From: Streptomyces sp. WZ-12
GTDB lineage: Bacteria > Actinomycetota > Actinomycetes > Streptomycetales > Streptomycetaceae
DNA: 64,000 nt
Direction of reading: 5' to 3'
Assembly (NCBI RefSeq): GCF_028898845.1
Contig: NZ_CP118574.1
Coordinates: 5,987,001 to 6,051,000, forward strand
Made by a program: the position numbers and the translations under genes. Shown here in pieces: positions 1-64,000 of this stretch. The number at the start of each line of letters is the position of its first letter. Positions within the stretch are counted from its first letter, which is position 1. The notes under the pieces were generated by a model that worked only from the letters and a program-made list of their open reading frames with translations, searched no databases and was not told the DNA's origin.

Positions 1-496
1 GTCGATCGACGTCAACAACGAGTCCGGCACGGACATCGACGAGCAGGCGATCCTCGACGTCGCCCGCTATGCCCTGGCCCGGATGCGGATCCACCCGCTC
101 TCCGAGCTGTCGGTCATCGTCGTGGACGCCGAGGCCATGGAGCAGCTCCACCTCCAGTGGATGGACCTGCCCGGCCCGACGGATGTCATGTCCTTCCCGA
201 TGGACGAACTGCGGCCGCCGGCCAAGGACGAGGAGGAGCCCCCGCAGGGGCTCCTCGGTGACATCGTGCTCTGCCCGGAGGTCGCCGTGCAGCAGGGCGC
301 GGCGGCCCCGACGGCACACAGCATGGACGAGGAGCTCCAACTGCTGACCGTGCACGGCGTGCTGCACCTGCTCGGCTACGACCACGAGGAGCCGGACGAG
401 AAGGTCGAGATGTTCGGCCTGCAGGCCGCGATCATCGACGGCTGGCGGGCGGAGCGCGGGATGACCGGCCCCTCGCCGGCCCCGACCGTCACCTGA
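1..496 (+). CDS. ybeY: Endoribonuclease YbeY (first two bases of the start codon lie outside the window)
   Basis: Zinc-dependent single-strand endoribonuclease of the UPF0054 family, acting in 16S rRNA 3' end maturation and ribosome quality control. The reading frame begins with codon 2 at base 2 (S-I-D-V-N-N-E), so base 1 is the last base of the start codon and only two bases are missing. The family motif H-G-x-L-H-L-x-G-Y-D-H is present near residues 118-128 and supplies the three zinc-binding histidines. P-T-D-V-M-S-F-P-M is the usual conserved central segment. The CorC-like gene follows after 11 bases, the common actinobacterial arrangement (phoH-ybeY-corC-era). Confidence 0.95.
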
Positions 497-507
497 CGGG
501 GCCCGCC

Positions 508-1827
508 ATGACCACCCTGATCGCCGTCGCGGTACTCCTCGTCGTCGTCGCCTGGCTCGCCGCCTGCGCGGAGGCCGGGCTGACCCGGACGACCAGCTTC
601 CGCGCCGAGGAGGCGGTCCGCTCCGGCCGGCGCGGCAGCGCCAAGCTGGCCGCGGTCGCCGCCGACCCCACCCGCTACCTCAACCTCGCGCTGCTGGTGC
701 GGGTCGGCTGCGAGGTGGCCGCCGGCGCCCTGGTCACCTACGCCTGCCTGCGCGCGTTCGACACGACGTGGGAGGCGCTGACCGTCGCCATCGCGGTGAT
801 GCTGCTGGTGTCCTACGTCGCCGTCGGCGTCTCCCCGCGCACCATCGGCCGCCAACACCCCCTCAACACCGCCACCGCCGCGGCGTACGTGCTGCTGCCG
901 CTGGCCCGGGTGATGGGCCCGGTGCCGCAACTGCTGATCCTGCTCGGCAACGCCCTCACCCCCGGCAAGGGCTTCCGCAAGGGCCCGTTCGCCTCCGAGG
1001 CCGAACTGCGGTCGCTGGTGGACCTCGCCGAGAAGGAGTCGCTGATCGAGGACGAGGAGCGCCGGATGGTGCACTCCGTCTTCCAACTCGGCGACACCCT
1101 CGTCCGGGAGGTGATGGTGCCGCGCACCGACCTCATCTCCGTCGAGCGCTTCAAGACCATCCGCCAGGCGCTCACCCTCGCCCTGCGCTCCGGCTTCTCC
1201 CGCATCCCGGTGACCGGGGAGAACGAGGACGACATCGTCGGCATCGTCTACCTCAAGGACCTCGCCCGCAAGGTGCACATCAGCCGGGAAGCGGAGACCG
1301 AGTTGGTGTCCACCGCGATGCGCCCGGCGGTGTTCGTCCCGGACACCAAGAACGCCGGCGACCTGCTGCGCGAGATGCAGCGGGACCGCAACCACGTCGC
1401 GGTGGTGATCGACGAGTACGGCGGCACCGCCGGCATCGTGACCATCGAGGACATCCTGGAGGAGATCGTCGGCGAGATCACCGACGAGTACGACCGCGAA
1501 CTGCCGCCCGTGCAGGACCTGGGCGCCGGCCGGTACCGCGTCACCGCCCGGCTGGACATCGGTGCGCTGGGCGAGCTGTACGGGCTGGCGGAGCTGGACG
1601 ACGAGGACGTGGAGACCGTCGGCGGGCTGCTGGCGAAGCTGTTGGGTCGGGTCCCGATCGCCGGGGCGACCGTCGAGGTCGACCTCTCCGACGACGGCTC
1701 GGACCCGGACCTGAAGGCGCTGCGGCTGATCGCCGAGTCGCCGGCCGGCCGCCGCAACAAGATCGTCACGGTGCTCTGCGAGCCGGTCCGCGCGGCGGCT
1801 GCGGAGGGTGACGGCGTCGGTCGCTGA
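508..1827 (+). CDS. CNNM/CBS-domain membrane protein, HlyC/CorC family
   Basis: A 439-residue integral membrane protein. The N-terminal half has about four hydrophobic segments (roughly residues 3-24, 57-79, 85-106, 117-140), matching a DUF21/CNNM domain. Two CBS motifs follow (about 195-310; M-V-P-R-T-D starts the first and V-V-I-D-E-Y-G-G-T-A-G-I-V-T ends the second). A C-terminal CorC_HlyC domain lies near 335-420. Family members are linked to magnesium or cobalt efflux and are often mis-named hemolysins; the substrate cannot be read from sequence. It lies 11 bases after ybeY and is probably co-transcribed. A strong hairpin at 1847-1874 follows it. Confidence 0.93.
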   Translation: MTTLIAVAVLLVVVAWLAACAEAGLTRTTSFRAEEAVRSGRRGSAKLAAVAADPTRYLNLALLVRVGCEVAAGALVTYACLRAFDTTWEALTVAIAVMLLVSYVAVGVSPRTIGRQHPLNTATAAAYVLLPLARVMGPVPQLLILLGNALTPGKGFRKGPFASEAELRSLVDLAEKESLIEDEERRMVHSVFQLGDTLVREVMVPRTDLISVERFKTIRQALTLALRSGFSRIPVTGENEDDIVGIVYLKDLARKVHISREAETELVSTAMRPAVFVPDTKNAGDLLREMQRDRNHVAVVIDEYGGTAGIVTIEDILEEIVGEITDEYDRELPPVQDLGAGRYRVTARLDIGALGELYGLAELDDEDVETVGGLLAKLLGRVPIAGATVEVDLSDDGSDPDLKALRLIAESPAGRRNKIVTVLCEPVRAAAAEGDGVGR

Positions 1828-1846
1828 CTGCCCGCCCACCCACCTC

Positions 1847-1874
1847 GCGCCCGCGGCCGAAAGGCCGCGGGCGC
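1847..1874 (+). terminator. Strong hairpin terminator after the CorC-like gene
   Basis: A perfect 12-bp GC stem (GCGCCCGCGGCC with its complement) is closed by a GAAA tetraloop, 20 bases after the stop codon. It has no T-tract, which is normal for Streptomyces terminators. Confidence 0.85.
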
Positions 1875-2096
1875 CCGCAATTCCGGGCCGCTCGGCCCCA
1901 CACCACAACTGATCGGCAGTGCACCGGAAATATCCTCAAAGCCATGTCCGGGAGCGCTGGATTCCCTCGCTGAGCCCGTGGAAGGATCTTCGAGTCGGCG
2001 CCGGTCGCGAGCCGCCTGGCGGCGGGCGGTGACGACGGAAGGGCGACCCGCGCGTCTGATGCGCGAGCGCCGCCGGCGAGGCGGATCCGGAAACGA

Positions 2097-2159
2097 CGTT
2101 GGCTGAAGAGCCGGGTGCCCCGGTACAGGGGAGCGGGGCAAGCGGTGCTTCAGCCAACG
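2097..2159. repeat. Long-range hairpin just upstream of composite element 1
   Basis: CGTTGGCTGAAG (2097-2108) is repeated as a perfect inverted copy at 2148-2159. The 39-base interior carries GCCCCG and CGGGGC, which can pair again. It ends one base before the composite palindromic element begins, so it may be part of it or an independent structured RNA. The stretch 1875-2096 shows nothing else I can name. Confidence 0.5.
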
Positions 2160-2160
2160 G

Positions 2161-2821
2161 ACGTTGTCGGCTTTCCCGCCGTGGGGGTTGCTGTTTGCGC
2201 CTTGCGGCGCGGGCTGAGTTGGTCCGCTGCCGGTCCGCTGCGCGGGGCTGTTGGGGTGCGGTGACGGACCTCCGGGGTGGGTGTGCAGGACTGCTTCGCT
2301 TTACGTCCTGCACACCCACCCCTCCGGCCCGTCCCCTCCCGTTGGAGGGTGGTGAAAGATGGTGGGTGCCACGTCCTGCCGGTGGGTCAACTCGGGCCGT
2401 TGGGTTGAGTGGTGACCGTCAGAAGACGTGTGAGCCTGCGTGGTGACTGTACGGGGACGCTTGAGCCTGCGTGGTGACTGTAAGAGGACGGGTGGCCCTG
2501 GCAACTGGGTGGTGACCGTCAGAGGACCACAGTGGCCGGCCCCAACTCACCTTCTTCCCACCCCTCAACGGGAGGGGACGGGCCGGAGGGGGGGGTGTGC
2601 CAGACGTAAAGCGAAGCAGTCTGGCATGCCGCCCCCGGAGGCCCGTCACCGCAACCCGACAGCCCCGCGCAGCGGACCAGACAACCCCACCCGCCCCGCG
2701 TAGCGGACCAGACAACTCAAGCCGCCCCGCGCAGCGGACCGGCAGCGGACCGGCACCGTCCCGCGCCGTTGGCGTAATCAACGGCGAGCAACCCCCGCGG
2801 CGGGACGGCCAACAACGTGGG
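2161..2821. repeat. Composite palindromic intergenic element, copy 1
   Basis: This copy fills most of the 1-kb gap between the CorC-like gene and the deaminase-like gene. The left arm (from 2161) and right arm (to 2821) are inverted copies: the block reading CGTTGTCGGCTTTCCCGCC at the left returns as its complement at the right end, as do the TCCGCTGCGCGGGGC blocks. Hairpin 1 (2274-2291 with 2305-2322) has a perfect 18-bp stem. Hairpin 2 (about 2598-2605 with 2619-2626, plus weaker outer pairs) is in the opposite orientation. Both have the shared 13-base loop. The centre has 31-base-spaced copies of GGTGACYGT at 2411, 2442 and 2473, and another at 2511. ORFs here have no plausible protein. 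Confidence 0.85.
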
Positions 2822-2855
2822 AAGCCCGCCAAGCGCAGCGAATACGCTGGGGCGC

Positions 2856-3218
2856 ATGACCGACTCCGCACCGCTGGATCCCGAAGACCGCAAGATCATC
2901 ACGCTCGCGCGTTCGGCGCGGGCCCGCAACGGCGTCCCGGAGGGCGCCGCCGTCCGCGACGAGACCGGCCGCACCTACGTCGCGGGCACCGTCGCGCTGG
3001 ACTCCCTCAAGCTCAGCGCGCTCCAGACGGCCGTCGCGATGGCCGTCGCCAGCGGCGCCACGTCCCTGGAGGCCGCGGCCGTGGTCACCGACGCCGAGCA
3101 GGCCGCCGACGCCGACCGGGCGGCCGTCCGCGACCTCGGCGGCCCGGACACCCCGGTCCTGGTGGCCGCCCCTGACGGCACCCTGCGCGCCAGCACCGCG
3201 GCCGGTCCGTCGGTCTGA
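2856..3218 (+). CDS. Cytidine-deaminase-like protein without zinc ligands
   Basis: A 120-residue protein conserved beside era in Streptomyces. The sequence around residues 10-75 (A-R-S-A-R-A-R-N-G-V-P-E-G-A-A-V-R-D, then T-Y-V-A-G and L-S-A-L-Q-T-A-V-A-M-A-V) follows the fold of small tetrameric cytidine deaminases. However, the catalytic H-A-E and P-C-x-x-C zinc motifs are absent: T-x-x-A replaces C-A-E, and there is no cysteine at all. Catalysis by the usual mechanism is therefore unlikely; a binding or structural role is inferred. ATG at 2856 is chosen because upstream in-frame sequence is repeat-derived. A terminator follows at 3227-3257. Confidence 0.75.
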   Translation: MTDSAPLDPEDRKIITLARSARARNGVPEGAAVRDETGRTYVAGTVALDSLKLSALQTAVAMAVASGATSLEAAAVVTDAEQAADADRAAVRDLGGPDTPVLVAAPDGTLRASTAAGPSV

Positions 3219-3226
3219 CCGTCCCC

Positions 3227-3257
3227 GGGCGGGGCGCCGTACCGACGCGCCCCGCCC
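3227..3257 (+). terminator. Hairpin terminator after the deaminase-like gene
   Basis: GGGCGGGGCGC at 3227-3237 pairs perfectly with 3247-3257 across a 9-base loop, eight bases after the stop. It separates this gene from era. Confidence 0.7.
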
Positions 3258-3324
3258 CGGCTCCCCCGTCGGACGGAGCGGCGGATGGTCGGAGCGACCG
3301 CGGGGATCGGGGAGAATGGGCGCC

Positions 3325-4263
3325 ATGAGCGTTCGTACCGAGTCCACCGTCCCGCACCGCGCCGGCTTCGCCTGCTTCGTCGGCCGCCCCAACGCGGGCA
3401 AGTCCACCCTGACGAACGCTCTCGTCGGGACGAAGGTGGCGATCACCTCCAACCGCCCGCAGACCACCCGCCACACCGTCCGCGGCATCGTGCACCGCCC
3501 CGACGCCCAGCTCGTGCTGGTCGACACCCCGGGCCTGCACAAGCCGCGCACGCTGCTCGGCGAGCGGCTCAACGACGTGGTCCGCACCACCTGGTCCGAG
3601 GTCGACGTGATCGGTTTCTGCCTCCCGGCTGACCAGAAGATCGGCCCCGGCGACCGCTACATCGCCAGCGAGCTGGCCGACATCAAGAAGACGCCCAAGG
3701 TCGCCATCGTCACCAAGACCGACCTGGTCGACTCCAAGGCGTTGGCCGCCCAGCTCCTCGCGATCGACCAGCTCGGCAAGGAGCTGGGCATCGAGTGGAC
3801 CGAGATCATTCCGGTGTCGGCCGTCGGCGACAAGCAGGTCTCGCTCCTCGCCGACCTCCTCGTCCCGCTGCTCCCCGAGAGCCCGGCCCTCTACCCGGAG
3901 GGCGACCTCACCGACGAGCCGGAGCAGGTGATGGTCGCCGAGCTGATCCGCGAGGCGGCACTGGAGGGCGTCCGCGACGAGCTGCCGCACTCGATCGCCG
4001 TCGTCGTCGAGGAGATGCTGCCTCGCGAAGACCGCCCCGCCGACAAGCCGCTGTTGGACATCCACGCCAACGTCTACATCGAGCGCCCCAGCCAGAAGGG
4101 GATCATCATCGGCCCCAAGGGCAAGCGGTTGAAGGAGGTCGGCACGAAGTCCCGCAAGCACATTGAGGCGTTGCTCGGGACGCCGGTCTTCCTCGACCTC
4201 CACGTGAAGGTCGCCAAGGATTGGCAGCGGGACCCTAAGCAGCTCCGCAAGCTGGGGTTTTAG
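3325..4263 (+). CDS. era: GTPase Era
   Basis: Essential ribosome-assembly GTPase that binds the 3' end of 16S rRNA. It has 312 residues. The P-loop G-R-P-N-A-G-K-S is near residues 18-25, with D-T-P-G (G3), T-K-T-D (G4) and V-S-A-V (G5) in order. A C-terminal KH domain carries I-I-I-G-P-K-G-K-R-L (about 255-264), and the protein ends D-P-K-Q-L-R-K-L-G-F. ATG 3325 is preferred over in-frame ATG 3316 because GGGGAG lies 10 bases before it and almost touches the earlier codon. The stop is only four bases before composite element 2. Confidence 0.97.
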   Translation: MSVRTESTVPHRAGFACFVGRPNAGKSTLTNALVGTKVAITSNRPQTTRHTVRGIVHRPDAQLVLVDTPGLHKPRTLLGERLNDVVRTTWSEVDVIGFCLPADQKIGPGDRYIASELADIKKTPKVAIVTKTDLVDSKALAAQLLAIDQLGKELGIEWTEIIPVSAVGDKQVSLLADLLVPLLPESPALYPEGDLTDEPEQVMVAELIREAALEGVRDELPHSIAVVVEEMLPREDRPADKPLLDIHANVYIERPSQKGIIIGPKGKRLKEVGTKSRKHIEALLGTPVFLDLHVKVAKDWQRDPKQLRKLGF

Positions 4264-4267
4264 GCTT

Positions 4268-4740
4268 CCCGCGTTGTCGGCTTTCCCGCCGTGGGGGTTG
4301 CTGTTCTTTGCGCCTGCGGCGCAAGAGCTTTGGTCCGCTGCGCGGGGCTTTCGGGGTGCGGTGACGGGCCTGCGGGGTGGGTGTGCAGGACTGCTTCGCT
4401 TTACGTCCTGCACACCCACCCCTCCGGCCCGTCCCCTCCCGTGGGTGGGTGGGAAAGATGGTGGGTGCCACGTCCTGCCGGTGGGCCAACTCGGGCCGCT
4501 GGGTTGAGTGGTGACCGTAAGAGGACCCGTCACCTCGGCCCCAACTCACCTTCTTCCCACCCCTCAACGGGAGGTGGCGGGTCTTCGGGGCCGGTATGCC
4601 AGACGTAAAGCGAAGCAGTCTGGCATACCGGCCCCGAAGACCCGCCACCGCACCCAACAGCCCCGCGCAGCGGCCAACAAAGCCTGCGCCGCAGGCGCAA
4701 AGAACAGCAACCCCCGCGGCGGGAAAGCCAACAACGTGGG
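4268..4740. repeat. Composite palindromic intergenic element, copy 2
   Basis: This is the most compact full copy and occupies nearly all of the space between convergent era and the inhibitor gene. The two outer arms (about 4268-4390 and 4620-4740) are almost perfect inverted copies, including TTTGCGCCTGCGGCGCA and its complement. Hairpin 1 at 4374-4391/4405-4422 is identical to the first hairpin of copy 1. Hairpin 2 (4573-4604/4618-4649) has a perfect 32-bp stem. The centre has a single 31-bp-type unit (GGTGACCGTAAGAGGAC at 4511). Whether it is a terminator, a mobile element or a chromosomal-structure site cannot be told from one window. Confidence 0.87.
4573..4649. repeat. Perfect 32-bp stem, 13-nt loop hairpin
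   Basis: The left arm 4573-4604 and right arm 4618-4649 are exact reverse complements. The loop GTAAAGCGAAGCA is the complement of the TGCTTCGCTTTAC loop found in the oppositely oriented hairpins. It is the longest of nine related hairpins in the window. Confidence 0.9.
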
Positions 4741-4750
4741 AGGCAAAAAC

Positions 4751-5017
4751 CTACGCGCCTTCTTTGAGCACGCGAGTGATCAACTCCCGCTGCTCGTCGG
4801 TGAGATCGGGGTCCGCGCAGTAGGCCGTCTTGCCGTCGACGGTGAGGGCGTAACGGAAGCCGTCGGGGACGCCGGTCGGCGGTGCGGCGTGCGCCGCGGC
4901 CATCGCGTGCGCGGCGAGGGCGTGCCATGCGGTGGCGTCGGGGCGGTCGGTCGTGTCGACCTCGGCGCGTCGCTCGATGGCGGTGAAGCCGCCCGTGCGG
5001 CGGATGTGGATGTGCAT
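4751..5017 (-). CDS. Emfourin-type inhibitor of M4 metalloprotease
   Basis: An 88-residue protein starting M-H-I-H-I-R-R-T-G-G-F and ending in a D-L-T-D-E-Q-R-E-L-I helix. This pattern (beta-strand start with R-x-G-G-F, aromatic/acidic middle, C-terminal helix) and its position directly downstream of a protealysin-type M4 protease fit the emfourin family, which inhibits the neighbouring protease inside the cell. It starts 88 bases after the protease stop on the same strand, so co-transcription is likely. The gap contains GGGGCGGG (5036-5043) facing CCCGCCCC (5091-5098), with GTCGCG/CGCGAC inside, a possible attenuating structure. It has no signal peptide. Confidence 0.82.
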   Translation of the reverse strand: MHIHIRRTGGFTAIERRAEVDTTDRPDATAWHALAAHAMAAAHAAPPTGVPDGFRYALTVDGKTAYCADPDLTDEQRELITRVLKEGA

Positions 5018-5105
5018 GGGGGAGTCCTACCCGTTGGGGCGGGAGTAGTCGCGCGCCAGGAGGTGACACGCGACCCAGGGAGGCGCGACCCCCGCCCCTG
5101 AGGGG

Positions 5106-8250
<3,145 letters not shown>

Positions 8251-8274
8251 GCCCGTTCGCACCCCCTGCGCGCT

Positions 8275-8311
8275 ACGGCCCCGTCGCTCCCGCCCGGAGC
8301 GGCGGGGCCGT
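8275..8311 (+). terminator. leuA terminator
   Basis: ACGGCCCCGTCGCTCC (8275-8290) pairs with 8296-8311 through a 16-bp stem with one T-G wobble and a 5-base loop. Confidence 0.85.
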
Positions 8312-8476
8312 CCCGTGCGCCCGGCGTCCCGTACACATCGCGTACGCATCCGCGCCGGTATTCCGGCCAGGCGTCCGGCCGTTGTCCGATACGAGGTACT
8401 GACGCCGCATCACCGATGTGGCTAACATCACGTAACGAACGGCGAAGAGGCCGCGGCATGGCGGAGGGCTGACGTG

Positions 8477-9196
8477 ATGCGCAACGTATGTGTGGTGGGG
8501 GTGCGCACCTCGTGGCGGACCGTTGCCGACGGTGAGTTCTTCTGTCCCGACTGCGGCGGCGACCGCAACTACCTCCGCCGCACCGGCCGGCGCCGCCTGC
8601 TCGTCCTCGGCGTCCCCGTCCTCGGCCGCGGCGACGCCGGCCCGATCCTCGAATGCGTCGCCTGCCAGGGCCGCTTCGGGCTGGACGCGCTCGACCACCC
8701 GACCACCGTACGGCTCTCGGCGATGCTCCGGGACGCCGTCCACACCCTGACCCTGGCGCTGTTGGCGGCCGGCGGCACGGCCTCCCGCACGGTCCGGGAC
8801 GCCGCGGTCACCGCGGTCCGCGCGGCCGGCTCCGCCGACTGCACCGAGGACCACCTGCTGACCCTGCTCGCCGCGCTCGCCGCCGACACCGGCCGGATGA
8901 CCGGCACCTACGAGGCGGCCACCGGCGGCCACTGCGCACACCGGGGGCTCGACCCCTGCGGCACCGCGCTGGCCATAGAGCTCCACGAGGCGCTGGAGCC
9001 GCTGGCGCCCCATCTCGCCCCCGCCGGGCGGGAGTCGCTGCTCCTCCAGGGCGCCCGGATCGCGCTGGCCGACGGCCCGTGCAGCCCCGCCGAGCGCGAG
9101 GTGCTGAGCACCGCGGGCGATGCGCTCACGCTCCGCCCGCAGGACGTGGACCGGCTGGTGGCTGCGGCGGCGCGGACGCCGCGGTATCCCGGCTGA
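8477..9196 (+). CDS. TerB-like tellurite-resistance-family protein with N-terminal zinc ribbon
   Basis: A 239-residue soluble protein. The first 65 residues hold two C-x-x-C pairs (F-F-C-P-D-C and I-L-E-C-V-A-C), a zinc ribbon. The remainder is a helical TerB-like domain with duplicated L-x-x-A-A-x-I-A-L-A-D-G-x-x-S-P-A-E-R type segments near the C terminus. The name reflects fold similarity; a role in tellurite resistance is not shown. The ribosome site GGAGGG at 8463-8468 fits ATG 8477 (8 bases) better than GTG 8474 (5 bases). It converges on the P450 gene across a shared terminator at 9227-9275. Confidence 0.7.
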   Translation: MRNVCVVGVRTSWRTVADGEFFCPDCGGDRNYLRRTGRRRLLVLGVPVLGRGDAGPILECVACQGRFGLDALDHPTTVRLSAMLRDAVHTLTLALLAAGGTASRTVRDAAVTAVRAAGSADCTEDHLLTLLAALAADTGRMTGTYEAATGGHCAHRGLDPCGTALAIELHEALEPLAPHLAPAGRESLLLQGARIALADGPCSPAEREVLSTAGDALTLRPQDVDRLVAAAARTPRYPG

Positions 9197-9226
9197 GCGG
9201 GGGAGAGGTCTCCCTCCGGAACCGCT

Positions 9227-9275
9227 GACGCCCCGCGTCGCCGCCGGCTACGAGCCGGGGGCGACGCGGGGCGTC
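9227..9275. terminator. Bidirectional terminator between TerB-like and CYP154-type genes
   Basis: GACGCCCCGCGTCGCC (9227-9242) is a perfect 16-bp complement of 9260-9275. Within the loop CCGGC and GCCGG can pair again. It lies between convergent genes. Confidence 0.85.
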
Positions 9276-9352
9276 GAACGTCGGGCGGGTGATGCGTCGT
9301 TCAGCCCGCTGGCCGGACTACAACCGGGCTGTAGGGACCGGTCGCGGACGCC

Positions 9353-10585
9353 TCACGGCGTCAACCGCACCGGCAGGCTCGCCAGTCCGCCCGCGATGAA
9401 GCCGCCCGCCGGGGCCAACCCCTCGTCGGGGACGACCAGTTGCATGTCCGGGAAGCGCGCGAAGAGGGCCGGGAGGGCGGTGCGGGCCTCCAGGCGGGCC
9501 AGCGGGGCGCCGATGCAGTGGTGCACCCCGTGGCCGAACGCCAGGTGTTCCTGGTCGGCGCGCCGGAGGTCGAACGCGGCGGCGTCCGGGCCGTGTTGCT
9601 CGGTGTCCCGGCCGGCCGCCGCGTACATCGGCAGGATCGCCTCGCCCGTGCGGATCACCTCGCCGTGCGGCAGCTCGATGTCCTCGACCGCGAACCGCAG
9701 CGGCAGGCTCGCGATGCTCGGCGTCCAGCGCAGCGTCTCCTCGATGACGTCGTTCCAGGACGCCTGGCCGTCGCGCACCAGCTTCAGTTGGTCGGGGTGG
9801 GTCAGCAGCGCGTACACCGCGTTGCCCAGCAGGTCGACGGTGGTCTCGTGGCCGGCGCCGATGACCAACAGCAGAGTGTCGAGGAGCTCCTGCTCGGTCA
9901 TCGCCTGGCCCTCGTCGTCGCGGGCCGCGACCAGCGCGCTGGTCAGGTCCTCGGCGGGCTCGGCGCGCTTGGCGGCCACCAGGGAGCCGAGCAGCTTGTT
10001 GACCGCCAACCAGGTCGCGGTGGCCTGCTCCGGCGTGGCCGTGGTGTCCATGATCTCGGCGATGACGCGGGCCAGTTCGACGCGCGGCTCGCCCTCGGGG
10101 TAGCCGAACAGCTCGCAGATCACCTGCATCGGCAGCGGGAGGTTGAAGGACTGCCGCAGGTCCACGACCTCGCCCGCCGGGCGCGCCGCCAGCCCGTCCA
10201 GCAGGTCCTCGGTGATCCGCTCCACCCGGGGCAGCATGGCGTCGGTGCGGCGCGCGGTGAACGCCGGGGCGATCAGCTTCCGCAGCCGGCGGTGGTCGGC
10301 GCCGTAGGCGGTGAACATGTTCGTCACGCCTATCCACGACTGGAGCCAACTGCCGCGGATCTCCTCGCGCTGCCACTCCGGCCAGTGGTCGCGCGGGTTC
10401 TTGGAGACCCGGTCGTCGGTGAGGAGTTGCTTGAGCAGGGCGTGACCGGTGACGCCCCAGGCTCTGATGCCACCGGGAAGTTCGATCCGGGCGGCCGGGC
10501 CTAGTGCGCGCAGGCGGGCTCCTTCGCCGTGGATGTCGGTTCCGGCGGGGTCGATGACGAAGGTCTGCTCTCGCTGTTGTGCCAT
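9353..10585 (-). CDS. Cytochrome P450, CYP154-like, last gene of the conservon
   Basis: A 410-residue soluble bacterial P450. The I-helix motif A-G-H-E-T-T, the K-helix E-T-L-R (intact ExxR) and the heme loop [17 protein letters not shown] are all canonical. Monooxygenase substrates are unknown; redox partners are not encoded nearby except possibly the reductase-like gene at 62395. The start M-A-Q-Q-R-E-Q is preceded by AGGAG. This start lies 85 bases inside the preceding P450 gene, in another frame. CYP157-CYP154 pairs are known to sit at the end of conservons. Confidence 0.92.
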
Positions 10586-11916
10586 GGCGTGGCTCCTGCC
10601 TGATCCGGGGTGATGGGGGTGAAACGGGCCGGGAGGGCGGCCAGGGCCCGGTGGAAGGCCCCGTTGCGCCACGTCAACGCGTCGGGCGTGCCGACGAGTT
10701 CGATGTCCGACAGCCAGGCGGTGAGCCGCTCGATCGCGGTGACGGCGATCAGCAGCGCGTGCCGCTTGACCGGGCAGGCGTGCGGACCGGCCGCCCAGGA
10801 CAGGTGCGATCCGCTGCCCGACCCCGGCCCGTGCGTGGCCGTGGTGTCGAACTGGCTGTTGGCCGCCGCGTAGGAGACCATCACCAACTGGCCGGCGCGC
10901 ACCCAGGTGCCGTGGAAGAAGACGTCCCGGACCGGGTAGTGCGCGGAGTAGTTGGTCAGCGGCGGGTCGTTCCACAGCACCTCGTTGATGGCGTCGTGCA
11001 CGGTCAGCGCGCCGCCGGAGACGGTGTGGTAGTAACGGTCGTCGGAGAGCATCCGGGCGAGCGCGTTGCCGATGAGGTTGGCCAGCGGCTCGTTGCCGGC
11101 GCCCATCACGAGGATGATGTTGTGGATCAGTTCCTCGTCGTTCAGACCGTTGGGGTGGTCCATGAACCACGAGGTGAGGTCCGGTCCGCGCTCGGCCTTC
11201 TTCGCGCCGACCAGCTCCATGATGTACTGCGTGTACGCCTCGTTGGCGGCCGTCGCCTCCTCCGGCGAATTGCCCTCCAGCATCCCCGCGATGGCCGCGA
11301 TCAGCCGGTCGCTGTAGGAATCGGGCAGCCCGAAGAGGGTGTTGAACATCAGCAGCGGGATCAGCCGCGCGTACTCCGCGATCAGGTCCGCCTCGCCGCG
11401 GTCGCCGAAGCGCCGGATCAGGGTGTCCGCGGCGTGGTGCACCCGGGCCCGCAGCTCGTGCGACTCGACCAGCTTGAAGCTGTCCACGATGACGTCGCGG
11501 TAACGGACGTGCGCCGCACCGTCGTTGAAGAAGACGTTGGGCCGCCAGCCCAGCATCGGCAGGATCGGGGAGTCCGCCGGGACGGTCTGCATCCAGGCCC
11601 GGGAGTCCTTGGACCAGGTGCTGTCGTCGTTGAGCAGCTCCAGCGCGGCCCGGTAGTCCGTCACCAGCAGCGCGGTCACCTCGGGCGCGATCTCCACCGG
11701 CGCCAGCGCCCCGTACTGCCGCAGCCGCGCGTAGACGCTGTGCGGGTCGGCGGCGAAGTCCGGGCCGTAGAGCCGCACATGCGCGTGCGGGTCCGGTGGT
11801 GCCGGCGCCTGCGCGTGCGCCGGGCAGCCCGGCGGGGCGGCGGCCTCCGGTGGCGGGAAGCCCTGCCCGGGGCGGGACGGCGGCGGGGCGGCGCCCGGCT
11901 GGTGCGGGGAAGTCAC
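10501..11916 (-). CDS. Atypical cytochrome P450, CYP157-like, lacking ExxR
   Basis: A 471-residue P450 encoded in the conservon. The K-helix motif that should read E-x-x-R reads E-V-L-W, and the heme loop reads G-P-H-A-C-P-V, lacking the usual glycine after Cys+1. The I-helix has A-G-N-E-P instead of A-G-x-D/E-T. Loss of ExxR is a known property of CYP157 proteins, whose catalytic activity is doubtful. The GTG start overlaps the cvnD stop as GTGA. The C-terminal tail after L-P-A-R-F-T-P runs on about 40 residues through the start of the next P450 gene and is Pro/Ser-rich, so it is probably not conserved. A Pro/Ala-rich N terminus of about 40 residues precedes the P450 fold. Confidence 0.9.
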
Positions 11917-12539
11917 GGGTTCAAGGTCTCCTCGGGCGTGTGGGCCAGGACGTGGCGGACCAGCGCGATCAGCGCGTCGACGGACTGGTCCCGGTCGCGC
12001 GCGTCGCACAGCACCAACGGGGTGTCGGGGTGCAGGTCGAGCGCGTCGCGGAGGCTGTCCACGTCGTACTGCGGGGCGTCGGGGAAGGTGTTGACCGCGA
12101 CCGCGTAGCGCAGCCCGGCCTCCTCGATGATGTCCATCACCTCGAACGAGTCCGCCAGCCGGCGGGTGTCGGCGAGGACCAGGGCACCCAGCGCACCGCG
12201 GGCGATGTCCTGCCACAGCGGGCGGAACCGCTTCTGGCCGGGCGTGCCGAAGAGGTACAGCACCAGGTCCCCGGGCAGCGTCAGCCGCCCGAAGTCGATG
12301 GCGACGGTGGTGGTGGTCTTCTCCCGCACGCCGGCGAGGTCGTCGACGAGCGCGCCGGACTGCGTCATCACCTCTTCGGTGTGCAGCGGCGGGGTCTCCG
12401 ACAGCGCGCGGATCAGGGTGGTCTTGCCGACCCCGAACGGGCCGGCGACCAACAGCTTCACCAGCGTCTGGTCCGCGCCGGAGAGGTACATGCGGTCGGT
12501 CCCGGCGCCGGCGCTAGGACTTGAGAGAGCGGAGTCCAT
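11913..12539 (-). CDS. cvnD: Conservon GTPase CvnD
   Basis: A small Ras-like GTP-binding protein of 208 residues. The P-loop G-P-F-G-V-G-K-T-T is near residues 33-41, G-T-P-G-Q-K-R-F provides the switch-II/G3 region and a T-F-P-D replaces the usual N-K-x-D near 150. In conservons CvnD forms a membrane-associated complex with CvnA, CvnB and CvnC, likened to eukaryotic G-protein signalling. ATG 12539 overlaps the end of cvnC by 26 bases; an upstream in-frame ATG would extend deep into cvnC and is rejected. Confidence 0.93.
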
Positions 12540-12876
12540 CGAGAACCCTCTCCAGGATCTGCCGGTCGAATTGCTCGGCTTCGGGTATGGGGACTCGGGC
12601 GTGCAGGCGCCCGGCATCGACGAGGTCGGCCACCAGCACCTTCACCACGCTCACGGGCAGGTGAAGGTGGGCGGCCACCTCGGCCAGAGTCAGCGCGCCG
12701 GGCTGGAGCAGCTCCAGGATCCGGTGCTCTTCGGGGCGTACCTCACTGGTGATCGGCATGTCCACGCTGATCAGCACGGTCAGCCGGTCCAACGTGTTGC
12801 GGCTCGGACGGGCGCGTCCGCCGGTCGCCAGATAGGCCGGTACGAGACGTCGTCCGCTGCTCTGGCGCGGCGTCAT
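12514..12876 (-). CDS. cvnC: Conservon DUF742 protein CvnC
   Basis: A 120-residue DUF742 protein. The family core R-P-E-E-H-R-I-L-E-L-L, followed by a winged-helix-like L-A-E-V-A-A-H-L-H-L-P-V-S-V-V-K-V-L segment, is present. An R-P-S-R-N-T stretch sits in the N-terminal region. It is the third subunit of the CvnABCD complex and has no known enzyme activity. The start overlaps the cvnB stop as ATGA, a sign of translational coupling. Confidence 0.92.
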   Translation of the reverse strand: MTPRQSSGRRLVPAYLATGGRARPSRNTLDRLTVLISVDMPITSEVRPEEHRILELLQPGALTLAEVAAHLHLPVSVVKVLVADLVDAGRLHARVPIPEAEQFDRQILERVLDGLRSLKS

Positions 12877-13301
12877 GCCTGGCTACCGAGGTCCCGAGCC
12901 GGGCTGTTCATGACCTTCTTGCCCAGGGTCGTCACCTGGATCTGCATGTGGTGCGCGACGACGCCCATATTCACCTCCGGATCGGCGAAAACAGCCAGGC
13001 AGGTGTTCTCCCCCGCCGGGATCGCGAAAACGAAACCTTCCTCGGACTCGATCACCGTCTGCCGCAGCCGCGCGTCGTCCTTCTCCGCGAACGCCGCGGT
13101 CACCGCGCGCCCGGCGCCCTGGAGCGCCGACATCATCGCCGCGACGCCCTCCGCGGCCTCCCGCGACAGCCCCGGCGAGGCCCCCTCGATGAAGCCGTCG
13201 CCGGAGATGACGGCGGCGTGGACGACATGCGGCAGCTCCAACAGGGGAGCCAGCACCCAGGACTTGTCCTCGGTGACACGGCGACGGGTGGGGCTGTTCA
13301 T
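12873..13301 (-). CDS. cvnB: Conservon roadblock/LC7 protein CvnB
   Basis: A 142-residue roadblock/LC7-domain protein, the family that modulates small GTPases such as MglA. The hydrophobic core V-V-H-A-A-V-I-S-G-D-G-F and the helix E-G-V-A-A-M-M-S-A-L are visible. It is thought to bridge CvnA and CvnD. It overlaps cvnA by ATGA and cvnC by ATGA, so all four conservon genes are translationally coupled. Confidence 0.93.
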   Translation of the reverse strand: MNSPTRRRVTEDKSWVLAPLLELPHVVHAAVISGDGFIEGASPGLSREAAEGVAAMMSALQGAGRAVTAAFAEKDDARLRQTVIESEEGFVFAIPAGENTCLAVFADPEVNMGVVAHHMQIQVTTLGKKVMNSPARDLGSQA

Positions 13302-14863
13302 GACTGGGCGTTCCCTTCGGGACTGCGCGGGTAGTCGGACTGCGGGAAGTCTGACGACTGCTGGAAGTCGTGCGACTGCGGGAAGTCTGGCTGTGCGGGC
13401 TCGGGTTGGGCCGCGGCCGCCCGGCCGGTCTCGGTGCCGCGCTGGAGCGCCGCCCAGCGGGACCCGGTCTCCTCCGGAGAGCGCAGGTTGAGGGTGTCCG
13501 AACGGTCCTCGGGCTGCTCGGACTGCGGCCGGCGCCGGCGCCGACGCGGCAACTCACCCTCGGCGCGCGGCTGCTGGGCCTGCTCGGGCACGGACGGCAG
13601 CGGCTGCGCGGCCGGGACGGCCGGCGCGACGGGCTCCGCGGGCCGCTCGGCCACCGGCGCGGGCTGCGCGAGCGGCGCGGCCCCCGCGGGCGTGGCCGGC
13701 GCACTGGCACCGGTCGGCATCGCGGACGGCGCCGCCACCCGGTCCCGCGGCCCGCCCGGAGCGCGGTGCGGCATCGGCGCCATCACCGACATCGGACGCG
13801 CGCCCTCGTCGAGGACGGTCAACAGCGGATCGCCCGGTATGTAGACCACGGCTCGGACCCCTCCGTACGGCGACGGTTCCACGTGCACTCCGAATCCGTA
13901 CTGCCGCACCAACTGGCCGGCAGCGGCGAATCCGGACCGCGGCGGGTCACCGAGCTGCGTCAGCAACAGGTCGTCGTTGCTGGCCAGCAGCTCCATCGCG
14001 TGCTTGAGCTCGTCGTCGTGCATGCCGACGCCGTAGTCGTCGATGATCACCGACGCGCCGCGGTTGCCCTGCTGGAGCGTGACGGTGACCGGCAGTTCGC
14101 GGTGCGAGTGGTGCAGCGCGTTCGCCAGCAGCTCGGTGACGGTGATCGCGATCGGCTCGACGGCGCGCGCCACCACCGCGACCGGGTCCCGGAGTTGGTT
14201 GCTGATCTGCACCCGCTCGTAGCCGCGCAGCCGCGACGAGGCGCCGACCACCAGCTCCGAGAGGTAGGAGTCCTCGCGGGTCAGGCCCGGCCAGGCGCCG
14301 CAGACCACGCCGGTGGCCTGCACGCGGCGCAGCGCCTGCTCGTTGACGAAGTCCGCGTCCAGCAGGTCCTGCGCGATCTGCGGGTCGTCGTACTTGTGCT
14401 GCATCGTCTGCAGCGAGGTCTGCACCTGGTACAGCAGCGCCTGGATGGTGGTGGTCGCGCCGCGCAGCGTGGACTGCGCCGCCGCGTCGACCCGGGTGCG
14501 CTCCTTGGTGATCGCCGAGCTGACCTGCTCCAGCACGGCACCCAGCGCCCGGTCGGTCTCCGAACCGGCGAATCGTTTGTCCGAAAGCCCGCGCACCGGC
14601 ACGTGCGGATGCGCCAACGCCAGCGTCAGATCGGGCAGCCGGGCCTCGGCCAGGTGCCGGATCTCGACCTCGGTCGCCCGGATTCTGGCGGTCAACTCCG
14701 TGTTGTTGTGCAGCGTGGCGCTGCTGTGCTCTTCGGCGGCGCTCAAGCGGGTCCTGAGTCCGGCGCGCTCCTTGCGCACGCGGAGCAGCAGCGCCGCCAA
14801 CACCACGGCGGCGGCCGTTCCTGCGCCAAGGCACCACAACAGCGCCTGCGGTATGGATGTCAT
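13298..14863 (-). CDS. cvnA: Conservon sensor kinase-like ATPase CvnA
   Basis: A 521-residue membrane-anchored protein, first gene of the conservon. One N-terminal membrane helix (about residues 8-27) is followed by a coiled-coil segment. An ATPase domain follows with N-box E-L-L-A-N-A-L-H-H-S and G1 box D-D-Y-G-V-G-M. The phosphoacceptor histidine region is not typical, so it is a kinase-like ATPase rather than a proven kinase. The last 170 residues are Pro/Ala/Gln-rich and end in short D-F-P-Q-S/D-F-Q-Q-S repeats. The module at 9353-14863 is a complete cvnABCD plus two P450s. Confidence 0.93.
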   Translation of the reverse strand: MTSIPQALLWCLGAGTAAAVVLAALLLRVRKERAGLRTRLSAAEEHSSATLHNNTELTARIRATEVEIRHLAEARLPDLTLALAHPHVPVRGLSDKRFAGSETDRALGAVLEQVSSAITKERTRVDAAAQSTLRGATTTIQALLYQVQTSLQTMQHKYDDPQIAQDLLDADFVNEQALRRVQATGVVCGAWPGLTREDSYLSELVVGASSRLRGYERVQISNQLRDPVAVVARAVEPIAITVTELLANALHHSHRELPVTVTLQQGNRGASVIIDDYGVGMHDDELKHAMELLASNDDLLLTQLGDPPRSGFAAAGQLVRQYGFGVHVEPSPYGGVRAVVYIPGDPLLTVLDEGARPMSVMAPMPHRAPGGPRDRVAAPSAMPTGASAPATPAGAAPLAQPAPVAERPAEPVAPAVPAAQPLPSVPEQAQQPRAEGELPRRRRRRPQSEQPEDRSDTLNLRSPEETGSRWAALQRGTETGRAAAAQPEPAQPDFPQSHDFQQSSDFPQSDYPRSPEGNAQS

Positions 14864-15095
14864 CGAGATCCTCGTTCGGGGGCTTACGGGGATGTCTCGG
14901 TCGCCACGGCTGCCGTGCCGCCGAACCTCACCGGATGCTACCTGCCGCTAGACACGCCGACAGGGGTCCTTGACGTGCGGGGACGGAGAAGTACCGAAGG
15001 TCACGTTAGCTGTTGATGACCGCTCAGTAACGAGATGCGGCCCCGTCGTCCTGAATGGACGGCGGGGCCACGGGTACCTCGTGGGTGAAATGCGG

Positions 15096-15365
15096 TCAGG
15101 CGGTCCTGAAACGGCCGCCTTTGAGCGCGCCGATGAACGAAGTCCAGCCATCGGCCGGGAAGACCAGTGCCGGACCGTGCGGGTCCTTGCTGTCACGGAC
15201 GGGGACGAGGCCGGGGAGGTCGTCGCGGACCTCCAGGCAGTCGTCGTTGTTGTGGCCGCTGTGGGTGCTCTTGCGCCAGCGGGCGACCTCGACGCAGTTC
15301 CCGCCTTCGCCGTTGCTGTAGCTGCTCTTGAACCATTGAGCCGTGCTCAGGTCGCACTCGCGCAT
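15096..15365 (-). CDS. DUF397 protein (first XRE/DUF397 module)
   Basis: An 89-residue DUF397 protein. The motif W-F-K-S-S-Y-S-N-G-E-G-G-N-C-V-E-V-A is followed by a second, partial copy (W-R-K-S-T-H-S-G-H-N-N-D-D-C-L-E-V) and the typical end V-R-D-S-K-D-P-H-G-P-A-L, then F-x-x-D-G-W-T-S-F. Such proteins are encoded directly after XRE/DUF5753 regulators in Streptomyces and are thought to antagonise or pair with them. Its start overlaps the regulator gene by 19 bases. Confidence 0.9.
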   Translation of the reverse strand: MRECDLSTAQWFKSSYSNGEGGNCVEVARWRKSTHSGHNNDDCLEVRDDLPGLVPVRDSKDPHGPALVFPADGWTSFIGALKGGRFRTA

Positions 15366-16180
15366 TGTCGGTATTCCTCCGCCGCTGATTCGATCAGGGC
15401 CAGGGACGCCTTCGGTGAAAGCGCTGTGGCCCTGATGAGATCGTAGGCGCGTTGGGCGCGCTTCACCACGGCTGGGTCGTCGAGCAGCGTTCCCGAAAAC
15501 GCCGTCTCTGTATAGGCGGTTGGCGGCGCATCATCGAACTCCATGAGTCTCACATCGCCGGTCATGGCGGCATACGCCCCCTCCTCGTGCGGGAGGACCT
15601 GCGCCAGGATCCCGCGCTCCCGTACGAGCCGGGCCAGGTGGTCGAGCTGCCCGGCCATCACGGCTGGCCCGCCCACCATGGTGCGCAGCGTGCTCTCGTG
15701 GATCACGCACCAATACTCGGGCCGGTGCGGGCCGTTGAGGATCTCGGCTCGCTCTATACGAGCTGCAACCATCTCCTCGACGTACTCGTCGGTGACGAAC
15801 GGGTTGGCCGCGATGGTGACGGTCCGGGCGTACTCGGGCGTCTGCAGGAGTCCTGGGATCACCGACGGCGCGAACTCGCAGATCTTCGTGGCCTGCCGCT
15901 CAAGATCCACGACTCTCGCGAAGTAATCCGCATACCGCTGATCATCAATCAGCTTGCGCCACGTGCGCTCGAAAAAACCGTCGGTTTGTAGAACCTGGTC
16001 GATGCGGATCGCCACATCGAGTTGGGGGCGGCGGATCGCCTGCTCGAACTGGCCGATATAGCCGCCGGATACGAAGACCTTCTCTCCTAACATGTCCTGC
16101 GTCAGACCGGCGTTCTCCCGGTGGCGCTTGAGTTCCGCTCCCCAATACTCCCAGAGCACCTGGCGTGAGGCGTTGGCCAT
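15347..16180 (-). CDS. XRE-family regulator with DUF5753 domain (WhiJ-like)
   Basis: A 277-residue DNA-binding protein. The N-terminal helix-turn-helix spans about residues 15-70 (A-E-L-K-R-H-R-E-N-A-G-L-T-Q to G-Q-F-E-Q-A-I-R-R-P). A C-terminal DUF5753 domain begins near F-A-R-V-V-D-L-E-R-Q-A and includes Q-T-P-E-Y-A-R. Members control development and antibiotic production in Streptomyces together with a DUF397 partner. AGGAAG lies 6 bases before the ATG. Two small genes characteristic of such loci are divergent from it. Confidence 0.9.
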   Translation of the reverse strand: MANASRQVLWEYWGAELKRHRENAGLTQDMLGEKVFVSGGYIGQFEQAIRRPQLDVAIRIDQVLQTDGFFERTWRKLIDDQRYADYFARVVDLERQATKICEFAPSVIPGLLQTPEYARTVTIAANPFVTDEYVEEMVAARIERAEILNGPHRPEYWCVIHESTLRTMVGGPAVMAGQLDHLARLVRERGILAQVLPHEEGAYAAMTGDVRLMEFDDAPPTAYTETAFSGTLLDDPAVVKRAQRAYDLIRATALSPKASLALIESAAEEYRQCASAT

Positions 16181-16299
16181 GGTTAACTTCCTATCCCTGC
16201 CCGGTAGTTGCAGCGCTCGCCTGCTTGCCCAGGCTAGCCCCGCGCCGGCACGCTTTCGCTGCGAACGGTGAAAAAGACTCGGCGCGGAAAGTGGTGACG

Positions 16300-16497
16300 A
16301 TGGGGAAAGAACTGACCGAAGTGGAAAGCGCGCTCACGGAATTGCGCGAGGCTTTGGCCCGAGCTGGCATCATTTTGCCGTCGCTCGGCCTCGACCCGGT
16401 TTCGTACGCGCACCGCACCATGCCGCCCCTGGTGGAATTGGGGCGCTGCAATACCGACACCGCCCGTCGGCTGGCCAAGGCGTTGGGGGAGCGGTGA
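16300..16497 (+). CDS. Small conserved Streptomyces protein, partner of XRE/DUF397 loci
   Basis: A 65-residue protein of unknown function starting M-G-K-E-L-T-E-V-E-S-A-L. The ending P-P-L-V-E-L-G-R-C-N-T-D-T-A-R-R-L-A is a pattern I recognise from small genes that accompany DUF397 regulators. In-frame GTG codons at 16291 and 16294 are alternative starts. Its stop overlaps the next gene's GTG (GTGA), so the two are coupled. It is divergent from the XRE gene. Confidence 0.65.
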   Translation: MGKELTEVESALTELREALARAGIILPSLGLDPVSYAHRTMPPLVELGRCNTDTARRLAKALGER

Positions 16498-16727
16498 GGG
16501 CGGCGGTGGTGGTCCCGGCGTTCGGGGCGTACGTCGTGGACGTCCGGGACGGGCGGGTCGGGCAGGTGGTGGGGCGGGCCGGGGTCGGCCTCCGGCTGCG
16601 GCCGGTCGGGGGCGGCCGGGAGTGGGACTGCGCCCCCGAGGCGACCCGGTGCGCCACCGTCGCCGAGCGGCTGCGGGCGGACACCGCGTACGCCAACGCC
16701 CGCAGTCGCGGGGAGCGGGCCTGGTGA
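16494..16727 (+). CDS. Small conserved hypothetical protein, coupled to the preceding gene
   Basis: A 77-residue protein. The core V-D-V-R-D-G-R-V-G-Q-V-V-G and L-R-P-V-G-G-G-R-E-W-D-C looks like a small beta-barrel. It ends with R-L-R-A-D-T-A-Y-A-N-A-R-S-R-G. GTG 16494 overlaps the upstream stop. The function is unknown; this pair of small genes recurs near XRE/DUF397 loci in Streptomyces. Confidence 0.7.
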   Translation: MRAAVVVPAFGAYVVDVRDGRVGQVVGRAGVGLRLRPVGGGREWDCAPEATRCATVAERLRADTAYANARSRGERAW

Positions 16728-16784
16728 ACGGGCGCGGCCCGAGCCGCGGGACGGGCGGGGCCGGTGGTGCGCGAGAATGGCCGT

Positions 16785-17531
16785 ATGACTCTGTTCCGCG
16801 ACGACGGCATCGTGCTGCGCACCCAGAAGCTGGGTGAGGCGGACCGGATCATCACCCTGCTCACCCGCGGCAACGGCCGGGTACGGGCGGTGGCGCGGGG
16901 CGTGCGGCGGACGAAGTCGAAGTTCGGCGCCAGGTTGGAGCCGTTCTCCCATGTGGACGTGCAGTTCTTCGCACGCGGCGGGGAGCTGATCGGGCGCGGG
17001 CTGCCGCTGTGCACGCAGAGCGAGACGATCGCTGCGTACGGTGGTGCGATCGTCACCGACTACGCCCGCTACACGGCTGGCACGGCCATGTTGGAGACCG
17101 CCGAGCGGTTCACCGACCACGAGGGCGAGCCGGCCGTCCAGCAGTACCTGCTGCTGGTCGGCGGGTTGCGGACGCTGGCCAACGGGGAGCACGCCCCGCA
17201 CCTGGTGCTGGACGCGTTCCTGCTGCGCTCGCTGGCGGTGAACGGTTATGCGCCGAGTTTCGACTCCTGCGCGCGGTGCGGAATGCCCGGTCCGAACCGG
17301 TTCTTCTCGGTGGCGTCGGGCGGGGTGGTGTGCGGTGACTGCCGGGTGCCCGGAAGCGTCGTACCCTCCTCAGAGGCCATCGGGCTCCTGGGCGCGCTGC
17401 TGACCGGCGACTGGGAGACCGCGGACACCTGTGAGGCGCGGCATGTCCGGGAGGGCAGCGGCCTCGTCGCGGCGTATCTGCACTGGCACTTGGAGCGCGG
17501 TCTGCGGTCCCTCCGCTATGTGGAGAAATAG
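16785..17531 (+). CDS. recO: DNA repair protein RecO
   Basis: Recombination mediator that loads RecA on SSB-coated DNA with RecF and RecR. It has 248 residues. The N-terminal OB fold starts M-T-L-F-R-D-D-G-I-V-L-R-T-Q-K-L-G-E-A-D-R-I-I. A C-terminal zinc finger has C-A-R-C and C-G-D-C. ATG 16785 matches the normal family start; an upstream in-frame ATG at 16764 adds residues not seen in the family. It lies about 100 bases before uppS. Confidence 0.96.
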   Translation: MTLFRDDGIVLRTQKLGEADRIITLLTRGNGRVRAVARGVRRTKSKFGARLEPFSHVDVQFFARGGELIGRGLPLCTQSETIAAYGGAIVTDYARYTAGTAMLETAERFTDHEGEPAVQQYLLLVGGLRTLANGEHAPHLVLDAFLLRSLAVNGYAPSFDSCARCGMPGPNRFFSVASGGVVCGDCRVPGSVVPSSEAIGLLGALLTGDWETADTCEARHVREGSGLVAAYLHWHLERGLRSLRYVEK

Positions 17532-17633
17532 CGGGGGGACCGGTCCGGTTCCGGGCCGCCCGTTCGGCCACAACGGCACGGCACCCGCCGGAACAACACC
17601 GTCCATCGATATTGCATAGGAGACGTGGGGCGC

Positions 17634-18452
17634 ATGGCAGTACGCGGGATTCTGGGGCGCAACCGACGTGAATACCAGACGCCCGAGCCGCACCCGTCGG
17701 GTGCGCGTCCGCCGAAGATCCCCGGCGAGCTCGTGCCGAACCACGTCGCGGTCGTGATGGACGGCAACGGGAGGTGGGCCAAGGAGCGCGGATTGCCGCG
17801 CACGGAGGGCCACAAGGTCGGTGAGGGCGTCGTGTTGGACGTTCTCAAGGGCTGCATCGAAATGGGCGTGAAGAACCTCTCGCTCTACGCCTTCTCCACC
17901 GAGAACTGGAAGCGGTCGCCGGACGAGGTCCGCTTCCTGATGAATTTCAACCGGGACGTGATCCGTCGGCGCCGGGACGAAATGGATGCGCTGGGCATCC
18001 GCATCCGGTGGGTGGGCCGGATGCCGAAACTGTGGAAGTCCGTCGTTCAGGAACTCCAGGTCGCCCAGGAGCAGACCAAGAACAACGACGCCATGACGCT
18101 GTACTTCTGCGTGAATTACGGCGGCCGGGCCGAGATCGCGGACGCGGCGGCGGCCATCGCGGCGGACGTGCGGGCCGGGAAGCTGGACCCGTCCAAGGTC
18201 AACGAGAAGACCGTGGCGAAGTACATGTACTACCCGGACATGCCCGACGTGGACCTGTTCGTCCGGCCGTCCGGTGAGCAGCGCACCTCGAACTACCTGA
18301 TCTGGCAGAGCGCTTACGCGGAGATGGTGTTCCAGGACATCCTTTGGCCGGATTTCGATCGGCGGAACCTGTGGGAGGCGTGCCTGGAGTACGCGAAGCG
18401 GGACCGCCGGTTCGGCGCGGCGCCGCTGGAGTCGGGCGAGACGGCCACCTAA
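17634..18452 (+). CDS. uppS: Isoprenyl transferase (undecaprenyl diphosphate synthase family)
   Basis: cis-Prenyltransferase that makes the polyprenyl carrier for peptidoglycan synthesis. It has 272 residues. The catalytic motif [12 protein letters not shown] is near residues 40-51. [10 protein letters not shown] and the end motif [12 protein letters not shown] are also conserved. ATG 17634 has AGGAG 11 bases upstream; the alternative GTG 17625 is too close to that site. It ends at a strong terminator shared with zur. Confidence 0.96.
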
Positions 18453-18471
18453 AGGCGCGCTCCGACGACGG

Positions 18472-18512
18472 CGAACGGGCCGCCTCCCCGGTGTGGGGAG
18501 GCGGCCCGTTCG
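18472..18512. terminator. Bidirectional terminator between uppS and zur
   Basis: A perfect 18-bp stem, CGAACGGGCCGCCTCCCC at 18472-18489 with its complement at 18495-18512, has a 5-base loop. It lies between convergent genes. Confidence 0.92.
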
Positions 18513-18548
18513 GCGTTGTGGTCGCGTGCGGTGTGCGCGCCGGGCGCC

Positions 18549-18977
18549 CTAGCCGTTCGCGTCCTTCTTGGCCGCGCACTCACCGCAGGTGCCGAAGATC
18601 TCGACGGTGTGCGCGACATCGCGGAAGCCGTGCTCGGCCGCGATCTGGTCCGCCCACTTCTCCACCGCCGGGCCCTCGACCTCGACGGCCGTGCCGCAGC
18701 CGCGGCACACCAGGTGGTGGTGATGGTCGTCGCTGCTGCACCGGCGGTAGACGGCCTCGCCGTCGCTGGTGCGCAGCACGTCCACCTCGCCGGCGTCGGC
18801 GAGGGACTGCAGCGTCCGGTAGACGGTGGTCAACCCGACCGAGTCGCCCCGGTGCTTGAGCATGTCGTGCAGCTCCTGCGCACTGCGGAACTCATTGACC
18901 TCGTCGAGTGCGGCCGAAACCGCGGTGCGCTGCCGCGTCGACCGGCCGCGGACCGGAGAACCCGCGCTCGTCGCCAC
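18549..18977 (-). CDS. zur: Zinc uptake regulator, Fur family
   Basis: A 142-residue Fur-family repressor. The N-terminal winged helix includes L-T-T-V-Y-R-T-L-Q-S-L. The D-D-H-H-H-H-L-V-C-R-x-C-G segment and the C-terminal C-G-E-C supply zinc sites. It lies downstream of znuA-C-B on the same strand, which points to Zur rather than Fur. GTG is preceded by GGGAGG. A 149-base gap separates it from znuB, so it could have its own promoter. Confidence 0.93.
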   Translation of the reverse strand: MATSAGSPVRGRSTRQRTAVSAALDEVNEFRSAQELHDMLKHRGDSVGLTTVYRTLQSLADAGEVDVLRTSDGEAVYRRCSSDDHHHHLVCRGCGTAVEVEGPAVEKWADQIAAEHGFRDVAHTVEIFGTCGECAAKKDANG

Positions 18978-19126
18978 CGTTGCCTCCCTAGGACGTCAGG
19001 ACATCTCCCGCGCATGCGTTTGGCCATTGTGCCAGGTGATGACCGGGAGCCCGGTGCGGTGCTTACCGCTCTCTCCTATGTATCCCTCATCCGGGCCGTC
19101 CCACACCGCGGTGCCTGCGCCGCCCG

Positions 19127-20023
19127 TCACACCCGGACGTCGTCCTCGACGGGGGTGCGGCCGCCCGGTACTTCCAGGGTGCACCCCTTACCGTCCGTCG
19201 CGCCGGCCCGCGCGCGCTTTCTGGCCAGCGGGGTGGCCAGCGCCGTGAAGCCCACGAACAGCACGATGGCGAAGAGCACGATGGTCGCGCCGGACGGCAC
19301 GTCGACGTAGTACGAGGTGGTGGTGCCGGTCAGCGTCACCGCCACGCCGATCCCGACCGCGGTCGCGAAGGTCGCCGCGAAGCTGCGGCTGAGCTGCTGG
19401 GCGGCCGCGACCGGGATCACCATCAGCGCGCTGACCAGCAGCAGGCCGACGACCCGCATGGCGACCGTGACGGTGACCGCGGCGGTGACCGCGATCAGCA
19501 GGTTCAGCAGCCGCACCGGCAGGCCGGTGACCCGGGCGAACTCCTCGTCCTGGCAGACCGCGAAGAGCTGGCGGCGCAGCCCGAGCGTGATCGCCAGCAC
19601 CAGGGCGGCCAGCACATAGATCGTGATCATGTCCTGCGGCGAGACGGTGGTGATCGAACCGAAGAGGTACGTCCCCAGGTTGGCGCTGGAGCCCGCGTCG
19701 GAGAGGTTCATCAGCATCACGCCGCCCGCCATGCCGCCGTAGAACAGCATGGCCAGCGCCAGATCGCCGCGGGTCTTGCCGTACCAGCGGATCAGCTCCA
19801 TCACCACCGAGCCGACGACGGCGACCACGGTGGCCATCCACACCGGGCTGGTGTTGAGCAGGAAGCCCAGGCCGACGCCGGTCAGCGCGACGTGGCCGAT
19901 GCCGTCGCCCATCAGGGCCTGGCGGCGCTGGACGAGGTAGATGCCGATGGCGGGGGCGGTGATCCCGACGATCAGGGCGGCGATCAACGCCCGTTGCATG
20001 AAGGCGTAGTTGAGGAGTTCCAT
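19127..20023 (-). CDS. znuB: Zinc ABC transporter permease ZnuB
   Basis: A 298-residue membrane protein of the ABC-3 (ZnuB/MntB) family with about eight hydrophobic segments. I-Y-L-V-Q-R-R-Q-A-L-M-G-D-G-I-G-H-V-A-L is the characteristic N-terminal cytoplasmic motif. Its start codon shares one base with the znuC stop (TGATG). It forms the channel for zinc import with ZnuA and ZnuC. The C-terminal tail of about 30 residues is charged. Confidence 0.94.
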   Translation of the reverse strand: MELLNYAFMQRALIAALIVGITAPAIGIYLVQRRQALMGDGIGHVALTGVGLGFLLNTSPVWMATVVAVVGSVVMELIRWYGKTRGDLALAMLFYGGMAGGVMLMNLSDAGSSANLGTYLFGSITTVSPQDMITIYVLAALVLAITLGLRRQLFAVCQDEEFARVTGLPVRLLNLLIAVTAAVTVTVAMRVVGLLLVSALMVIPVAAAQQLSRSFAATFATAVGIGVAVTLTGTTTSYYVDVPSGATIVLFAIVLFVGFTALATPLARKRARAGATDGKGCTLEVPGGRTPVEDDVRV

Positions 20024-20898
20024 CAGCTCAGCAGCCCCGTTCGGAACGGTTCGGCCGACGCGTCGGCGTGCGATCCAACGCAGTGGTGCGAAGCACCTCC
20101 ACTTGGGGCGGCGGCGGGCGACGGGTGGGCATGGTCGTGGCCGGGCAGGGCGTGCTGGCCGACGGCCTCCGGTGGCGGGCCGTCGTGGACGACGCAGCCG
20201 TCCTGCAGCACCACCGCGCGGTCGATCAGCGGCTCCAGCGGCCCCAGTTCGTGCAGGACGAGCAGGACCGTGGCGCCGCGGGCGACCTGCTCGCGCAGTG
20301 CGGTGGCCAGCACCTCCTGGCTCGCCAGGTCCACGCCGGCCATCGGCTCGTCCATGATCAGCAGATCGGGTTCACCCGCCAGCGCCCGGGCGATCAGCAC
20401 CCGTTGGTGCTGACCTCCCGACAGCGCGTTGACGGAGTCCTTGATCCGGTCGGCCAGCCCGACCAGTTCCAGTGCGTGGTGCACCGCCGCCCGGTCCGCC
20501 CTGCGCAGCAAACCCAGCTTCGTGCGGGCCAGCCGGCCGGCGGTGACCACCTCGCGGACGGTCGCCGGCACCCCGCCGGCCGCCGTGGTGCGCTGCGGCA
20601 CGTAGCCGATCCGCGCCCAGTCCCTGAAGCGGCGGAACGGCGTGCCGAAGAGCGCCAGTTCGCCGCCGGTCAGCGGGACCTGCCCGATGACCGAGCGGAC
20701 CGCGGTGGACTTCCCGGACCCGTTGGCGCCGAGCAGCGCGACGACCTCGCCGGTCCGCACGGTCAGGTCGACGCCGCGCAGCACCGGGCGGGCGCCCAGC
20801 GACGCGGTCGCGCCGCGCAGCTCGATGGCCGCCGGCGCCTGCGCGTCCGGCGACTCCTCGGCCGTCGCCGCTATGACGGCCTGGCCGGTGTCCTTCAT
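20023..20898 (-). CDS. znuC: Zinc ABC transporter ATPase ZnuC
   Basis: A 291-residue ABC ATPase. Walker A G-A-N-G-S-G-K-S-T, Q-loop Y-V-P-Q-R, signature L-S-G-G-Q-H-Q-R and Walker B L-L-I-M-D-E-P are present. The C-terminal tail is rich in histidine (G-H-D-H-A-H-P-S) and has a further H-H-C-V-G-S-H, probably binding zinc. It starts 73 bases after the znuA stop and is coupled to znuB. Confidence 0.95.
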   Translation of the reverse strand: MKDTGQAVIAATAEESPDAQAPAAIELRGATASLGARPVLRGVDLTVRTGEVVALLGANGSGKSTAVRSVIGQVPLTGGELALFGTPFRRFRDWARIGYVPQRTTAAGGVPATVREVVTAGRLARTKLGLLRRADRAAVHHALELVGLADRIKDSVNALSGGQHQRVLIARALAGEPDLLIMDEPMAGVDLASQEVLATALREQVARGATVLLVLHELGPLEPLIDRAVVLQDGCVVHDGPPPEAVGQHALPGHDHAHPSPAAAPSGGASHHCVGSHADASAEPFRTGLLS

Positions 20899-20971
20899 CT
20901 GCTGACCTCCGTCGTGCGGTGCGTCGTGGCGGGCGGGGCGTGCCGGGTGGGCACGGGGTGCGCGGGGCGGG

Positions 20972-21934
20972 TCACTTGGCGCCGAGCGCCTTCTGGAGCG
21001 CGGCGAGGTTGGCGCGCTGCACGGAGAAGTAGTCCTTGCCGCGGGACTTGTCGGTGATGCCCTCCAGCGGGTCCAGCACATCGGTCTTCAGGTGCAGGTC
21101 GCCGGCGAGGGTCTTGGCGGTGGCCGGGTTGGCCAGCGTCTCGAAGAACACCGTGGAGACGTGGTGGGACTGCGCCAGGGTGTGCAGTTCCTTGATCCGG
21201 TTGGCGCTGGGCTCGGACTCCGGGTCCAGGCCGCTGATCGCCTCCTGGACCAGGCCGTAGCGCTCGGCGAGGTAGCCGAAGGCCGCGTGCGTGGTGACGA
21301 AGGTGTCCGAAGTCCGGTTCTTCAGGCCGTCCTTGAAGTCGGTGTTCAGCTTGTCCAGCTTCTCCACCAGCACATCGGTGTTCTTCTGGTAGGCGGCCTT
21401 GTTCTTCGGATCGGCCTCGGCGAACGTCTTGTTGACGCCCTTGGCGACCTCGGCGAACTTCACCGGGTCCAGCCAGACGTGCGGGTCCTGGCCGGGCTCG
21501 GCGTCGGAGTGCGAGCTGTTGTCGCCGGTGGTGTGGTGGTGCCCGTCGACCTCGGTGCCGTGCACCTCCGTGCGGGTCAGCTCCGCCGCGTTGGCGATGT
21601 GCTGGACGCCGGACTGCTTGACCGAGTCGTCCACGGCGGGCTGGAGCCCCTTGAGGTAGACGATCGCGCCGGACTCGCTGAGCTGCGCGGTCTGCTTGGC
21701 GGTGAGCGTCAGGTCGTGCGGCTCCACGCCCGGCTTGGTGAGGTTGGACACCTCCACGTGCGAGCCGCCGATCTGCTCCGCGAGGAACTGCAGCGGATAG
21801 AACGACGCCGTCACCTTCAGCTTGCCGTCGTCGGAGCGCCCGGAGGCGCTGGGGGAGCAGGCGGCGAGGGTCGCGAGACCGAGGACCGCGGCTCCGGCGA
21901 CGGCCACGGTGGATATTCGGGAGCGTACGTTCAT
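20972..21934 (-). CDS. znuA: Zinc-binding lipoprotein ZnuA
   Basis: A 320-residue cluster A-I solute-binding protein. The signal peptide ends in the lipobox L-A-A-C (cysteine about residue 26). The typical metal-site loop is histidine-rich ([12 protein letters not shown]), followed by D-P-H-V-W-L-D-P and T-H-A-A-F-G-Y. It captures zinc for ZnuBC. ATG 21934 gives the cleanest signal peptide; in-frame ATGs at 21943 and 21952 exist. A Zur-box-like sequence abuts the start, so the mRNA may have little or no leader. Confidence 0.94.
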
Positions 21935-21971
21935 GACAGTCATTTTCAACAAACATGGAAATGATTGTCAA
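21934..21971. promoter_or_regulatory. Two Zur-box-like sites at the znuA start
   Basis: TGACAGTCATTTTCAA (21934-21949) and TGGAAATGATTGTCAA (21956-21971) are near copies, 22 bases apart, and resemble the AT-rich Fur/Zur operator type. Their placement next to the zinc transporter genes supports Zur binding. The first overlaps the chosen start codon. Confidence 0.8.
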
Positions 21972-22154
21972 CAAAGTGCGTGCCAGGTCACAGGCCGAAC
22001 AGAACCGGCCGGAAGCGATCCTTTATCGATTTGGTCCGGGGGGTACGCCCGCCGCTACCCTGAACTATTCGCTCGCGCGATCCCTGAGCAGCACCCTTCG
22101 TCGAGGCGCACCGCGCCCCTGTCCACCGTCCGACGTCGTACTGAAGAGAGCACC

Positions 22155-23537
22155 GTGGCCGCCGACAAGATCGATACCATCGTCAGCCTGAGCAAGCGCC
22201 GTGGCTTCGTTTACCCCTGCAGCGAGATCTACGGCGGCTCCCGCGCTGCCTGGGACTACGGTCCCCTCGGCGTCGAGCTCAAGGAGAACATCAAGCGCCA
22301 GTGGTGGCGCGCCATGGTCACCTCCCGCGAGGACGTCGTCGGCCTCGACTCCTCGGTGATCCTGGCCCCCGAGGTGTGGCAGGCGTCCGGCCACGTCGCC
22401 ACCTTCACCGACCCGCTCACCGAGTGCACCTCCTGCCACAAGCGCTTCCGCGCCGACCACTTGGAGGAGGCGTACGAGGCCAAGCACGGCCGCCTCCCCG
22501 AGAACGGCCTCGCCGACGTCAACTGCCCGCACTGCGGCAACAAGGGCGGCTTCACCGAGCCCAAGCAGTTCTCCGGTCTGCTCTCCACCCACCTCGGCCC
22601 CTCGCAGGACACCGCGTCCGTCGCGTACCTGCGCCCCGAGACCGCCCAGGGCATCTTCACCAACTTCGCCCAGGTCCAGCAGACCTCCCGGAAGAAGCCG
22701 CCGTTCGGCATCGCCCAGATGGGCAAGTCCTTCCGGAACGAGATCACGCCGGGCAACTTCATCTTCCGCACCCGCGAGTTCGAGCAGATGGAGATGGAGT
22801 TCTTCGTCAAGCCGGGCGAGGACGAGCAGTGGCACGAGTACTGGATGGAGCAGCGCTGGAACTGGTACCGCGACCTCGGTCTCCGCGAGGAGAACGTCCG
22901 CTGGTACGAGCACCCCAAGGAGAAGCTCTCCCACTACTCCAAGCGCACCGCTGACATCGAGTACCGCTTCCAGTTCGGCGGCTCGGAGTGGGGCGAGCTG
23001 GAGGGCGTCGCCAACCGCACCGACTACGACCTCTCCTCGCACGCCAAGGCGTCCGGTCAGGACCTCTCCTACTTCGACCAGGAGGCCGGCGAGCGCTACA
23101 CCCCGTTCGTCATCGAGCCGGCGGCCGGTGTCGGCCGCACCATGCTCGCCTTCATGCTCGACGCCTACACCGAGGACGAGGCGCCCAACGCCAAGGGCAA
23201 GTTGGAGAAGCGCACGGTGCTGCGCCTCGACCCGCGCCTGTCGCCGGTGAAGGTCGCGGTGCTGCCGCTCTCCCGCAACCCGCAGCTCTCCCCGAAGGCC
23301 AAGGGGCTGGCCGCGGACCTCCGCAAGTTCTGGAACATCGAGTTCGACGACGCCGGCGCCATCGGCCGCCGCTACCGCCGCCAGGACGAGATCGGCACCC
23401 CGTTCTGCGTCACCGTCGACTTCGACACCCTCGACGACAACGCGGTCACGGTGCGCGAGCGCGACACGATGAAGCAGGAGCGGGTCGGCCTGGACCAGAT
23501 CCAGTCCTACCTGGGTGCGCGACTGCTCGGCTGCTGA
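22155..23537 (+). CDS. glyS: Glycyl-tRNA synthetase (dimeric type)
   Basis: Class II aminoacyl-tRNA synthetase charging tRNA-Gly, 460 residues. The start [12 protein letters not shown] and W-D-Y-G-P-L-G are family hallmarks. Motif 2 is [17 protein letters not shown] and motif 3 is G-V-G-R-T-M-L-A-F. Two C-x-x-C pairs (C-T-S-C, C-P-H-C) form a zinc site. GTG 22155 is the best start. A 20-bp terminator hairpin follows at 23628-23672. It is divergent from znuA. Confidence 0.97.
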
Positions 23538-23627
23538 ACCGCCGGACGGCGGAGTGGCCGACGACGGCGGCGCGGGCCACGGCCGTTGGGCCGCGGCCCG
23601 CCCCGCCGCCCCGTAGGGCCACAACGT

Positions 23628-23672
23628 GAACGCCGGCCGGACCCCGACGATTTCGGGGACCGGCCGGCGTTC
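23628..23672. terminator. Bidirectional terminator between glyS and the tetR gene
   Basis: 20-base arms at 23628-23647 and 23653-23672 are complementary with a single mismatch and a 5-base loop, between convergent genes. Confidence 0.9.
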
Positions 23673-23703
23673 GCGTTGCCCGGGTGCGTTGCCCGGGTGC
23701 CGG

Positions 23704-24285
23704 CTACTGCCGCAGGCCGCGCAGTACCAGGTCCCGCACCGTCTCGAAGTCCGTGGTGATCTCCGGGCGGGACCACTCCTCGGCGTAACAGGGGTCGTGG
23801 AAGCGGCCGGTGGCGGCGAAGACGGCGTGCGCGGTGGTGGTGGGCGGGTCGGCGCGGAACGCGCCCTCCGTGACGCCCGCCTCGATGATCTCGGCCAACT
23901 GCCCCTCAAGATCACTGACGTGCCGGTCGACCACGCCGCCGCTCTCCCCGATCAACGTCATGTACGTGGCGAAGAGTTCGGGGTCGTCACCGGCCTTGTG
24001 CCGCTTGGCCTGGAACAGCGTGGCCAACCAGCGGCCCAGCCGCTCCTCGGCGGGGCCGTCCTCCTCGACGATGGCCGCCAACTCCCGGCTCGTACGGTCC
24101 AACCAACGCGCCGTGACCGCCTCCCGCAGCGCCGTCTTCGTACGGAAGTGGCGGTACACGCTGCCGTGACTCACGCCCAGCGCCCGCGCGACATCGACGA
24201 CGGTGGCCTTCGCCGGCCCATACCGGCGCAGCACCTCCTCGGTGGCTTCGAGGATCCGCTCGGGCGTCAACGTCTCGGGGGGCAT
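23704..24285 (-). CDS. TetR-family transcriptional regulator
   Basis: A 193-residue repressor. The N-terminal helix-turn-helix is near residues 8-55 with V-V-D-V-A-R-A-L-G-V-S-H-G-S-V-Y-R-H-F-R-T-K. The C-terminal ligand-binding domain resembles a TetR_C type with F-A-T-Y-M-T-L-I-G-E-S-G-G. The target is unknown. The nearest gene on the same strand, the aldo/keto reductase, is upstream beyond a 1.1-kb repeat element, so common control is uncertain. Confidence 0.9.
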   Translation of the reverse strand: MPPETLTPERILEATEEVLRRYGPAKATVVDVARALGVSHGSVYRHFRTKTALREAVTARWLDRTSRELAAIVEEDGPAEERLGRWLATLFQAKRHKAGDDPELFATYMTLIGESGGVVDRHVSDLEGQLAEIIEAGVTEGAFRADPPTTTAHAVFAATGRFHDPCYAEEWSRPEITTDFETVRDLVLRGLRQ

Positions 24286-24490
24286 GGGAGGGGCTGGCCT
24301 TTCACGAAAGCGGTGCTCTTCTTATGTATGGACCGTATCGTCTGCGACTGGCTTGCTTCCCACGTTGTCGGCTTTCCCACCGTGGGCCTGCGGCCGGCTG
24401 TTGCCCACGTTGCTGGCTTTCCCGCCGCGCGGGTTGCTGTCTTTTGCGCCTGCGGCGCGGGCCGATCCGCTGCGCTTGGCTTGTTGCCCA

Positions 24491-24622
24491 CGTTGCTGGC
24501 TTTCCCGCCGTGCCGCTGCGCGGGGCCTCGCCCGCGTTGGTGGCTTTCCCGCCGTGCCGCTGCGCGGGGCCTCGCCCGCGTTGGTGGCTTTCCCGCCGTG
24601 CCGCCTGCGGCGAGCCGGTCCG
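24491..24622. repeat. 44-bp tandem repeat, three units
   Basis: CGTTGSTGGCTTTCCCGCCG recurs at 24491, 24535 and 24579, exactly 44 bases apart. The first two units carry GTGCCGCTGCGCGGGGCCTC after it; the third diverges at its end. Local duplication has expanded this arm. Confidence 0.85.
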
Positions 24623-24923
24623 CTGCCGGTCCGCTGCGCGGGGCGGGGCGAGTTGTCTGGTCCGCTGCGCGGGGCGGGTGGGGTTGTTGTCCGCTGCGCG
24701 GGGCTGTTGGGTTGCGGTGACGGGCCTCCGGGGGCGGCATGCCAGACTGCTTCGCTTTACGTCTGGCACACCGCCCCCTCCGGCCCGTCCCCTCCCGTTG
24801 TGGGGGTGGATTTCTCTGGGTGGGGGTTGATCATGGTGGTCGCCTAACGGTCACCGCCCCCGCCCAGTTGCTTGGGCCGCCAGTCCACCGACGGTCACCC
24901 TTCAGGCTCTCGTGTTCTTCTTG

Positions 24924-25171
24924 CGGCCACCGCTCAGCCTCACGCGTCCTTTCACGGTCGCTGCTCAGGCTCACGCGTCCTCTGACGGTCACCACTCAGC
25001 CTCACGCGTCCTCTGACGGTCACCACGCAGGCTCACGCGTCCTTTCACGGTCACTGCTCAAGCTCATGCGTCTTCTGACGGTCACCACGCAGGCTCATGC
25101 GTCTTCTGACGGTCACCGCTCAAGCTCAGGCGTCCTCTGACGGTCACCACTCAACCCAGCGGCCCGAGTTG
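24924..25171. repeat. 31-bp tandem array at the centre of element copy 3
   Basis: CGGTCACC-type heads start at 24924, 24955, 24986, 25017, 25048, 25079, 25110 and 25141: eight units spaced exactly 31 bases. Each continues CTCAGGCTCACGCGTCCTCTGA with a few substitutions; the last unit is divergent after CTCA. There is no variable spacer, so this is not a CRISPR array. The same unit in the opposite strand orientation occurs in copies 1 and 2. Confidence 0.92.
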
Positions 25172-25498
25172 GCCCACCGGGCGGACGTGGCACTCACCGT
25201 TTTTCACCACCCTCCAACGGGAGGGGACGGGCCGGAGGGGTGGGTGTGCAGGACGTAAAGCGAAGCAGTCCTGCACACCCACCCCGGAGGTCCGTCACCG
25301 CACCCCGACAGCCCCGCGCAGCGGACAACAACCCCACCCGCCACGCGCAGCGGACCGGCAGCGGGCCAGACGACTCGATCCGCCCCGCGCAAGCGGACCG
25401 GCAGCGGACCCCGCCCGCCGTAGGCGGCTACGGCGGGAGAGCCGGCAACGTGGGCTGAGGCCCGCCTCGTGGCGCGGCGGGCCGTAGGCCCGCTCCGC

Positions 25499-26503
25499 TC
25501 AGTGTTCGCTGTCGAGGTGGGCCATCTGGTTCTCCGGGTACCGGGCTCCTGCGGCCGCCCCTGCGGGAACCGCTCGTTCGATGGCGGTGAGGTCGGCGGG
25601 GGTGAGGGTGACGTCGAGGGCGCGGAGCGCCTCCGTGAGGCGGTCGCGGCGGCGGGCGCCGATGAGGGGGACGATGTCGGTGCCGCGGGAGAGGACCCAG
25701 GCGATGGCGGTCTGGGCGACCGTGATCCCCTTTTCGTCGGCGATCTTGCGGAGGGCGTCGACGAGGTCGAGGTTGCGGTCGAGGTTGTCGCCCTGGAAGC
25801 GGGGGGACATGCCGCGGAAGTCGTTGGCGGCCAGCTTGCGGTCGCGGGCGAAGTGGCCGCTGATCAGGCCGCGGGAGAGCACTCCGTAGGCGGTGATGCC
25901 GATGCCCAGCTCGCGGGCGGTGGGCAGGATCGCGTCCTCGATGCCGCGGGAGAGCAGGGAGTACTCGATCTGGAGGTCGGAGATCGGGGCGACGGCGGCG
26001 GCCCGGCGGAGGGTGTCCGCGCCCACCTCGGAGAGGCCGATGTGGCGGACGTGGCCGGCCTCGACCAGTTCGGCGATGGCGCCGATGGTCTCCTCGATCG
26101 GGACGTCGGGGTCGACGCGGGCGATGCGGTAGACGTCGATGTGGTCGGTGCCCAGCCGCTGGAGGGAGTACGCGGCGAAGTTCTTCACCGCGGCGGGGCG
26201 GCCGTCGTAGCCGCTGAAGCCGCCCTCGACGGTGCGCAGGGCGCCGAACTTCACGCTGAGCAGGGCCTTTTCGCGGGCGGCGGCGGGGGCGGTGCGGAGC
26301 GCCTCGTTGATCAGCAGCTCGTTGTGGCCCATGCCGTAGAAGTCGCCGGTGTCGAGGAGGGTGATGCCCGCTTCGAGGGCGGCGTGGAGGGTGGCGAGGG
26401 ATTCGGCGCGGTCCGCGTCGCCGTAGAGGGCGGACATGCCCATGCAGCCGAGGCCGAGGGCGGAGGTCTGCGGGCCGGTGGTGCCGAGGGTGCGGGTCTG
26501 CAC
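25499..26503 (-). CDS. Aldo/keto reductase with altered catalytic histidine
   Basis: A 334-residue NADPH-dependent oxidoreductase fold. The catalytic Asp and Tyr are in D-T-G-D-F-Y-G, and the lysine in S-V-K-F-G-A. At the position normally reading L-H-R-x-D-P the sequence reads I-A-R-V-D-P, so the fourth tetrad residue is alanine. Activity may be altered, or this may be the norm in its subfamily. GTG 26503 is preceded by AGGAG. It is followed downstream by repeat element 3. Confidence 0.9.
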   Translation of the reverse strand: MQTRTLGTTGPQTSALGLGCMGMSALYGDADRAESLATLHAALEAGITLLDTGDFYGMGHNELLINEALRTAPAAAREKALLSVKFGALRTVEGGFSGYDGRPAAVKNFAAYSLQRLGTDHIDVYRIARVDPDVPIEETIGAIAELVEAGHVRHIGLSEVGADTLRRAAAVAPISDLQIEYSLLSRGIEDAILPTARELGIGITAYGVLSRGLISGHFARDRKLAANDFRGMSPRFQGDNLDRNLDLVDALRKIADEKGITVAQTAIAWVLSRGTDIVPLIGARRRDRLTEALRALDVTLTPADLTAIERAVPAGAAAGARYPENQMAHLDSEH

Positions 26504-26644
26504 GTCGTGCTCCTGGGTGGAAGGGGTGGGGAGGGGCGACGGCGGGTGTGGTCGCCCGTCGTCGCCGTATCCACCTTCGCATGACGGCTGACAGATTTCA
26601 ATATTTGTCATTCGTGAGGGTGATGGGCCCCGTCCCGCCCGACG

Positions 26645-28099
26645 TCAGCGCATGGTGCGGGGGAGTCGGAGGCCGAGGAGGGTGGTGCCCGCGACGATGG
26701 CCAACTGGGTCAGCAGGGCGGCGAGGAACCCGTCGCGGATGCCGGCGGAGGGGAGCAGGGCAAGGAAGAGCGTGCCGAGCGTCGCCACGCCCAGGGCCAG
26801 GCCCGACTGCTGGGTGGTGACCATGACGCCGCCGCCCACCCCGGCCTGGGTGACCGGCAGTTCGCTCAGCACGATCCGCAGCAGCACCGGCAGCACCAGG
26901 CCCTGGCCGAGGCCCAGCACCGTCATGCTCGGGGCGAGCGCCGCGACCGGGACGGCGGGCCAGCCCGCGTGCACGGTCAGGGCCAGGGCGACGAGCCCGG
27001 TCCCCTGGATCAGCGAGCCGGTGATGATCACCTTGCGCCCGAAGCGGTGCACCAGACGGGGGCCGGCCAGCGACGCCAGGAAGTAGGCGACGCAGAGCGG
27101 GAAGAGGGACATGCCCGCGGCCAACGGCCCGTAGTGCAGCCCACTTTGGAGGGCGACCGCGATCACGAACATGAAGCCGCCGAAGCCCACCGAGAACGGC
27201 ACGATCATGGTCAGACCGCTGCGGACGGACGGGATGCGCAGGAGCGAGGGCGGGATCAGCGGCGTGCGCCCGGTGCGCTCCGCGCGGCGCTCCACCATCA
27301 AGAACGCCCCGGCGGCGAACGGGAAGAGGGCCAGCAGCAGCCAGGACCACAGGGGCCAGCCGGCGGCGCGGCCCTCGGTCAGCGGCAGCAGCAGGGCGAC
27401 CATCGCGACGGCGAGCAGCACGGTGCCGGGGACGTCCACCCGGCTGGGGTGCGGCGAGCGGCTCTCGGGCACCGTACGGGCCGCGAGCAACAGGGCCACG
27501 GCGGCGATCGGGACGTTCACCAGGAACACCGCGCGCCAGCCGCTGCCCGCCAGGTCCACCGAGACCAGCAGCCCGCCGAGCACCTGGCCGACGGCGCTGG
27601 AGACCCCGGCCGTGCCGCCGTAGAGGCTGACCGCCCTGGCGCGCCGGCTGCCGGTCGTGGCGGCCTGGATGGTGGCCAGCACCTGCGGCAGCAGCAGCGC
27701 CGCGGCCGCGCCCTGGGCGACCCGGGCGGCCACCAGCGTCCCGGCGTCCGGGGCCAACCCGCAGGCCAGCGACGTCAGTCCGAACGCGGCCAGCCCCCAC
27801 AGGAACAGCCGGCGCCGGCCCACCATGTCGCCGAGCCGGCCGCCGAGCACCAACAGCGTGGCGTAGGCGACGCCGTAGCCGGCCACGATCATCTCCAGCG
27901 TCGCCGGGTCGGCGTGCAGATCGCGGTCGATGGTCGGCAGGGCGACGTTGACGATGAAGAAGTCGATCATCGGCAGGGCCGCGCCCAGGAGGACGGTCAG
28001 CAGGCCCAGCGGGGTCAGCAGCGGGGCGGCCGCCGGGCGCGGACGGGCGGCGGTGGACGGGGTATCCGGGACGGCGGTCGCTATCGGGGTTTCGCTCAC
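26645..28099 (-). CDS. MFS drug-efflux-type transporter (DHA2, 14 TM)
   Basis: A 484-residue membrane transporter of the EmrB/QacA family with about 14 hydrophobic segments. M-I-D-F-F-I-V-N-V-A-L-P-T-I is the DHA2 first-helix motif, followed by G-G-R-L-G-D-M-V-G-R-R-R (motif A). An antiporter-type G-x-x-x-G-P-x-x-G-G is represented by S-S-A-V-G-Q-V-L-G-G. GTG 28099 is chosen because upstream residues run into the divergent promoter region. It is probably controlled by the divergent MmyB-type regulator. Confidence 0.9.
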   Translation of the reverse strand: MSETPIATAVPDTPSTAARPRPAAAPLLTPLGLLTVLLGAALPMIDFFIVNVALPTIDRDLHADPATLEMIVAGYGVAYATLLVLGGRLGDMVGRRRLFLWGLAAFGLTSLACGLAPDAGTLVAARVAQGAAAALLLPQVLATIQAATTGSRRARAVSLYGGTAGVSSAVGQVLGGLLVSVDLAGSGWRAVFLVNVPIAAVALLLAARTVPESRSPHPSRVDVPGTVLLAVAMVALLLPLTEGRAAGWPLWSWLLLALFPFAAGAFLMVERRAERTGRTPLIPPSLLRIPSVRSGLTMIVPFSVGFGGFMFVIAVALQSGLHYGPLAAGMSLFPLCVAYFLASLAGPRLVHRFGRKVIITGSLIQGTGLVALALTVHAGWPAVPVAALAPSMTVLGLGQGLVLPVLLRIVLSELPVTQAGVGGGVMVTTQQSGLALGVATLGTLFLALLPSAGIRDGFLAALLTQLAIVAGTTLLGLRLPRTMR

Positions 28100-28128
28100 G
28101 GGAACGAGAATCCCGCCCCGCTCAGCCG

Positions 28129-28158
28129 GGTACCAGAGTGTCCTTATCCTGGTACCAG
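28129..28158. promoter_or_regulatory. Candidate operator in the MFS/MmyB divergent promoter
   Basis: GGTACCAG occurs at 28129-28136 and 28151-28158, 22 bases apart (about two helical turns). The second sits within the perfect palindrome CTGGTACCAG (28149-28158). This fits a regulator binding as a dimer of dimers between the two divergent genes. Confidence 0.6.
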
Positions 28159-28200
28159 CGCTACCTGGCAACCGGCTGCGGGCTGCGGCACGCTGGACGC

Positions 28201-29223
28201 ATGACCGTGGATGCGACCGTAGACGCGACGGGGGCCAGCGCGGCGGCCCGGCCGGGTGGCAGGGCGCCGCGCACGACGAGCATGGCAGGGACGGCGCCGC
28301 CGCGCGGGGCCGGGCACCGCGCCGACGACGCGGTCCGGCGGGCGGAGTTGGCCGCCTTCCTGCGCAGCCGGCGCGAGCGGATCACCCCCGAGCAGGTCGG
28401 GTTGCCGCGCGGCAGTCGCCGCCGCACCCCGGGCCTGCGCCGCGAGGAGGTCGCCCAACTCGGCGCCGTGGGCGTGACGTGGTACACGTGGCTTGAGCAG
28501 GCCAGGGACATCCACGTCTCCCCCCAGGTGCTGGACGCGGTGGCCCGCGCCCTCCAACTGGACCGCGCCGAGCGCAGCCACCTCTTCGCGCTGGCCGGGG
28601 CGGTCGACCCGTTGCCGGGCAAGGAGTGCACCGGCATACCCCGGGCGCTGCGCGAGGTCCTGGACCAACTGGCGCCGTATCCGGCCATCATCCAGAACAG
28701 CCGGTTCGACATCCTCGCCTACAACGGCGCCTACGGGCAGCTCATGTGCGACCTGGACGCGCTGCCCGAAGAGGACCGCAACTGCCTGTGGTTGGCCTTC
28801 ACCCACCCCGGGTGGCGGGCCAGCCTGGTCGACTGGGAGGCCACGGTCCGGACCATGACCGCCAAGTTCCGCGCCTCGATGGCCGAGCACCTCGCCGAGC
28901 CGGGCTGGAAGGCGCTGGTGGCCCGGCTCACGGAGGCGTCGCCGGAGTTCCGCGGGATATGGGCGCAGCACGAGGTCGAGCGCACCACCAGCGCGGTCAA
29001 GGTCTTCCGGCACCCGGTCGTTGGCATCCTCCAACTGACCAGCACCAACCTGTGGTTGGGGCCCAATCACGGCTCGAAGATGCTCAGCTACACCCCGGTC
29101 GACGAGGCGACCCGGGAGCGACTGGGGGAGCTGGACGCACTGGTGCGGAGGGCGAGCGGGACGGCGACGGGGTGGGGGGCCGGGGCGGCGGTCGACCGGG
29201 CGGCCGTGGCGCTGGCGCCGTAG
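28201..29223 (+). CDS. Helix-turn-helix regulator with MmyB-like ligand-binding domain
   Basis: A 340-residue regulator. An unusual Ala/Gly-rich 45-residue N terminus precedes the XRE-type helix-turn-helix (L-A-A-F-L-R-S-R-R-E-R-I-T-P to G-L-R-R-E-E-V-A-Q-L-G-A-V-G-V-T-W-Y-T-W-L-E-Q). The MmyB ligand-binding domain follows (P-A-I-I-Q-N-S-R-F-D-I-L-A-Y-N to the H-P-V-V-G region). Such proteins often regulate an adjacent reductase or transporter; here the divergent MFS gene is the likely target. The start could be internal. Confidence 0.9.
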   Translation: MTVDATVDATGASAAARPGGRAPRTTSMAGTAPPRGAGHRADDAVRRAELAAFLRSRRERITPEQVGLPRGSRRRTPGLRREEVAQLGAVGVTWYTWLEQARDIHVSPQVLDAVARALQLDRAERSHLFALAGAVDPLPGKECTGIPRALREVLDQLAPYPAIIQNSRFDILAYNGAYGQLMCDLDALPEEDRNCLWLAFTHPGWRASLVDWEATVRTMTAKFRASMAEHLAEPGWKALVARLTEASPEFRGIWAQHEVERTTSAVKVFRHPVVGILQLTSTNLWLGPNHGSKMLSYTPVDEATRERLGELDALVRRASGTATGWGAGAAVDRAAVALAP

Positions 29224-29266
29224 CGCGGCCCTCCCGGGCGGCCGATGGCGTGCCGTGCCGGTGCCG

Positions 29267-30724
29267 TTACGAGCCGGCGCACGCCCGGCTGTGGTCCGGG
29301 GCGGTCCCGTCCTCGAAGAGGGCCGCGGTGCGCTCGGCGGTGGTGCGGGCCCAACGGCCGGTGGTGAGGGCGCCGAGCAGGAAGATGGCGCCGCCGCAGC
29401 CGACGATGATCCACCAGGCCGGGTGGGCGGCGGCCAGGAATTCGGGGTGGCTGGCGCCGGCGTGCGCCCCGCCCGCCAGGACGGCGCCGAACACCGCGAC
29501 CCCCAGGGACTGCCCGACCTGCCGGCTGGTGGAGGCCACGGCCGCCGCGACGCCCGCCTGGGAGCGCGGCATGCCGGACACCGCGGTATTGGTGATCGGG
29601 GCGTTGACCAGGCCGAAGCCGATGCCGAAGAGGACGTACCCGGCGAACAGCAGGCCGGTCGCCGACTCGGTGTTGAAGGCCGCGAGGAGGGCGCCGCTGA
29701 GCGCCATGGCGCAGCCGGCCAGCAGCAGCGGCAGCCGCGGCCCGCGGCCGCCGACCAGCCGCCCGGACAGCGGCGCGCAGACCAGCGTCATGCCGGCCAT
29801 GGGGATCATGTAGAGGCCGGCGTCCAGGGCGGACAGGCCGCGGATGTTCTGCAGGTAGAGGGTGTTGACGAACAGGAAGCCGCCGAGCGCGGCGAAGGCG
29901 CAGACCGCTATCACGGTGGCGCCGGCGAACGGCGCGCTGTGGAAGAACCGCAGGTCGATCAGCGGCTCCCGGCGCCGTCGCTCGTAGCCGATCAGGGCGA
30001 CCAGCGAGACCAGCGCCACCATCACGAACCCCAGGATCTCCGCCGAGTCCCAACCGGTCGACGGGGCCTCGATGATCGCGTACGTCAGCGAGCCGAGGAG
30101 CGTGACCACCAGCAGTTGGCCGACCGGATCGACCCGGCGCGGCCGGGGTGCGCGGGACTCCGGCACGTAGCGGAGGGTGAGGAAGAGCGCCAGCGCGCCG
30201 ATCGGGACGTTGATCCAGAAGATCGAGCGCCAGCCGACGTTCTGCACCAACAGCCCGCCGATCACCGGCCCGGCGGCCATGCTGATGCCGACCACCCCGC
30301 CCCACACCCCGATGGCGCGGGCCCGCTCCCGGGGGTCGGTGAAGGTGTTGGTGATGATCGACATCGCGACGGGGTTGAGCATCGAGCCGCCGACCGCCTG
30401 CACCATCCGGAACACCACCAGCCACCCCAGGTCGGGCGCCAGGCTGCACAGCAGCGAGCCGAACGCGAAGACCACCAGTCCGGCCGTGAAGACCCGCCGC
30501 CGGCCGAGCCGGTCCGCGGTCGAGCCGGAGAGCATCAGCAGCGCGGCCAGCACCAGGGTGTAGGCGTCGATCGTCCACTGCATCCCGGAGACCGACGCGT
30601 GCAGCTCGCGCTGCATCGAGGGCAGGGCGACGTTGAGGACGGTGTTGTCCAGGCTGACGATCAGCAGGCTCATGCAGCAGATCGCCAGGACGAGCAGACG
30701 CCGCCGACGGCTGAGGTCAGGCAT
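29267..30724 (-). CDS. MFS drug-efflux-type transporter (DHA2, EmrB/QacA)
   Basis: A 485-residue transporter with about 14 membrane segments. The first helix ends in S-L-D-N-T-V-L-N-V-A-L-P-S-M, and motif A is G-S-T-A-D-R-L-G-R-R-R. It is the second DHA2 transporter within 3 kb but is not a recent duplicate: the two differ throughout. The stop codon lies 43 bases after the convergent MmyB gene. Substrates are unknown. It is divergent from dus. Confidence 0.92.
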   Translation of the reverse strand: MPDLSRRRRLLVLAICCMSLLIVSLDNTVLNVALPSMQRELHASVSGMQWTIDAYTLVLAALLMLSGSTADRLGRRRVFTAGLVVFAFGSLLCSLAPDLGWLVVFRMVQAVGGSMLNPVAMSIITNTFTDPRERARAIGVWGGVVGISMAAGPVIGGLLVQNVGWRSIFWINVPIGALALFLTLRYVPESRAPRPRRVDPVGQLLVVTLLGSLTYAIIEAPSTGWDSAEILGFVMVALVSLVALIGYERRRREPLIDLRFFHSAPFAGATVIAVCAFAALGGFLFVNTLYLQNIRGLSALDAGLYMIPMAGMTLVCAPLSGRLVGGRGPRLPLLLAGCAMALSGALLAAFNTESATGLLFAGYVLFGIGFGLVNAPITNTAVSGMPRSQAGVAAAVASTSRQVGQSLGVAVFGAVLAGGAHAGASHPEFLAAAHPAWWIIVGCGGAIFLLGALTTGRWARTTAERTAALFEDGTAPDHSRACAGS

Positions 30725-30798
30725 GGTTGAACGCTACAACGATCCGGTCCGTTCGGCCCCCGGCGGGGCCTCCGGTCCAGTGCGGGACAATGGGGTGC

Positions 30799-31926
30799 AT
30801 GAGTTCGCTGCAGATCGGCCCGCACGCGGTGCAGCCCCCCGTGGTGCTGGCCCCCATGGCCGGGATCACCAACGCCCCGTTCCGGACGCTGTGCCGGGAG
30901 TTCAGCGGAGGCAAGGGCCTCTACGTCAGCGAGATGATCACCACTCGGGCGCTGGTCGAGCGCAACGAGAAGACCATGCAGCTCATCCGCTTCGACGCCA
31001 GCGAGCGCCCGCGGTCGATCCAGCTCTACGGCGTGGACCCGGCCACCGTCGGCAAGGCCGTCCGCATGATCGTCGAAGAGGACCTGGCCGACCACATCGA
31101 CCTCAACTTCGGCTGCCCGGTCCCCAAGGTGACCCGCAAGGGCGGCGGCTCCGCCCTGCCGTACAAGCGGCCGCTGCTGCGCGCCATCCTCCGCGAGGCG
31201 GTCAGCGGGGCCGGTGCGCTGCCGGTGACGATGAAGATGCGCAAGGGCATCAACGACGACCACCTCACCTACCTCGACGCCGGCCGGATCGCCGTCGAGG
31301 AGGGCGTCACCGCCATCGCCCTGCACGGCCGCACCACCGCCCAGCACTACGGCGGCACCGCCGACTGGGACGCCATCGCGCGGCTCAAGGAGCACGTCCC
31401 GGAGATCCCGGTGCTCGGCAACGGCGACATCTGGTCGGCGGACGACGCGGTGCGGATGATGCGGCAGACCGGCTGCGACGGCGTGGTGGTCGGCCGCGGT
31501 TGCCTGGGCCGCCCCTGGCTCTTCGGCGATCTGGTCGCCGCCTTCGAGGGCGGCGGCGCGCCCGCGGCCCCCGGTCTGCGCGAGGTCGCGGCCGTCATGG
31601 TGCGGCACGCCACCCTGCTCGGCGAGTGGCTGGGCGACGAGGCCCGCGGCGTGATCGACTTCCGCAAGCACGTCGCCTGGTACCTCAAGGGCTTCGCGGT
31701 CGGCTCCGAGATGCGCAAGCGGCTGGCGATCAGCTCGTCGCTGGCCGAGCTGGCGGAGGGGCTGCACGAGCTCGACCTCGACCAGCCGTGGCCGGCCGGC
31801 GCCGACGGCCCGCGCGGCCGGACCTCCGGCAACAACCGCGTGGTGCTGCCGGACGGTTGGCTCCAGGACCCCTACGACTGCGCCGGCATCGGCGAGGACG
31901 CCGAACTGGACACCTCCGGCGGCTGA
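30799..31926 (+). CDS. dus: tRNA-dihydrouridine synthase (DusB type)
   Basis: FMN-dependent reductase that converts uridine to dihydrouridine in tRNA; 375 residues. The N-terminal V-V-L-A-P-M-A-G-I-T-N-A-P-F-R and L-N-F-G-C-P-V-P-K-V (catalytic Cys) are hallmarks, with L-H-G-R-T and I-P-V-L-G-N-G-D-I following. ATG 30799 is the family start. An inverted repeat at 31995-32057 may end transcription. This gene and glyS, ppdK and dgt are common neighbours in Streptomyces. Confidence 0.95.
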   Translation: MSSLQIGPHAVQPPVVLAPMAGITNAPFRTLCREFSGGKGLYVSEMITTRALVERNEKTMQLIRFDASERPRSIQLYGVDPATVGKAVRMIVEEDLADHIDLNFGCPVPKVTRKGGGSALPYKRPLLRAILREAVSGAGALPVTMKMRKGINDDHLTYLDAGRIAVEEGVTAIALHGRTTAQHYGGTADWDAIARLKEHVPEIPVLGNGDIWSADDAVRMMRQTGCDGVVVGRGCLGRPWLFGDLVAAFEGGGAPAAPGLREVAAVMVRHATLLGEWLGDEARGVIDFRKHVAWYLKGFAVGSEMRKRLAISSSLAELAEGLHELDLDQPWPAGADGPRGRTSGNNRVVLPDGWLQDPYDCAGIGEDAELDTSGG

Positions 31927-32478
31927 CCGCACCGGCTTCCTTTCCTTATCAACTCCCCCTAACGGGCGAGCAGTTCACCGGCCCCGAACTCGATCCCGAT
32001 ACCGATACCGCCGACCCCGGTCCCGATACCGATGCTGATCCCGGTATGGGTATCGGGGTCGCCGCATTCCGGAATCCGTATCCGCGGTCGGCGATCCGCG
32101 CCGCCGTGAACGGATCGCGCGGAACGGTCGGAATGATCCGTACCCGGAACAACTCGCGCCCTCGGAAGGGGAATTCCGAATACCGCGCGGAATGGCTCGC
32201 CGACGGCGCGGAACGGCGCGAAACGATCCGGTACGGCACGGCGCGCGGGAAAGCCGCGGCCGAGAAAGAAAAAGGCGCGGACCGCGGAACCGGAATTCGT
32301 GTACGGGGCACGAGAAGGAGGAACCGGCCCGCCCGCTCGCGCCGCCGCGCCCCGCCCTCTTCCGGGCGGGCCGGTCGGGCGGCACCATGCGGCACCGGGG
32401 GACCGGCCCGCGGGGGCCGGCGAACGCACCGTCCAGCACGGGCCGTTGGGCCCGCGGCACGGGAGGGAAGTGACGGCG
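31927..32478. other. Gene-free 550-bp stretch of unusual composition
   Basis: This gap between dus and the amidotransferase gene is clearly less GC-biased than its surroundings. It opens with repeated CCGATACC words and continues with GGAAT/ATCCG-rich sequence. Open frames exist on both strands, but none has a recognisable protein or steady codon bias. I see no gene I can support. A diverged relic or an unrecognised small gene on the + strand (around 31990-32330) is possible. Confidence 0.5.
31995..32057. terminator. Candidate dus terminator (inverted repeat)
   Basis: CCCGATACCGATACC (31995-32009) faces GGTATGGGTATCGGG (32043-32057), with one mismatch. The intervening 33 bases hold another CCCGATACC copy, so alternative pairings compete. 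Confidence 0.5.
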
Positions 32479-33210
32479 ATGCGCGCCCTGGTCATCGTGC
32501 ACGATCACATGTCCAGCGCCGGCCACGTCGGCGAGCGGCTGGTCGAACGGGGCTACCGGCTCGATGAGCTGCTGGTCGTCCCCGCCAGCCGGTATACGAC
32601 TCCGGACGTCGAGGTGGCGTTTCCGCCGGCGACGAACTATGGCCTGATCCTGGCGCTCGGCGCCCCGTGGTCGGTGACCCGCCGCAACGCCTGGATCGAG
32701 GCGGAACTGGCCCTGTTGCGCGCCGCCCACGCCGCCGGGGTCCCGGTGCTCGGCATCTGCTTCGGCGGGCAGGCGCTGGCGGTCGCGCTGGGCGGGGAGG
32801 TGGCGCCGGCGCCCCGTTTCGAGCTGGGCTGGCGCCGGCTAGCCACCGACGCCCCCGAACTGGTCGGCCCCGGGCCGTGGTTCCAGTTCCACGGGGACCG
32901 CTGGCACCTGCCGCCCGGCGCCCGCGAGCTGGCCCGCAACGAGGTCGCGTCCCAGGCGTTCGTCTGTGGGCGGTCGTTGGGCGTGCAGTTCCACCCGGAG
33001 GTGACGCCCGAGGTGCTGCGGGCCTGGTTCGCCGGCGTCGATCCGCAGCTCCCGGCCCGGGTGGGCGTCGACCCGGAGCGGCTGGTGGCCGAATTGCGCG
33101 CGGAGCTGCCCGCCGCACGGGAGCGGGCCCGGGTTCTGGTCGATGCGTTCCTTGATCGCGTCGCCGCGACGGGTCCAAATGACGGTACTGCCGCACACAT
33201 GAGCGCGTGA
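32479..33210 (+). CDS. Class I glutamine amidotransferase-like protein
   Basis: A 243-residue stand-alone GATase1 domain. The nucleophile elbow is G-I-C-F-G-G-Q and the His-Glu pair is in G-V-Q-F-H-P-E-V. It therefore has a complete catalytic triad and probably hydrolyses glutamine or a gamma-glutamyl compound. The acceptor is unknown, as no synthetase partner is adjacent. ATG 32479 has GGAGGG 11 bases upstream; GTG 32470 is too close to that site. Confidence 0.88.
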   Translation: MRALVIVHDHMSSAGHVGERLVERGYRLDELLVVPASRYTTPDVEVAFPPATNYGLILALGAPWSVTRRNAWIEAELALLRAAHAAGVPVLGICFGGQALAVALGGEVAPAPRFELGWRRLATDAPELVGPGPWFQFHGDRWHLPPGARELARNEVASQAFVCGRSLGVQFHPEVTPEVLRAWFAGVDPQLPARVGVDPERLVAELRAELPAARERARVLVDAFLDRVAATGPNDGTAAHMSA

Positions 33211-33535
33211 TTCTCGCCACCCTTGATAGGGGTTGCGCTCAGATGAGCGCTATCGGGCGGGCTCCATCTCTCGCATAGGTGGCACCGGGTGCCAATCCTC
33301 TTCCGTTCAATCCATCAAGCGAATGGGTGCGGTGTGTAGTGATTCAACTGCCTGTGACTGCGGAGCGCAGTCATGCATTCAGGTAGTAAACGATGGTCGA
33401 AATGCATGATCACTTTCGATCTGCTGGCTGACGCCGGGTTACGCACGTATGTCGACCAAGTGGACGTACCCATACGCCTTCGATCTGGGTATGTTCCTCG
33501 CCGTCAGGGCAGCCCGTCGGCGAGGAGTCAGAGCC
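33211..33535. promoter_or_regulatory. Long upstream region of ppdK
   Basis: A 325-base gap with lower GC than neighbours and no supportable gene. TGACTGCG (33355-33362) faces CGCAGTCA (33366-33373) over a 3-base loop. ATGCAT occurs at 33373-33378 and 33402-33407, and TTCGATCTG twice further on. An in-frame ATG at 33449 would extend PpdK but adds unlike residues. The ppdK promoter presumably lies here. Confidence 0.45.
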
Positions 33536-36280
<2,745 letters not shown>

Positions 36281-36368
36281 CCAACGGGGCCACCGCGCCC
36301 CACCGAACCCCCGGAACCGGCGGCGGGCCGCCCTGAACCCTCAACGCCCGTCGCCACTCCGGTACCCG

Positions 36369-36405
36369 CCGAGGGCGGCACCTTGTGCGGAGGTGCCGCC
36401 CTCGG
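36369..36405 (+). terminator. ppdK terminator
   Basis: CCGAGGGCGGCACCT (36369-36383) pairs perfectly with 36391-36405 across a 7-base loop. Its stem shares GGCGGCACCT with the palindrome at 36720-36755. Confidence 0.9.
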
Positions 36406-36439
36406 CCCCGTGCGCGCCCGCGGGCCGCGCCGGCCGCGG

Positions 36440-36615
36440 TCAGGCGCCGCGCACGGCGCCCGCCGGCCAGATCACCTCGACCGGCAGGCCCGCCGTACTG
36501 ACGCCGACCAGTTTCCGGCCGGCTGTGCGTGCAGCAGCTCCGCCAGGGCGTCCTGGACCAGGCGCGCGGTGCGGCCCGCCGGGTCCAGGTGCCCGGTCGC
36601 GGCGAGGGTGGTCAT
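36440..36615 (-). pseudogene. Possible small gene broken by a frameshift
   Basis: From ATG 36615 the frame reads M-T-T-L-A-A-T-G-H-L-D-P-A-G-R-T-A-R-L-V-Q-D-A-L-A-E-L-L-H-A, a good helical start. It then loses sense and stops at 36472. In another frame from about 36520 to a TGA at 36440 the sequence reads A-G-R-K-L-V-G-V-S-T-A-G-L-P-V-E-V-I-W-P, which looks like a genuine beta-rich C terminus. A single-base indel near 36523 would join them into a protein of about 58 residues. It sits between two terminators, as a small gene would. I cannot name a family. Confidence 0.35.
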
Positions 36616-36719
36616 GGCGGCTTCCGCCGGGCGGTCGGGGCCGTGCGGGGCGGGCCCGGCGCTTCGCCGACGACCGTATACGGCCAACGCCCCGCGGTGT
36701 AGGGCCATTTGACGCACGG

Positions 36720-36755
36720 CGAAGGCGGCACCTGTGCGCACAGGTGCCGCCTTCG
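36720..36755. repeat. Perfect 36-bp palindrome without a loop
   Basis: CGAAGGCGGCACCTGTGC at 36720-36737 is followed at once by its exact complement. It could be a terminator hairpin (with the centre unpaired) for a minus-strand or plus-strand transcript, or a protein-binding site. The rest of 36756-37036 holds the upstream region of the next gene; I see nothing else there. Confidence 0.75.
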
Positions 36756-37036
36756 TTTCTCCGGACTCCCCCCTCGGGAGCTGCCGTCCTCCCAGTCGGC
36801 GTGGGAGGCGGCCTCCAACGGACGCCGCGGGGCCGGTTGTTTGCCCATCACCCCCCACGGGATCGAGCAATCCGGGCCGTGCGCACCGCCGTTGAATTGC
36901 CTCCAGCATTCACCGCAGGCAGGGCCCCTCGCGACCCTTTTCAAGTCTGGCCAAAAGGGCATGGTGACCGCACGTGGCGGCGTGCATACTCAGGCGTGCC
37001 GGGGGCCCAGGGAGATAACCAAAGAGTGGGGGTTCA

Positions 37037-38035
37037 GTGTTACGCGTCCATTTCAGTGGACTCGATCTGGCCCGCGTGCGGATAGCCGCACGCCCCGATG
37101 CGCTGTGGGAGACGGTCTTAAGCTTTCACCGACTTCGCGATCGGCGCGACGATTCCACGTTCGGTGGTTGGCGATCGGAAACCCGCGGAAGGTTGAATGG
37201 CGAAACGCGTCTGCTGGCACCGCTGGTGCCCAGCCGCGGCTATTTCCCGGATTTCCTGACGCCCGCGGAGGGCCTGCTCGGCATGGACGAGGCGCTCGCC
37301 GCGCTGCGCGAGACGCCCGCCGGCCGGCTGCACGACGAACTCGTCCGGCTCACGCCGGTCGCCGGCCGTCCGCTGCCCGCCTGGATACGCGCCATGGCCG
37401 ACGGCGAGACCCGGGCGCTGGGCCGGCTCGCCGGGATACTGCAGAGCTATCACGACGCCGCCGTCGCCCCCTACTGGCACCGCGTCCAGAGCCGCATAGA
37501 GGCCGACCGGGCGGCCCGCGGCCGGGCCCTCCTGGACGGCGGCGCGGACCGGCTGTTGGCGTCGCTGCCCCCGATGATGCGCTGGCGCCCGCCCGTCCTG
37601 GAGGCCGACTACCCGGTCGACCGGGACCTCCATCTGGGCGGTCGGGGGCTGCTCCTGCTGCCCTCGTACTTCTGCCGCCGCACCCCGGTCACCTTCTACA
37701 ACCCCGACCTGACGCCCGTCCTGGTCTACCCGGTCGAGCACCCGGCGCCCCGGCTCACCCGGCCCGCCCCGCCGGACCGTTCGCTGGGCCGCCTCGTGGG
37801 CCAGACCCGCTCGGCGATCCTGCACGGCATCGGCGTCGGCTGCACCACCAGCGAACTCGCCCGCCGGGTCGACGTCTCGCTGGCCTCCGCCAGCCAACAC
37901 GCCACCGTCCTGCGGGACGCCGGCCTGCTCTCCACGCTGCGCCAGGGCAACGCCGTGCTGCACACCCTGACGCCGCTGGGCGCCGCACTGCTGCGCGGCG
38001 CCCGCCTCGACGGGACGGCGGCCTTCGAGCGGTGA
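37037..38035 (+). CDS. ArsR-like winged-helix regulator with a TTA codon
   Basis: A 332-residue protein. The C-terminal 90 residues form a winged helix (L-G-R-L-V-G-Q-T-R-S-A-I-L-H to T-S-E-L-A-R-R-V-D-V-S-L-A-S-A-S-Q-H-A-T-V-L-R-D-A-G-L-L). The long N-terminal region, beginning L-R-V-H-F-S-G-L-D-L-A-R-V-R-I-A, is typical of a Streptomyces ArsR subfamily and has no named activity. Leucine 28 is encoded by TTA (37118-37120), so translation should need the bldA tRNA. The first 60 codons are less GC-biased. GTG 37037 follows GGGGG. It converges on the dioxygenase gene. Confidence 0.82.
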   Translation: MLRVHFSGLDLARVRIAARPDALWETVLSFHRLRDRRDDSTFGGWRSETRGRLNGETRLLAPLVPSRGYFPDFLTPAEGLLGMDEALAALRETPAGRLHDELVRLTPVAGRPLPAWIRAMADGETRALGRLAGILQSYHDAAVAPYWHRVQSRIEADRAARGRALLDGGADRLLASLPPMMRWRPPVLEADYPVDRDLHLGGRGLLLLPSYFCRRTPVTFYNPDLTPVLVYPVEHPAPRLTRPAPPDRSLGRLVGQTRSAILHGIGVGCTTSELARRVDVSLASASQHATVLRDAGLLSTLRQGNAVLHTLTPLGAALLRGARLDGTAAFER

Positions 38036-38086
38036 GCCCCGCCGCGGGCCCGGGACCCGGCCCGAAGGCCCGAGATCACCACGCGC

Positions 38087-39037
38087 CTAGAACGGCCGGT
38101 CCCCGGCGATCGCCACCCGCTCGGCCACCCGCCGCCGCGACCCGTAGTCGAAGACCGCGTAGTGCTGGGTGGCGCGGTTGTCCCAGAACGCCACGTCGCC
38201 GGCCCGCCAACGGAACCGCACCTGGAACTCCGGCACCTGCGCCTGCTGGAACAGCAACCGCAGCAGCCGGTCGCTCTCCTCCTGCGGCAGGCCCACGATC
38301 CGGGTGGTGAACGACGCGTTGACGAACAGCATCCGCCGCCCGGTCTCCGGGTGCCGGCGCACCACCGGATGGACAACCGGCGGGAACTCATCCTGGAACG
38401 GCGCAAGTTGAGTGGCGGAGTAGAAACGGGAGAACCCCGGGAGATAGTCGTGCACGGCCCGGGCCCCATCGATCCGCTCCCGGATTTTCGGCGGCAAATT
38501 GTCGTACGCCGCCGCCATATCGGCCCACAGCGTGTCCCCGCCCGACTCCGGCACCTCGCGCAACTGCAACACCGCGCCCATCGCCGGCCGCTCGCGGAAG
38601 GTTACGTCCGTGTGCCATACGTTCTCGAACGTCGGCACGCCACCGGCCGCCTTGTCAAACCGGACCACCTCCTTCGCGTCCCCCGGGGCGAGTAGCGGGT
38701 TGGTCTCCAACTCCCCCCAATGGCAAGCGAATTGACGCTGTGCGGCCGGGCTGAGGTGCTGGTCACGGAAGAACAGCACCTTCCACTCCAGCAGCGCCCG
38801 GTTCAGCTCCGCCCGCAGCGCGGCGGACAGCGGGCGGGCCAGATCCAGTCCCCTGATCTCCGCCCCGATGGTCGCGGCCAGCGGCACCACCTCGAACAGC
38901 TCGTAGGGGCGGTCCGGCCAGTCCTCCGGGGTGCGGCGCAGGATCCGGCGGCCCTCGTAGAGGCCGTCGGCGGGGATGCGGTGCGGGCGCAGGGCGGGGG
39001 CGGGAGCGGGGGAGTCGGGGGCGTTGAGGAGCGTCAA
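38087..39037 (-). CDS. TauD/TfdA-family Fe(II)/2-oxoglutarate dioxygenase
   Basis: A 316-residue oxygenase. The iron ligands are H and D in W-H-T-D-V-T-F and the distal histidine in A-T-Q-H-Y-A-V-F-D-Y. The 2-oxoglutarate arginine is in the R-R-R-V-A-E-R-V-A-I end. The family includes taurine, alkylsulfonate and phenoxyacetate oxygenases; the substrate here is not proven. I choose TTG 39037 because AAGGAGG lies 5 bases upstream; ATG 39109 has no ribosome site and adds a Pro-rich stretch. It is convergent with the TTA-containing regulator. Confidence 0.88.
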   Translation of the reverse strand: MTLLNAPDSPAPAPALRPHRIPADGLYEGRRILRRTPEDWPDRPYELFEVVPLAATIGAEIRGLDLARPLSAALRAELNRALLEWKVLFFRDQHLSPAAQRQFACHWGELETNPLLAPGDAKEVVRFDKAAGGVPTFENVWHTDVTFRERPAMGAVLQLREVPESGGDTLWADMAAAYDNLPPKIRERIDGARAVHDYLPGFSRFYSATQLAPFQDEFPPVVHPVVRRHPETGRRMLFVNASFTTRIVGLPQEESDRLLRLLFQQAQVPEFQVRFRWRAGDVAFWDNRATQHYAVFDYGSRRRVAERVAIAGDRPF

Positions 39038-39146
39038 CGGGTCCTCCTTCGGGCCGAGTTGGGGAAGGGGAGAAGGGTGGGAAAGGAGAAGGGGAGGGTG
39101 CGGCGGCACGGGGCGCGCGGGCGTCCGGCGGGAGTGCCGCGGGGTC

Positions 39147-39287
39147 TCAGACGCCGGGACAGCGGGCCGGCGGGGGCGAGCCCACCCGGCCGCGGCGGCG
39201 CAGGAAGCTCAGGCCGCGGGGTGCGCACGCGCCGTGGGGGCCGCGGTCGCGCGGCGCCGCCTCACGGACGAACGGGTGCGTGCACAT
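39147..39287 (-). other. Possible small upstream ORF before the dioxygenase gene
   Basis: A 46-codon frame begins M-C-T-H-P-F-V-R-E-A-A-P-R-D-R-G and contains three cysteines. It ends 110 bases before the TTG start of the dioxygenase. Cysteine-containing leader peptides are known to control sulfur genes in actinobacteria, which is why I note it; the usual leader pattern R-R-H-V-D is absent. The remaining sequence of the 346-base gap (39038-39383) has no other visible feature. Confidence 0.3.
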
Positions 39288-39383
39288 GGCACGCACCGTA
39301 CCCCATCCGCGGCCCGGTGCCCACGGGTTCGGGCCACCGGGCCACGAGGCCCGCCCGGTGACGCGGGGCGGACGGGCGCCGGC

Positions 39384-40220
39384 TCAGTCGTCGATGCCGC
39401 TGCGCTCCACCCCCGCCACGATGTACCGCTGGAGCAGCAGGAACACCACCACCAGCGGGACGATCGAGACGCCCGCGGCCACGAACAACTCGTGCAGATT
39501 GAGGTTCTGCGCGGTGGTGAACGTGGAGAGCGCCACCTGCACCGTCCAGGCCGACTGGTCCTGGCCGATCACCAGCGGCCACAGGAAGGAGTTCCACGCC
39601 CCGATGAAGACGATGGTGCCGACCGCCGCGAACACCGGCCGGGCGTTGGGCACCACGATCCGCCAGTACGTCCGCCAGTACCCCAGGCCGTCCACCCGCG
39701 CCGCGTCCTCCAACTCCTTGGGGAAGCCCAGGAAGTACTGGCGGAAGACGAAGCAGGCGAAGGCGCTGAACAGGGTCGGGATGACCAACCCGCGCAGGGT
39801 GGAGATCCAGCCGAGTGTGGAGACCAGGACGAAGCTGGGGACGAAGGTCACCGCCGCCGGGACCATCAGCGTGCCCAGGACGGCGTAGAAGACCACCGAG
39901 GCGTACCGGTACGGGATGCGGGCCAGGCCGTAGCCGGCCATCGAGGCCAGCACCACCGTGCCGACGGTCGTCGACACCGCGATCACCGCGGAGTTGACCA
40001 GCGCCCGGGCCAGCGGCAGATCCGGGTCGGCGAACACCTCGGTCAGGTTGGACCAGTGCACGGTACGCGGCAAGAACGTCCAGTCAGGCGCGGTGATGTC
40101 GGACTCGCTCGCCAGGCCGTTGCGGACCAGCAGATAGAACGGGACGAGGAACAGCAGCGCCAGCGCCACCAACAGCACCACGCGCAGCGCCCGTCCGGCC
40201 CGGGTCAGGGCATCGTGCAC
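39384..40220 (-). CDS. Sugar-type ABC transporter permease (MalG-like)
   Basis: A 278-residue permease with six hydrophobic segments. The EAA loop reads E-L-E-D-A-A-R-V-D-G-L-G-Y-W-R-T-Y-W-R-I-V-V-P (about 185-207), which docks the ATPase. GTG 40220 follows AAGGAGG that overlaps the end of the upstream permease gene. It is third in the operon order binding protein, MalF-like, MalG-like. No ATPase is encoded here; in Streptomyces such importers commonly use a shared ATPase (MsiK) encoded elsewhere. Confidence 0.93.
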   Translation of the reverse strand: MHDALTRAGRALRVVLLVALALLFLVPFYLLVRNGLASESDITAPDWTFLPRTVHWSNLTEVFADPDLPLARALVNSAVIAVSTTVGTVVLASMAGYGLARIPYRYASVVFYAVLGTLMVPAAVTFVPSFVLVSTLGWISTLRGLVIPTLFSAFACFVFRQYFLGFPKELEDAARVDGLGYWRTYWRIVVPNARPVFAAVGTIVFIGAWNSFLWPLVIGQDQSAWTVQVALSTFTTAQNLNLHELFVAAGVSIVPLVVVFLLLQRYIVAGVERSGIDD

Positions 40221-40226
40221 GGCGTC

Positions 40227-41150
40227 TCACTCCTCCTTGCGGCCGAGTCCGAACCAACGGGCCTGGCCCACCGTCGCCACCGCGATGATCAGGGCCAGGA
40301 TCACCGCGCCCGCACTGCCCAGCCCGAGGTTCTGGTCCCGGCCGAGCGCGGTGTAGTAGAGGTACACCAGCGGTGGGCGGGCGTACGGGGGGTAACCGCG
40401 GGCGTCGCTCAGCAGGTTGTAGAACTCGTCGAACGCCTGGAAGGAGTTGATGACCAGGAGCAGCAGCACCGCCACCGAGGTGGCCCGCAGTTGCGGGAAG
40501 GTGAGGTGCCTGAAGACCTGCCAGCCCGGCCGGGCCCCGTCCACCGCCGCCGCCTCGTACAACTGCGGGGAGATCCGCTGGAGTCCGGCCAGGAAGAGGA
40601 TCATGTAGAAGCCGGCCTGGAGCCAGAGCCGCACGGTGACGATGACCAGCCAGTACCAGGGCGGACTGGTGGTGGACAGCCACGCCACCTGGTCGATCCC
40701 GAACCAGCCGAGCACCGTGTTCGCCAGCCCGAAGCGCACCCCGTTGAACAGCGACAGCTTCCAGATCAGCGACGCCACGACGTACGAGCACGCGGTCGGC
40801 AGGAAGAACACCGAGCGGAAGAACGCGCGGGCCACCCGCAGCCGGTTGACCATCAGCGCCAGCGCGAGCGACAGCGCGAAGGTGGCCGGCACGATGAACG
40901 CGGTGAACAGCAGGAAGGTGCCCAGGCTGCCGAGGAACGCGTCGTCGCCCAGCATCGCGGCGTAGTTGTCCAGGCCGATGAAGTGCGTCGGGTTCACCGT
41001 GTTGTGCGCGTCGAAGAAGCTGAGGTAGACGCTCCACGCCAGCGGTACGTAGGTGAACAGGCCCAGCCCGACCGCGAACGGCCCGACGAACACCCAGAAC
41101 CACAGATTCCGCCGCTGCGGGCCGAGCAGCCGGGCCGTCAGCGCGCTCAC
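40227..41150 (-). CDS. Sugar-type ABC transporter permease (MalF-like)
   Basis: A 307-residue permease with about six membrane helices. Its EAA loop is L-Y-E-A-A-A-V-D-G-A-R-P-G-W-Q-V-F-R-H-L-T-F-P. The GTG start overlaps the stop of the solute-binding protein gene as GTGA, so the two are coupled. It pairs with the MalG-like permease to form the channel. Confidence 0.93.
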   Translation of the reverse strand: MSALTARLLGPQRRNLWFWVFVGPFAVGLGLFTYVPLAWSVYLSFFDAHNTVNPTHFIGLDNYAAMLGDDAFLGSLGTFLLFTAFIVPATFALSLALALMVNRLRVARAFFRSVFFLPTACSYVVASLIWKLSLFNGVRFGLANTVLGWFGIDQVAWLSTTSPPWYWLVIVTVRLWLQAGFYMILFLAGLQRISPQLYEAAAVDGARPGWQVFRHLTFPQLRATSVAVLLLLVINSFQAFDEFYNLLSDARGYPPYARPPLVYLYYTALGRDQNLGLGSAGAVILALIIAVATVGQARWFGLGRKEE

Positions 41151-42406
41151 GTGTTCTTGACCCGGGCCAGCTCGGCCCCGACCTTCCGCAGCACCGCCCG
41201 CAACTCGGTCTCCGGATGCGCCCCGTCCTTGATGATCCGGCTCAGCGCGTCCTGGTAGGCGTTGCGGTCCGCGCTGGTCCACAACAGCGGCTCGGCGTAG
41301 CCGTGTTCGGTCGCCAGCCGCACCGCCTCGGCCGCCGGCCCCTGCCGGAGCTGCCGGGCCCGCTTCGCCAGGGAGAGCCGGGCCGGGATGTGGAACCCGT
41401 AGGACAGCGCGAAGTCCTGCTGGAAGTCGGTCCGGTCGATCCACAGCCACTTGGCGAACGCCTTGGCCGCCGCCGGGTCCTTGCTGCGGGCGTTCACCGC
41501 GGACGCGTAGGCGCCCACCGGGACGGTCGGCTTCCCCGCAGGGCCGTCCTTCGGGAACGGCAGCACCCCGAAGTCGTCGCCCAGCGCCCTGGTGATCTGC
41601 GGCAGCGCCCACAGGCCCGACCACTGCATGGCGGTCAGCCCCTGGACGAAGGCCGCCGGGTCGGACCAGTCGGTGGGCGCGCCCAGCAGCAGCGACCTGT
41701 CCGCGTACAACTGCCGGATCTTCGCCAACACCCGGGCCGCGGCCGGATCGTCGAACCCCGGCTTGCCGTCCTCGGTGATCAGGCTCAGCCCCGCGGCGAA
41801 CAGCGGTGTCCCGCTGAGCACCCCGGCGCCGCCGTCGTTGCCGAGGAACAGCCCCTTCACCTTGCCGGTGGTCAACTTCCCGGCCGCGTCCACCAGTTCG
41901 TCGACGCTCTGCGGCGGCTGTACGCCGGCCTCCTTGAGCAGGCTCTTGCGGTAGTAGAGCACCTGGGTGTCGACGGTCTGCGGGATGCCCCAGATCTTGT
42001 CCCGCCAGATCTTCGGCGCCAGCACCGCCGGGTTGAAGTCGTCCTTCACCGGCGCGACGAGGTCGGTCAGGTCCGCCACCTGACCTCCCTGGATCTGCTC
42101 CAGCAGCGGGCCGTTGACCTCGAAGACGTCGGGGCCCGAGTCGGTGAGCAGCGCGGCGGCGGTCTGCCGGTCGTAGTCGCCCGGCCGCCACTGGACGCTG
42201 ACGTTCGCCTTCTTGTACGCGGCGGCGTAACGCCGCACCGCCTGTTGGGCGCCGGGTTCGCCGTACTGGTGGTACCACTGCGCTAGCGCTGGGCCCGAAC
42301 CGGTGTTGTTGCGCCCGGTGTTGGTGCCGCAGGCCGTGGCCGTCGCGCCGGCCAGTGCGAGGCCGCCTGCGGCGGCGAGGAGCCGTCTTCTGCCGATCAC
42401 CGTCAT
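41147..42406 (-). CDS. Extracellular solute-binding lipoprotein (sugar ABC importer)
   Basis: A 419-residue family-1 binding protein. The N terminus I-G-R-R-R-L-L-A-A-A-G-G-L-A-L followed by lipobox-like T-A-C-G (cysteine about 26) suggests a twin-arginine-type lipoprotein signal. The mature part has the usual Y-K-K-A-N-V-S-V-Q-W and G-P-D-V-F-E-V-N-G patterns. It presumably binds a carbohydrate; the specificity is unknown. No LacI/GntR-type operator is obvious upstream, and composite element 4 begins about 55 bases before the start. Confidence 0.92.
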   Translation of the reverse strand: MTVIGRRRLLAAAGGLALAGATATACGTNTGRNNTGSGPALAQWYHQYGEPGAQQAVRRYAAAYKKANVSVQWRPGDYDRQTAAALLTDSGPDVFEVNGPLLEQIQGGQVADLTDLVAPVKDDFNPAVLAPKIWRDKIWGIPQTVDTQVLYYRKSLLKEAGVQPPQSVDELVDAAGKLTTGKVKGLFLGNDGGAGVLSGTPLFAAGLSLITEDGKPGFDDPAAARVLAKIRQLYADRSLLLGAPTDWSDPAAFVQGLTAMQWSGLWALPQITRALGDDFGVLPFPKDGPAGKPTVPVGAYASAVNARSKDPAAAKAFAKWLWIDRTDFQQDFALSYGFHIPARLSLAKRARQLRQGPAAEAVRLATEHGYAEPLLWTSADRNAYQDALSRIIKDGAHPETELRAVLRKVGAELARVKNT

Positions 42407-42459
42407 GGGACGTAACTTTGCCGGATCGCGGCGGCGTGAACCCCCACGTTTTGGGTTTG

Positions 42460-42745
42460 CTTCCCACGTTGTTGGCTCTCCCGCCGTGGCGGCTGATGCC
42501 GTGGCGGCTGATGCCGCAGGTCCCGTACGTCGTCGGCTTCCCCGCCGTGGTGGGGTTTCCGCCTTCGGCGGAGGGGTGTGTTGGGCGGGGGCGTCTGGTG
42601 GGTCTGTGGTGGCGGGTGCGGTCCTCCGGGGGCGGGTTTTCGGACTGCTTCGCTTGACGTCCGAAAACCCCGCCCCCTCCGGCCCGCCCCCTCCCGTCGG
42701 TGGACGCGCCTCCGCCCGGTGGGGGAGAGGGGAGGGCGGGGTGGG
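42460..42745. repeat. Composite element, copy 4 (left half only)
   Basis: Only the left arm and one hairpin are present. The arm shares most of its sequence with the left arm of copy 5, from CCCACGTTGTTGGCTCTCCC to the GCCTCCGCCCGGTGGGGG block. The hairpin is 42634-42645/42659-42670 with a perfect 12-bp stem; its 13-base loop has one change (TTGAC for TTTAC). GTGGCGGCTGATGCC is duplicated in tandem. It lies between divergent genes, so it cannot be a simple terminator. Confidence 0.8.
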
Positions 42746-42802
42746 GGTGGGGAAAACCGTTCGTCCGCGGGGCGTTGGGGCTGTCACCCTTACGGGATGG
42801 GG

Positions 42803-43339
42803 ATGTACGAGGTGGAGGGCGAGGCGCTGCTTCTCGGGGGGCGGGCCGGGGTCGGGAAGACGTCGGTGGCGTGGGAGGTCTCGGCACTGTTGCGGGGGGC
42901 GGGGGTGGGGCACGCCGTGGTGGAGGGGGACTTCATGGGGCAGATCCACCCGGCGCCGGAGGGCGATCCGTCGCGCTCTGCGATCACCGAGCGCAACTTG
43001 GCGGCGGTGTGGGCGAATTACGCCCGGGTCGGCTGTCGGCGGCTGCTCTACACCAACACCGTGAGCGTGCTGCCGGAGAGCGCGGGGATGTTCGAGCGGG
43101 CGATGGGGCCCGGGGTGCGGATCGTCCGGGTGCTGCTCACCGCCACGGACGCCACCACCAAGGCGCGGCTCACCGGCCGGGAACGTGGCTCGGAGCTCGC
43201 CCAGGAGTTGGCCAACAGCGCCCGCAAGGCCCGGATGTTGGATGCGCGGGTGGCCGATGACGTGCTGCGGGTGCCCACTGATGGGCGGTCCGTGCCGGCG
43301 GTCGCGGCGGATGTGGTCGCCGCGGTGGGTTGGGTCTGA
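42803..43339 (+). CDS. Small P-loop ATP-binding protein, probable kinase
   Basis: A 178-residue protein with Walker A G-G-R-A-G-V-G-K-T-S near residues 13-22. V-V-E-G-D-F follows at the second strand, as in APS kinase- and gluconate-kinase-like folds. R-L-T-G-R-E-R-G-S-E could be the lid. The phosphoryl acceptor cannot be told. ATG 42803 is preferred, with ATG 42797 as alternative. The gene is bracketed by two directly repeated element arms (42460-42745 and 43340-43620), an arrangement prone to recombination. Confidence 0.75.
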   Translation: MYEVEGEALLLGGRAGVGKTSVAWEVSALLRGAGVGHAVVEGDFMGQIHPAPEGDPSRSAITERNLAAVWANYARVGCRRLLYTNTVSVLPESAGMFERAMGPGVRIVRVLLTATDATTKARLTGRERGSELAQELANSARKARMLDARVADDVLRVPTDGRSVPAVAADVVAAVGWV

Positions 43340-43937
43340 CCCCACGTTGTTGGCTCTCCCGCCGTGGCGGCTGACGCCGCAGGTCCCGTACGTCGTCGGC
43401 TGCCCCGCCGCGGGGGTTGCTGTTCTCCGCCTTCGGCGGAGGGGTGTGTTGGGCGGCGGCGCCCCGCTGGGTGGTGGGTGGCGGGTGCGGTCCTCCGGGG
43501 GCGGGGTTTTCGGACTGCTTCGCTTTACGTCCGAAAACCCCGCCCCCTCCGGCCCGCCCCCTCCCGTTGGGTGGGCGCCTCCGCCCGGTGGGGGTGAGAG
43601 GAGAGGGGGCGGAGTGGGGTGCTGTCTGTATCCCTGCTTCCGCCGGAGGGGGGAGCAGGAATCGGGGTGGTGCTTGTACCTCTTCTCCTACCGGGGCGGG
43701 GTCCCGTCCACGTGCGGGAGGGGGCGGTGCCGGAGGGGTGGGTGTTTCGGACGTAAAGCGAAGCAGTCCGAAACACCCACCCCGGAGGCACCGAACCCGG
43801 CACCCACCACCCAGCGGGGCACCCCGCCCCAACAACCCTTCCGCCGAAGGCGGAAACCCCACCACGGCGGGGAAGCCGACGACGTACGGGACCTGCGGCA
43901 TCAGCCGCCACGGCGGGGCAGCCGGCAACGTACGGGA
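43340..43937. repeat. Composite palindromic intergenic element, copy 5
   Basis: A full copy between the convergent kinase and transporter genes, starting at the kinase stop codon. Left hairpin 43497-43515/43529-43547 has a perfect 19-bp stem; right hairpin 43735-43752/43766-43783 has a perfect 18-bp stem in the inverse orientation. Left and right arms mirror each other, including GTACGTCGTCGGC and TCCGCCTTCGGCGGA. The central part (about 43600-43730) lacks the 31-bp repeats and is unique sequence. Confidence 0.85.
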
Positions 43938-43951
43938 CCGTACCTTCGGCG

Positions 43952-45826
43952 TCAGCTCAGGCGGAAACGAAGGCGACAGATCGCCGCATCCGTGTCGCGC
44001 CGCACCGCATGCGCCAGCACCGCGCCGCGCTGGTTCTGGAGGACCCGCTGCCACAGGTGGGCCGGTTCGACCTCGGGGATCAGGACGGTGATGCGGGCGT
44101 CGGGGCGGCGGTCCGTCAGGTCCTGGACGTAGGAGGTGATCGGGCGGCCCAAGGAGCGTGTGGGGGAGGGGAGTTCGAGGAGGTCGACGCCCGGGTTCCA
44201 GAGTTCCCAGTCGCGGCGGAGCGCCTCCGTGGCGGGGCGGTCGTCGGGGGTGCCGTAGGTGACGGTGACCGCGATGACCTCGTCGCCGAGGGAGACCGCC
44301 GCGTTGAGTGCCTCGCCCGTCAGGCGGGACAGGTGCGAGACGGGCACGACGACGAGGGACTGGGCGCGCCGCGGCGGTTCGGGGACCCGGCCCAGGGCGA
44401 CGCTGTCGCCGATCCGCCCGTACGCCCGGTGGACGGCCTCGAAGGCGAGGACCAGCAGCGGCAGCGCGATCACGACCAGCCAGGCGCCGTCGGTGAACTT
44501 GGTGGCGGTGACCACGATCGCCGCGGCGGCGGTCAACACCGCGCCGAAGCCGTTGAGCAGGGCCTTGCCGAGCCAGCCGGCGGACCTCTCCAGGTGCCAG
44601 TGGCGGACCATGCCGGCCTGGCAGAGCGTGAAGCCGACGAAGACGCCGATGGCGAAGAGCGGCACCAGGGTGTTGACGTCGCCGCCGGAGAAGACCAGGA
44701 GGGCCGCGGCGACCGCGGCCAGCGCCAGCACGCCGTGCCGGTGGACCTGGCGGTCGGCCTTCAGGCCGAAGACGTGCGGCAGGTAGTTGTCGCGGGCGAG
44801 CAGGCCCATCAGGACGGGCAGGCCGCCGAAGGAGGTGTTGGCGGCCAGCGCCAGCAGCACCATGGTGGCGAACTGGACGACGTAGAAGGCCCAGTTGTGG
44901 CCGAGCGAGGCGTCCGCGAGCTGGGCGAGGACGGTGACGCCCTCGACCGGCTGGAGGTGGAAGCGGCCGATCAGCAGCGACAGGCCGATCAGCATGGCGC
45001 CGAGCAGGGCGCCCAGCGCGACCTCGGTGCGCTGGGCGCGCTTCGGGGCCGGGGCGCGGAACGACGGCACCGCGTTGGCGACCGCCTCGACACCGGTCAG
45101 CGCCGAGCAGCCGGACGCGAACGCCTTCAGCAGCAGCAACGCGCCCACGGAGGTGGCGTTGTGGGCGAGGACGGAGGCGTGGCCGGCGGCCGTGACGGTG
45201 GAGGCCGGCGCGTCACGGAACAGGCCGACCACGATCATCGCCAGGATCGAGACCACGAAGACCGCGGTGGGCAGCAGGAACGCCCGTGCCGAGTCGGCGA
45301 TCCCGCGCAGGTTGATGCCGGTGACCAGGACCAGCACCGCCAGGCAGATCCACACCCGGGACCCGTAGAGGTGGGGGAAGGCGGAGGTCAGGGCGGCGAC
45401 GCCGGCGGTCACCGAGACCGCGACGTTGAGGATGTAGTCCAGGACGAGGGAGGCCGCGGCCACCAGGGCGGAGCGGCGCCCGAGATGGGTCTTGGCCACC
45501 GCGTAGGAGCCGCCGCCGTTGGGGAAGGCGGCGATGACCTGGCGGTAGGAGAGCACCAGGACGGCCAGCAGCGCGGCGATGGCGAGGGTCACCGGGAGGG
45601 TGAAGCCCAGACCGTAGGCGCCGGCCGTGGCCAGGACCAGCACGATCGACTCCGGCCCGTAGGCGACGGAGGCCATCGCGTCGAGGGAGAGGGCGGCCAG
45701 GCCCTGGAGGGAGGTGAGGCGGTGCCGGTCCTCGGCCGCGCCGGGGGCGGCGTCGGTGTGGTGACCGGGTGTGGTCGCCGGGGGCGGCTGCTCGGGCCGG
45801 TTTGCGGGCTGCGACACCGTCGACAT
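43952..45826 (-). CDS. APC-superfamily transporter, KimA-like potassium importer
   Basis: A 624-residue membrane protein with about 12 helices and a C-terminal cytoplasmic domain of some 150 residues. L-S-L-D-A-M-A-S-V-A-Y-G-P-E, F-P-N-G-G-G-S-Y-A-V-A-K and K-A-F-A-S-G-C-S-A-L-T-G-V-E-A-V-A-N-A-V match the conserved blocks of Bacillus subtilis KimA closely. The later L-A-A-N-T-S-F-G-G-L-P and L-A-R-D-N-Y-L-P also match. KimA imports potassium by proton symport and is controlled by c-di-AMP. No ydaO-type riboswitch was evident upstream. GGAGG lies about 11 bases before ATG 45826. Confidence 0.85.
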   Translation of the reverse strand: MSTVSQPANRPEQPPPATTPGHHTDAAPGAAEDRHRLTSLQGLAALSLDAMASVAYGPESIVLVLATAGAYGLGFTLPVTLAIAALLAVLVLSYRQVIAAFPNGGGSYAVAKTHLGRRSALVAAASLVLDYILNVAVSVTAGVAALTSAFPHLYGSRVWICLAVLVLVTGINLRGIADSARAFLLPTAVFVVSILAMIVVGLFRDAPASTVTAAGHASVLAHNATSVGALLLLKAFASGCSALTGVEAVANAVPSFRAPAPKRAQRTEVALGALLGAMLIGLSLLIGRFHLQPVEGVTVLAQLADASLGHNWAFYVVQFATMVLLALAANTSFGGLPVLMGLLARDNYLPHVFGLKADRQVHRHGVLALAAVAAALLVFSGGDVNTLVPLFAIGVFVGFTLCQAGMVRHWHLERSAGWLGKALLNGFGAVLTAAAAIVVTATKFTDGAWLVVIALPLLVLAFEAVHRAYGRIGDSVALGRVPEPPRRAQSLVVVPVSHLSRLTGEALNAAVSLGDEVIAVTVTYGTPDDRPATEALRRDWELWNPGVDLLELPSPTRSLGRPITSYVQDLTDRRPDARITVLIPEVEPAHLWQRVLQNQRGAVLAHAVRRDTDAAICRLRFRLS

Positions 45827-46018
45827 TGTTCGTCGTACCTCCGTGCGGCACTGGCTGGGACCAGCCCAGCGTGCGGGCCACGGAGGTGGGCGGCGAGACA
45901 CCTTGGCGCGGCCTTGGCGGCCGACGGGGCGATCTTCACGGGATTTTGACGCCGTCTTGTCGCAACTCCCGGCTCCGGCGGCCGCTACCCGGCGCTCACC
46001 TGCCGAAAGCGCCCCGGC

Positions 46019-46957
46019 TCAGGCTCCGGGGACGGCGAAGTCGTAGCGCACCCCGGTGAGTTCCTCCGAGGCCGTCCACAGTCGTTCCGCGGTGACGCCG
46101 TTGCGGGTCCACGGGGCGTGGAAGGAGCGGGCCGGGGCGCCGCGGAGCCCGTTGCGCGGGCCGATGAAGGCGTCCGGCCGCATGTGCGGGGCGGTGGCCG
46201 CGCACAGCGTGCCCAGCGCCCCGCCCTCCGCGGGCTGGGCGATCAGCCGGTTGCCCAGCTCCACCACCCGCTCAGCACCCTGCCGGTCCTCCATCCGCAC
46301 CCCCGCGGTCTGGAGGTTGGTGTGGGCGTAGCCGGGGTGCGCGGCGGCCGCGACGACCCGCGAGTCGGCCACCGCCAGCCGCCGGGCCAGCTCGTGGGTG
46401 AAGAGCAGGTTGGCGCTCTTGGAACGGCCGTAGGCGAGCCAACGGTGGTAGGAGGTCTCGCTGTTGAGGTCGTCCAGGCGCACGTCGGACAGCACGTGCA
46501 GCATGCTGGAGACCGTCACGACCCGCGCGCCGGGCGTCGCCAGCAGCTTGGGCAGCAGCAGCCCGGTGAGCGCGAAGTGCCCCAGGTGGTTGGTGCCGAA
46601 CTGCATCTCGAAGCCGTCCGCGGTGGTGCGGTACGGCAGCGCCATCACACCGGCGTTGTTGATCAGCAGGTCCAGCCGGTCGCCGCAGAAGTCGGTCAGG
46701 CCCTCGGCGAACTGCCGCACGGACGCCAGGTCGGCCAGGTCCAGCGCACGGAACTCCGCCTCGGCGGTGGGGACTTCGGCACGCAGCCGGGCCAGCGCGG
46801 CCGTGCCCCGCTCCGCGCTGCGGCAGGCCAGCACCACACGGGCGCCGCGCCGCGCTAGTTCACGGGCGGTGACGTAGCCGAGGCCGCTGTTGGCGCCGGT
46901 GACGATCGCCGCGCGGCCGGTCTGGTCGGGGATGTGGCTGGTGTTCCACCGGGTCAC
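46019..46957 (-). CDS. Short-chain dehydrogenase/reductase (retinol-dehydrogenase-like)
   Basis: A 312-residue SDR. The cofactor motif T-G-A-N-S-G-L-G, the N-N-A-G motif and catalytic Y-G-R-S-K are present, and A-C-R-S suggests NADP preference. The substrate is unknown. GTG 46957 follows GAGGAG. It is divergent from the sensor kinase gene with only 62 bases between the starts, so promoters must be very compact. Confidence 0.93.
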   Translation of the reverse strand: MTRWNTSHIPDQTGRAAIVTGANSGLGYVTARELARRGARVVLACRSAERGTAALARLRAEVPTAEAEFRALDLADLASVRQFAEGLTDFCGDRLDLLINNAGVMALPYRTTADGFEMQFGTNHLGHFALTGLLLPKLLATPGARVVTVSSMLHVLSDVRLDDLNSETSYHRWLAYGRSKSANLLFTHELARRLAVADSRVVAAAAHPGYAHTNLQTAGVRMEDRQGAERVVELGNRLIAQPAEGGALGTLCAATAPHMRPDAFIGPRNGLRGAPARSFHAPWTRNGVTAERLWTASEELTGVRYDFAVPGA

Positions 46958-47019
46958 GCCGTACTCCTCGGTAGGGGAGGCCCAGCCTACGCCCGGCCCC
47001 GGGAGGGGATCCTGGGGGC

Positions 47020-48342
47020 ATGCCCCGCCTGACCCGCCGCCTGCGCGCGCTGCTCGCCGCCCCGTTCGCGCCGCGCGCCCTGGCCGCCCTGCTGTACGCC
47101 CTGATCGGGCCGGTGCTCGCGCTGCCGGGCGCGGCGGTAGTGCTGGTGGGCCTGGCCGTGGGGGCGGTGCTGTCCTGGACGGCGCTCGGCCCCTGGCTGC
47201 TGGCCCTGACGGTGCGCGGCGCCCTCGCCCTGGGCGACCTCCAACGGGCGCTGTCCCGCGCCCTGTTGGGAGAGACGATCGCGCCCGCCGGGCGGCGCAC
47301 CGCCCCCGGGGCCTTCGGCTGGCGGCGCGCCCTCCTCGGCGACCGGGCCGGCTGGCGCGCGGTGGCCGCCACCGTCCTCGCCCCGCTGACCGCACTGCCG
47401 CCGCTGCTCGCCGCCGTCCTCGGCTATCTCTACGGCCCGTTGGCGCTCGCCCACCCCGTCCTGCGGCACTGGAACTACGTCACCGTGCGCGACCCCGACG
47501 GCACCGTCCATCGGGTCGGACTGCTGATCCACGGCGTGGAGTTCGACAGTTGGCCGCGCTGGACGCTCGTCGTGGCGGCCGGCGCGCTGCTGACGCTGCT
47601 CGCGCCCCACCTGGTCCGCCGGGCCGGCGCCCCGCACCGGATGCTGCTGCGCGCCCTGCTCGGCCCCAGCGCCGCCGACGCCCGCATCCGCACCCTGGAG
47701 GAGACCCGGGCGCACGCCGTCGAGGACGCCGCCGCCACCCTCCGCCGGATCGAACGCGATCTGCACGACGGCACCCAGGCCCGCCTGGTCGGCCTGGGCA
47801 TGCACCTCACCCTGATCCGCGAGCTGCTCACCCAGGACGCCGACCGGGACCGCCTGTTGACCGCCGTCGCCCGCGCCCAGGACAACGCCACCCAGGCCAT
47901 CACCGACCTGCGCCACCTGGTCCGCGGCATCCACCCGCCCGCGCTCGACGAGGGACTGGCCACCGCGCTGGCCACCCTGGCCGCCGACGCCCCGCTCCCG
48001 GTCGCCCTGCACACCACGCTCACCCACCGCCCCACCCCCGCCCTGGAGTCCATCGCCTACTTCTGCGCCGCCGAACTCCTCGCCAACACCGTCAAGCACA
48101 GCGGCGCCACCGCCGCCGCCATCGAGGTGCACGGCGACGGCCGCGCGCTGCTGCTCTCCGTACGGGACGACGGGCGCGGCGGCGCGGTCCCCGGCGCGGG
48201 CAGCGGCCTGACCGGCCTGCTCGGCCGGGTCCGCACCGTGGACGGCACCCTGACCTGCGACAGCCCGCCCGGAGGGCCTACCGTGGTCACGGTCCGCCTC
48301 CCGTACCCGGCCGCGCACCCCGCCGCCCAACGGGCGGGCTGA
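47020..48342 (+). CDS. Two-component sensor histidine kinase (NarL-type)
   Basis: A 440-residue membrane kinase. Four hydrophobic segments lie in the first 205 residues (about 19-42, 46-70, 104-130, 183-205), resembling the putative-sensor domain common in Streptomyces. The HisKA_3 phosphoacceptor is R-R-I-E-R-D-L-H-D-G-T-Q-A-R-L. The ATPase domain has E-L-L-A-N-T-V-K-H-S and D-D-G-R-G-G-A. Its partner is the response regulator 35 bases downstream. Confidence 0.94.
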   Translation: MPRLTRRLRALLAAPFAPRALAALLYALIGPVLALPGAAVVLVGLAVGAVLSWTALGPWLLALTVRGALALGDLQRALSRALLGETIAPAGRRTAPGAFGWRRALLGDRAGWRAVAATVLAPLTALPPLLAAVLGYLYGPLALAHPVLRHWNYVTVRDPDGTVHRVGLLIHGVEFDSWPRWTLVVAAGALLTLLAPHLVRRAGAPHRMLLRALLGPSAADARIRTLEETRAHAVEDAAATLRRIERDLHDGTQARLVGLGMHLTLIRELLTQDADRDRLLTAVARAQDNATQAITDLRHLVRGIHPPALDEGLATALATLAADAPLPVALHTTLTHRPTPALESIAYFCAAELLANTVKHSGATAAAIEVHGDGRALLLSVRDDGRGGAVPGAGSGLTGLLGRVRTVDGTLTCDSPPGGPTVVTVRLPYPAAHPAAQRAG

Positions 48343-48377
48343 CCACACCCGTTGGCCACTCCCCACGGACAGGAACC

Positions 48378-49034
48378 ATGCGCGTCGTCATCGCCGAGGA
48401 CTCCGCGATTCTGCGGGAGGGCCTGGTCCAACTGCTGGAACTGCGCGACGTACAGGTCGCGGCCGCCGTCGCCGACGCCGAGGCGCTGCTCGCCGCCGTC
48501 GACGCGCACCGCCCGGACGTCGCGGTGATCGACATCCGGCTGCCGCCCGGCCACCGTGACGAGGGCCTGCGGGCCGCCGTCGCGCTGCGGCAGTCCCACC
48601 CCGGCACCGGCGTGCTGCTCTTCTCCCAGTACGTGGAGACCGCCTACGCGGACCGCCTCTTCGGCTCCGGCGCGGGCTTCGCCGGTGTCGGCTACCTGCT
48701 CAAGGAACGGGTGGTGGACATCGGCGAGTTCGTCGACGCCCTGCACCGGGTGGCGCGCGGTGGCACCGCCCTCGACCCCGACGTGGTCACCCAGCTCTTC
48801 GGCGCCGTCCGCCGCGCCACCGCCCTGGACGCGCTCACCCCGCGCGAGCGGGAGGTGCTGGCCCTGATGGCCCAGGGCCGCACCAACCACTCCATCGCCG
48901 CCGCGCTGACCGTCACCGAGCGGGCCGTGGAGAAGCACATCGCCAACCTCTTCGGCAAGCTGGACCTCCCGCCCTCGGAGAGTGGCCACCGCCGGGTCCT
49001 GGCGGTCCTGCGCTACCTGGAGGCGGCCCGGTAA
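48378..49034 (+). CDS. LuxR/NarL-family response regulator
   Basis: A 218-residue regulator. The receiver domain has acidic residues E-D near residue 7 and the phosphoacceptor aspartate in V-A-V-I-D-I-R-L-P-P. The C-terminal LuxR helix-turn-helix reads L-T-P-R-E-R-E-V-L-A-L-M-A-Q-G then A-V-E-K-H-I-A-N-L-F. It is cognate to the upstream kinase; targets are unknown. The divergent SDR gene is a candidate. Confidence 0.95.
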   Translation: MRVVIAEDSAILREGLVQLLELRDVQVAAAVADAEALLAAVDAHRPDVAVIDIRLPPGHRDEGLRAAVALRQSHPGTGVLLFSQYVETAYADRLFGSGAGFAGVGYLLKERVVDIGEFVDALHRVARGGTALDPDVVTQLFGAVRRATALDALTPREREVLALMAQGRTNHSIAAALTVTERAVEKHIANLFGKLDLPPSESGHRRVLAVLRYLEAAR

Positions 49035-49069
49035 CGCAGGACCGGACCGCCCCAAGAGGCCCCTGTTCC

Positions 49070-51052
49070 CTAGCTGTTGACCTGCGCCGGGCACAGTCGC
49101 CGCGGCTGCTTCGCGCCGTGCAGTCGCGCGTCCACGCACCCGCCCGGCAGCCCGTCGTACGCCCGGCTGCCGAAGTTGGCGGTCACCGTCAGCGTCCCGT
49201 TCCCGAACACCGTCCGCTGCACGCTCCGGTCACCGGTCAACCACCGGAACGACGTCATCTCCTCGGTCCCCGCGGCCTTGTGCAGCGGCGCGAAGTACTT
49301 CTGCAACGCCGCCAGCTCCTTCCCGTTCTTCTGGATCGACGGCCCGTCCAGCACGAAGTTCAACGGCGTGTTGTTGAGCATCGCCAGCAGCGCCCGGGTG
49401 GTCTTCTGCGCCGGCAGCTTGTCGTAGGACAGCTCCCAGCGCTCGGCGTTGACCAACGAGCCGTGCAGCGCCGTCTCGTACAGCGGCACGCGGTACTTCG
49501 GGTCGTACATGGCCGTGGCCAGGTCGGCGGGGAGGGTCACCGGCTTGAAGAACATCTTCGGCGCGTTCTCCGGGTAGTAGCCGCCCCACGTGTCCTTGTT
49601 CCGCTCCAGCGGCCACAGCCCGTCGGCGACCGGCGTCCCCGACCCGTGGTCGAAGGCCAACACCCCGTTGGCCCACGGCTGCGCCGACTCCGACCCGAGC
49701 ACGAAGCCCTTCCCCAGCCGCCCCATCCGGGCCAGCCGGTTCGCCCGGTCCCCGGCCTTGGTCATCTCGTGGCCCGCGCCGTGGTCCCGGAACACCTCGC
49801 CGGTCGCGTCCACGTCCAGGAAGTAGCTGTCCGCCCCGTTGGCGGTCATCTCCCGCGTCCGGTCGGCCAGATAGTGCTTGGTCGGCTCCGCCTTCTCGAA
49901 CGCCCGCGAGCTCAGGTAGCACCCCCGCCCCCCGAACCCGGTCTCCGCCGAACCGTCCGCCTTCCGCACGCAGAAGTCCGGATACACCGTCCCCGGCCAC
50001 TTGGACGTGGGACTGTCCGCCGCCTTCGGATCCTGCCCGTTGGCGAACGAGTCGTACGGCCCGACGAGGTACCCGGCCTGCCTGGCCGCCCGCACCGCCG
50101 CCGCGTCCATCGGATCCGGCCCGGCGTCGTACCCGAGCCACATCCGGTCCACGCCCAACTTCCGCAGCCGCTCGACCCCTTCCGCGGTCCGCGCCTGGCC
50201 CCACACATACGCGTGGAACGCGCCCAGCAGCTTCCCGTTGGCCGGATTCTTCGCGATCTTCTCCCGCAGGCTGCCCAACTGCCCGCGCTGCGCGAGGTAC
50301 GACCGGTAGTCGGCCGCCGGCGCCACCGGGTTCCCGTCCGTCAGCGCGAACGACACCTCGTAGTCCCGCGTGCCGTCCCCCGCGTCGAAGGCGTGCGCCG
50401 CGGTCGCCCGCAGCGCCCCGCCCTCCGACGCGAACCGCAGCGACGTCCCGATGTCCGTCGGCGTCACATAACTCACCCCGTGCCGCGCCCCGTTGCCCCG
50501 CGAGGCGTCCCCGCCCATCGCGTACCCCCACAACGGCAGCGCCAGGTCCGCCCCCACGTCCACCGTGCTGCCGGCCAGCCCGCCGCGCTCGGAGTTCCAG
50601 AACGCGTCCCGCACCGGAATGTCCAACCCCTCGCCGCGCGGCACCTGCACGTCCGACGCGGCCCGGTCGGTCCCGGTCACCGGCCAGCTCACCGACTGGT
50701 CCCGGTCCGAACGGACCCGGATCGCCAGCCGCCCCTGCTGCGAACGCGCCGTCACCGTCAGCCCCTTGCCCGGATACGACCAGCGCGCCCCGTCCGCCGT
50801 CCGCGTCACCGGCCCGGGCTGCCCGAGCCCAGCCTTCGCCCCCTCGGACAGCACCAACCGCGTCCCGTCCCCGGCCCGCGCGCTCACCGCCAACGTCGCG
50901 GTGTCCACGCTCGCCGTCCCCCCTTCCACCGGCAGCGTCAACCGCCCGCCTTCCACCGTCCCGGCCTGCGCACTCCCACACCCGGAAACCCCGAACGTGG
51001 TGGCGGTCAGCGCCATGGACACGGCAATCACTCGCGTGAGTTTGGATGTCAT
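49070..51052 (-). CDS. Secreted glycosidase-like TIM-barrel lipoprotein
   Basis: A protein of 660 residues. The signal peptide ends V-S-G-C-G, a lipobox. An N-terminal beta-rich region (about 35-235) precedes a TIM barrel with Y-V-W-G-Q, M-W-L-G-Y-D-A-G-P-D, Y-F-L-D-V-D-A-T-G-E and V-L-G-S-E-S-A-Q-P-W. The last two hold candidate catalytic Asp and Glu. This layout resembles GH101/GH129-type or DUF5696-type glycosidases, but I cannot assign a family. ATG 51058 is two codons upstream. A palindrome (AGAACGTTCT) sits about 30 bases before the start. Confidence 0.7.
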   Translation of the reverse strand: MTSKLTRVIAVSMALTATTFGVSGCGSAQAGTVEGGRLTLPVEGGTASVDTATLAVSARAGDGTRLVLSEGAKAGLGQPGPVTRTADGARWSYPGKGLTVTARSQQGRLAIRVRSDRDQSVSWPVTGTDRAASDVQVPRGEGLDIPVRDAFWNSERGGLAGSTVDVGADLALPLWGYAMGGDASRGNGARHGVSYVTPTDIGTSLRFASEGGALRATAAHAFDAGDGTRDYEVSFALTDGNPVAPAADYRSYLAQRGQLGSLREKIAKNPANGKLLGAFHAYVWGQARTAEGVERLRKLGVDRMWLGYDAGPDPMDAAAVRAARQAGYLVGPYDSFANGQDPKAADSPTSKWPGTVYPDFCVRKADGSAETGFGGRGCYLSSRAFEKAEPTKHYLADRTREMTANGADSYFLDVDATGEVFRDHGAGHEMTKAGDRANRLARMGRLGKGFVLGSESAQPWANGVLAFDHGSGTPVADGLWPLERNKDTWGGYYPENAPKMFFKPVTLPADLATAMYDPKYRVPLYETALHGSLVNAERWELSYDKLPAQKTTRALLAMLNNTPLNFVLDGPSIQKNGKELAALQKYFAPLHKAAGTEEMTSFRWLTGDRSVQRTVFGNGTLTVTANFGSRAYDGLPGGCVDARLHGAKQPRRLCPAQVNS

Positions 51053-51079
51053 GACCATGTGGATAGTGCGGGGGTTTAA

Positions 51080-51089
51080 GAACGTTCTA
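51080..51089. promoter_or_regulatory. Palindrome upstream of the glycosidase-like gene
   Basis: AGAACGTTCT is a perfect 10-bp palindrome 28 bases upstream of the start, flanked by partially symmetric TTA/TAA. It is a candidate operator for the lipoprotein gene; the binding protein is unknown. Confidence 0.4.
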
Positions 51090-51243
51090 AGAAGGGGGGC
51101 GAACGGGCCACGGGGGATGGCTGGTTGGATGGGTTCCCGTCCCCCTTGCCGATGCGTAGATTCCCGAGCTCTGCGCGACCTGCGTGTGCCTTGTGCGCTC
51201 GGCGTGCTGTGTGCGTATCGGTTCTGTCAGAAGGGAGAGCAGC

Positions 51244-51513
51244 ATGGGCCGCACGTGGAAACCCGATCCGTCGGCGCGGTTCCGACGGCGCTTGGGGAAG
51301 ACCGCGCACGAGCTCGACCACTCCGACGGCAAGGACGAGTGCCCGGACATCTGGCAGCTCGACAACGGGGATGTGGCCGTGATCGGCCGGGACCTCACCG
51401 CCCACTACGGCCCGAGCCTCCCCGACGGCGTGCGGCTCGCCGAGGACGAACGGTTGGTCGTGATTCCCGGAAACATGCTCAGCGCGGCCAAGCCGGACAT
51501 ACCTGACGCCTGA
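51244..51513 (+). CDS. Small conserved Streptomyces protein of unknown function
   Basis: An 89-residue protein reading G-K-D-E-C-P-D-I-W-Q-L-D-N-G-D-V-A-V-I-G-R-D-L-T, then D-E-R-L-V-V-I-P-G-N-M-L-S-A-A-K. It looks like a small mixed alpha/beta domain and recurs in Streptomyces near XRE/DUF397 genes. GGGAGAG lies 5-6 bases before ATG 51244. No function can be given. Confidence 0.75.
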   Translation: MGRTWKPDPSARFRRRLGKTAHELDHSDGKDECPDIWQLDNGDVAVIGRDLTAHYGPSLPDGVRLAEDERLVVIPGNMLSAAKPDIPDA

Positions 51514-51543
51514 ACTCCGCGCCGCTGCCCGAACCCCGACGCC

Positions 51544-52746
51544 CTACCCCTTCGCCAGCCTCCGCGCCGCGAGTTCGGCGTACACCGCCGCCCCGTCCGC
51601 CAGCACCGCGTCGTCGAACTCGGCCAGGGGCGAATGGTTGTTGGGCGTGTGCTCCGGGTCCGCGCCGGGCGGCGGCGCCCCCAGCATCGTCATCACGCCC
51701 GGCACCTCGCCCAGCACCCGCGAGAAGTCCTCGGACGCCGGCACCGGGTTCGGCCGCCGCACGAACCGCTCCTCGCCCAGCGCCTCCCGCACCGCCCGCG
51801 CCACGAAGTCCGCCTCGGCCTCGTCGTTCACCGTCACCGGGTACGTCTCGACGAACTCCGCCTCCACCGCCACCCCATGGGCCGCCGCGACGCCCCGGCA
51901 CACCTCCACCGTCCCGTCCTTGACCCGCGCCTGCGCCGCGGCCGAGAAGCTGCGCACCGTCGCGTTGAAGGCCGCGGTCTCCGGGATCACGTTCACCTGC
52001 GTCCCCGCGTGGAACATCCCCACCGACAGGATCACCGGGTCGAACACGTCGAAGCTGCGCGTGATCCACGCCTGCAACGCCGTCACCATCGCGCACGCCG
52101 CCTGCACCGGGTCCTTGGCGCGGTGCGGCATCGACCCGTGCCCGCCCGCCCCGCGCACCGTCACCCGCAGCACGTTGGACGCCGACATCATCGGCCCGCC
52201 GCGCGCCTCGAAGACCCCGCTTCGCACCCCCGCCGACAGCACGTGCAGCGCGTACGCCGCCACCGGACGTCGCCCCGCCGCCTCCAACACCCCCTCGGCC
52301 AGCATGTGTCGGGCCCCGTCGTGCCCCTCCTCGCCCGGCTGGAACATGAACACCACGTCCCCGGCGAGCCGGTCCCGGTGCGCGGCGAGGAGTCTGGCCG
52401 CCCCGACGAGCATGCTGGTGTGCAGGTCGTGCCCGCAGGCGTGCATCCGCCCGTTGTCCGCGGCGAAGTCCACGGTGGTGCGCTCGGCGACCGGCAACGC
52501 GTCCATGTCACCGCGCAGCAGCACCGCGGGCCCGGCCGCGGCCCCGTCGGCGCCCCCGCGCAACACCGCCGTCACCGAGCTCAACCGCTCGCCGGTGCGC
52601 ACCTCCAGCGGCAGGCCGTCCAGTTCGGCGAGCACCGCCTCCTGCGTGCGGGGGAGTTCGAGCCCGGTCTCCGGAATCCGGTGCAGGGCGCGGCGCAGCC
52701 GCACGAGGTCGTCGGACAGGGCACGGGCATCGTCACGCAGGTCCAC
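51544..52746 (-). CDS. M20-family amidohydrolase (IAA-amino acid hydrolase-like)
   Basis: A 400-residue metal-dependent amidohydrolase. M-H-A-C-G-H-D-L-H and F-Q-P-G-E-E-G supply metal ligands, with the dimerisation domain near 185-295 and the closing P-A-S-E-D-F motif. The family removes acyl groups from amino acids. GTG 52746 is chosen because GAGGAGG precedes it closely; the alternative ATG 52779 would overlap the DUF397 gene. It follows DUF397 by 10 bases, so it may belong to the XRE/DUF397 operon. Confidence 0.9.
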   Translation of the reverse strand: MDLRDDARALSDDLVRLRRALHRIPETGLELPRTQEAVLAELDGLPLEVRTGERLSSVTAVLRGGADGAAAGPAVLLRGDMDALPVAERTTVDFAADNGRMHACGHDLHTSMLVGAARLLAAHRDRLAGDVVFMFQPGEEGHDGARHMLAEGVLEAAGRRPVAAYALHVLSAGVRSGVFEARGGPMMSASNVLRVTVRGAGGHGSMPHRAKDPVQAACAMVTALQAWITRSFDVFDPVILSVGMFHAGTQVNVIPETAAFNATVRSFSAAAQARVKDGTVEVCRGVAAAHGVAVEAEFVETYPVTVNDEAEADFVARAVREALGEERFVRRPNPVPASEDFSRVLGEVPGVMTMLGAPPPGADPEHTPNNHSPLAEFDDAVLADGAAVYAELAARRLAKG

Positions 52747-52756
52747 GAGGTCCTCC

Positions 52757-53047
52757 TCAGCCGGCGGCCAACTCCCCATTCTTGACCGCCCGGAGGAACG
52801 AGGACCACCCCGCCGCGGGGATGGTGATCACGTCCCCGTCCGAAACCTTGCTGTCCCGTATGGGAACGATGCCGTGGGTGATGGAGTGGGTGGGGGAGAT
52901 TTCGAGGCATTGGCCGCCGCTGCCGTCGCTGTGGGACGACTTGATCCATATGAAGTCACGGGAGAACTCCAGGCATTGGCCGCCGTTGGCGTCACTGTAG
53001 GAGGACTTGATCCAAGTGGCGGCGGCCAGATCCAAGTCGGGAGTCAT
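52757..53047 (-). CDS. DUF397 protein with duplicated motif (second module)
   Basis: A 96-residue DUF397 protein. Two tandem copies, W-I-K-S-S-Y-S-D-A-N-G-G-Q-C-L-E and W-I-K-S-S-H-S-D-G-S-G-G-Q-C-L-E, occur in the first 55 residues, followed by P-I-R-D-S-K and A-G-W-S-S-F. The duplication is cleaner here than in the first module. Its start overlaps the regulator stop by 4 bases. Confidence 0.92.
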   Translation of the reverse strand: MTPDLDLAAATWIKSSYSDANGGQCLEFSRDFIWIKSSHSDGSGGQCLEISPTHSITHGIVPIRDSKVSDGDVITIPAAGWSSFLRAVKNGELAAG

Positions 53048-53910
53048 TCTTGGTACTCCTTCAGCAGCTTCTTGATCAGTGTCAGTGACTTATCGGGTGC
53101 CAAGGCATGCGCCCGGAGGAGATCGTAGTCATCCAGTGCGGCTTCGACCGTTTGTGCGGAGTCGTGCATTCGTCCTCCTACCCGGGTTTCTGTGTAGAGC
53201 ACCGTGGGCGTGTCTTTGAATCGCATCACAGTGAATGGCTTGGTGGACGCAGCGGGAGCGCCTGCCGAGAACGGCATGACCTGAAGCGTGATGTGGGGCG
53301 ATTCGACCGTTTCCAGTAGGTACTTGAGCTGTAGAGACATGACCCCGCTGTCGCCCACCACCGTTCGCAGGCACGCTTCGTTGAGGATCGACCACAGGGT
53401 CGGCGGGCAGTCCCGATCGAACACCTCGCGCCGTCGGAGCCTGGCGGCCACCTTGGCTTCGATCAAGTCCCCGTCCTCGTGGGAGAAGTACGTACTGAAG
53501 ATGGCGCGCGCGTACGCCTCCGTCTGAAGAATGCCCATCACGAGGTTCGCCGAGTAGTCCAGAACTCGCGTCGCCTTCCGCTCCAAGTTCAGATACGGAA
53601 CGAACCACGACGGATGGTCCCCCTCGTCGATCCGTCGCAGCATGCCCGTGAACAACTCGCCCGTGCCGAAGGCGAGATCGCAGCCCCGGGCGAACTTCAT
53701 GCTGGGGCGGGGGAGCATCTTTCCCGCCTCGACTCTGCTGACGTACGCCTCCGAGTAGCCCGCCGCCTTGCCGAGCTGTTTCTGCGTCAGCTTGCGGGCG
53801 AGTCTCACCTGTTTGACGTCGTGCCCGAAGCGTTGGAGCGGGTTCAAGTGCGGGGACGGGGTCGTCTCGTCCAAGGTCGTGACCTCTCGCCATGGGGTCG
53901 TGTCCAGCAT
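53044..53910 (-). CDS. XRE-family regulator with DUF5753 domain (second module)
   Basis: A 288-residue regulator. The helix-turn-helix (about 30-80) reads K-L-T-Q-K-Q-L-G-K-A-A-G-Y-S-E-A-Y-V-S-R-V-E-A-G. The DUF5753 domain starts near F-V-P-Y-L-N-L-E-R-K-A with Q-T-E-A-Y-A-R. It is a paralogue of the protein at 15347-16180 with moderate identity. It is divergent from a small gene (54023) of the type that accompanies such modules. Confidence 0.92.
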   Translation of the reverse strand: MLDTTPWREVTTLDETTPSPHLNPLQRFGHDVKQVRLARKLTQKQLGKAAGYSEAYVSRVEAGKMLPRPSMKFARGCDLAFGTGELFTGMLRRIDEGDHPSWFVPYLNLERKATRVLDYSANLVMGILQTEAYARAIFSTYFSHEDGDLIEAKVAARLRRREVFDRDCPPTLWSILNEACLRTVVGDSGVMSLQLKYLLETVESPHITLQVMPFSAGAPAASTKPFTVMRFKDTPTVLYTETRVGGRMHDSAQTVEAALDDYDLLRAHALAPDKSLTLIKKLLKEYQE

Positions 53911-54022
53911 CGCGGCAGGCAGCGGACTTGCGCACCGCCGCTCAAGTGCCGCAATTCTATTGCCCGCAGGGTGGTTTGGGTGACCGAATGGCTACAGAAC
54001 GTATGGGCGGAGGTTGATGAAA

Positions 54023-54313
54023 ATGACGGACGTTTCGCCGCGGCTTCTGCCGTGGTCGAGCCTGGACGGTAAGCCCTGTTACCTCGTCAGCGAGGGTGGC
54101 GGCTTCCTCTCCCGCATGGCGGACGAGATCGAGGAGGCCCAGCTCCTCCTCGCCGGTGGGCTTATCGAGGACGCGCAGCGGGTCTTCGCCGCCCGGAGTT
54201 GGACCGCCGGCGAACTCCATCTGCTCGCGGTGGAGTTGACCGAATCGCTGGTCGAGGTGCGACGGGTGGCGAAGAGCCGGGGCGCGCGCCTGCTGGCCGT
54301 TCCGGGAGCCTAG
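54023..54313 (+). CDS. Small conserved protein accompanying XRE/DUF397 modules
   Basis: A 96-residue protein with L-P-W-S-S-L-D-G-K-P-C-Y-L-V-S near the N terminus and a helical end E-L-H-L-L-A-V-E-L-T-E-S-L-V-E-V-R-R-V-A-K-S-R-G-A-R-L. This pattern recurs beside XRE/DUF397 genes in Streptomyces. GGAGG at 54009-54013 fits ATG 54023 (9 bases) better than ATG 54017. Its stop overlaps the stop of the convergent aldo/keto reductase gene within CTAG. Confidence 0.8.
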   Translation: MTDVSPRLLPWSSLDGKPCYLVSEGGGFLSRMADEIEEAQLLLAGGLIEDAQRVFAARSWTAGELHLLAVELTESLVEVRRVAKSRGARLLAVPGA

Positions 54314-55188
54314 GCGCCGCCGCCCGGGGCAGCGCCCGCGAGCCCGTCCAGTTGGCTCAACTCCGCCTCCGTGAGGGAGATGTCCGCCGCCGCGAGGTTC
54401 TCGTCCAGGTGGGCGGGGGAGCCGGTGCCGGGGGTCGGCAGCAGGACGGGGGAGCGATGGAGCAACCAGGCCAGGGCGATCTGGCCGGTGGTCGCGCCGT
54501 GGGTGGCGGCGATCGCGGCCAGCGCATCGTCGGCACCGCTGCCCGCCAACGCACCATGGCCGAGCGGGAACCACGGCAGGAACGCCGTCCCGGTCCGCTC
54601 GCACAGCGTCAGTACGTCCTCGGAGGCGCGGTCCAGCACGTTGTAGCGGTTCTGGACGGTGGCGATCGGGGCGAGTTCGCGGGCCCGGGACAGCTCCGTC
54701 GCGCTGACGCTGTCCAGGCCGATGTGACGGATCTTGCCGGCGCGTTGGAGCTCCACGAGGGTGCCCAACTGGTCCGCCATCGGGACGTCGGGGTCCAGCC
54801 GGTGGAGCTGGTAGAGGTCGAGGGTGTCGGCGCGCAGCCGTCGCAGGCTCGCGTCGCACATGGCGTGCAACTGCTCCGGGCGGCCGGCGAGGTGCCAGAC
54901 GTCCGGGCCGGTGCGGACGACGCCGCCCTTGGTGGCGATGACCAGCCCGTCCGGGTACGGGTGCAGGGCGCGGGCCACCAACTCCTCGGCCACGTCCGGT
55001 CCGTAGTTGTCGGCGGTGTCGATCAGCGTGACGCCGGCGTCGACGGCCCGCCGCAGCAGCGCCACCGACCGCTCGGGGTCCTCGTGGCGCGGTCCCCAGT
55101 AGCCGGGGCCGACCAGGCCCCCGGTCCCGAACCCCAGCCGCCGCACCGGCAGCGTCCCCCCGACGGAGAAGGTCATCCGCATGTCCAT
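54310..55188 (-). CDS. Aldo/keto reductase
   Basis: A 292-residue oxidoreductase. The tetrad is complete: Asp and Tyr in D-T-A-D-N-Y-G, Lys in A-T-K-G-G-V and His in Q-L-H-R-L-D-P. The C-terminal cofactor segment with L-L-P-T-P-G-T-G-S is NADPH-type. The substrate is unknown. In-frame ATGs at 55206, 55188, 55182 and 55176 leave the start uncertain. It is divergent from the TSUP exporter gene. Confidence 0.92.
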   Translation of the reverse strand: MDMRMTFSVGGTLPVRRLGFGTGGLVGPGYWGPRHEDPERSVALLRRAVDAGVTLIDTADNYGPDVAEELVARALHPYPDGLVIATKGGVVRTGPDVWHLAGRPEQLHAMCDASLRRLRADTLDLYQLHRLDPDVPMADQLGTLVELQRAGKIRHIGLDSVSATELSRARELAPIATVQNRYNVLDRASEDVLTLCERTGTAFLPWFPLGHGALAGSGADDALAAIAATHGATTGQIALAWLLHRSPVLLPTPGTGSPAHLDENLAAADISLTEAELSQLDGLAGAAPGGGA

Positions 55189-55261
55189 GTCCGGGAGCCT
55201 AGGCACCGGAGATCACGAAGGGGAGCCCCGCGCCGGCCCGACCGCTCCCTAAGATCGCCTG

Positions 55262-56050
55262 GTGCCCTCTGACATATCGCTGTTCACGCTCGCCCTGCTG
55301 TGCCTGGCCGCCCTCGCCGCGGGATGGATCGACGCGGTGGTGGGCGGCGGCGGCCTGCTGCTGCTCCCGGCCCTGTTGGTGGGGCTGCCGCACACGCCCA
55401 CCGCGTTCGTCCTCGGCACCAACAAGTCGACCGCCATCGTGGGCACCGCCGCGGCCGCCGTCACCTACGTCCGCAAGGCGCCGATCGACGTCCGCACCGC
55501 GCTGCGCATCGGGGGCGCGGCGCTCGCCGGCTCGGTGGGCGGGGCGTTCTTCGCGGCCGGGATCAACAGCGCGGTGCTCCGCCCGTTGATCATGGCCGTG
55601 CTGGTGGGCGTCCTGGTCTTCGTCCTCGTCCGGCCGGCCTTCGGGGCCGCCGCGGCGCCCGCCGGCCCGGTCTCCCGGCGGCGGATGCTGGCGGCCGTCC
55701 TGCTCGCGGGCCTGGGCATCGGCTTCTACGACGGCCTGATCGGGCCCGGCACCGGCGCGTTCCTGGTCGTGGCGCTGGCCGCCCTGCTCCACATGGACCT
55801 GGTCACCTCGTCCGCCACCGCCAAGGTCGTCAACGTCTGCACCAACATCGGCGCGCTGACGATGTTCGCCCTCCAGGGCACGGTGCTGTGGCAACTGGGT
55901 GCGCTGCTCGCGCTGTTCAACCTCGTCGGCGGCACGGTCGGCGCCAGGATGGCGCTCAAGCGGGGCACCGGCTTCGTCCGCGGCGTCCTCGTCCTCGTCG
56001 TCCTCGTCCTGCTGTGCAAGCTGGCGTACGACCAGTGGTTCGCCGCCTGA
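55262..56050 (+). CDS. TSUP-family exporter (TauE/SafE)
   Basis: A 262-residue membrane protein with about eight hydrophobic segments. G-W-I-D-A-V-V-G-G-G-G-L-L-L-L-P and, in the second half, G-F-Y-D-G-L-I-G-P-G-T-G are the two internal repeats of the family. It probably exports sulfite, sulfonates or similar anions. GTG 55262 is used. The divergent starts are about 70 bases apart. Confidence 0.93.
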   Translation: MPSDISLFTLALLCLAALAAGWIDAVVGGGGLLLLPALLVGLPHTPTAFVLGTNKSTAIVGTAAAAVTYVRKAPIDVRTALRIGGAALAGSVGGAFFAAGINSAVLRPLIMAVLVGVLVFVLVRPAFGAAAAPAGPVSRRRMLAAVLLAGLGIGFYDGLIGPGTGAFLVVALAALLHMDLVTSSATAKVVNVCTNIGALTMFALQGTVLWQLGALLALFNLVGGTVGARMALKRGTGFVRGVLVLVVLVLLCKLAYDQWFAA

Positions 56051-56077
56051 GCGGACCGCGTTCCCGGCCGGTCGGCG

Positions 56078-56446
56078 TCAGCCGTGGACCGGCGTCCGCA
56101 CCCCGACCCCCGGGGCCCGTTCGCCGACCTCCGTCACGACCGTCAGCAGCGCCACCGAGTCCTCGATCGCGCGCAGCCCGTGCCGGGCGTGCGGCACCGG
56201 CGCGATATGACCCACCGTCAGTTCCTGTTCGCCGCCGCCCGGTCCGGTCAGCCGGACCCGGCCGCGCAGCACCTGGAGGCTGGCCGCCGGCGGCGTGTTG
56301 TGCTCGTCCAGCGCGGTGCCGGCCAGCAGCGCGATCACGGTCTGGCGCAGCGGCCCGTCGTGCACGAAGAGGTGGGCACTGCGTCCGTGGGCGGAGGCCC
56401 TGGCGTCGTCGAGCTGGTCACGGACGAGGGTTTCGAGGTTCACCAT
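56078..56446 (-). CDS. Small cupin-domain protein
   Basis: A 122-residue protein. T-A-L-D-E-H-N-T-P-P-A-A-S-L-Q-V-L-R-G-R-V and V-P-H-A-R-H-G-L resemble cupin motifs 1 and 2 with histidines that could bind metal. The function is unknown, perhaps stress- or redox-related. ATG 56446 is preferred to the far-upstream ATG 56530, whose extra residues are low-complexity. It is convergent with the exporter gene. Confidence 0.8.
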   Translation of the reverse strand: MVNLETLVRDQLDDARASAHGRSAHLFVHDGPLRQTVIALLAGTALDEHNTPPAASLQVLRGRVRLTGPGGGEQELTVGHIAPVPHARHGLRAIEDSVALLTVVTEVGERAPGVGVRTPVHG

Positions 56447-56742
56447 GGCGCGCGCCTTTCGGATGCGGACCGGGCTGCGGGGCGGGTCGGCGGCGGGGCC
56501 TCCTCCTCCATCGTTCTCCGTGCCCCGCACGGCGCAACCGGGGCGCCGGGAACCGGCCCTCCACGCCCCGGGCCCGATGGGACGTCCGGGTGCTTGACCG
56601 CCTACGGCGGCCCGCCGTACGCCCGTTGATCATCGAGGTCCGTACGATGCGGCAGGATCCCTTGATCGAAAGATTGAAAGATCGACGGGCTGGAGAACGA
56701 CACCGTGCGACCCGCAGTCCCCCCACCGATCGCGAAGGCTGT

Positions 56743-57126
56743 GTGACCGTGGCCGACCCCACCGCCCTGAACGAACCCCCCGCCGCCGTCCCCGCACCGA
56801 ACGGGCCACCGGCGAGGTTCCTGACCGTCATGACGACCATCGACAGCGCGCAGAAGGCCGAGCGGCTGGCGCGCGGCGCCATCGAGGGCCGGTTCGCCGC
56901 CTGCGCCCAGATCAGCGCGCCGGTCACCTCGGTGTTCCGTTGGAACGGCGCCGTGGAGACCAGCCAGGAGTGGCAGGTGCTGTTCAAGACGGCGAGCGCG
57001 CGCTACGCGGCCCTGGAGGCGTACCTCCTCGACGCGCACGACTACGACACCCCGGAGATCATCGCCACCCCGGTCACCCACGGGGGCGCCGGGTACCTCG
57101 CCTGGGTCGTGAAGGAGACGAGCTGA
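56743..57126 (+). CDS. cutA: Divalent-cation tolerance protein CutA
   Basis: A trimeric CutA1-fold protein, about 127 residues. F-L-T-V-M-T-T-I-D-S, then G-R-F-A-A-C-A-Q-I and the W-Q-V-L-F-K-T and Y-D-T-P-E-I-I core are characteristic. The N-terminal extension of about 25 residues is poorly conserved and starts at GTG 56743 or 56749. Its true role is unclear despite the copper-tolerance name. The protease gene follows after one base, so the two are co-transcribed. Confidence 0.9.
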   Translation: MTVADPTALNEPPAAVPAPNGPPARFLTVMTTIDSAQKAERLARGAIEGRFAACAQISAPVTSVFRWNGAVETSQEWQVLFKTASARYAALEAYLLDAHDYDTPEIIATPVTHGGAGYLAWVVKETS

Positions 57127-57127
57127 C

Positions 57128-58111
57128 GTGCCGAGCAGAGCACAGTGCCGGACGCGCCGGCGGGCCAGGGCGGTGACCGTCGCCCTGGGCATGGCCTTCG
57201 GCCTCGCCGCCTCCCCGGCCGGCCACGCGGCCGGGACCGAACCGGGGGCGCACGGCGTCCAGTCCACCCACGGCCACCAGTCCCGCCCGCACACCACCTG
57301 GACCAGCAAGGACGCCGCGGCCTTCTGGACGCCCCGGCGGATGGCGCACGCGGCCCCGCCCGAGCGCGGCGCCGCCGCGGCCGCGGTGTCCTCCCAACGG
57401 GCCCCGACCGCCGAGCACTTCGACGGCATCCCGTCCGTCGGCGTGCTGTTCTCCGTCGACGGCGACGCCCGCGAACACCACTGCACCGCCAGCGTGGTGC
57501 ACAGCCCGCACGGCAACCTGCTCCTCACCGCCGGGCACTGCAACCCGGGCGCGCGCGCCGCGTTCGTCCCCCAGTACCGGTCCGGGGAGGACGGCCAGCC
57601 CTACGGGGTGTGGGCCATCGAGGACACCTACGCCTACTCGGACCGGGCCACCGACGGGGACGGCGCCGACCTCGACTTCGCCTTCGCCTCCGTCGCCCCG
57701 GACGGCTCCGGCCGACGCATCGAGGAGGTCACCGGCGCCAACGTCCTTACCGGGACGCCCGGTTACCGCAACCAGGTCAGCGTCATCGGCTACCCCAGCG
57801 TCCACAGCGACCCCGCGGACCGGGCCGTGCGCTGCGCCACCACCACCCGGCGCCTGGCGGGCACCCGCCAACTCCAAATGGAGTGCAACGGGTTCTACGG
57901 CGGCACCTCCGGCAGCCCCTGGATCGCCGGCTACAACCCGCGCACCCACACCGGCCGGGTCATCGGCGTCATCGGCGGCGTCAACGGCGGCGGCCCCCGC
58001 GGCCCGCACAGCGACCGCACCTCCTACAGCCCGTACTTCGGCAAGGAGATCCTCAGCCTCTACGACCGCGCCAGCAGGGCCAGCGGCCGCGAGGAAGAGG
58101 AGGACGACTAG
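57128..58111 (+). CDS. Secreted trypsin-like serine protease
   Basis: A 327-residue protein with a signal peptide (R-R-R-A-R-A-V-T-V-A-L-G-M-A-F-G then A-A-S-P-A-G-H-A-A). The triad is in L-T-A-G-H-C, D-L-D-F-A-F and G-G-T-S-G-S-P-W. A prosegment of about 70 residues precedes the catalytic domain; the C-terminal tail is acidic. GTG 57128 starts one base after the cutA stop. The coupling of a secreted protease to cutA is unusual. A terminator follows within the end of the convergent gene. Confidence 0.93.
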   Translation: MPSRAQCRTRRRARAVTVALGMAFGLAASPAGHAAGTEPGAHGVQSTHGHQSRPHTTWTSKDAAAFWTPRRMAHAAPPERGAAAAAVSSQRAPTAEHFDGIPSVGVLFSVDGDAREHHCTASVVHSPHGNLLLTAGHCNPGARAAFVPQYRSGEDGQPYGVWAIEDTYAYSDRATDGDGADLDFAFASVAPDGSGRRIEEVTGANVLTGTPGYRNQVSVIGYPSVHSDPADRAVRCATTTRRLAGTRQLQMECNGFYGGTSGSPWIAGYNPRTHTGRVIGVIGGVNGGGPRGPHSDRTSYSPYFGKEILSLYDRASRASGREEEEDD

Positions 58112-58123
58112 CCCGCGCGCCAC

Positions 58124-58180
58124 AGGAGGACGGCCTGGCGGTGGTGCCCTAACGGAGCGCCGCCGCCAGGCCGTTCTCCT
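58124..58180. terminator. Bidirectional terminator between protease and SanA-like genes
   Basis: 18-base arms at 58124-58141 and 58163-58180 pair throughout with one G-T wobble and a 21-base loop. The right arm lies within the 3' end of the SanA-like coding sequence. Confidence 0.85.
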
Positions 58181-58841
58181 TGGGGCCGAGGAAGTGCGGA
58201 TCGGGCCGCAGCACCGCCTCCGCGGTCGCCTTGCCCGCCGCGAGGATCTCCCGCACCCCGCCGTACGCCCAGGTCACGTCGTGCTCGGCGGCGACCCCGA
58301 CGCCGTACGCGTCGATCCCGGCGGCCGAACACAGCGCCAGCGCCCGCCTGATGTGGAACCCCTGACTGACCAGCACCGCCCGGTCCACCCCGAAGACGCG
58401 GTGGGCGCGCGCACAGGAGTCCCAGGTGTCGAAGCCCGCGTGGTCGCCGACGATCTTCCGCGCCGGGACGCCGTGCCGCACCAGATAGCCGCGCATCGCG
58501 TCCGGCTCGTCGTAGTCGGTGCGGCCGTTGTCGCCGGTGACCAGGACCGCGCGCACCGTGCCGGCCCGGTAGAGGCGGACCGCGGCGTCCAGCCGGTCGG
58601 CGAGGTACGGCGACGGCTCACCGTTCCACAGGCCGGCGCCGAACACCACCGCCACCGGGGCGGCCGGGACGTCGGCGACCGTGCGGACGCGCCCTCCCGC
58701 GGTGGCGTTCAACCAGGTCGCCGGCAGCAGCGCGAGCACCGACAGCGTCACCACCGCCTGGAACGCCCGGCGCTGTCCGCGCCGGGTCCGCGGCGGCCGG
58801 ACCCGCCGCAGCCACCCCAGGCGCGCCCGCAACCCCCGCAT
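58149..58841 (-). CDS. SanA/YdcF (DUF218) envelope protein
   Basis: A 230-residue protein with one membrane helix near residues 28-48 and an external DUF218 domain. V-A-V-V-F-G-A-G-L-W-N-G-E-P-S, L-V-T-G-D-N-G, D-H-A-G-F-D-T-W-D-S and V-S-Q-G-F-H-I-R-R-A are the conserved blocks of SanA. The family is linked to vancomycin tolerance and cell-wall maintenance. ATG 58841 is chosen; an upstream ATG at 58934 adds a basic stretch of doubtful value. Confidence 0.92.
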   Translation of the reverse strand: MRGLRARLGWLRRVRPPRTRRGQRRAFQAVVTLSVLALLPATWLNATAGGRVRTVADVPAAPVAVVFGAGLWNGEPSPYLADRLDAAVRLYRAGTVRAVLVTGDNGRTDYDEPDAMRGYLVRHGVPARKIVGDHAGFDTWDSCARAHRVFGVDRAVLVSQGFHIRRALALCSAAGIDAYGVGVAAEHDVTWAYGGVREILAAGKATAEAVLRPDPHFLGPKENGLAAALR

Positions 58842-59011
58842 GTCCCGCCCCCGTTTCCCCGGAGCCCGCCGCCCGTCGCGCCGGGACCGTCCGTGCTCGC
58901 TTCCCGCAAGCTGCGACGTGGTGCGGGCTGGCATGGTTGCAGTGAGCGCGCGCCCCGTCGGCGTCAGGCGCCGTCGGCAACGTCACACCGCACCGCCCGT
59001 GGAGGACCGCG

Positions 59012-59467
59012 ATGACCACCCAGGCCGAGCGCCTGCCGTTCTTCGTCTACGGGACGCTGCGCCCCGGCGAGGCCAACTACGGGCGCACCCTGCGCGGCCG
59101 GACCGCCGCCGAGGAGACGGCCCGCATCACGGGCGCACTGCTCTACGAGGGCCCCGGCTACCCCTACGCCACGGCCGGGCCCGCCGACGCCGTGGTGCAC
59201 GGCACCCTGATCCACCCCCGACCCGCCGACTACGAGGCCGTCCGGTCCGCGCTGGACCTCTTGGAGGGCTACACCCCCGGCACCCCCGTGGGCGCCGGCA
59301 ACCTCTACGAACGGGTCGCCACCGAGGCCGTCCGCCCCGACGGCCGGACCGCGCGCGCCTGGGTCTACCTGGCCGGCGAGCCGCTCGCCACCCGCCTGCG
59401 CACCACCGGCACCCCGCTCGCCGACGGCCGCTGGACCGGCCGCGCCGCCCCGCAGTCCCCCGGATAA
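59012..59467 (+). CDS. Gamma-glutamylcyclotransferase-fold protein
   Basis: A 151-residue protein. F-F-V-Y-G-T-L-R-P-G is the substrate-loop motif, and the region around L-D-L-L-E-G-Y with following Y-E-R-V is typical of the AIG2-like family. The enzyme may release pyroglutamate from gamma-glutamyl compounds. GGAGG lies 7 bases before the ATG. It is divergent from the SanA-like gene. Confidence 0.92.
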   Translation: MTTQAERLPFFVYGTLRPGEANYGRTLRGRTAAEETARITGALLYEGPGYPYATAGPADAVVHGTLIHPRPADYEAVRSALDLLEGYTPGTPVGAGNLYERVATEAVRPDGRTARAWVYLAGEPLATRLRTTGTPLADGRWTGRAAPQSPG

Positions 59468-59566
59468 CCTGGACGACTCGTCCCGTACGGGCGACCCGTT
59501 CCCCTCAGGGACGCGCCGTTCCGCACGGCCGAGGCGCCAACCCGCCCCCGCAGCACAGCAGAACAG

Positions 59567-60586
59567 GTGTCACCCGTGGCCTCCAACCCCCCGAACACCG
59601 CCGCCCACCGCCCCCTGCCCAAGGCCGAACTGCACCTCCACATCGAGGGCACCCTGGAGCCCGGCCTGGCCTTCGCGCTCGCCGCCCGCAACGGCGTCAC
59701 CCTGCCCTACGCCACCGAGGACGAGCTGCGCCGCGCCTACTCCTTCGCCGACCTCCAGTCGTTCCTCAACCTCTACTACGCGCTGATGGAGGTGCTGCGC
59801 ACCGAGGACGACTTCGCCGACCTGGCGCACGCCTACCTGGCCCGCGCCAAGGAGCAGGGCGTCCGGCACGCCGAGATCTTCTTCGACCCGCAGGCGCACA
59901 CCTCCCGCGGCGTCCCCATCGGGACGGTCGTCCGCGGCCTCGCCCGCGCCCTGGACGCCGCACCCGAGACCTACGGCATCACCACCCGGCTCATCATGTG
60001 CTTCCTGCGCGACGAGAGCGCCGACTCGGCCCTGGAGACGTTCGAGGCGGCCCGCCCCTTCCTGGACCGGATCACCGCCGTCGGCCTGGACTCCGCCGAG
60101 GTCGGCCACCCGCCGTCGAAGTTCCAGGAGGTCTTCGCGCTGGCCCGGGAGGCCGGCCTCAAGTGCGTCGCGCACGCCGGCGAGGAGGGCCCGGCGTCCT
60201 ACGTCTGGGAGGCGCTGGACCTGCTCAAGGTGGACCGCGTCGACCACGGGGTGCGCTGCATGGAGGACGAGCGCCTGGTCGCCCGCCTGGTGGCCGACCG
60301 GACCCCGCTCACCGTCTGCCCGCTGTCCAACGTCCGGCTGCGGGTCGTCGACGACCTCGCCGACCACCCGCTGCCCGCCATGCTCGACGCCGGACTGCTG
60401 GTGACCCTCAACTCCGATGACCCCGCGTACTTCGGCGGCTACGCCGACGACAACTTCACCGCCGTACGCGACGCCCTCGCCCTGGACGAGGGGACCCTGC
60501 GGACGCTCGCCCGCAACTCCTTCGAGGCGTCCTTCCTGGACGACGAGACCCGCGCCGCGTACCTGAAGGAACTCGACGCCCACTGA
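59567..60586 (+). CDS. add: Adenosine deaminase
   Basis: Converts adenosine to inosine; 339 residues. [11 protein letters not shown] holds the first metal histidines. C-V-A-H-A-G-E-E and S-L-N-S-D-D-P give the catalytic Glu and metal Asp. GTG 59567 or 59576 are both possible. A terminator at 60604-60640 follows. It lies upstream of dgt, another purine-salvage enzyme. Confidence 0.95.
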
Positions 60587-60603
60587 AGCCGGTCACCGGG
60601 CGC

Positions 60604-60640
60604 TGTGCCGGGCCGCCGCCCTCGGGCGCGGCCCGGCACA
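60604..60640 (+). terminator. add terminator
   Basis: TGTGCCGGGCCGC (60604-60616) pairs perfectly with 60628-60640 over an 11-base loop, 18 bases after the stop. Confidence 0.8.
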
Positions 60641-60755
60641 CCGCCCGCCCCGGGGAGGGCCCCTTCCGCCCTGTCCCGTATTGCACCGTCATGACCGGGT
60701 GCTGCACGCGTACCGGATCCGACATCGAGGGCAGAGACAGAGCTACCGTCGCTGT

Positions 60756-62126
60756 ATGACGGGCACACCATCGGCCACCGGGCCCCGCGGCGGCCACGAC
60801 CCGCGCGCACAGTTCCCCGGCTACACCGCCGCGGACGCCGAACGCTGGGTCCCCGAACCGGACAAGCGCCCCGGACGCACCGCCTTCCAGCGCGACCGCG
60901 CCCGGGTCCTGCACTCCGCTGCGCTGCGCCGCCTAGCCGGCAAGACCCAGGTCGTCACCCCCGGCAGCGCCACCCAGGACTGGGACGCCAGCCCGCGCAC
61001 CCGGTTGACGCACTCCCTGGAGTGCGCCCAGGTGGGCCGCGAATTGGGCGCCGCCCTCGGCTGCGACCCGGACCTCGTGGAGGCCGCCTGTCTGGCGCAC
61101 GACCTCGGCCACCCGCCCTTCGGGCACAACGGCGAACAGGCGCTCAACGAGATCGCCGCGCCCTGCGGCGGCTTCGAGGGCAACGCCCAATCGCTGCGCC
61201 TGCTGGCCCGTTTGGAACCCAAGCGGTTCGTGCCCGCCTCGGACGGCGGCGCCCCCGTCAGCGTCGGGCTCAACCTCACCCGCGCCACCCTGGACGCCGC
61301 CACCAAGTACCCCTGGCCGCGCGGCGGACACCCCGACGGGCCGACCGCCGCCAAGTTCGGCGTCTACGCCGACGACCTGCCGGTGTTCGCCTGGTTCCGG
61401 CAGGGCGCCCCCAGCGCCGCCCGCAGCTTCGAGGCGCAGGTCATGGACTGGTCCGACGACGTCGCCTACTCGGTGCACGACGTCGAGGACGGGCTGCACG
61501 CCGGCCACTTGGACCCCAATGTGCTGCTCGCCGACCCCGAGCGCGCCGAGATCTTCGCCCTCGCCGCGGAGCGCTACGCCCCGGGCGCCGACGAGGCGGC
61601 CCTCGCCGCCGCTCTGGACCGCCTCCTGGACCAGGCGTGGTGGCCGCACGGCTACGACGGCACCGCGCTCGCCCAGGCCCGCCTCAAGGACGCCACCAGC
61701 CAACTCATCGGCCGCTTCTGCCTGGCCGCCGAGACCGCCACCCGGGACCGCTTCGGACCCTCCGGAAGCCGAACGGGCCCCGGGGGAGCCGGCGAACGGC
61801 TCACCCGGTACGCCGCGGAGCTGGTGGTTCCGGCCGAAACCCGGCTGGAATGCGCCGTTCTCAAGGCCGTCGCCGACCGCTACGTCATACAGCGCCCGGA
61901 CCAGGAAGCGCTCCGCGCCGACCAGCGCGTGGTGATCGCCGAACTCGCCGAGGCGCTGCTCGCCCGCGCCCCCGACGGCCTTGACCCACAGTTCCGTTCG
62001 CTGTTCGAGGCGGCCGGCGACGACACCGCCAGGATGCGCGCCGTGATCGACCAGATCGCCGCGCTCACCGACGCCTCGGCGCGTAGTCTTCACGCCCGCC
62101 TCACGCGTCCCCCTGGTAACGGTTAG
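60756..62126 (+). CDS. dgt: Deoxyguanosinetriphosphate triphosphohydrolase-like protein
   Basis: An HD-domain dNTPase that splits dGTP to deoxyguanosine and triphosphate; 456 residues. [10 protein letters not shown] and [14 protein letters not shown] hold the HD metal ligands. The [17 protein letters not shown] motif completes the site. ATG 60756 fits the family start. In Streptomyces it commonly sits just before dnaG; here the flavoprotein gene intervenes. Confidence 0.94.
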
Positions 62127-62394
62127 GGCAACCCTGGGTGACCCTTGGGGGGCAGCCCCTCTTCCCCCCTCACGCTCCGTGCGGGACCCTCGTCCACGCA
62201 CCGGCGCAACGGAACCCGAAGACCGCCCGGCGCATCAAGGCAACGACACACCAACAGAGCGACACACCAACGAAGCGATGCGTCAAGGAAGCGAGGAGGA
62301 AACGGGGAGCAGCGCATACGGGGGCACCAACGGGGGGCATCAACGGGGGCGTTCACGGACGCGGACGTACGGCACCGCAACGAGGAGGAAGCAA
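62127..62394 (+). promoter_or_regulatory. Upstream region of the flavoprotein gene with small direct repeats
   Basis: A 268-base gap. GACACACCAAC occurs twice at about 62245 and 62260, ACCAACGGGGG/ATCAACGGGGG twice near 62330, and GAGGAGGAA twice, at 62295 and 62382. The second GAGGAGGAA is the ribosome site for GTG 62395. An in-frame ATG at 62179 would add a Thr/Arg-rich stretch not typical of the enzyme. Confidence 0.45.
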
Positions 62395-63657
62395 GTGGTC
62401 GACGCACACCAGACGTTCGTCATCGTCGGGGGTGGACTGGCCGGGGCCAAGGCCGCGGAGACACTCCGCGCGGAAGGCTTCACCGGCCGGGTGATCCTCA
62501 TCTGTGACGAGCGCGACCACCCCTACGAGCGCCCCCCGCTGTCCAAGGGGTACCTGCTCGGCAAGGACGAGCGGGACAGCGTCTTCGTCCATGAACCGGC
62601 CTTCTACGCCCAGGCCCGGATCGAGCTCCACCTGGGCCAGCCCGCCGTCCACTTGGACCCCGCGGGCCGCACCGTCCGGCTGGGCGACGGCACCCTGATC
62701 GCCTACGACAAGCTGCTGCTGGCCACCGGCGCCGAACCCCGCCGCCTGGACGTCCCCGGCACCGGCCTGGCCGGCGTGCACCACCTCCGCCGCCTCGCCC
62801 ACGCCGAACGGCTCCGCGGTGTGCTCGCCTCCCTGGGCCGCGACAACGGGCACCTCGTCATCGCCGGCGCCGGCTGGATCGGCCTCGAAGTCGCCGCCGC
62901 GGCCCGCACCTACGGCGCCGAGGTCACCATCATCGAGCCCGAGCCGACGCCCCTGCACGGCATCCTCGGGCCCGAACTCGGCGCCCTGTTCACCGACTTG
63001 CACGGCGAACACGGCGTCCGCTTCCACTTCGGCGCGCGCCTGACCGAGATCGTCGGCCAGGACGGCATGGTGGTCTCGGTCCGCACCGACGACGGCGAGG
63101 AACACCCCGCCCACGACGTGCTCGCCGCCATCGGCGCGGCCCCCCGCACCGCCCTCGCCGAACAGGCCGGCCTGGCCGTCGTCGACCGCGCCGACGGCGG
63201 CGGCATCGCCGTCGACGCCGCGCTGCGCACCTCCGACCCGTACATCTACGCCGCCGGCGACGTGGCCGCCGCCGACCACCCCCTGTTGGACACCCGGCTG
63301 CGCGTCGAGCACTGGGCCAACGCCCTCAACGGCGGCCCGGCGGCCGCCCGCGCCATGCTCGGCCAGGACATCAGCTACGACCGCGTCCCGTACTTCTTCT
63401 CCGACCAGTACGACCTCGGCATGGAGTACTCCGGCTACGCCCCGCCCGGCTCCTACGACCAGGTCGTCTGCCGCGGCGACGTCGCCAAGCGGGAGTTCAC
63501 CGCCTTCTGGCTCCACCAGGGCCGCGTGCTGGCCGGCATGAACGTCAACGTCTGGGACGTCGCCGGGCCGATCCAGCAACTCATCCGCTCCGGCGCCCCG
63601 TTGGACCCCGACAAGCTGGCCGATCCGACCATTCCGCTGACGGCCCTGCTGACGTAG
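62395..63657 (+). CDS. FAD-dependent oxidoreductase, ferredoxin-reductase type
   Basis: A 420-residue flavoprotein like putidaredoxin or rhodocoxin reductase. F-V-I-V-G-G-G-L-A-G-A-K-A-A binds FAD. The NAD-binding motif is V-I-A-G-A-G-W-I-G-L-E, and Y-I-Y-A-A-G-D-V-A binds FAD again. Such enzymes feed electrons through a ferredoxin to P450s or other oxygenases, so it could serve the P450s in this window, though no ferredoxin gene was seen. GTG 62395 follows GAGGAGGAA. Confidence 0.92.
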   Translation: MVDAHQTFVIVGGGLAGAKAAETLRAEGFTGRVILICDERDHPYERPPLSKGYLLGKDERDSVFVHEPAFYAQARIELHLGQPAVHLDPAGRTVRLGDGTLIAYDKLLLATGAEPRRLDVPGTGLAGVHHLRRLAHAERLRGVLASLGRDNGHLVIAGAGWIGLEVAAAARTYGAEVTIIEPEPTPLHGILGPELGALFTDLHGEHGVRFHFGARLTEIVGQDGMVVSVRTDDGEEHPAHDVLAAIGAAPRTALAEQAGLAVVDRADGGGIAVDAALRTSDPYIYAAGDVAAADHPLLDTRLRVEHWANALNGGPAAARAMLGQDISYDRVPYFFSDQYDLGMEYSGYAPPGSYDQVVCRGDVAKREFTAFWLHQGRVLAGMNVNVWDVAGPIQQLIRSGAPLDPDKLADPTIPLTALLT

Positions 63658-63666
63658 CGTGCCCGT

Positions 63667-64000
63667 ATGAGCGAAGGCCCCACCCGCCCCACCGGTCCCG
63701 CTGACAGCGACCCACCGGTGGTCGACGACACCGGCGCCCCGGCCGTCACCCTCGACGACGTCCGGGACGCCGCCCGGCGACTGGCGGGCGTGGCCCACCG
63801 CACCCCGGTGCTGCGCTCGCGCACCCTCGACGCGCGCACCGGCACCGAGGCGTTCCTCAAGTGCGAGAACTTCCAACGCATCGGCGCCTTCAAGTTCCGC
63901 GGCGCCTACCACGCCCTGGCCCGCCTCACCCCCGAGCAACGGGCCCGCGGCGTCGTCGCCCACTCCTCCGGCAACCACGCCCAGGCCCTCGCCCTCGCCG
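63667..64000 (+). CDS. Threonine ammonia-lyase/serine-racemase-like PLP enzyme (3' end outside)
   Basis: The first 111 residues of a fold-type II PLP enzyme. The lysine that binds PLP is in G-A-F-K-F-R-G-A, and H-S-S-G-N-H-A-Q-A-L-A is the phosphate-binding loop. The short form starting T-L-D-D-V-R-D-A-A-R-R-L-A-G-V is like catabolic threonine/serine dehydratases. ATG 63667 follows the flavoprotein stop by 9 bases, so they may be co-transcribed. Confidence 0.9.
   Translation, partial: MSEGPTRPTGPADSDPPVVDDTGAPAVTLDDVRDAARRLAGVAHRTPVLRSRTLDARTGTEAFLKCENFQRIGAFKFRGAYHALARLTPEQRARGVVAHSSGNHAQALALA

Follow-up and report, generated by a model that had tools for sequence, protein, structure and literature searches.

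A dispersed composite palindrome at gene 3' ends in Streptomyces sp. WZ-12 and other Streptomyces

The window analysed is a stretch of 64,000 nucleotides (64 kb) of the Streptomyces sp. WZ-12 genome. Five of its intergenic gaps hold copies of a large palindromic element, four full and one half, all close to where the original prediction had placed them. The gene contexts given there were also found: tandem for copies 1 and 3, convergent for copies 2 and 5, and divergent for copy 4. The full copies (1, 2, 3 and 5) are inverted duplications, as had been claimed, and copy 4 consists of a left half only. The parts are named as outer units (O) and large hairpins (H).

2158-2843, no strand assigned: copy 1, full, tandem context; O> at 2161, H> loop motif 2290-2306, 31-bp repeats at about 2406-2536, <H loop motif 2604-2620, <O at about 2798
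4265-4741, no strand assigned: copy 2, full, convergent context; H> 4390-4406, <H 4603-4619
24342-25481, no strand assigned: copy 3, full, tandem context, upstream of a TetR gene; five O>, H> 24746-24762, 31-bp repeat array at about 24893-25184, <H 25253-25269, <O at about 25431
42460-42746, + strand: copy 4, left half only (O> O> H>), subfamily B, divergent context; H> 42644-42660
43340-43937, no strand assigned: copy 5, full, subfamily B, convergent context; H> 43514-43530, <H 43751-43767

The arms of copy 1 (2232-2352/2558-2678) are 88% complementary and those of copy 5 (43447-43566/43715-43834) 83%; copy 5 shares 92% identity with C1:7379360-7379948. The stop codon of era directly precedes copy 2, whose RNA fold reaches -399 kcal/mol vs -226 for 100 shuffles (z -22.8). 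The element in the window is far beyond chance. Used as a query, copy 2 gave 167 genome matches at E<=1e-3, many of which overlap or derive from both arms. In the WZ-12 genome the loop motif was counted 67 times, its reversed control not once. A genome-wide search had been proposed, and other sites do exist: the element occupies 47 places, with both hairpins in 29 of them.

The composite palindrome is built of inward-facing outer units O, one large hairpin H per arm and a variable centre with 31-bp repeats. All 29 two-hairpin copies of the WZ-12 genome have the order H> ... <H. This architecture is mostly unchanged in the named relatives, with an outward order at locus L077. The ends are ragged, with one to five O units, and the number of both 31-bp and O units varies; arms are alike within single copies. 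The expected dispersed composite palindrome was supported: its layout is BIME-like, its two hairpins are opposed, its loop is conserved and it has repeats at its centre.

Stem pairs are 94.5% Watson-Crick in 217 distinct cores, against 62% when shuffled and 37-44% when slid, and compensatory changes keep the stems paired. Only 21 of 3472 stem cells hold G-U-type pairs, a rarity that sets the stems apart from most structured RNAs. The mismatches carry no strand bias, G-T and A-C being found in 20 vs 24 distinct contexts. The loop and a 3x3 internal loop are conserved and the stems vary. The 13-nt loop is near-constant, and one of its strands carries C-GNA-G, which according to the available part of PMC6479982 marks a DNA mini-hairpin of very high stability. 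CTTCG is present in 67 of the 75 tail-anchored hairpins of the WZ-12 genome, which were found without use of the loop. Directly after hairpin H comes CCTCCCG, with no T run. The base N of GNA switches genome-wide between genomes. The 49 loop hits of genome G335 (one mismatch allowed) include only 5 of the TTC form, and all 8 mismatched ones listed read TGC; the H2 tips are GGA in 10 of the 10 listed for G114 and GAA in 10 of the 10 listed for G161. Small-triloop hairpins in general are weakly enriched (3.25 per kb vs 2.70 in other intergenic DNA).

Stop-facing edges of the element lie within 25 bp of the stop codon in 45 of 58 cases, and start-facing edges lie as close in 5 of 32; the counts for other species are 40/52 vs 4/12. 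The gene context is convergent at 20 of 46 places, tandem at 20 and divergent at 6. Among other intergenic regions of at least 50 bp (n=387), 62 are convergent, 223 tandem and 102 divergent. Convergent gaps minus the element have a median of 17 bp, against 66 bp in the comparison. The original prediction had argued that a pure terminator role fails as all gene orientations occur. That argument was not supported, since divergent places are few and the edges hug stop codons; on these grounds a 3'-end role is best supported, and the divergent copies are exceptions to it. No recurrent neighbour gene family emerged as a partner, the 15 largest clusters listed being scattered over all distances from the elements.

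Of 47 windows in each direction, 23 inward and 3 outward ones contain a terminator-like site, as do 8 of 326 native 3' ends. Shuffling the element windows still leaves 16.9 of 47, and a large share of the 23 is thus down to base composition. The inward arms are T-rich. To judge from sequence, the element may stop transcription from both sides. It resembles intrinsic bidirectional terminators in its place at gene 3' ends and in the inward hairpin with a T-rich tail seen in about half of the element windows. It differs from them in being multicopy, in its covarying hairpins and conserved loop, and in the lack of a T run after H.

A first search of 61 genomes (WZ-12 and 60 relatives) found the element in WZ-12 only. 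Genus-wide searches with two hairpin motifs (H1, H2) extended the range to 21 of 392 genomes; some Streptomyces genomes have dozens of copies, 73 H2 hits occur in one genome, and in most others neither motif was detected. G000, G088, G335 and G114 are rich in the element, and genomes close to them, G390, G373 and G218, show few hits to the motif. Twenty-one site groups are common to several species, with site L252 occupied in 11 of 15 genomes, and some species carry the element at sites that are empty in others. Copy 1 is missing in all 8 relatives having both flanks; the site of copy 2 is common to G335, G215 and, truncated, G199, and that of copy 3 to G335 and G199. The empty/occupied pairs inspected (copies 1-3, L149, L259, L176, L262) showed no target duplication, and some pairs look as if about 25-55 bp of native sequence had gone, as judged by eye and assuming which state is older. 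Phages and viral contigs gave no match, and the plasmid search gave one, in a 2.8-Mb replicon of Streptomyces sp. BHT-5-2.

Some genomes rewrite the contents of the element at shared sites. Copies 2 and 3 of G335 resemble each other at 97%, but the same-site copies in WZ-12 at only 64% and 42%. Averaged over species, within-genome homogenisation is modest: aligned columns agree at 0.87-0.90 within a genome, 0.865 at the same site in different species and 0.857 where both site and species differ. In CT34 the copies are of very unequal length, with a value of 0.46 when taken over the longer sequence. Some copying process seems to keep the family alike within a genome.

A search for a correlating transposase had also been proposed. 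Of the 15 H1 genomes counted, among them those richest in H1, 14 lack the Y1_Tnp profile (PF01797); the count leaves out G036, G072, G114 and G361, and control genomes were positive. The domain is present in G218 (H1) and in the H2-bearing G390. Y2_Tnp (IS91-like) was found in 0 of 21 genomes and gave no signal in any control genome either. A RAYT-driven REPIN was rejected on the Y1_Tnp count, and for the same reason the element is not classed as REPIN/BIME. As far as the available text of PMC3116915 describes them, REPINs are hairpin-forming REP doublets, about 100 bp in size. The element shares with these the inverted pairs of conserved hairpins, variable spacer, intergenic position, compensatory changes and singlets as remnants. 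It differs in the length of full copies in the window (about 470-1140 bp), the long stems, the 13-nt loop, the extra O units and the 31-bp repeats. Like BIMEs and GTAG- or CGTC-tagged REPs, as treated in the available parts of PMC2817692 and PMC3733652, it combines opposed hairpins in a mosaic and lies chiefly in tandem and convergent gaps; unlike them it lacks the RAYT gene domain, on the count above, and the GTAG tag. When the outer 26 nt of the 227 cores were scanned crudely, GTAG turned up in 1, GTGG in 54 and CGTC in 3; by this count the hairpin foot does not bear the REPIN tag. The word Streptomyces is absent from the available text of PMC3733652.

The best reading, to which we give about an even chance, is a non-autonomous, structure-recognised DNA repeat that would work like a REPIN or BIME and act as a two-sided 3'-end terminator. 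A trans-acting protein would recognise the hairpins as folded single-stranded DNA or cruciform via the GNA mini-hairpin cap. This protein, or ectopic recombination, might copy the element into gene 3' ends, replacing native 3' DNA, and repeated copying over old copies would homogenise the family. The element could be tolerated or kept because its strong hairpins and its T-rich arms, which read inward, would terminate transcripts entering from either flank. Fixed architecture, stem covariation, the loop recovered without being used as a query, loop switches, stop-codon edges, short convergent gaps, terminator-like sites and the G335 copies count in its favour. Against it count the failure of the transposase searches to find a mobilising gene, the shuffled-window terminator counts, the divergent places, modest homogenisation, the unequal CT34 copies, the missing G-T/A-C strand signal, weak small-triloop enrichment and a loss of native DNA judged by eye. 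A bolder and only tentative version, somewhat unlikely, is a mobile class of gene-end palindromes recognised in folded form via the GNA cap by a putative non-Y1 enzyme, replacing native terminators, supplying two-sided termination and having their loop base rewritten genome-wide in concert.

The 3'-end placement and T-rich inward arms would also suit an RNA-level terminator or mRNA stabiliser under selection, which has no dedicated mobility and spreads only when gene ends, on rare occasions, undergo ectopic recombination and gene conversion with one another. The many sites common to species and the lack of Y1_Tnp fit this account as well; the rarity of G-U-type pairs and a cap that is a DNA mini-hairpin motif (PMC6479982, in its available part) do not, and rare recombination would hardly be expected to yield as many as 47 places in one genome or 73 H2 hits in another. 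We consider it unlikely. More doubtful is a true REPIN/BIME whose RAYT was lost, or is encoded by a lineage outside the genomes compared, leaving orphaned copies. Inverted intergenic hairpin doublets in tandem and convergent gaps recall REPs, as far as PMC3116915 and PMC3733652 describe them in their available parts, whereas the missing Y1_Tnp even in the richest H1 genomes, the single GTAG core, units exceeding REP size and genome-wide loop switches without Y1 speak against it. A classical MITE moved by a DDE transposase is very improbable: the element is short, non-coding and multicopy with inverted ends, as MITEs are, but these ends are ragged, no target duplication was seen at the inspected pairs, the edges keep to stop codons and no autonomous gene-bearing relative was noticed in the loci inspected. 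Functionless palindromes, kept perfect by template-switch correction, grown by tandem duplication and left at 3' ends as selection removes other insertions, would explain Watson-Crick-only stems, similar arms and varying repeat numbers, but hardly the conserved loops between varying stems, nor why tolerated insertions in tandem gaps should hug stop codons, and are just as improbable.

Homology to Streptomyces telomeres was rejected: a comparison with six contig ends of 3 kb each, from G000 and G088, gave a best E of 0.05, although those of G000 are perhaps not genuine telomeres. G088 contig ends do show GC-rich hairpins with CTTCG/CTGCG-type loops, like the element, whose copies nevertheless lack a significant match to the six ends. 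The claim that the element matches no known family was supported: Rfam gave 0 matches in the window at the gathering score, and among the papers listed by literature searches nothing similar appeared for Streptomyces. What survives of the original prediction is thus a dispersed BIME-like palindrome of no matched family, without its argument against a terminator role.

For a repeat that remains, on our preferred reading, a structure-recognised DNA element, the placement at stop codons suggests that it can take over transcription termination beside core genes such as era. The family is a clearly delimited population of repeats, and its genus is one of industrial importance; such populations have been described in other bacteria, and most hosts here lack the transposase domain thought to drive them. 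Because one loop base differs almost genome-wide between close relatives, conversion within a genome can be measured directly. On the practical side, several draft contigs end in or near the motif (for example C53, C57, C83 and C94 of G289; also at L099 and L112).

All five copies of the large composite palindrome claimed for the window in the original prediction exist, and their positions differ from those proposed by a few bases at most:

2158-2843, copy 1, full element
4265-4741, copy 2, full element
24342-25481, copy 3, full element
42460-42746, copy 4, left half
43340-43937, copy 5, full element

The proposed genome search with copy 2, run together with copy 5, revealed at least 47 places in the 9.55-Mb source genome, of the genus Streptomyces. 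These were located by BLAST of both copies on the genome and subsequent searching of 34 20-kb stretches and the window (C1:5987001-6051000). Both hairpins are found at 29 of the 47 places, the remaining 18 being halves or fragments. Copies 4 and 5 belong to a diverged subfamily B, and the sequence at C1:7379360-7379948 is 92% identical to copy 5. All copy 5 matches (n = 134, E ≤ 1e-6) lie at 1.26-7.40 Mb of the first contig (9.17 Mb), and none on the second; the outer 1.2-1.8 Mb of the first contig are free of them, all matches being central. The gap 42746-43340 between copy 4 (half) and copy 5 (full) contains a single gene (42797-43339; 180 aa) that matches no Pfam family at E ≤ 1e-5.

The element is composed of outer units (O, ACGTTGTTGGCTTTCCCGCCG) and hairpin units (H), both motifs being searched with up to four substitutions each. 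The order H> before <H holds in 29 of 29 two-hairpin copies. Where detected, O units lie outside the hairpins and point inward, with 1-5 on the left and 1-4 on the right; no O match occurred outside elements in the 34 stretches and the window (35 in all). The centre contains 31-bp repeats, four in copy 1 and one in copy 2; in copy 3 they form an array at 24893-25184, spaced at 31 bp. Each hairpin comprises a basal stem, an internal loop of 3x3 (often TCC/TCC), an apical stem of 16 bp or, in some, more, and a loop of 13 nt, TGCTTCGCTTTAC. Folded as RNA, the whole of copy 2 reaches -399 kcal/mol, whereas 100 shuffles average -226 (z -22.8), the predicted fold being two hairpins and a central arm on a long outer stem. 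The hairpin region alone, folded as single-stranded DNA, gives z -6.9 and -9.4 for the two strands. At one S. niger locus (L077), the loop motifs at 1973 and 2270 run <H H>, outward, the opposite of the usual order. At another locus (L351, genome G361), four tips of the second hairpin class (H2; the first is H1) lie in the same orientation at 1502-2335 with ~273 bp spacing, a tandem layout that differs from the palindromic one.

The hairpin structure is maintained. In 217 distinct cores of the source genome and relatives, Watson-Crick pairing reaches 94.5% over the 16 apical pairs. Shuffling the 3' letters between sequences lowers this to 62%, and sliding to 37-44%; at 14 of the 16 pairs, three or four Watson-Crick types occur. 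The non-Watson-Crick cells among 3472 number 21 for G-T, 76 for A-C, of which 45 fall on two neighbouring positions, and 93 for other mismatches. Because the distinct contexts number 20 for G-T and 24 for A-C, no strand stands out and the mismatches carry no strand signal. Because the motif searches themselves presuppose part of the loop conservation, hairpins were also collected by the 3' tail alone: CTTCG was present in 67 of 75 such hairpins of the source genome and absent from the other 8 in that orientation. Read on the opposite strand, CTTCG becomes C-GAA-G within GCGAAGC; PMC6479982 describes a sheared G-A pair for GNA loops, with references to Hirao (1994), Yoshizawa (1997) and Zhu (1995). 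The same 13-nt loop was seen in an Acidothermaceae MAG (L177:3850-3900, JAICYF010000026.1) on a hairpin with an unrelated stem of ~15 bp by eye and no O units; by simple arithmetic ~2 chance 19-mer matches are expected in that collection, but not within such a stem. A 954-aa ORF, probably infB, ends shortly before this hairpin.

Gene calls (664 genes, own codon-usage caller) gave both neighbours for 46 of the 47 places: 20 convergent, 20 tandem and 6 divergent, versus 62, 223 and 102 among 387 other intergenic regions of at least 50 bp (Fisher, convergent p = 4e-5, divergent p = 0.049). At the 45 source-genome places of at least 100 bp, stop-facing edges lie a median of 7.5 bp from the stop codon (45 of 58 within 25 bp) and start-facing edges a median of 85 bp from the start (5 of 32). 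Full elements of other species with ends and neighbours present (32 scored, 96 left out) were convergent in 21 cases, tandem in 10 and divergent in one; edges within 25 bp numbered 40 of 52 stop-facing and 4 of 12 start-facing. Non-element DNA in occupied convergent gaps has a median of 17 bp (n = 19), versus 66 bp in other convergent gaps (n = 101, p = 2e-4).

A hairpin with a T-rich tail occurs in 23 of the 47 200-bp windows reading from a gene end into the element, compared with 3 of 47 for the opposite strand and 8 of 326 for native 3' ends; much of this signal stems from base composition, because shuffled element windows give 16.9 of 47. The commonest terminator-like site is the O-unit hairpin CCCGCCGCGCGGG, followed by TTGCTGTTCT. 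The site counts and this tailed hairpin favour reading the element as two inward-facing predicted terminators, for which the divergent copies would be tolerated exceptions.

The correlating transposase envisaged in the original prediction did not emerge: the RAYT domain Y1_Tnp (PF01797) was found in one of 15 H1 genomes (G218) and in the H2-bearing G390, but not in the source genome, in a test leaving out G036, G072, G114 and G361. Y2_Tnp was found in 0 of 21 genomes, but no control genome was positive either. Phages gave no element match, viral contigs no exact motif, and plasmid records one match, chromosome-sized. The main rival explanation is slow ectopic conversion, with no dedicated enzyme. 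The closest kind is that of REPINs and BIMEs (PMC3116915, PMC2817692, PMC6006769 and PMC3733652), which resemble the element in their opposed hairpins, intergenic location and compensatory changes but are smaller, tagged and RAYT-linked. Search listings of the open-licence literature showed no description of such a repeat family in Streptomyces.

The element recurs in other Streptomyces genomes, as the original prediction had proposed to check: the H1 loop motif marks 15 and H2 10 of 392, jointly 21, some via one hit only. With one mismatch allowed, a 16th H1 genome (G317) appears by a single hit, taken for chance. Hosts among the matches listed include S. lydicus, S. nigrescens, S. albospinus, S. 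sioyaensis, S. kronopolitis, S. celluloflavus, S. niger and S. albireticuli. In an era-region tree of 31 genomes, the 10 H1 genomes group together (2 changes versus a shuffled mean of 8.5), with G373 and G390 scored as element-free though both carry H2. H2 was seen beside locus L252 in G161, G372, G373, G390 and G218; its tip is GGAC-TNC-GTCC, which gives GNA on the opposite strand, and the 3x3 internal loop that precedes it resembles that of H1. O units stand in the usual sense at 26 of 30 H2 loci by a loose count, the others being L326, L343 and the tandem loci of G072 and G361.

The loop base changes in concert. With one mismatch allowed, the TTC form makes up 67 of 70 loop hits in the source genome, 9 of 29 in the mixed G199 and 5 of 49 in G335, where the mismatched hits among those listed are TGC in 8 of 8, GCGCAGC on the other strand. 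A genus-wide search of the 392 genomes with one H2 form, N free, gave 73 hits in G114 (GGA in 10 of 10 listed), 35 in G161 (GAA in 10 of 10 listed) and 9 in G318 (GAA in 9 of 9); low-copy genomes, e.g. G372 and G414, have mixed loop bases. The centres of G335 copies 2 and 3 share 97% identity with each other, yet show 64% and 42% to the same-site copies of the source genome, the 42% arising partly because source-genome copy 3 is twice as long. By the longer sequence, identity averages 0.71 within the source genome (median 0.74, 406 pairs), 0.71, 0.80, 0.76 and (in CT34) 0.46 within other genomes, 0.594 at the same site between species (median 0.69, 32 pairs) and 0.576 for different site and species (median 0.61, 1346 pairs). 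Over aligned columns, the values are 0.87-0.90 within genomes, 0.865 at the same site and 0.857 for different site and species; ungapped hairpin cores give 0.74, 0.66 and otherwise 0.62. A shared site therefore raises similarity just slightly above that of chance copies from two species; the averaged rewriting signal is weaker than the G335 case. Loop-base switches point in the same direction. The closer copy lies in the own genome for 46 of 53 same-site pair members, a comparison that favours many-copy genomes.

Occupied sites are shared in 21 groups across loci of many species. Copy 1 was found in 0 of 8 relatives with both flanks, G335 having ~49 bp of other sequence there by eye. Copy 2 starts right after the era stop codon; G335, G215 and, in truncated form, G199 also have an element at this site, unlike G088, G161 and G390. 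At the copy 3 site, the element is found in G335 and G199, and no motif in G161, G390, G088 and G215; the ~1.1 kb in G215 (L276) holds other short tandem repeats without O, H or H2 motifs. No H2 tips occur at the empty copy 1-3 sites. At locus L259, 2 bp are left on either side of the element, and the counterpart in S. sp. NRRL F-4489 is ~50 bp with its own hairpin (by eye). Across 16 genomes this element is present in G335 and absent in 5 with both flanks, while 10 have the left flank only, without the motif in the sequence covered; MspMP-M5 carries it. L252 shows the element or remnants in 11 of 15 assessable genomes, G287, G110, G204 and G075 being element-free with 29-169 bp. The older state was inferred from outgroups at L252 and from eight relatives at copy 1, and assumed at other sites. 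No target duplication was seen by eye at the empty/occupied pairs inspected (copies 1-3, L149, L259, L176 and L262). Judged by eye, ~25-55 bp of native DNA seem to have been replaced at copy 1, L149, L259 and L262; no DNA loss is required at L252. Just ahead of copy 1 (~2100-2160), a hairpin GGCTGAAGAGCC...CTTCAGCC is conserved in relatives. A TATGGAC-CGTA type sequence adjoins the start of copy 3 (~24325-24350), in front of the TetR gene 23704-24285; relatives have a GGACGGTACC palindrome there, perhaps the operator of this gene.
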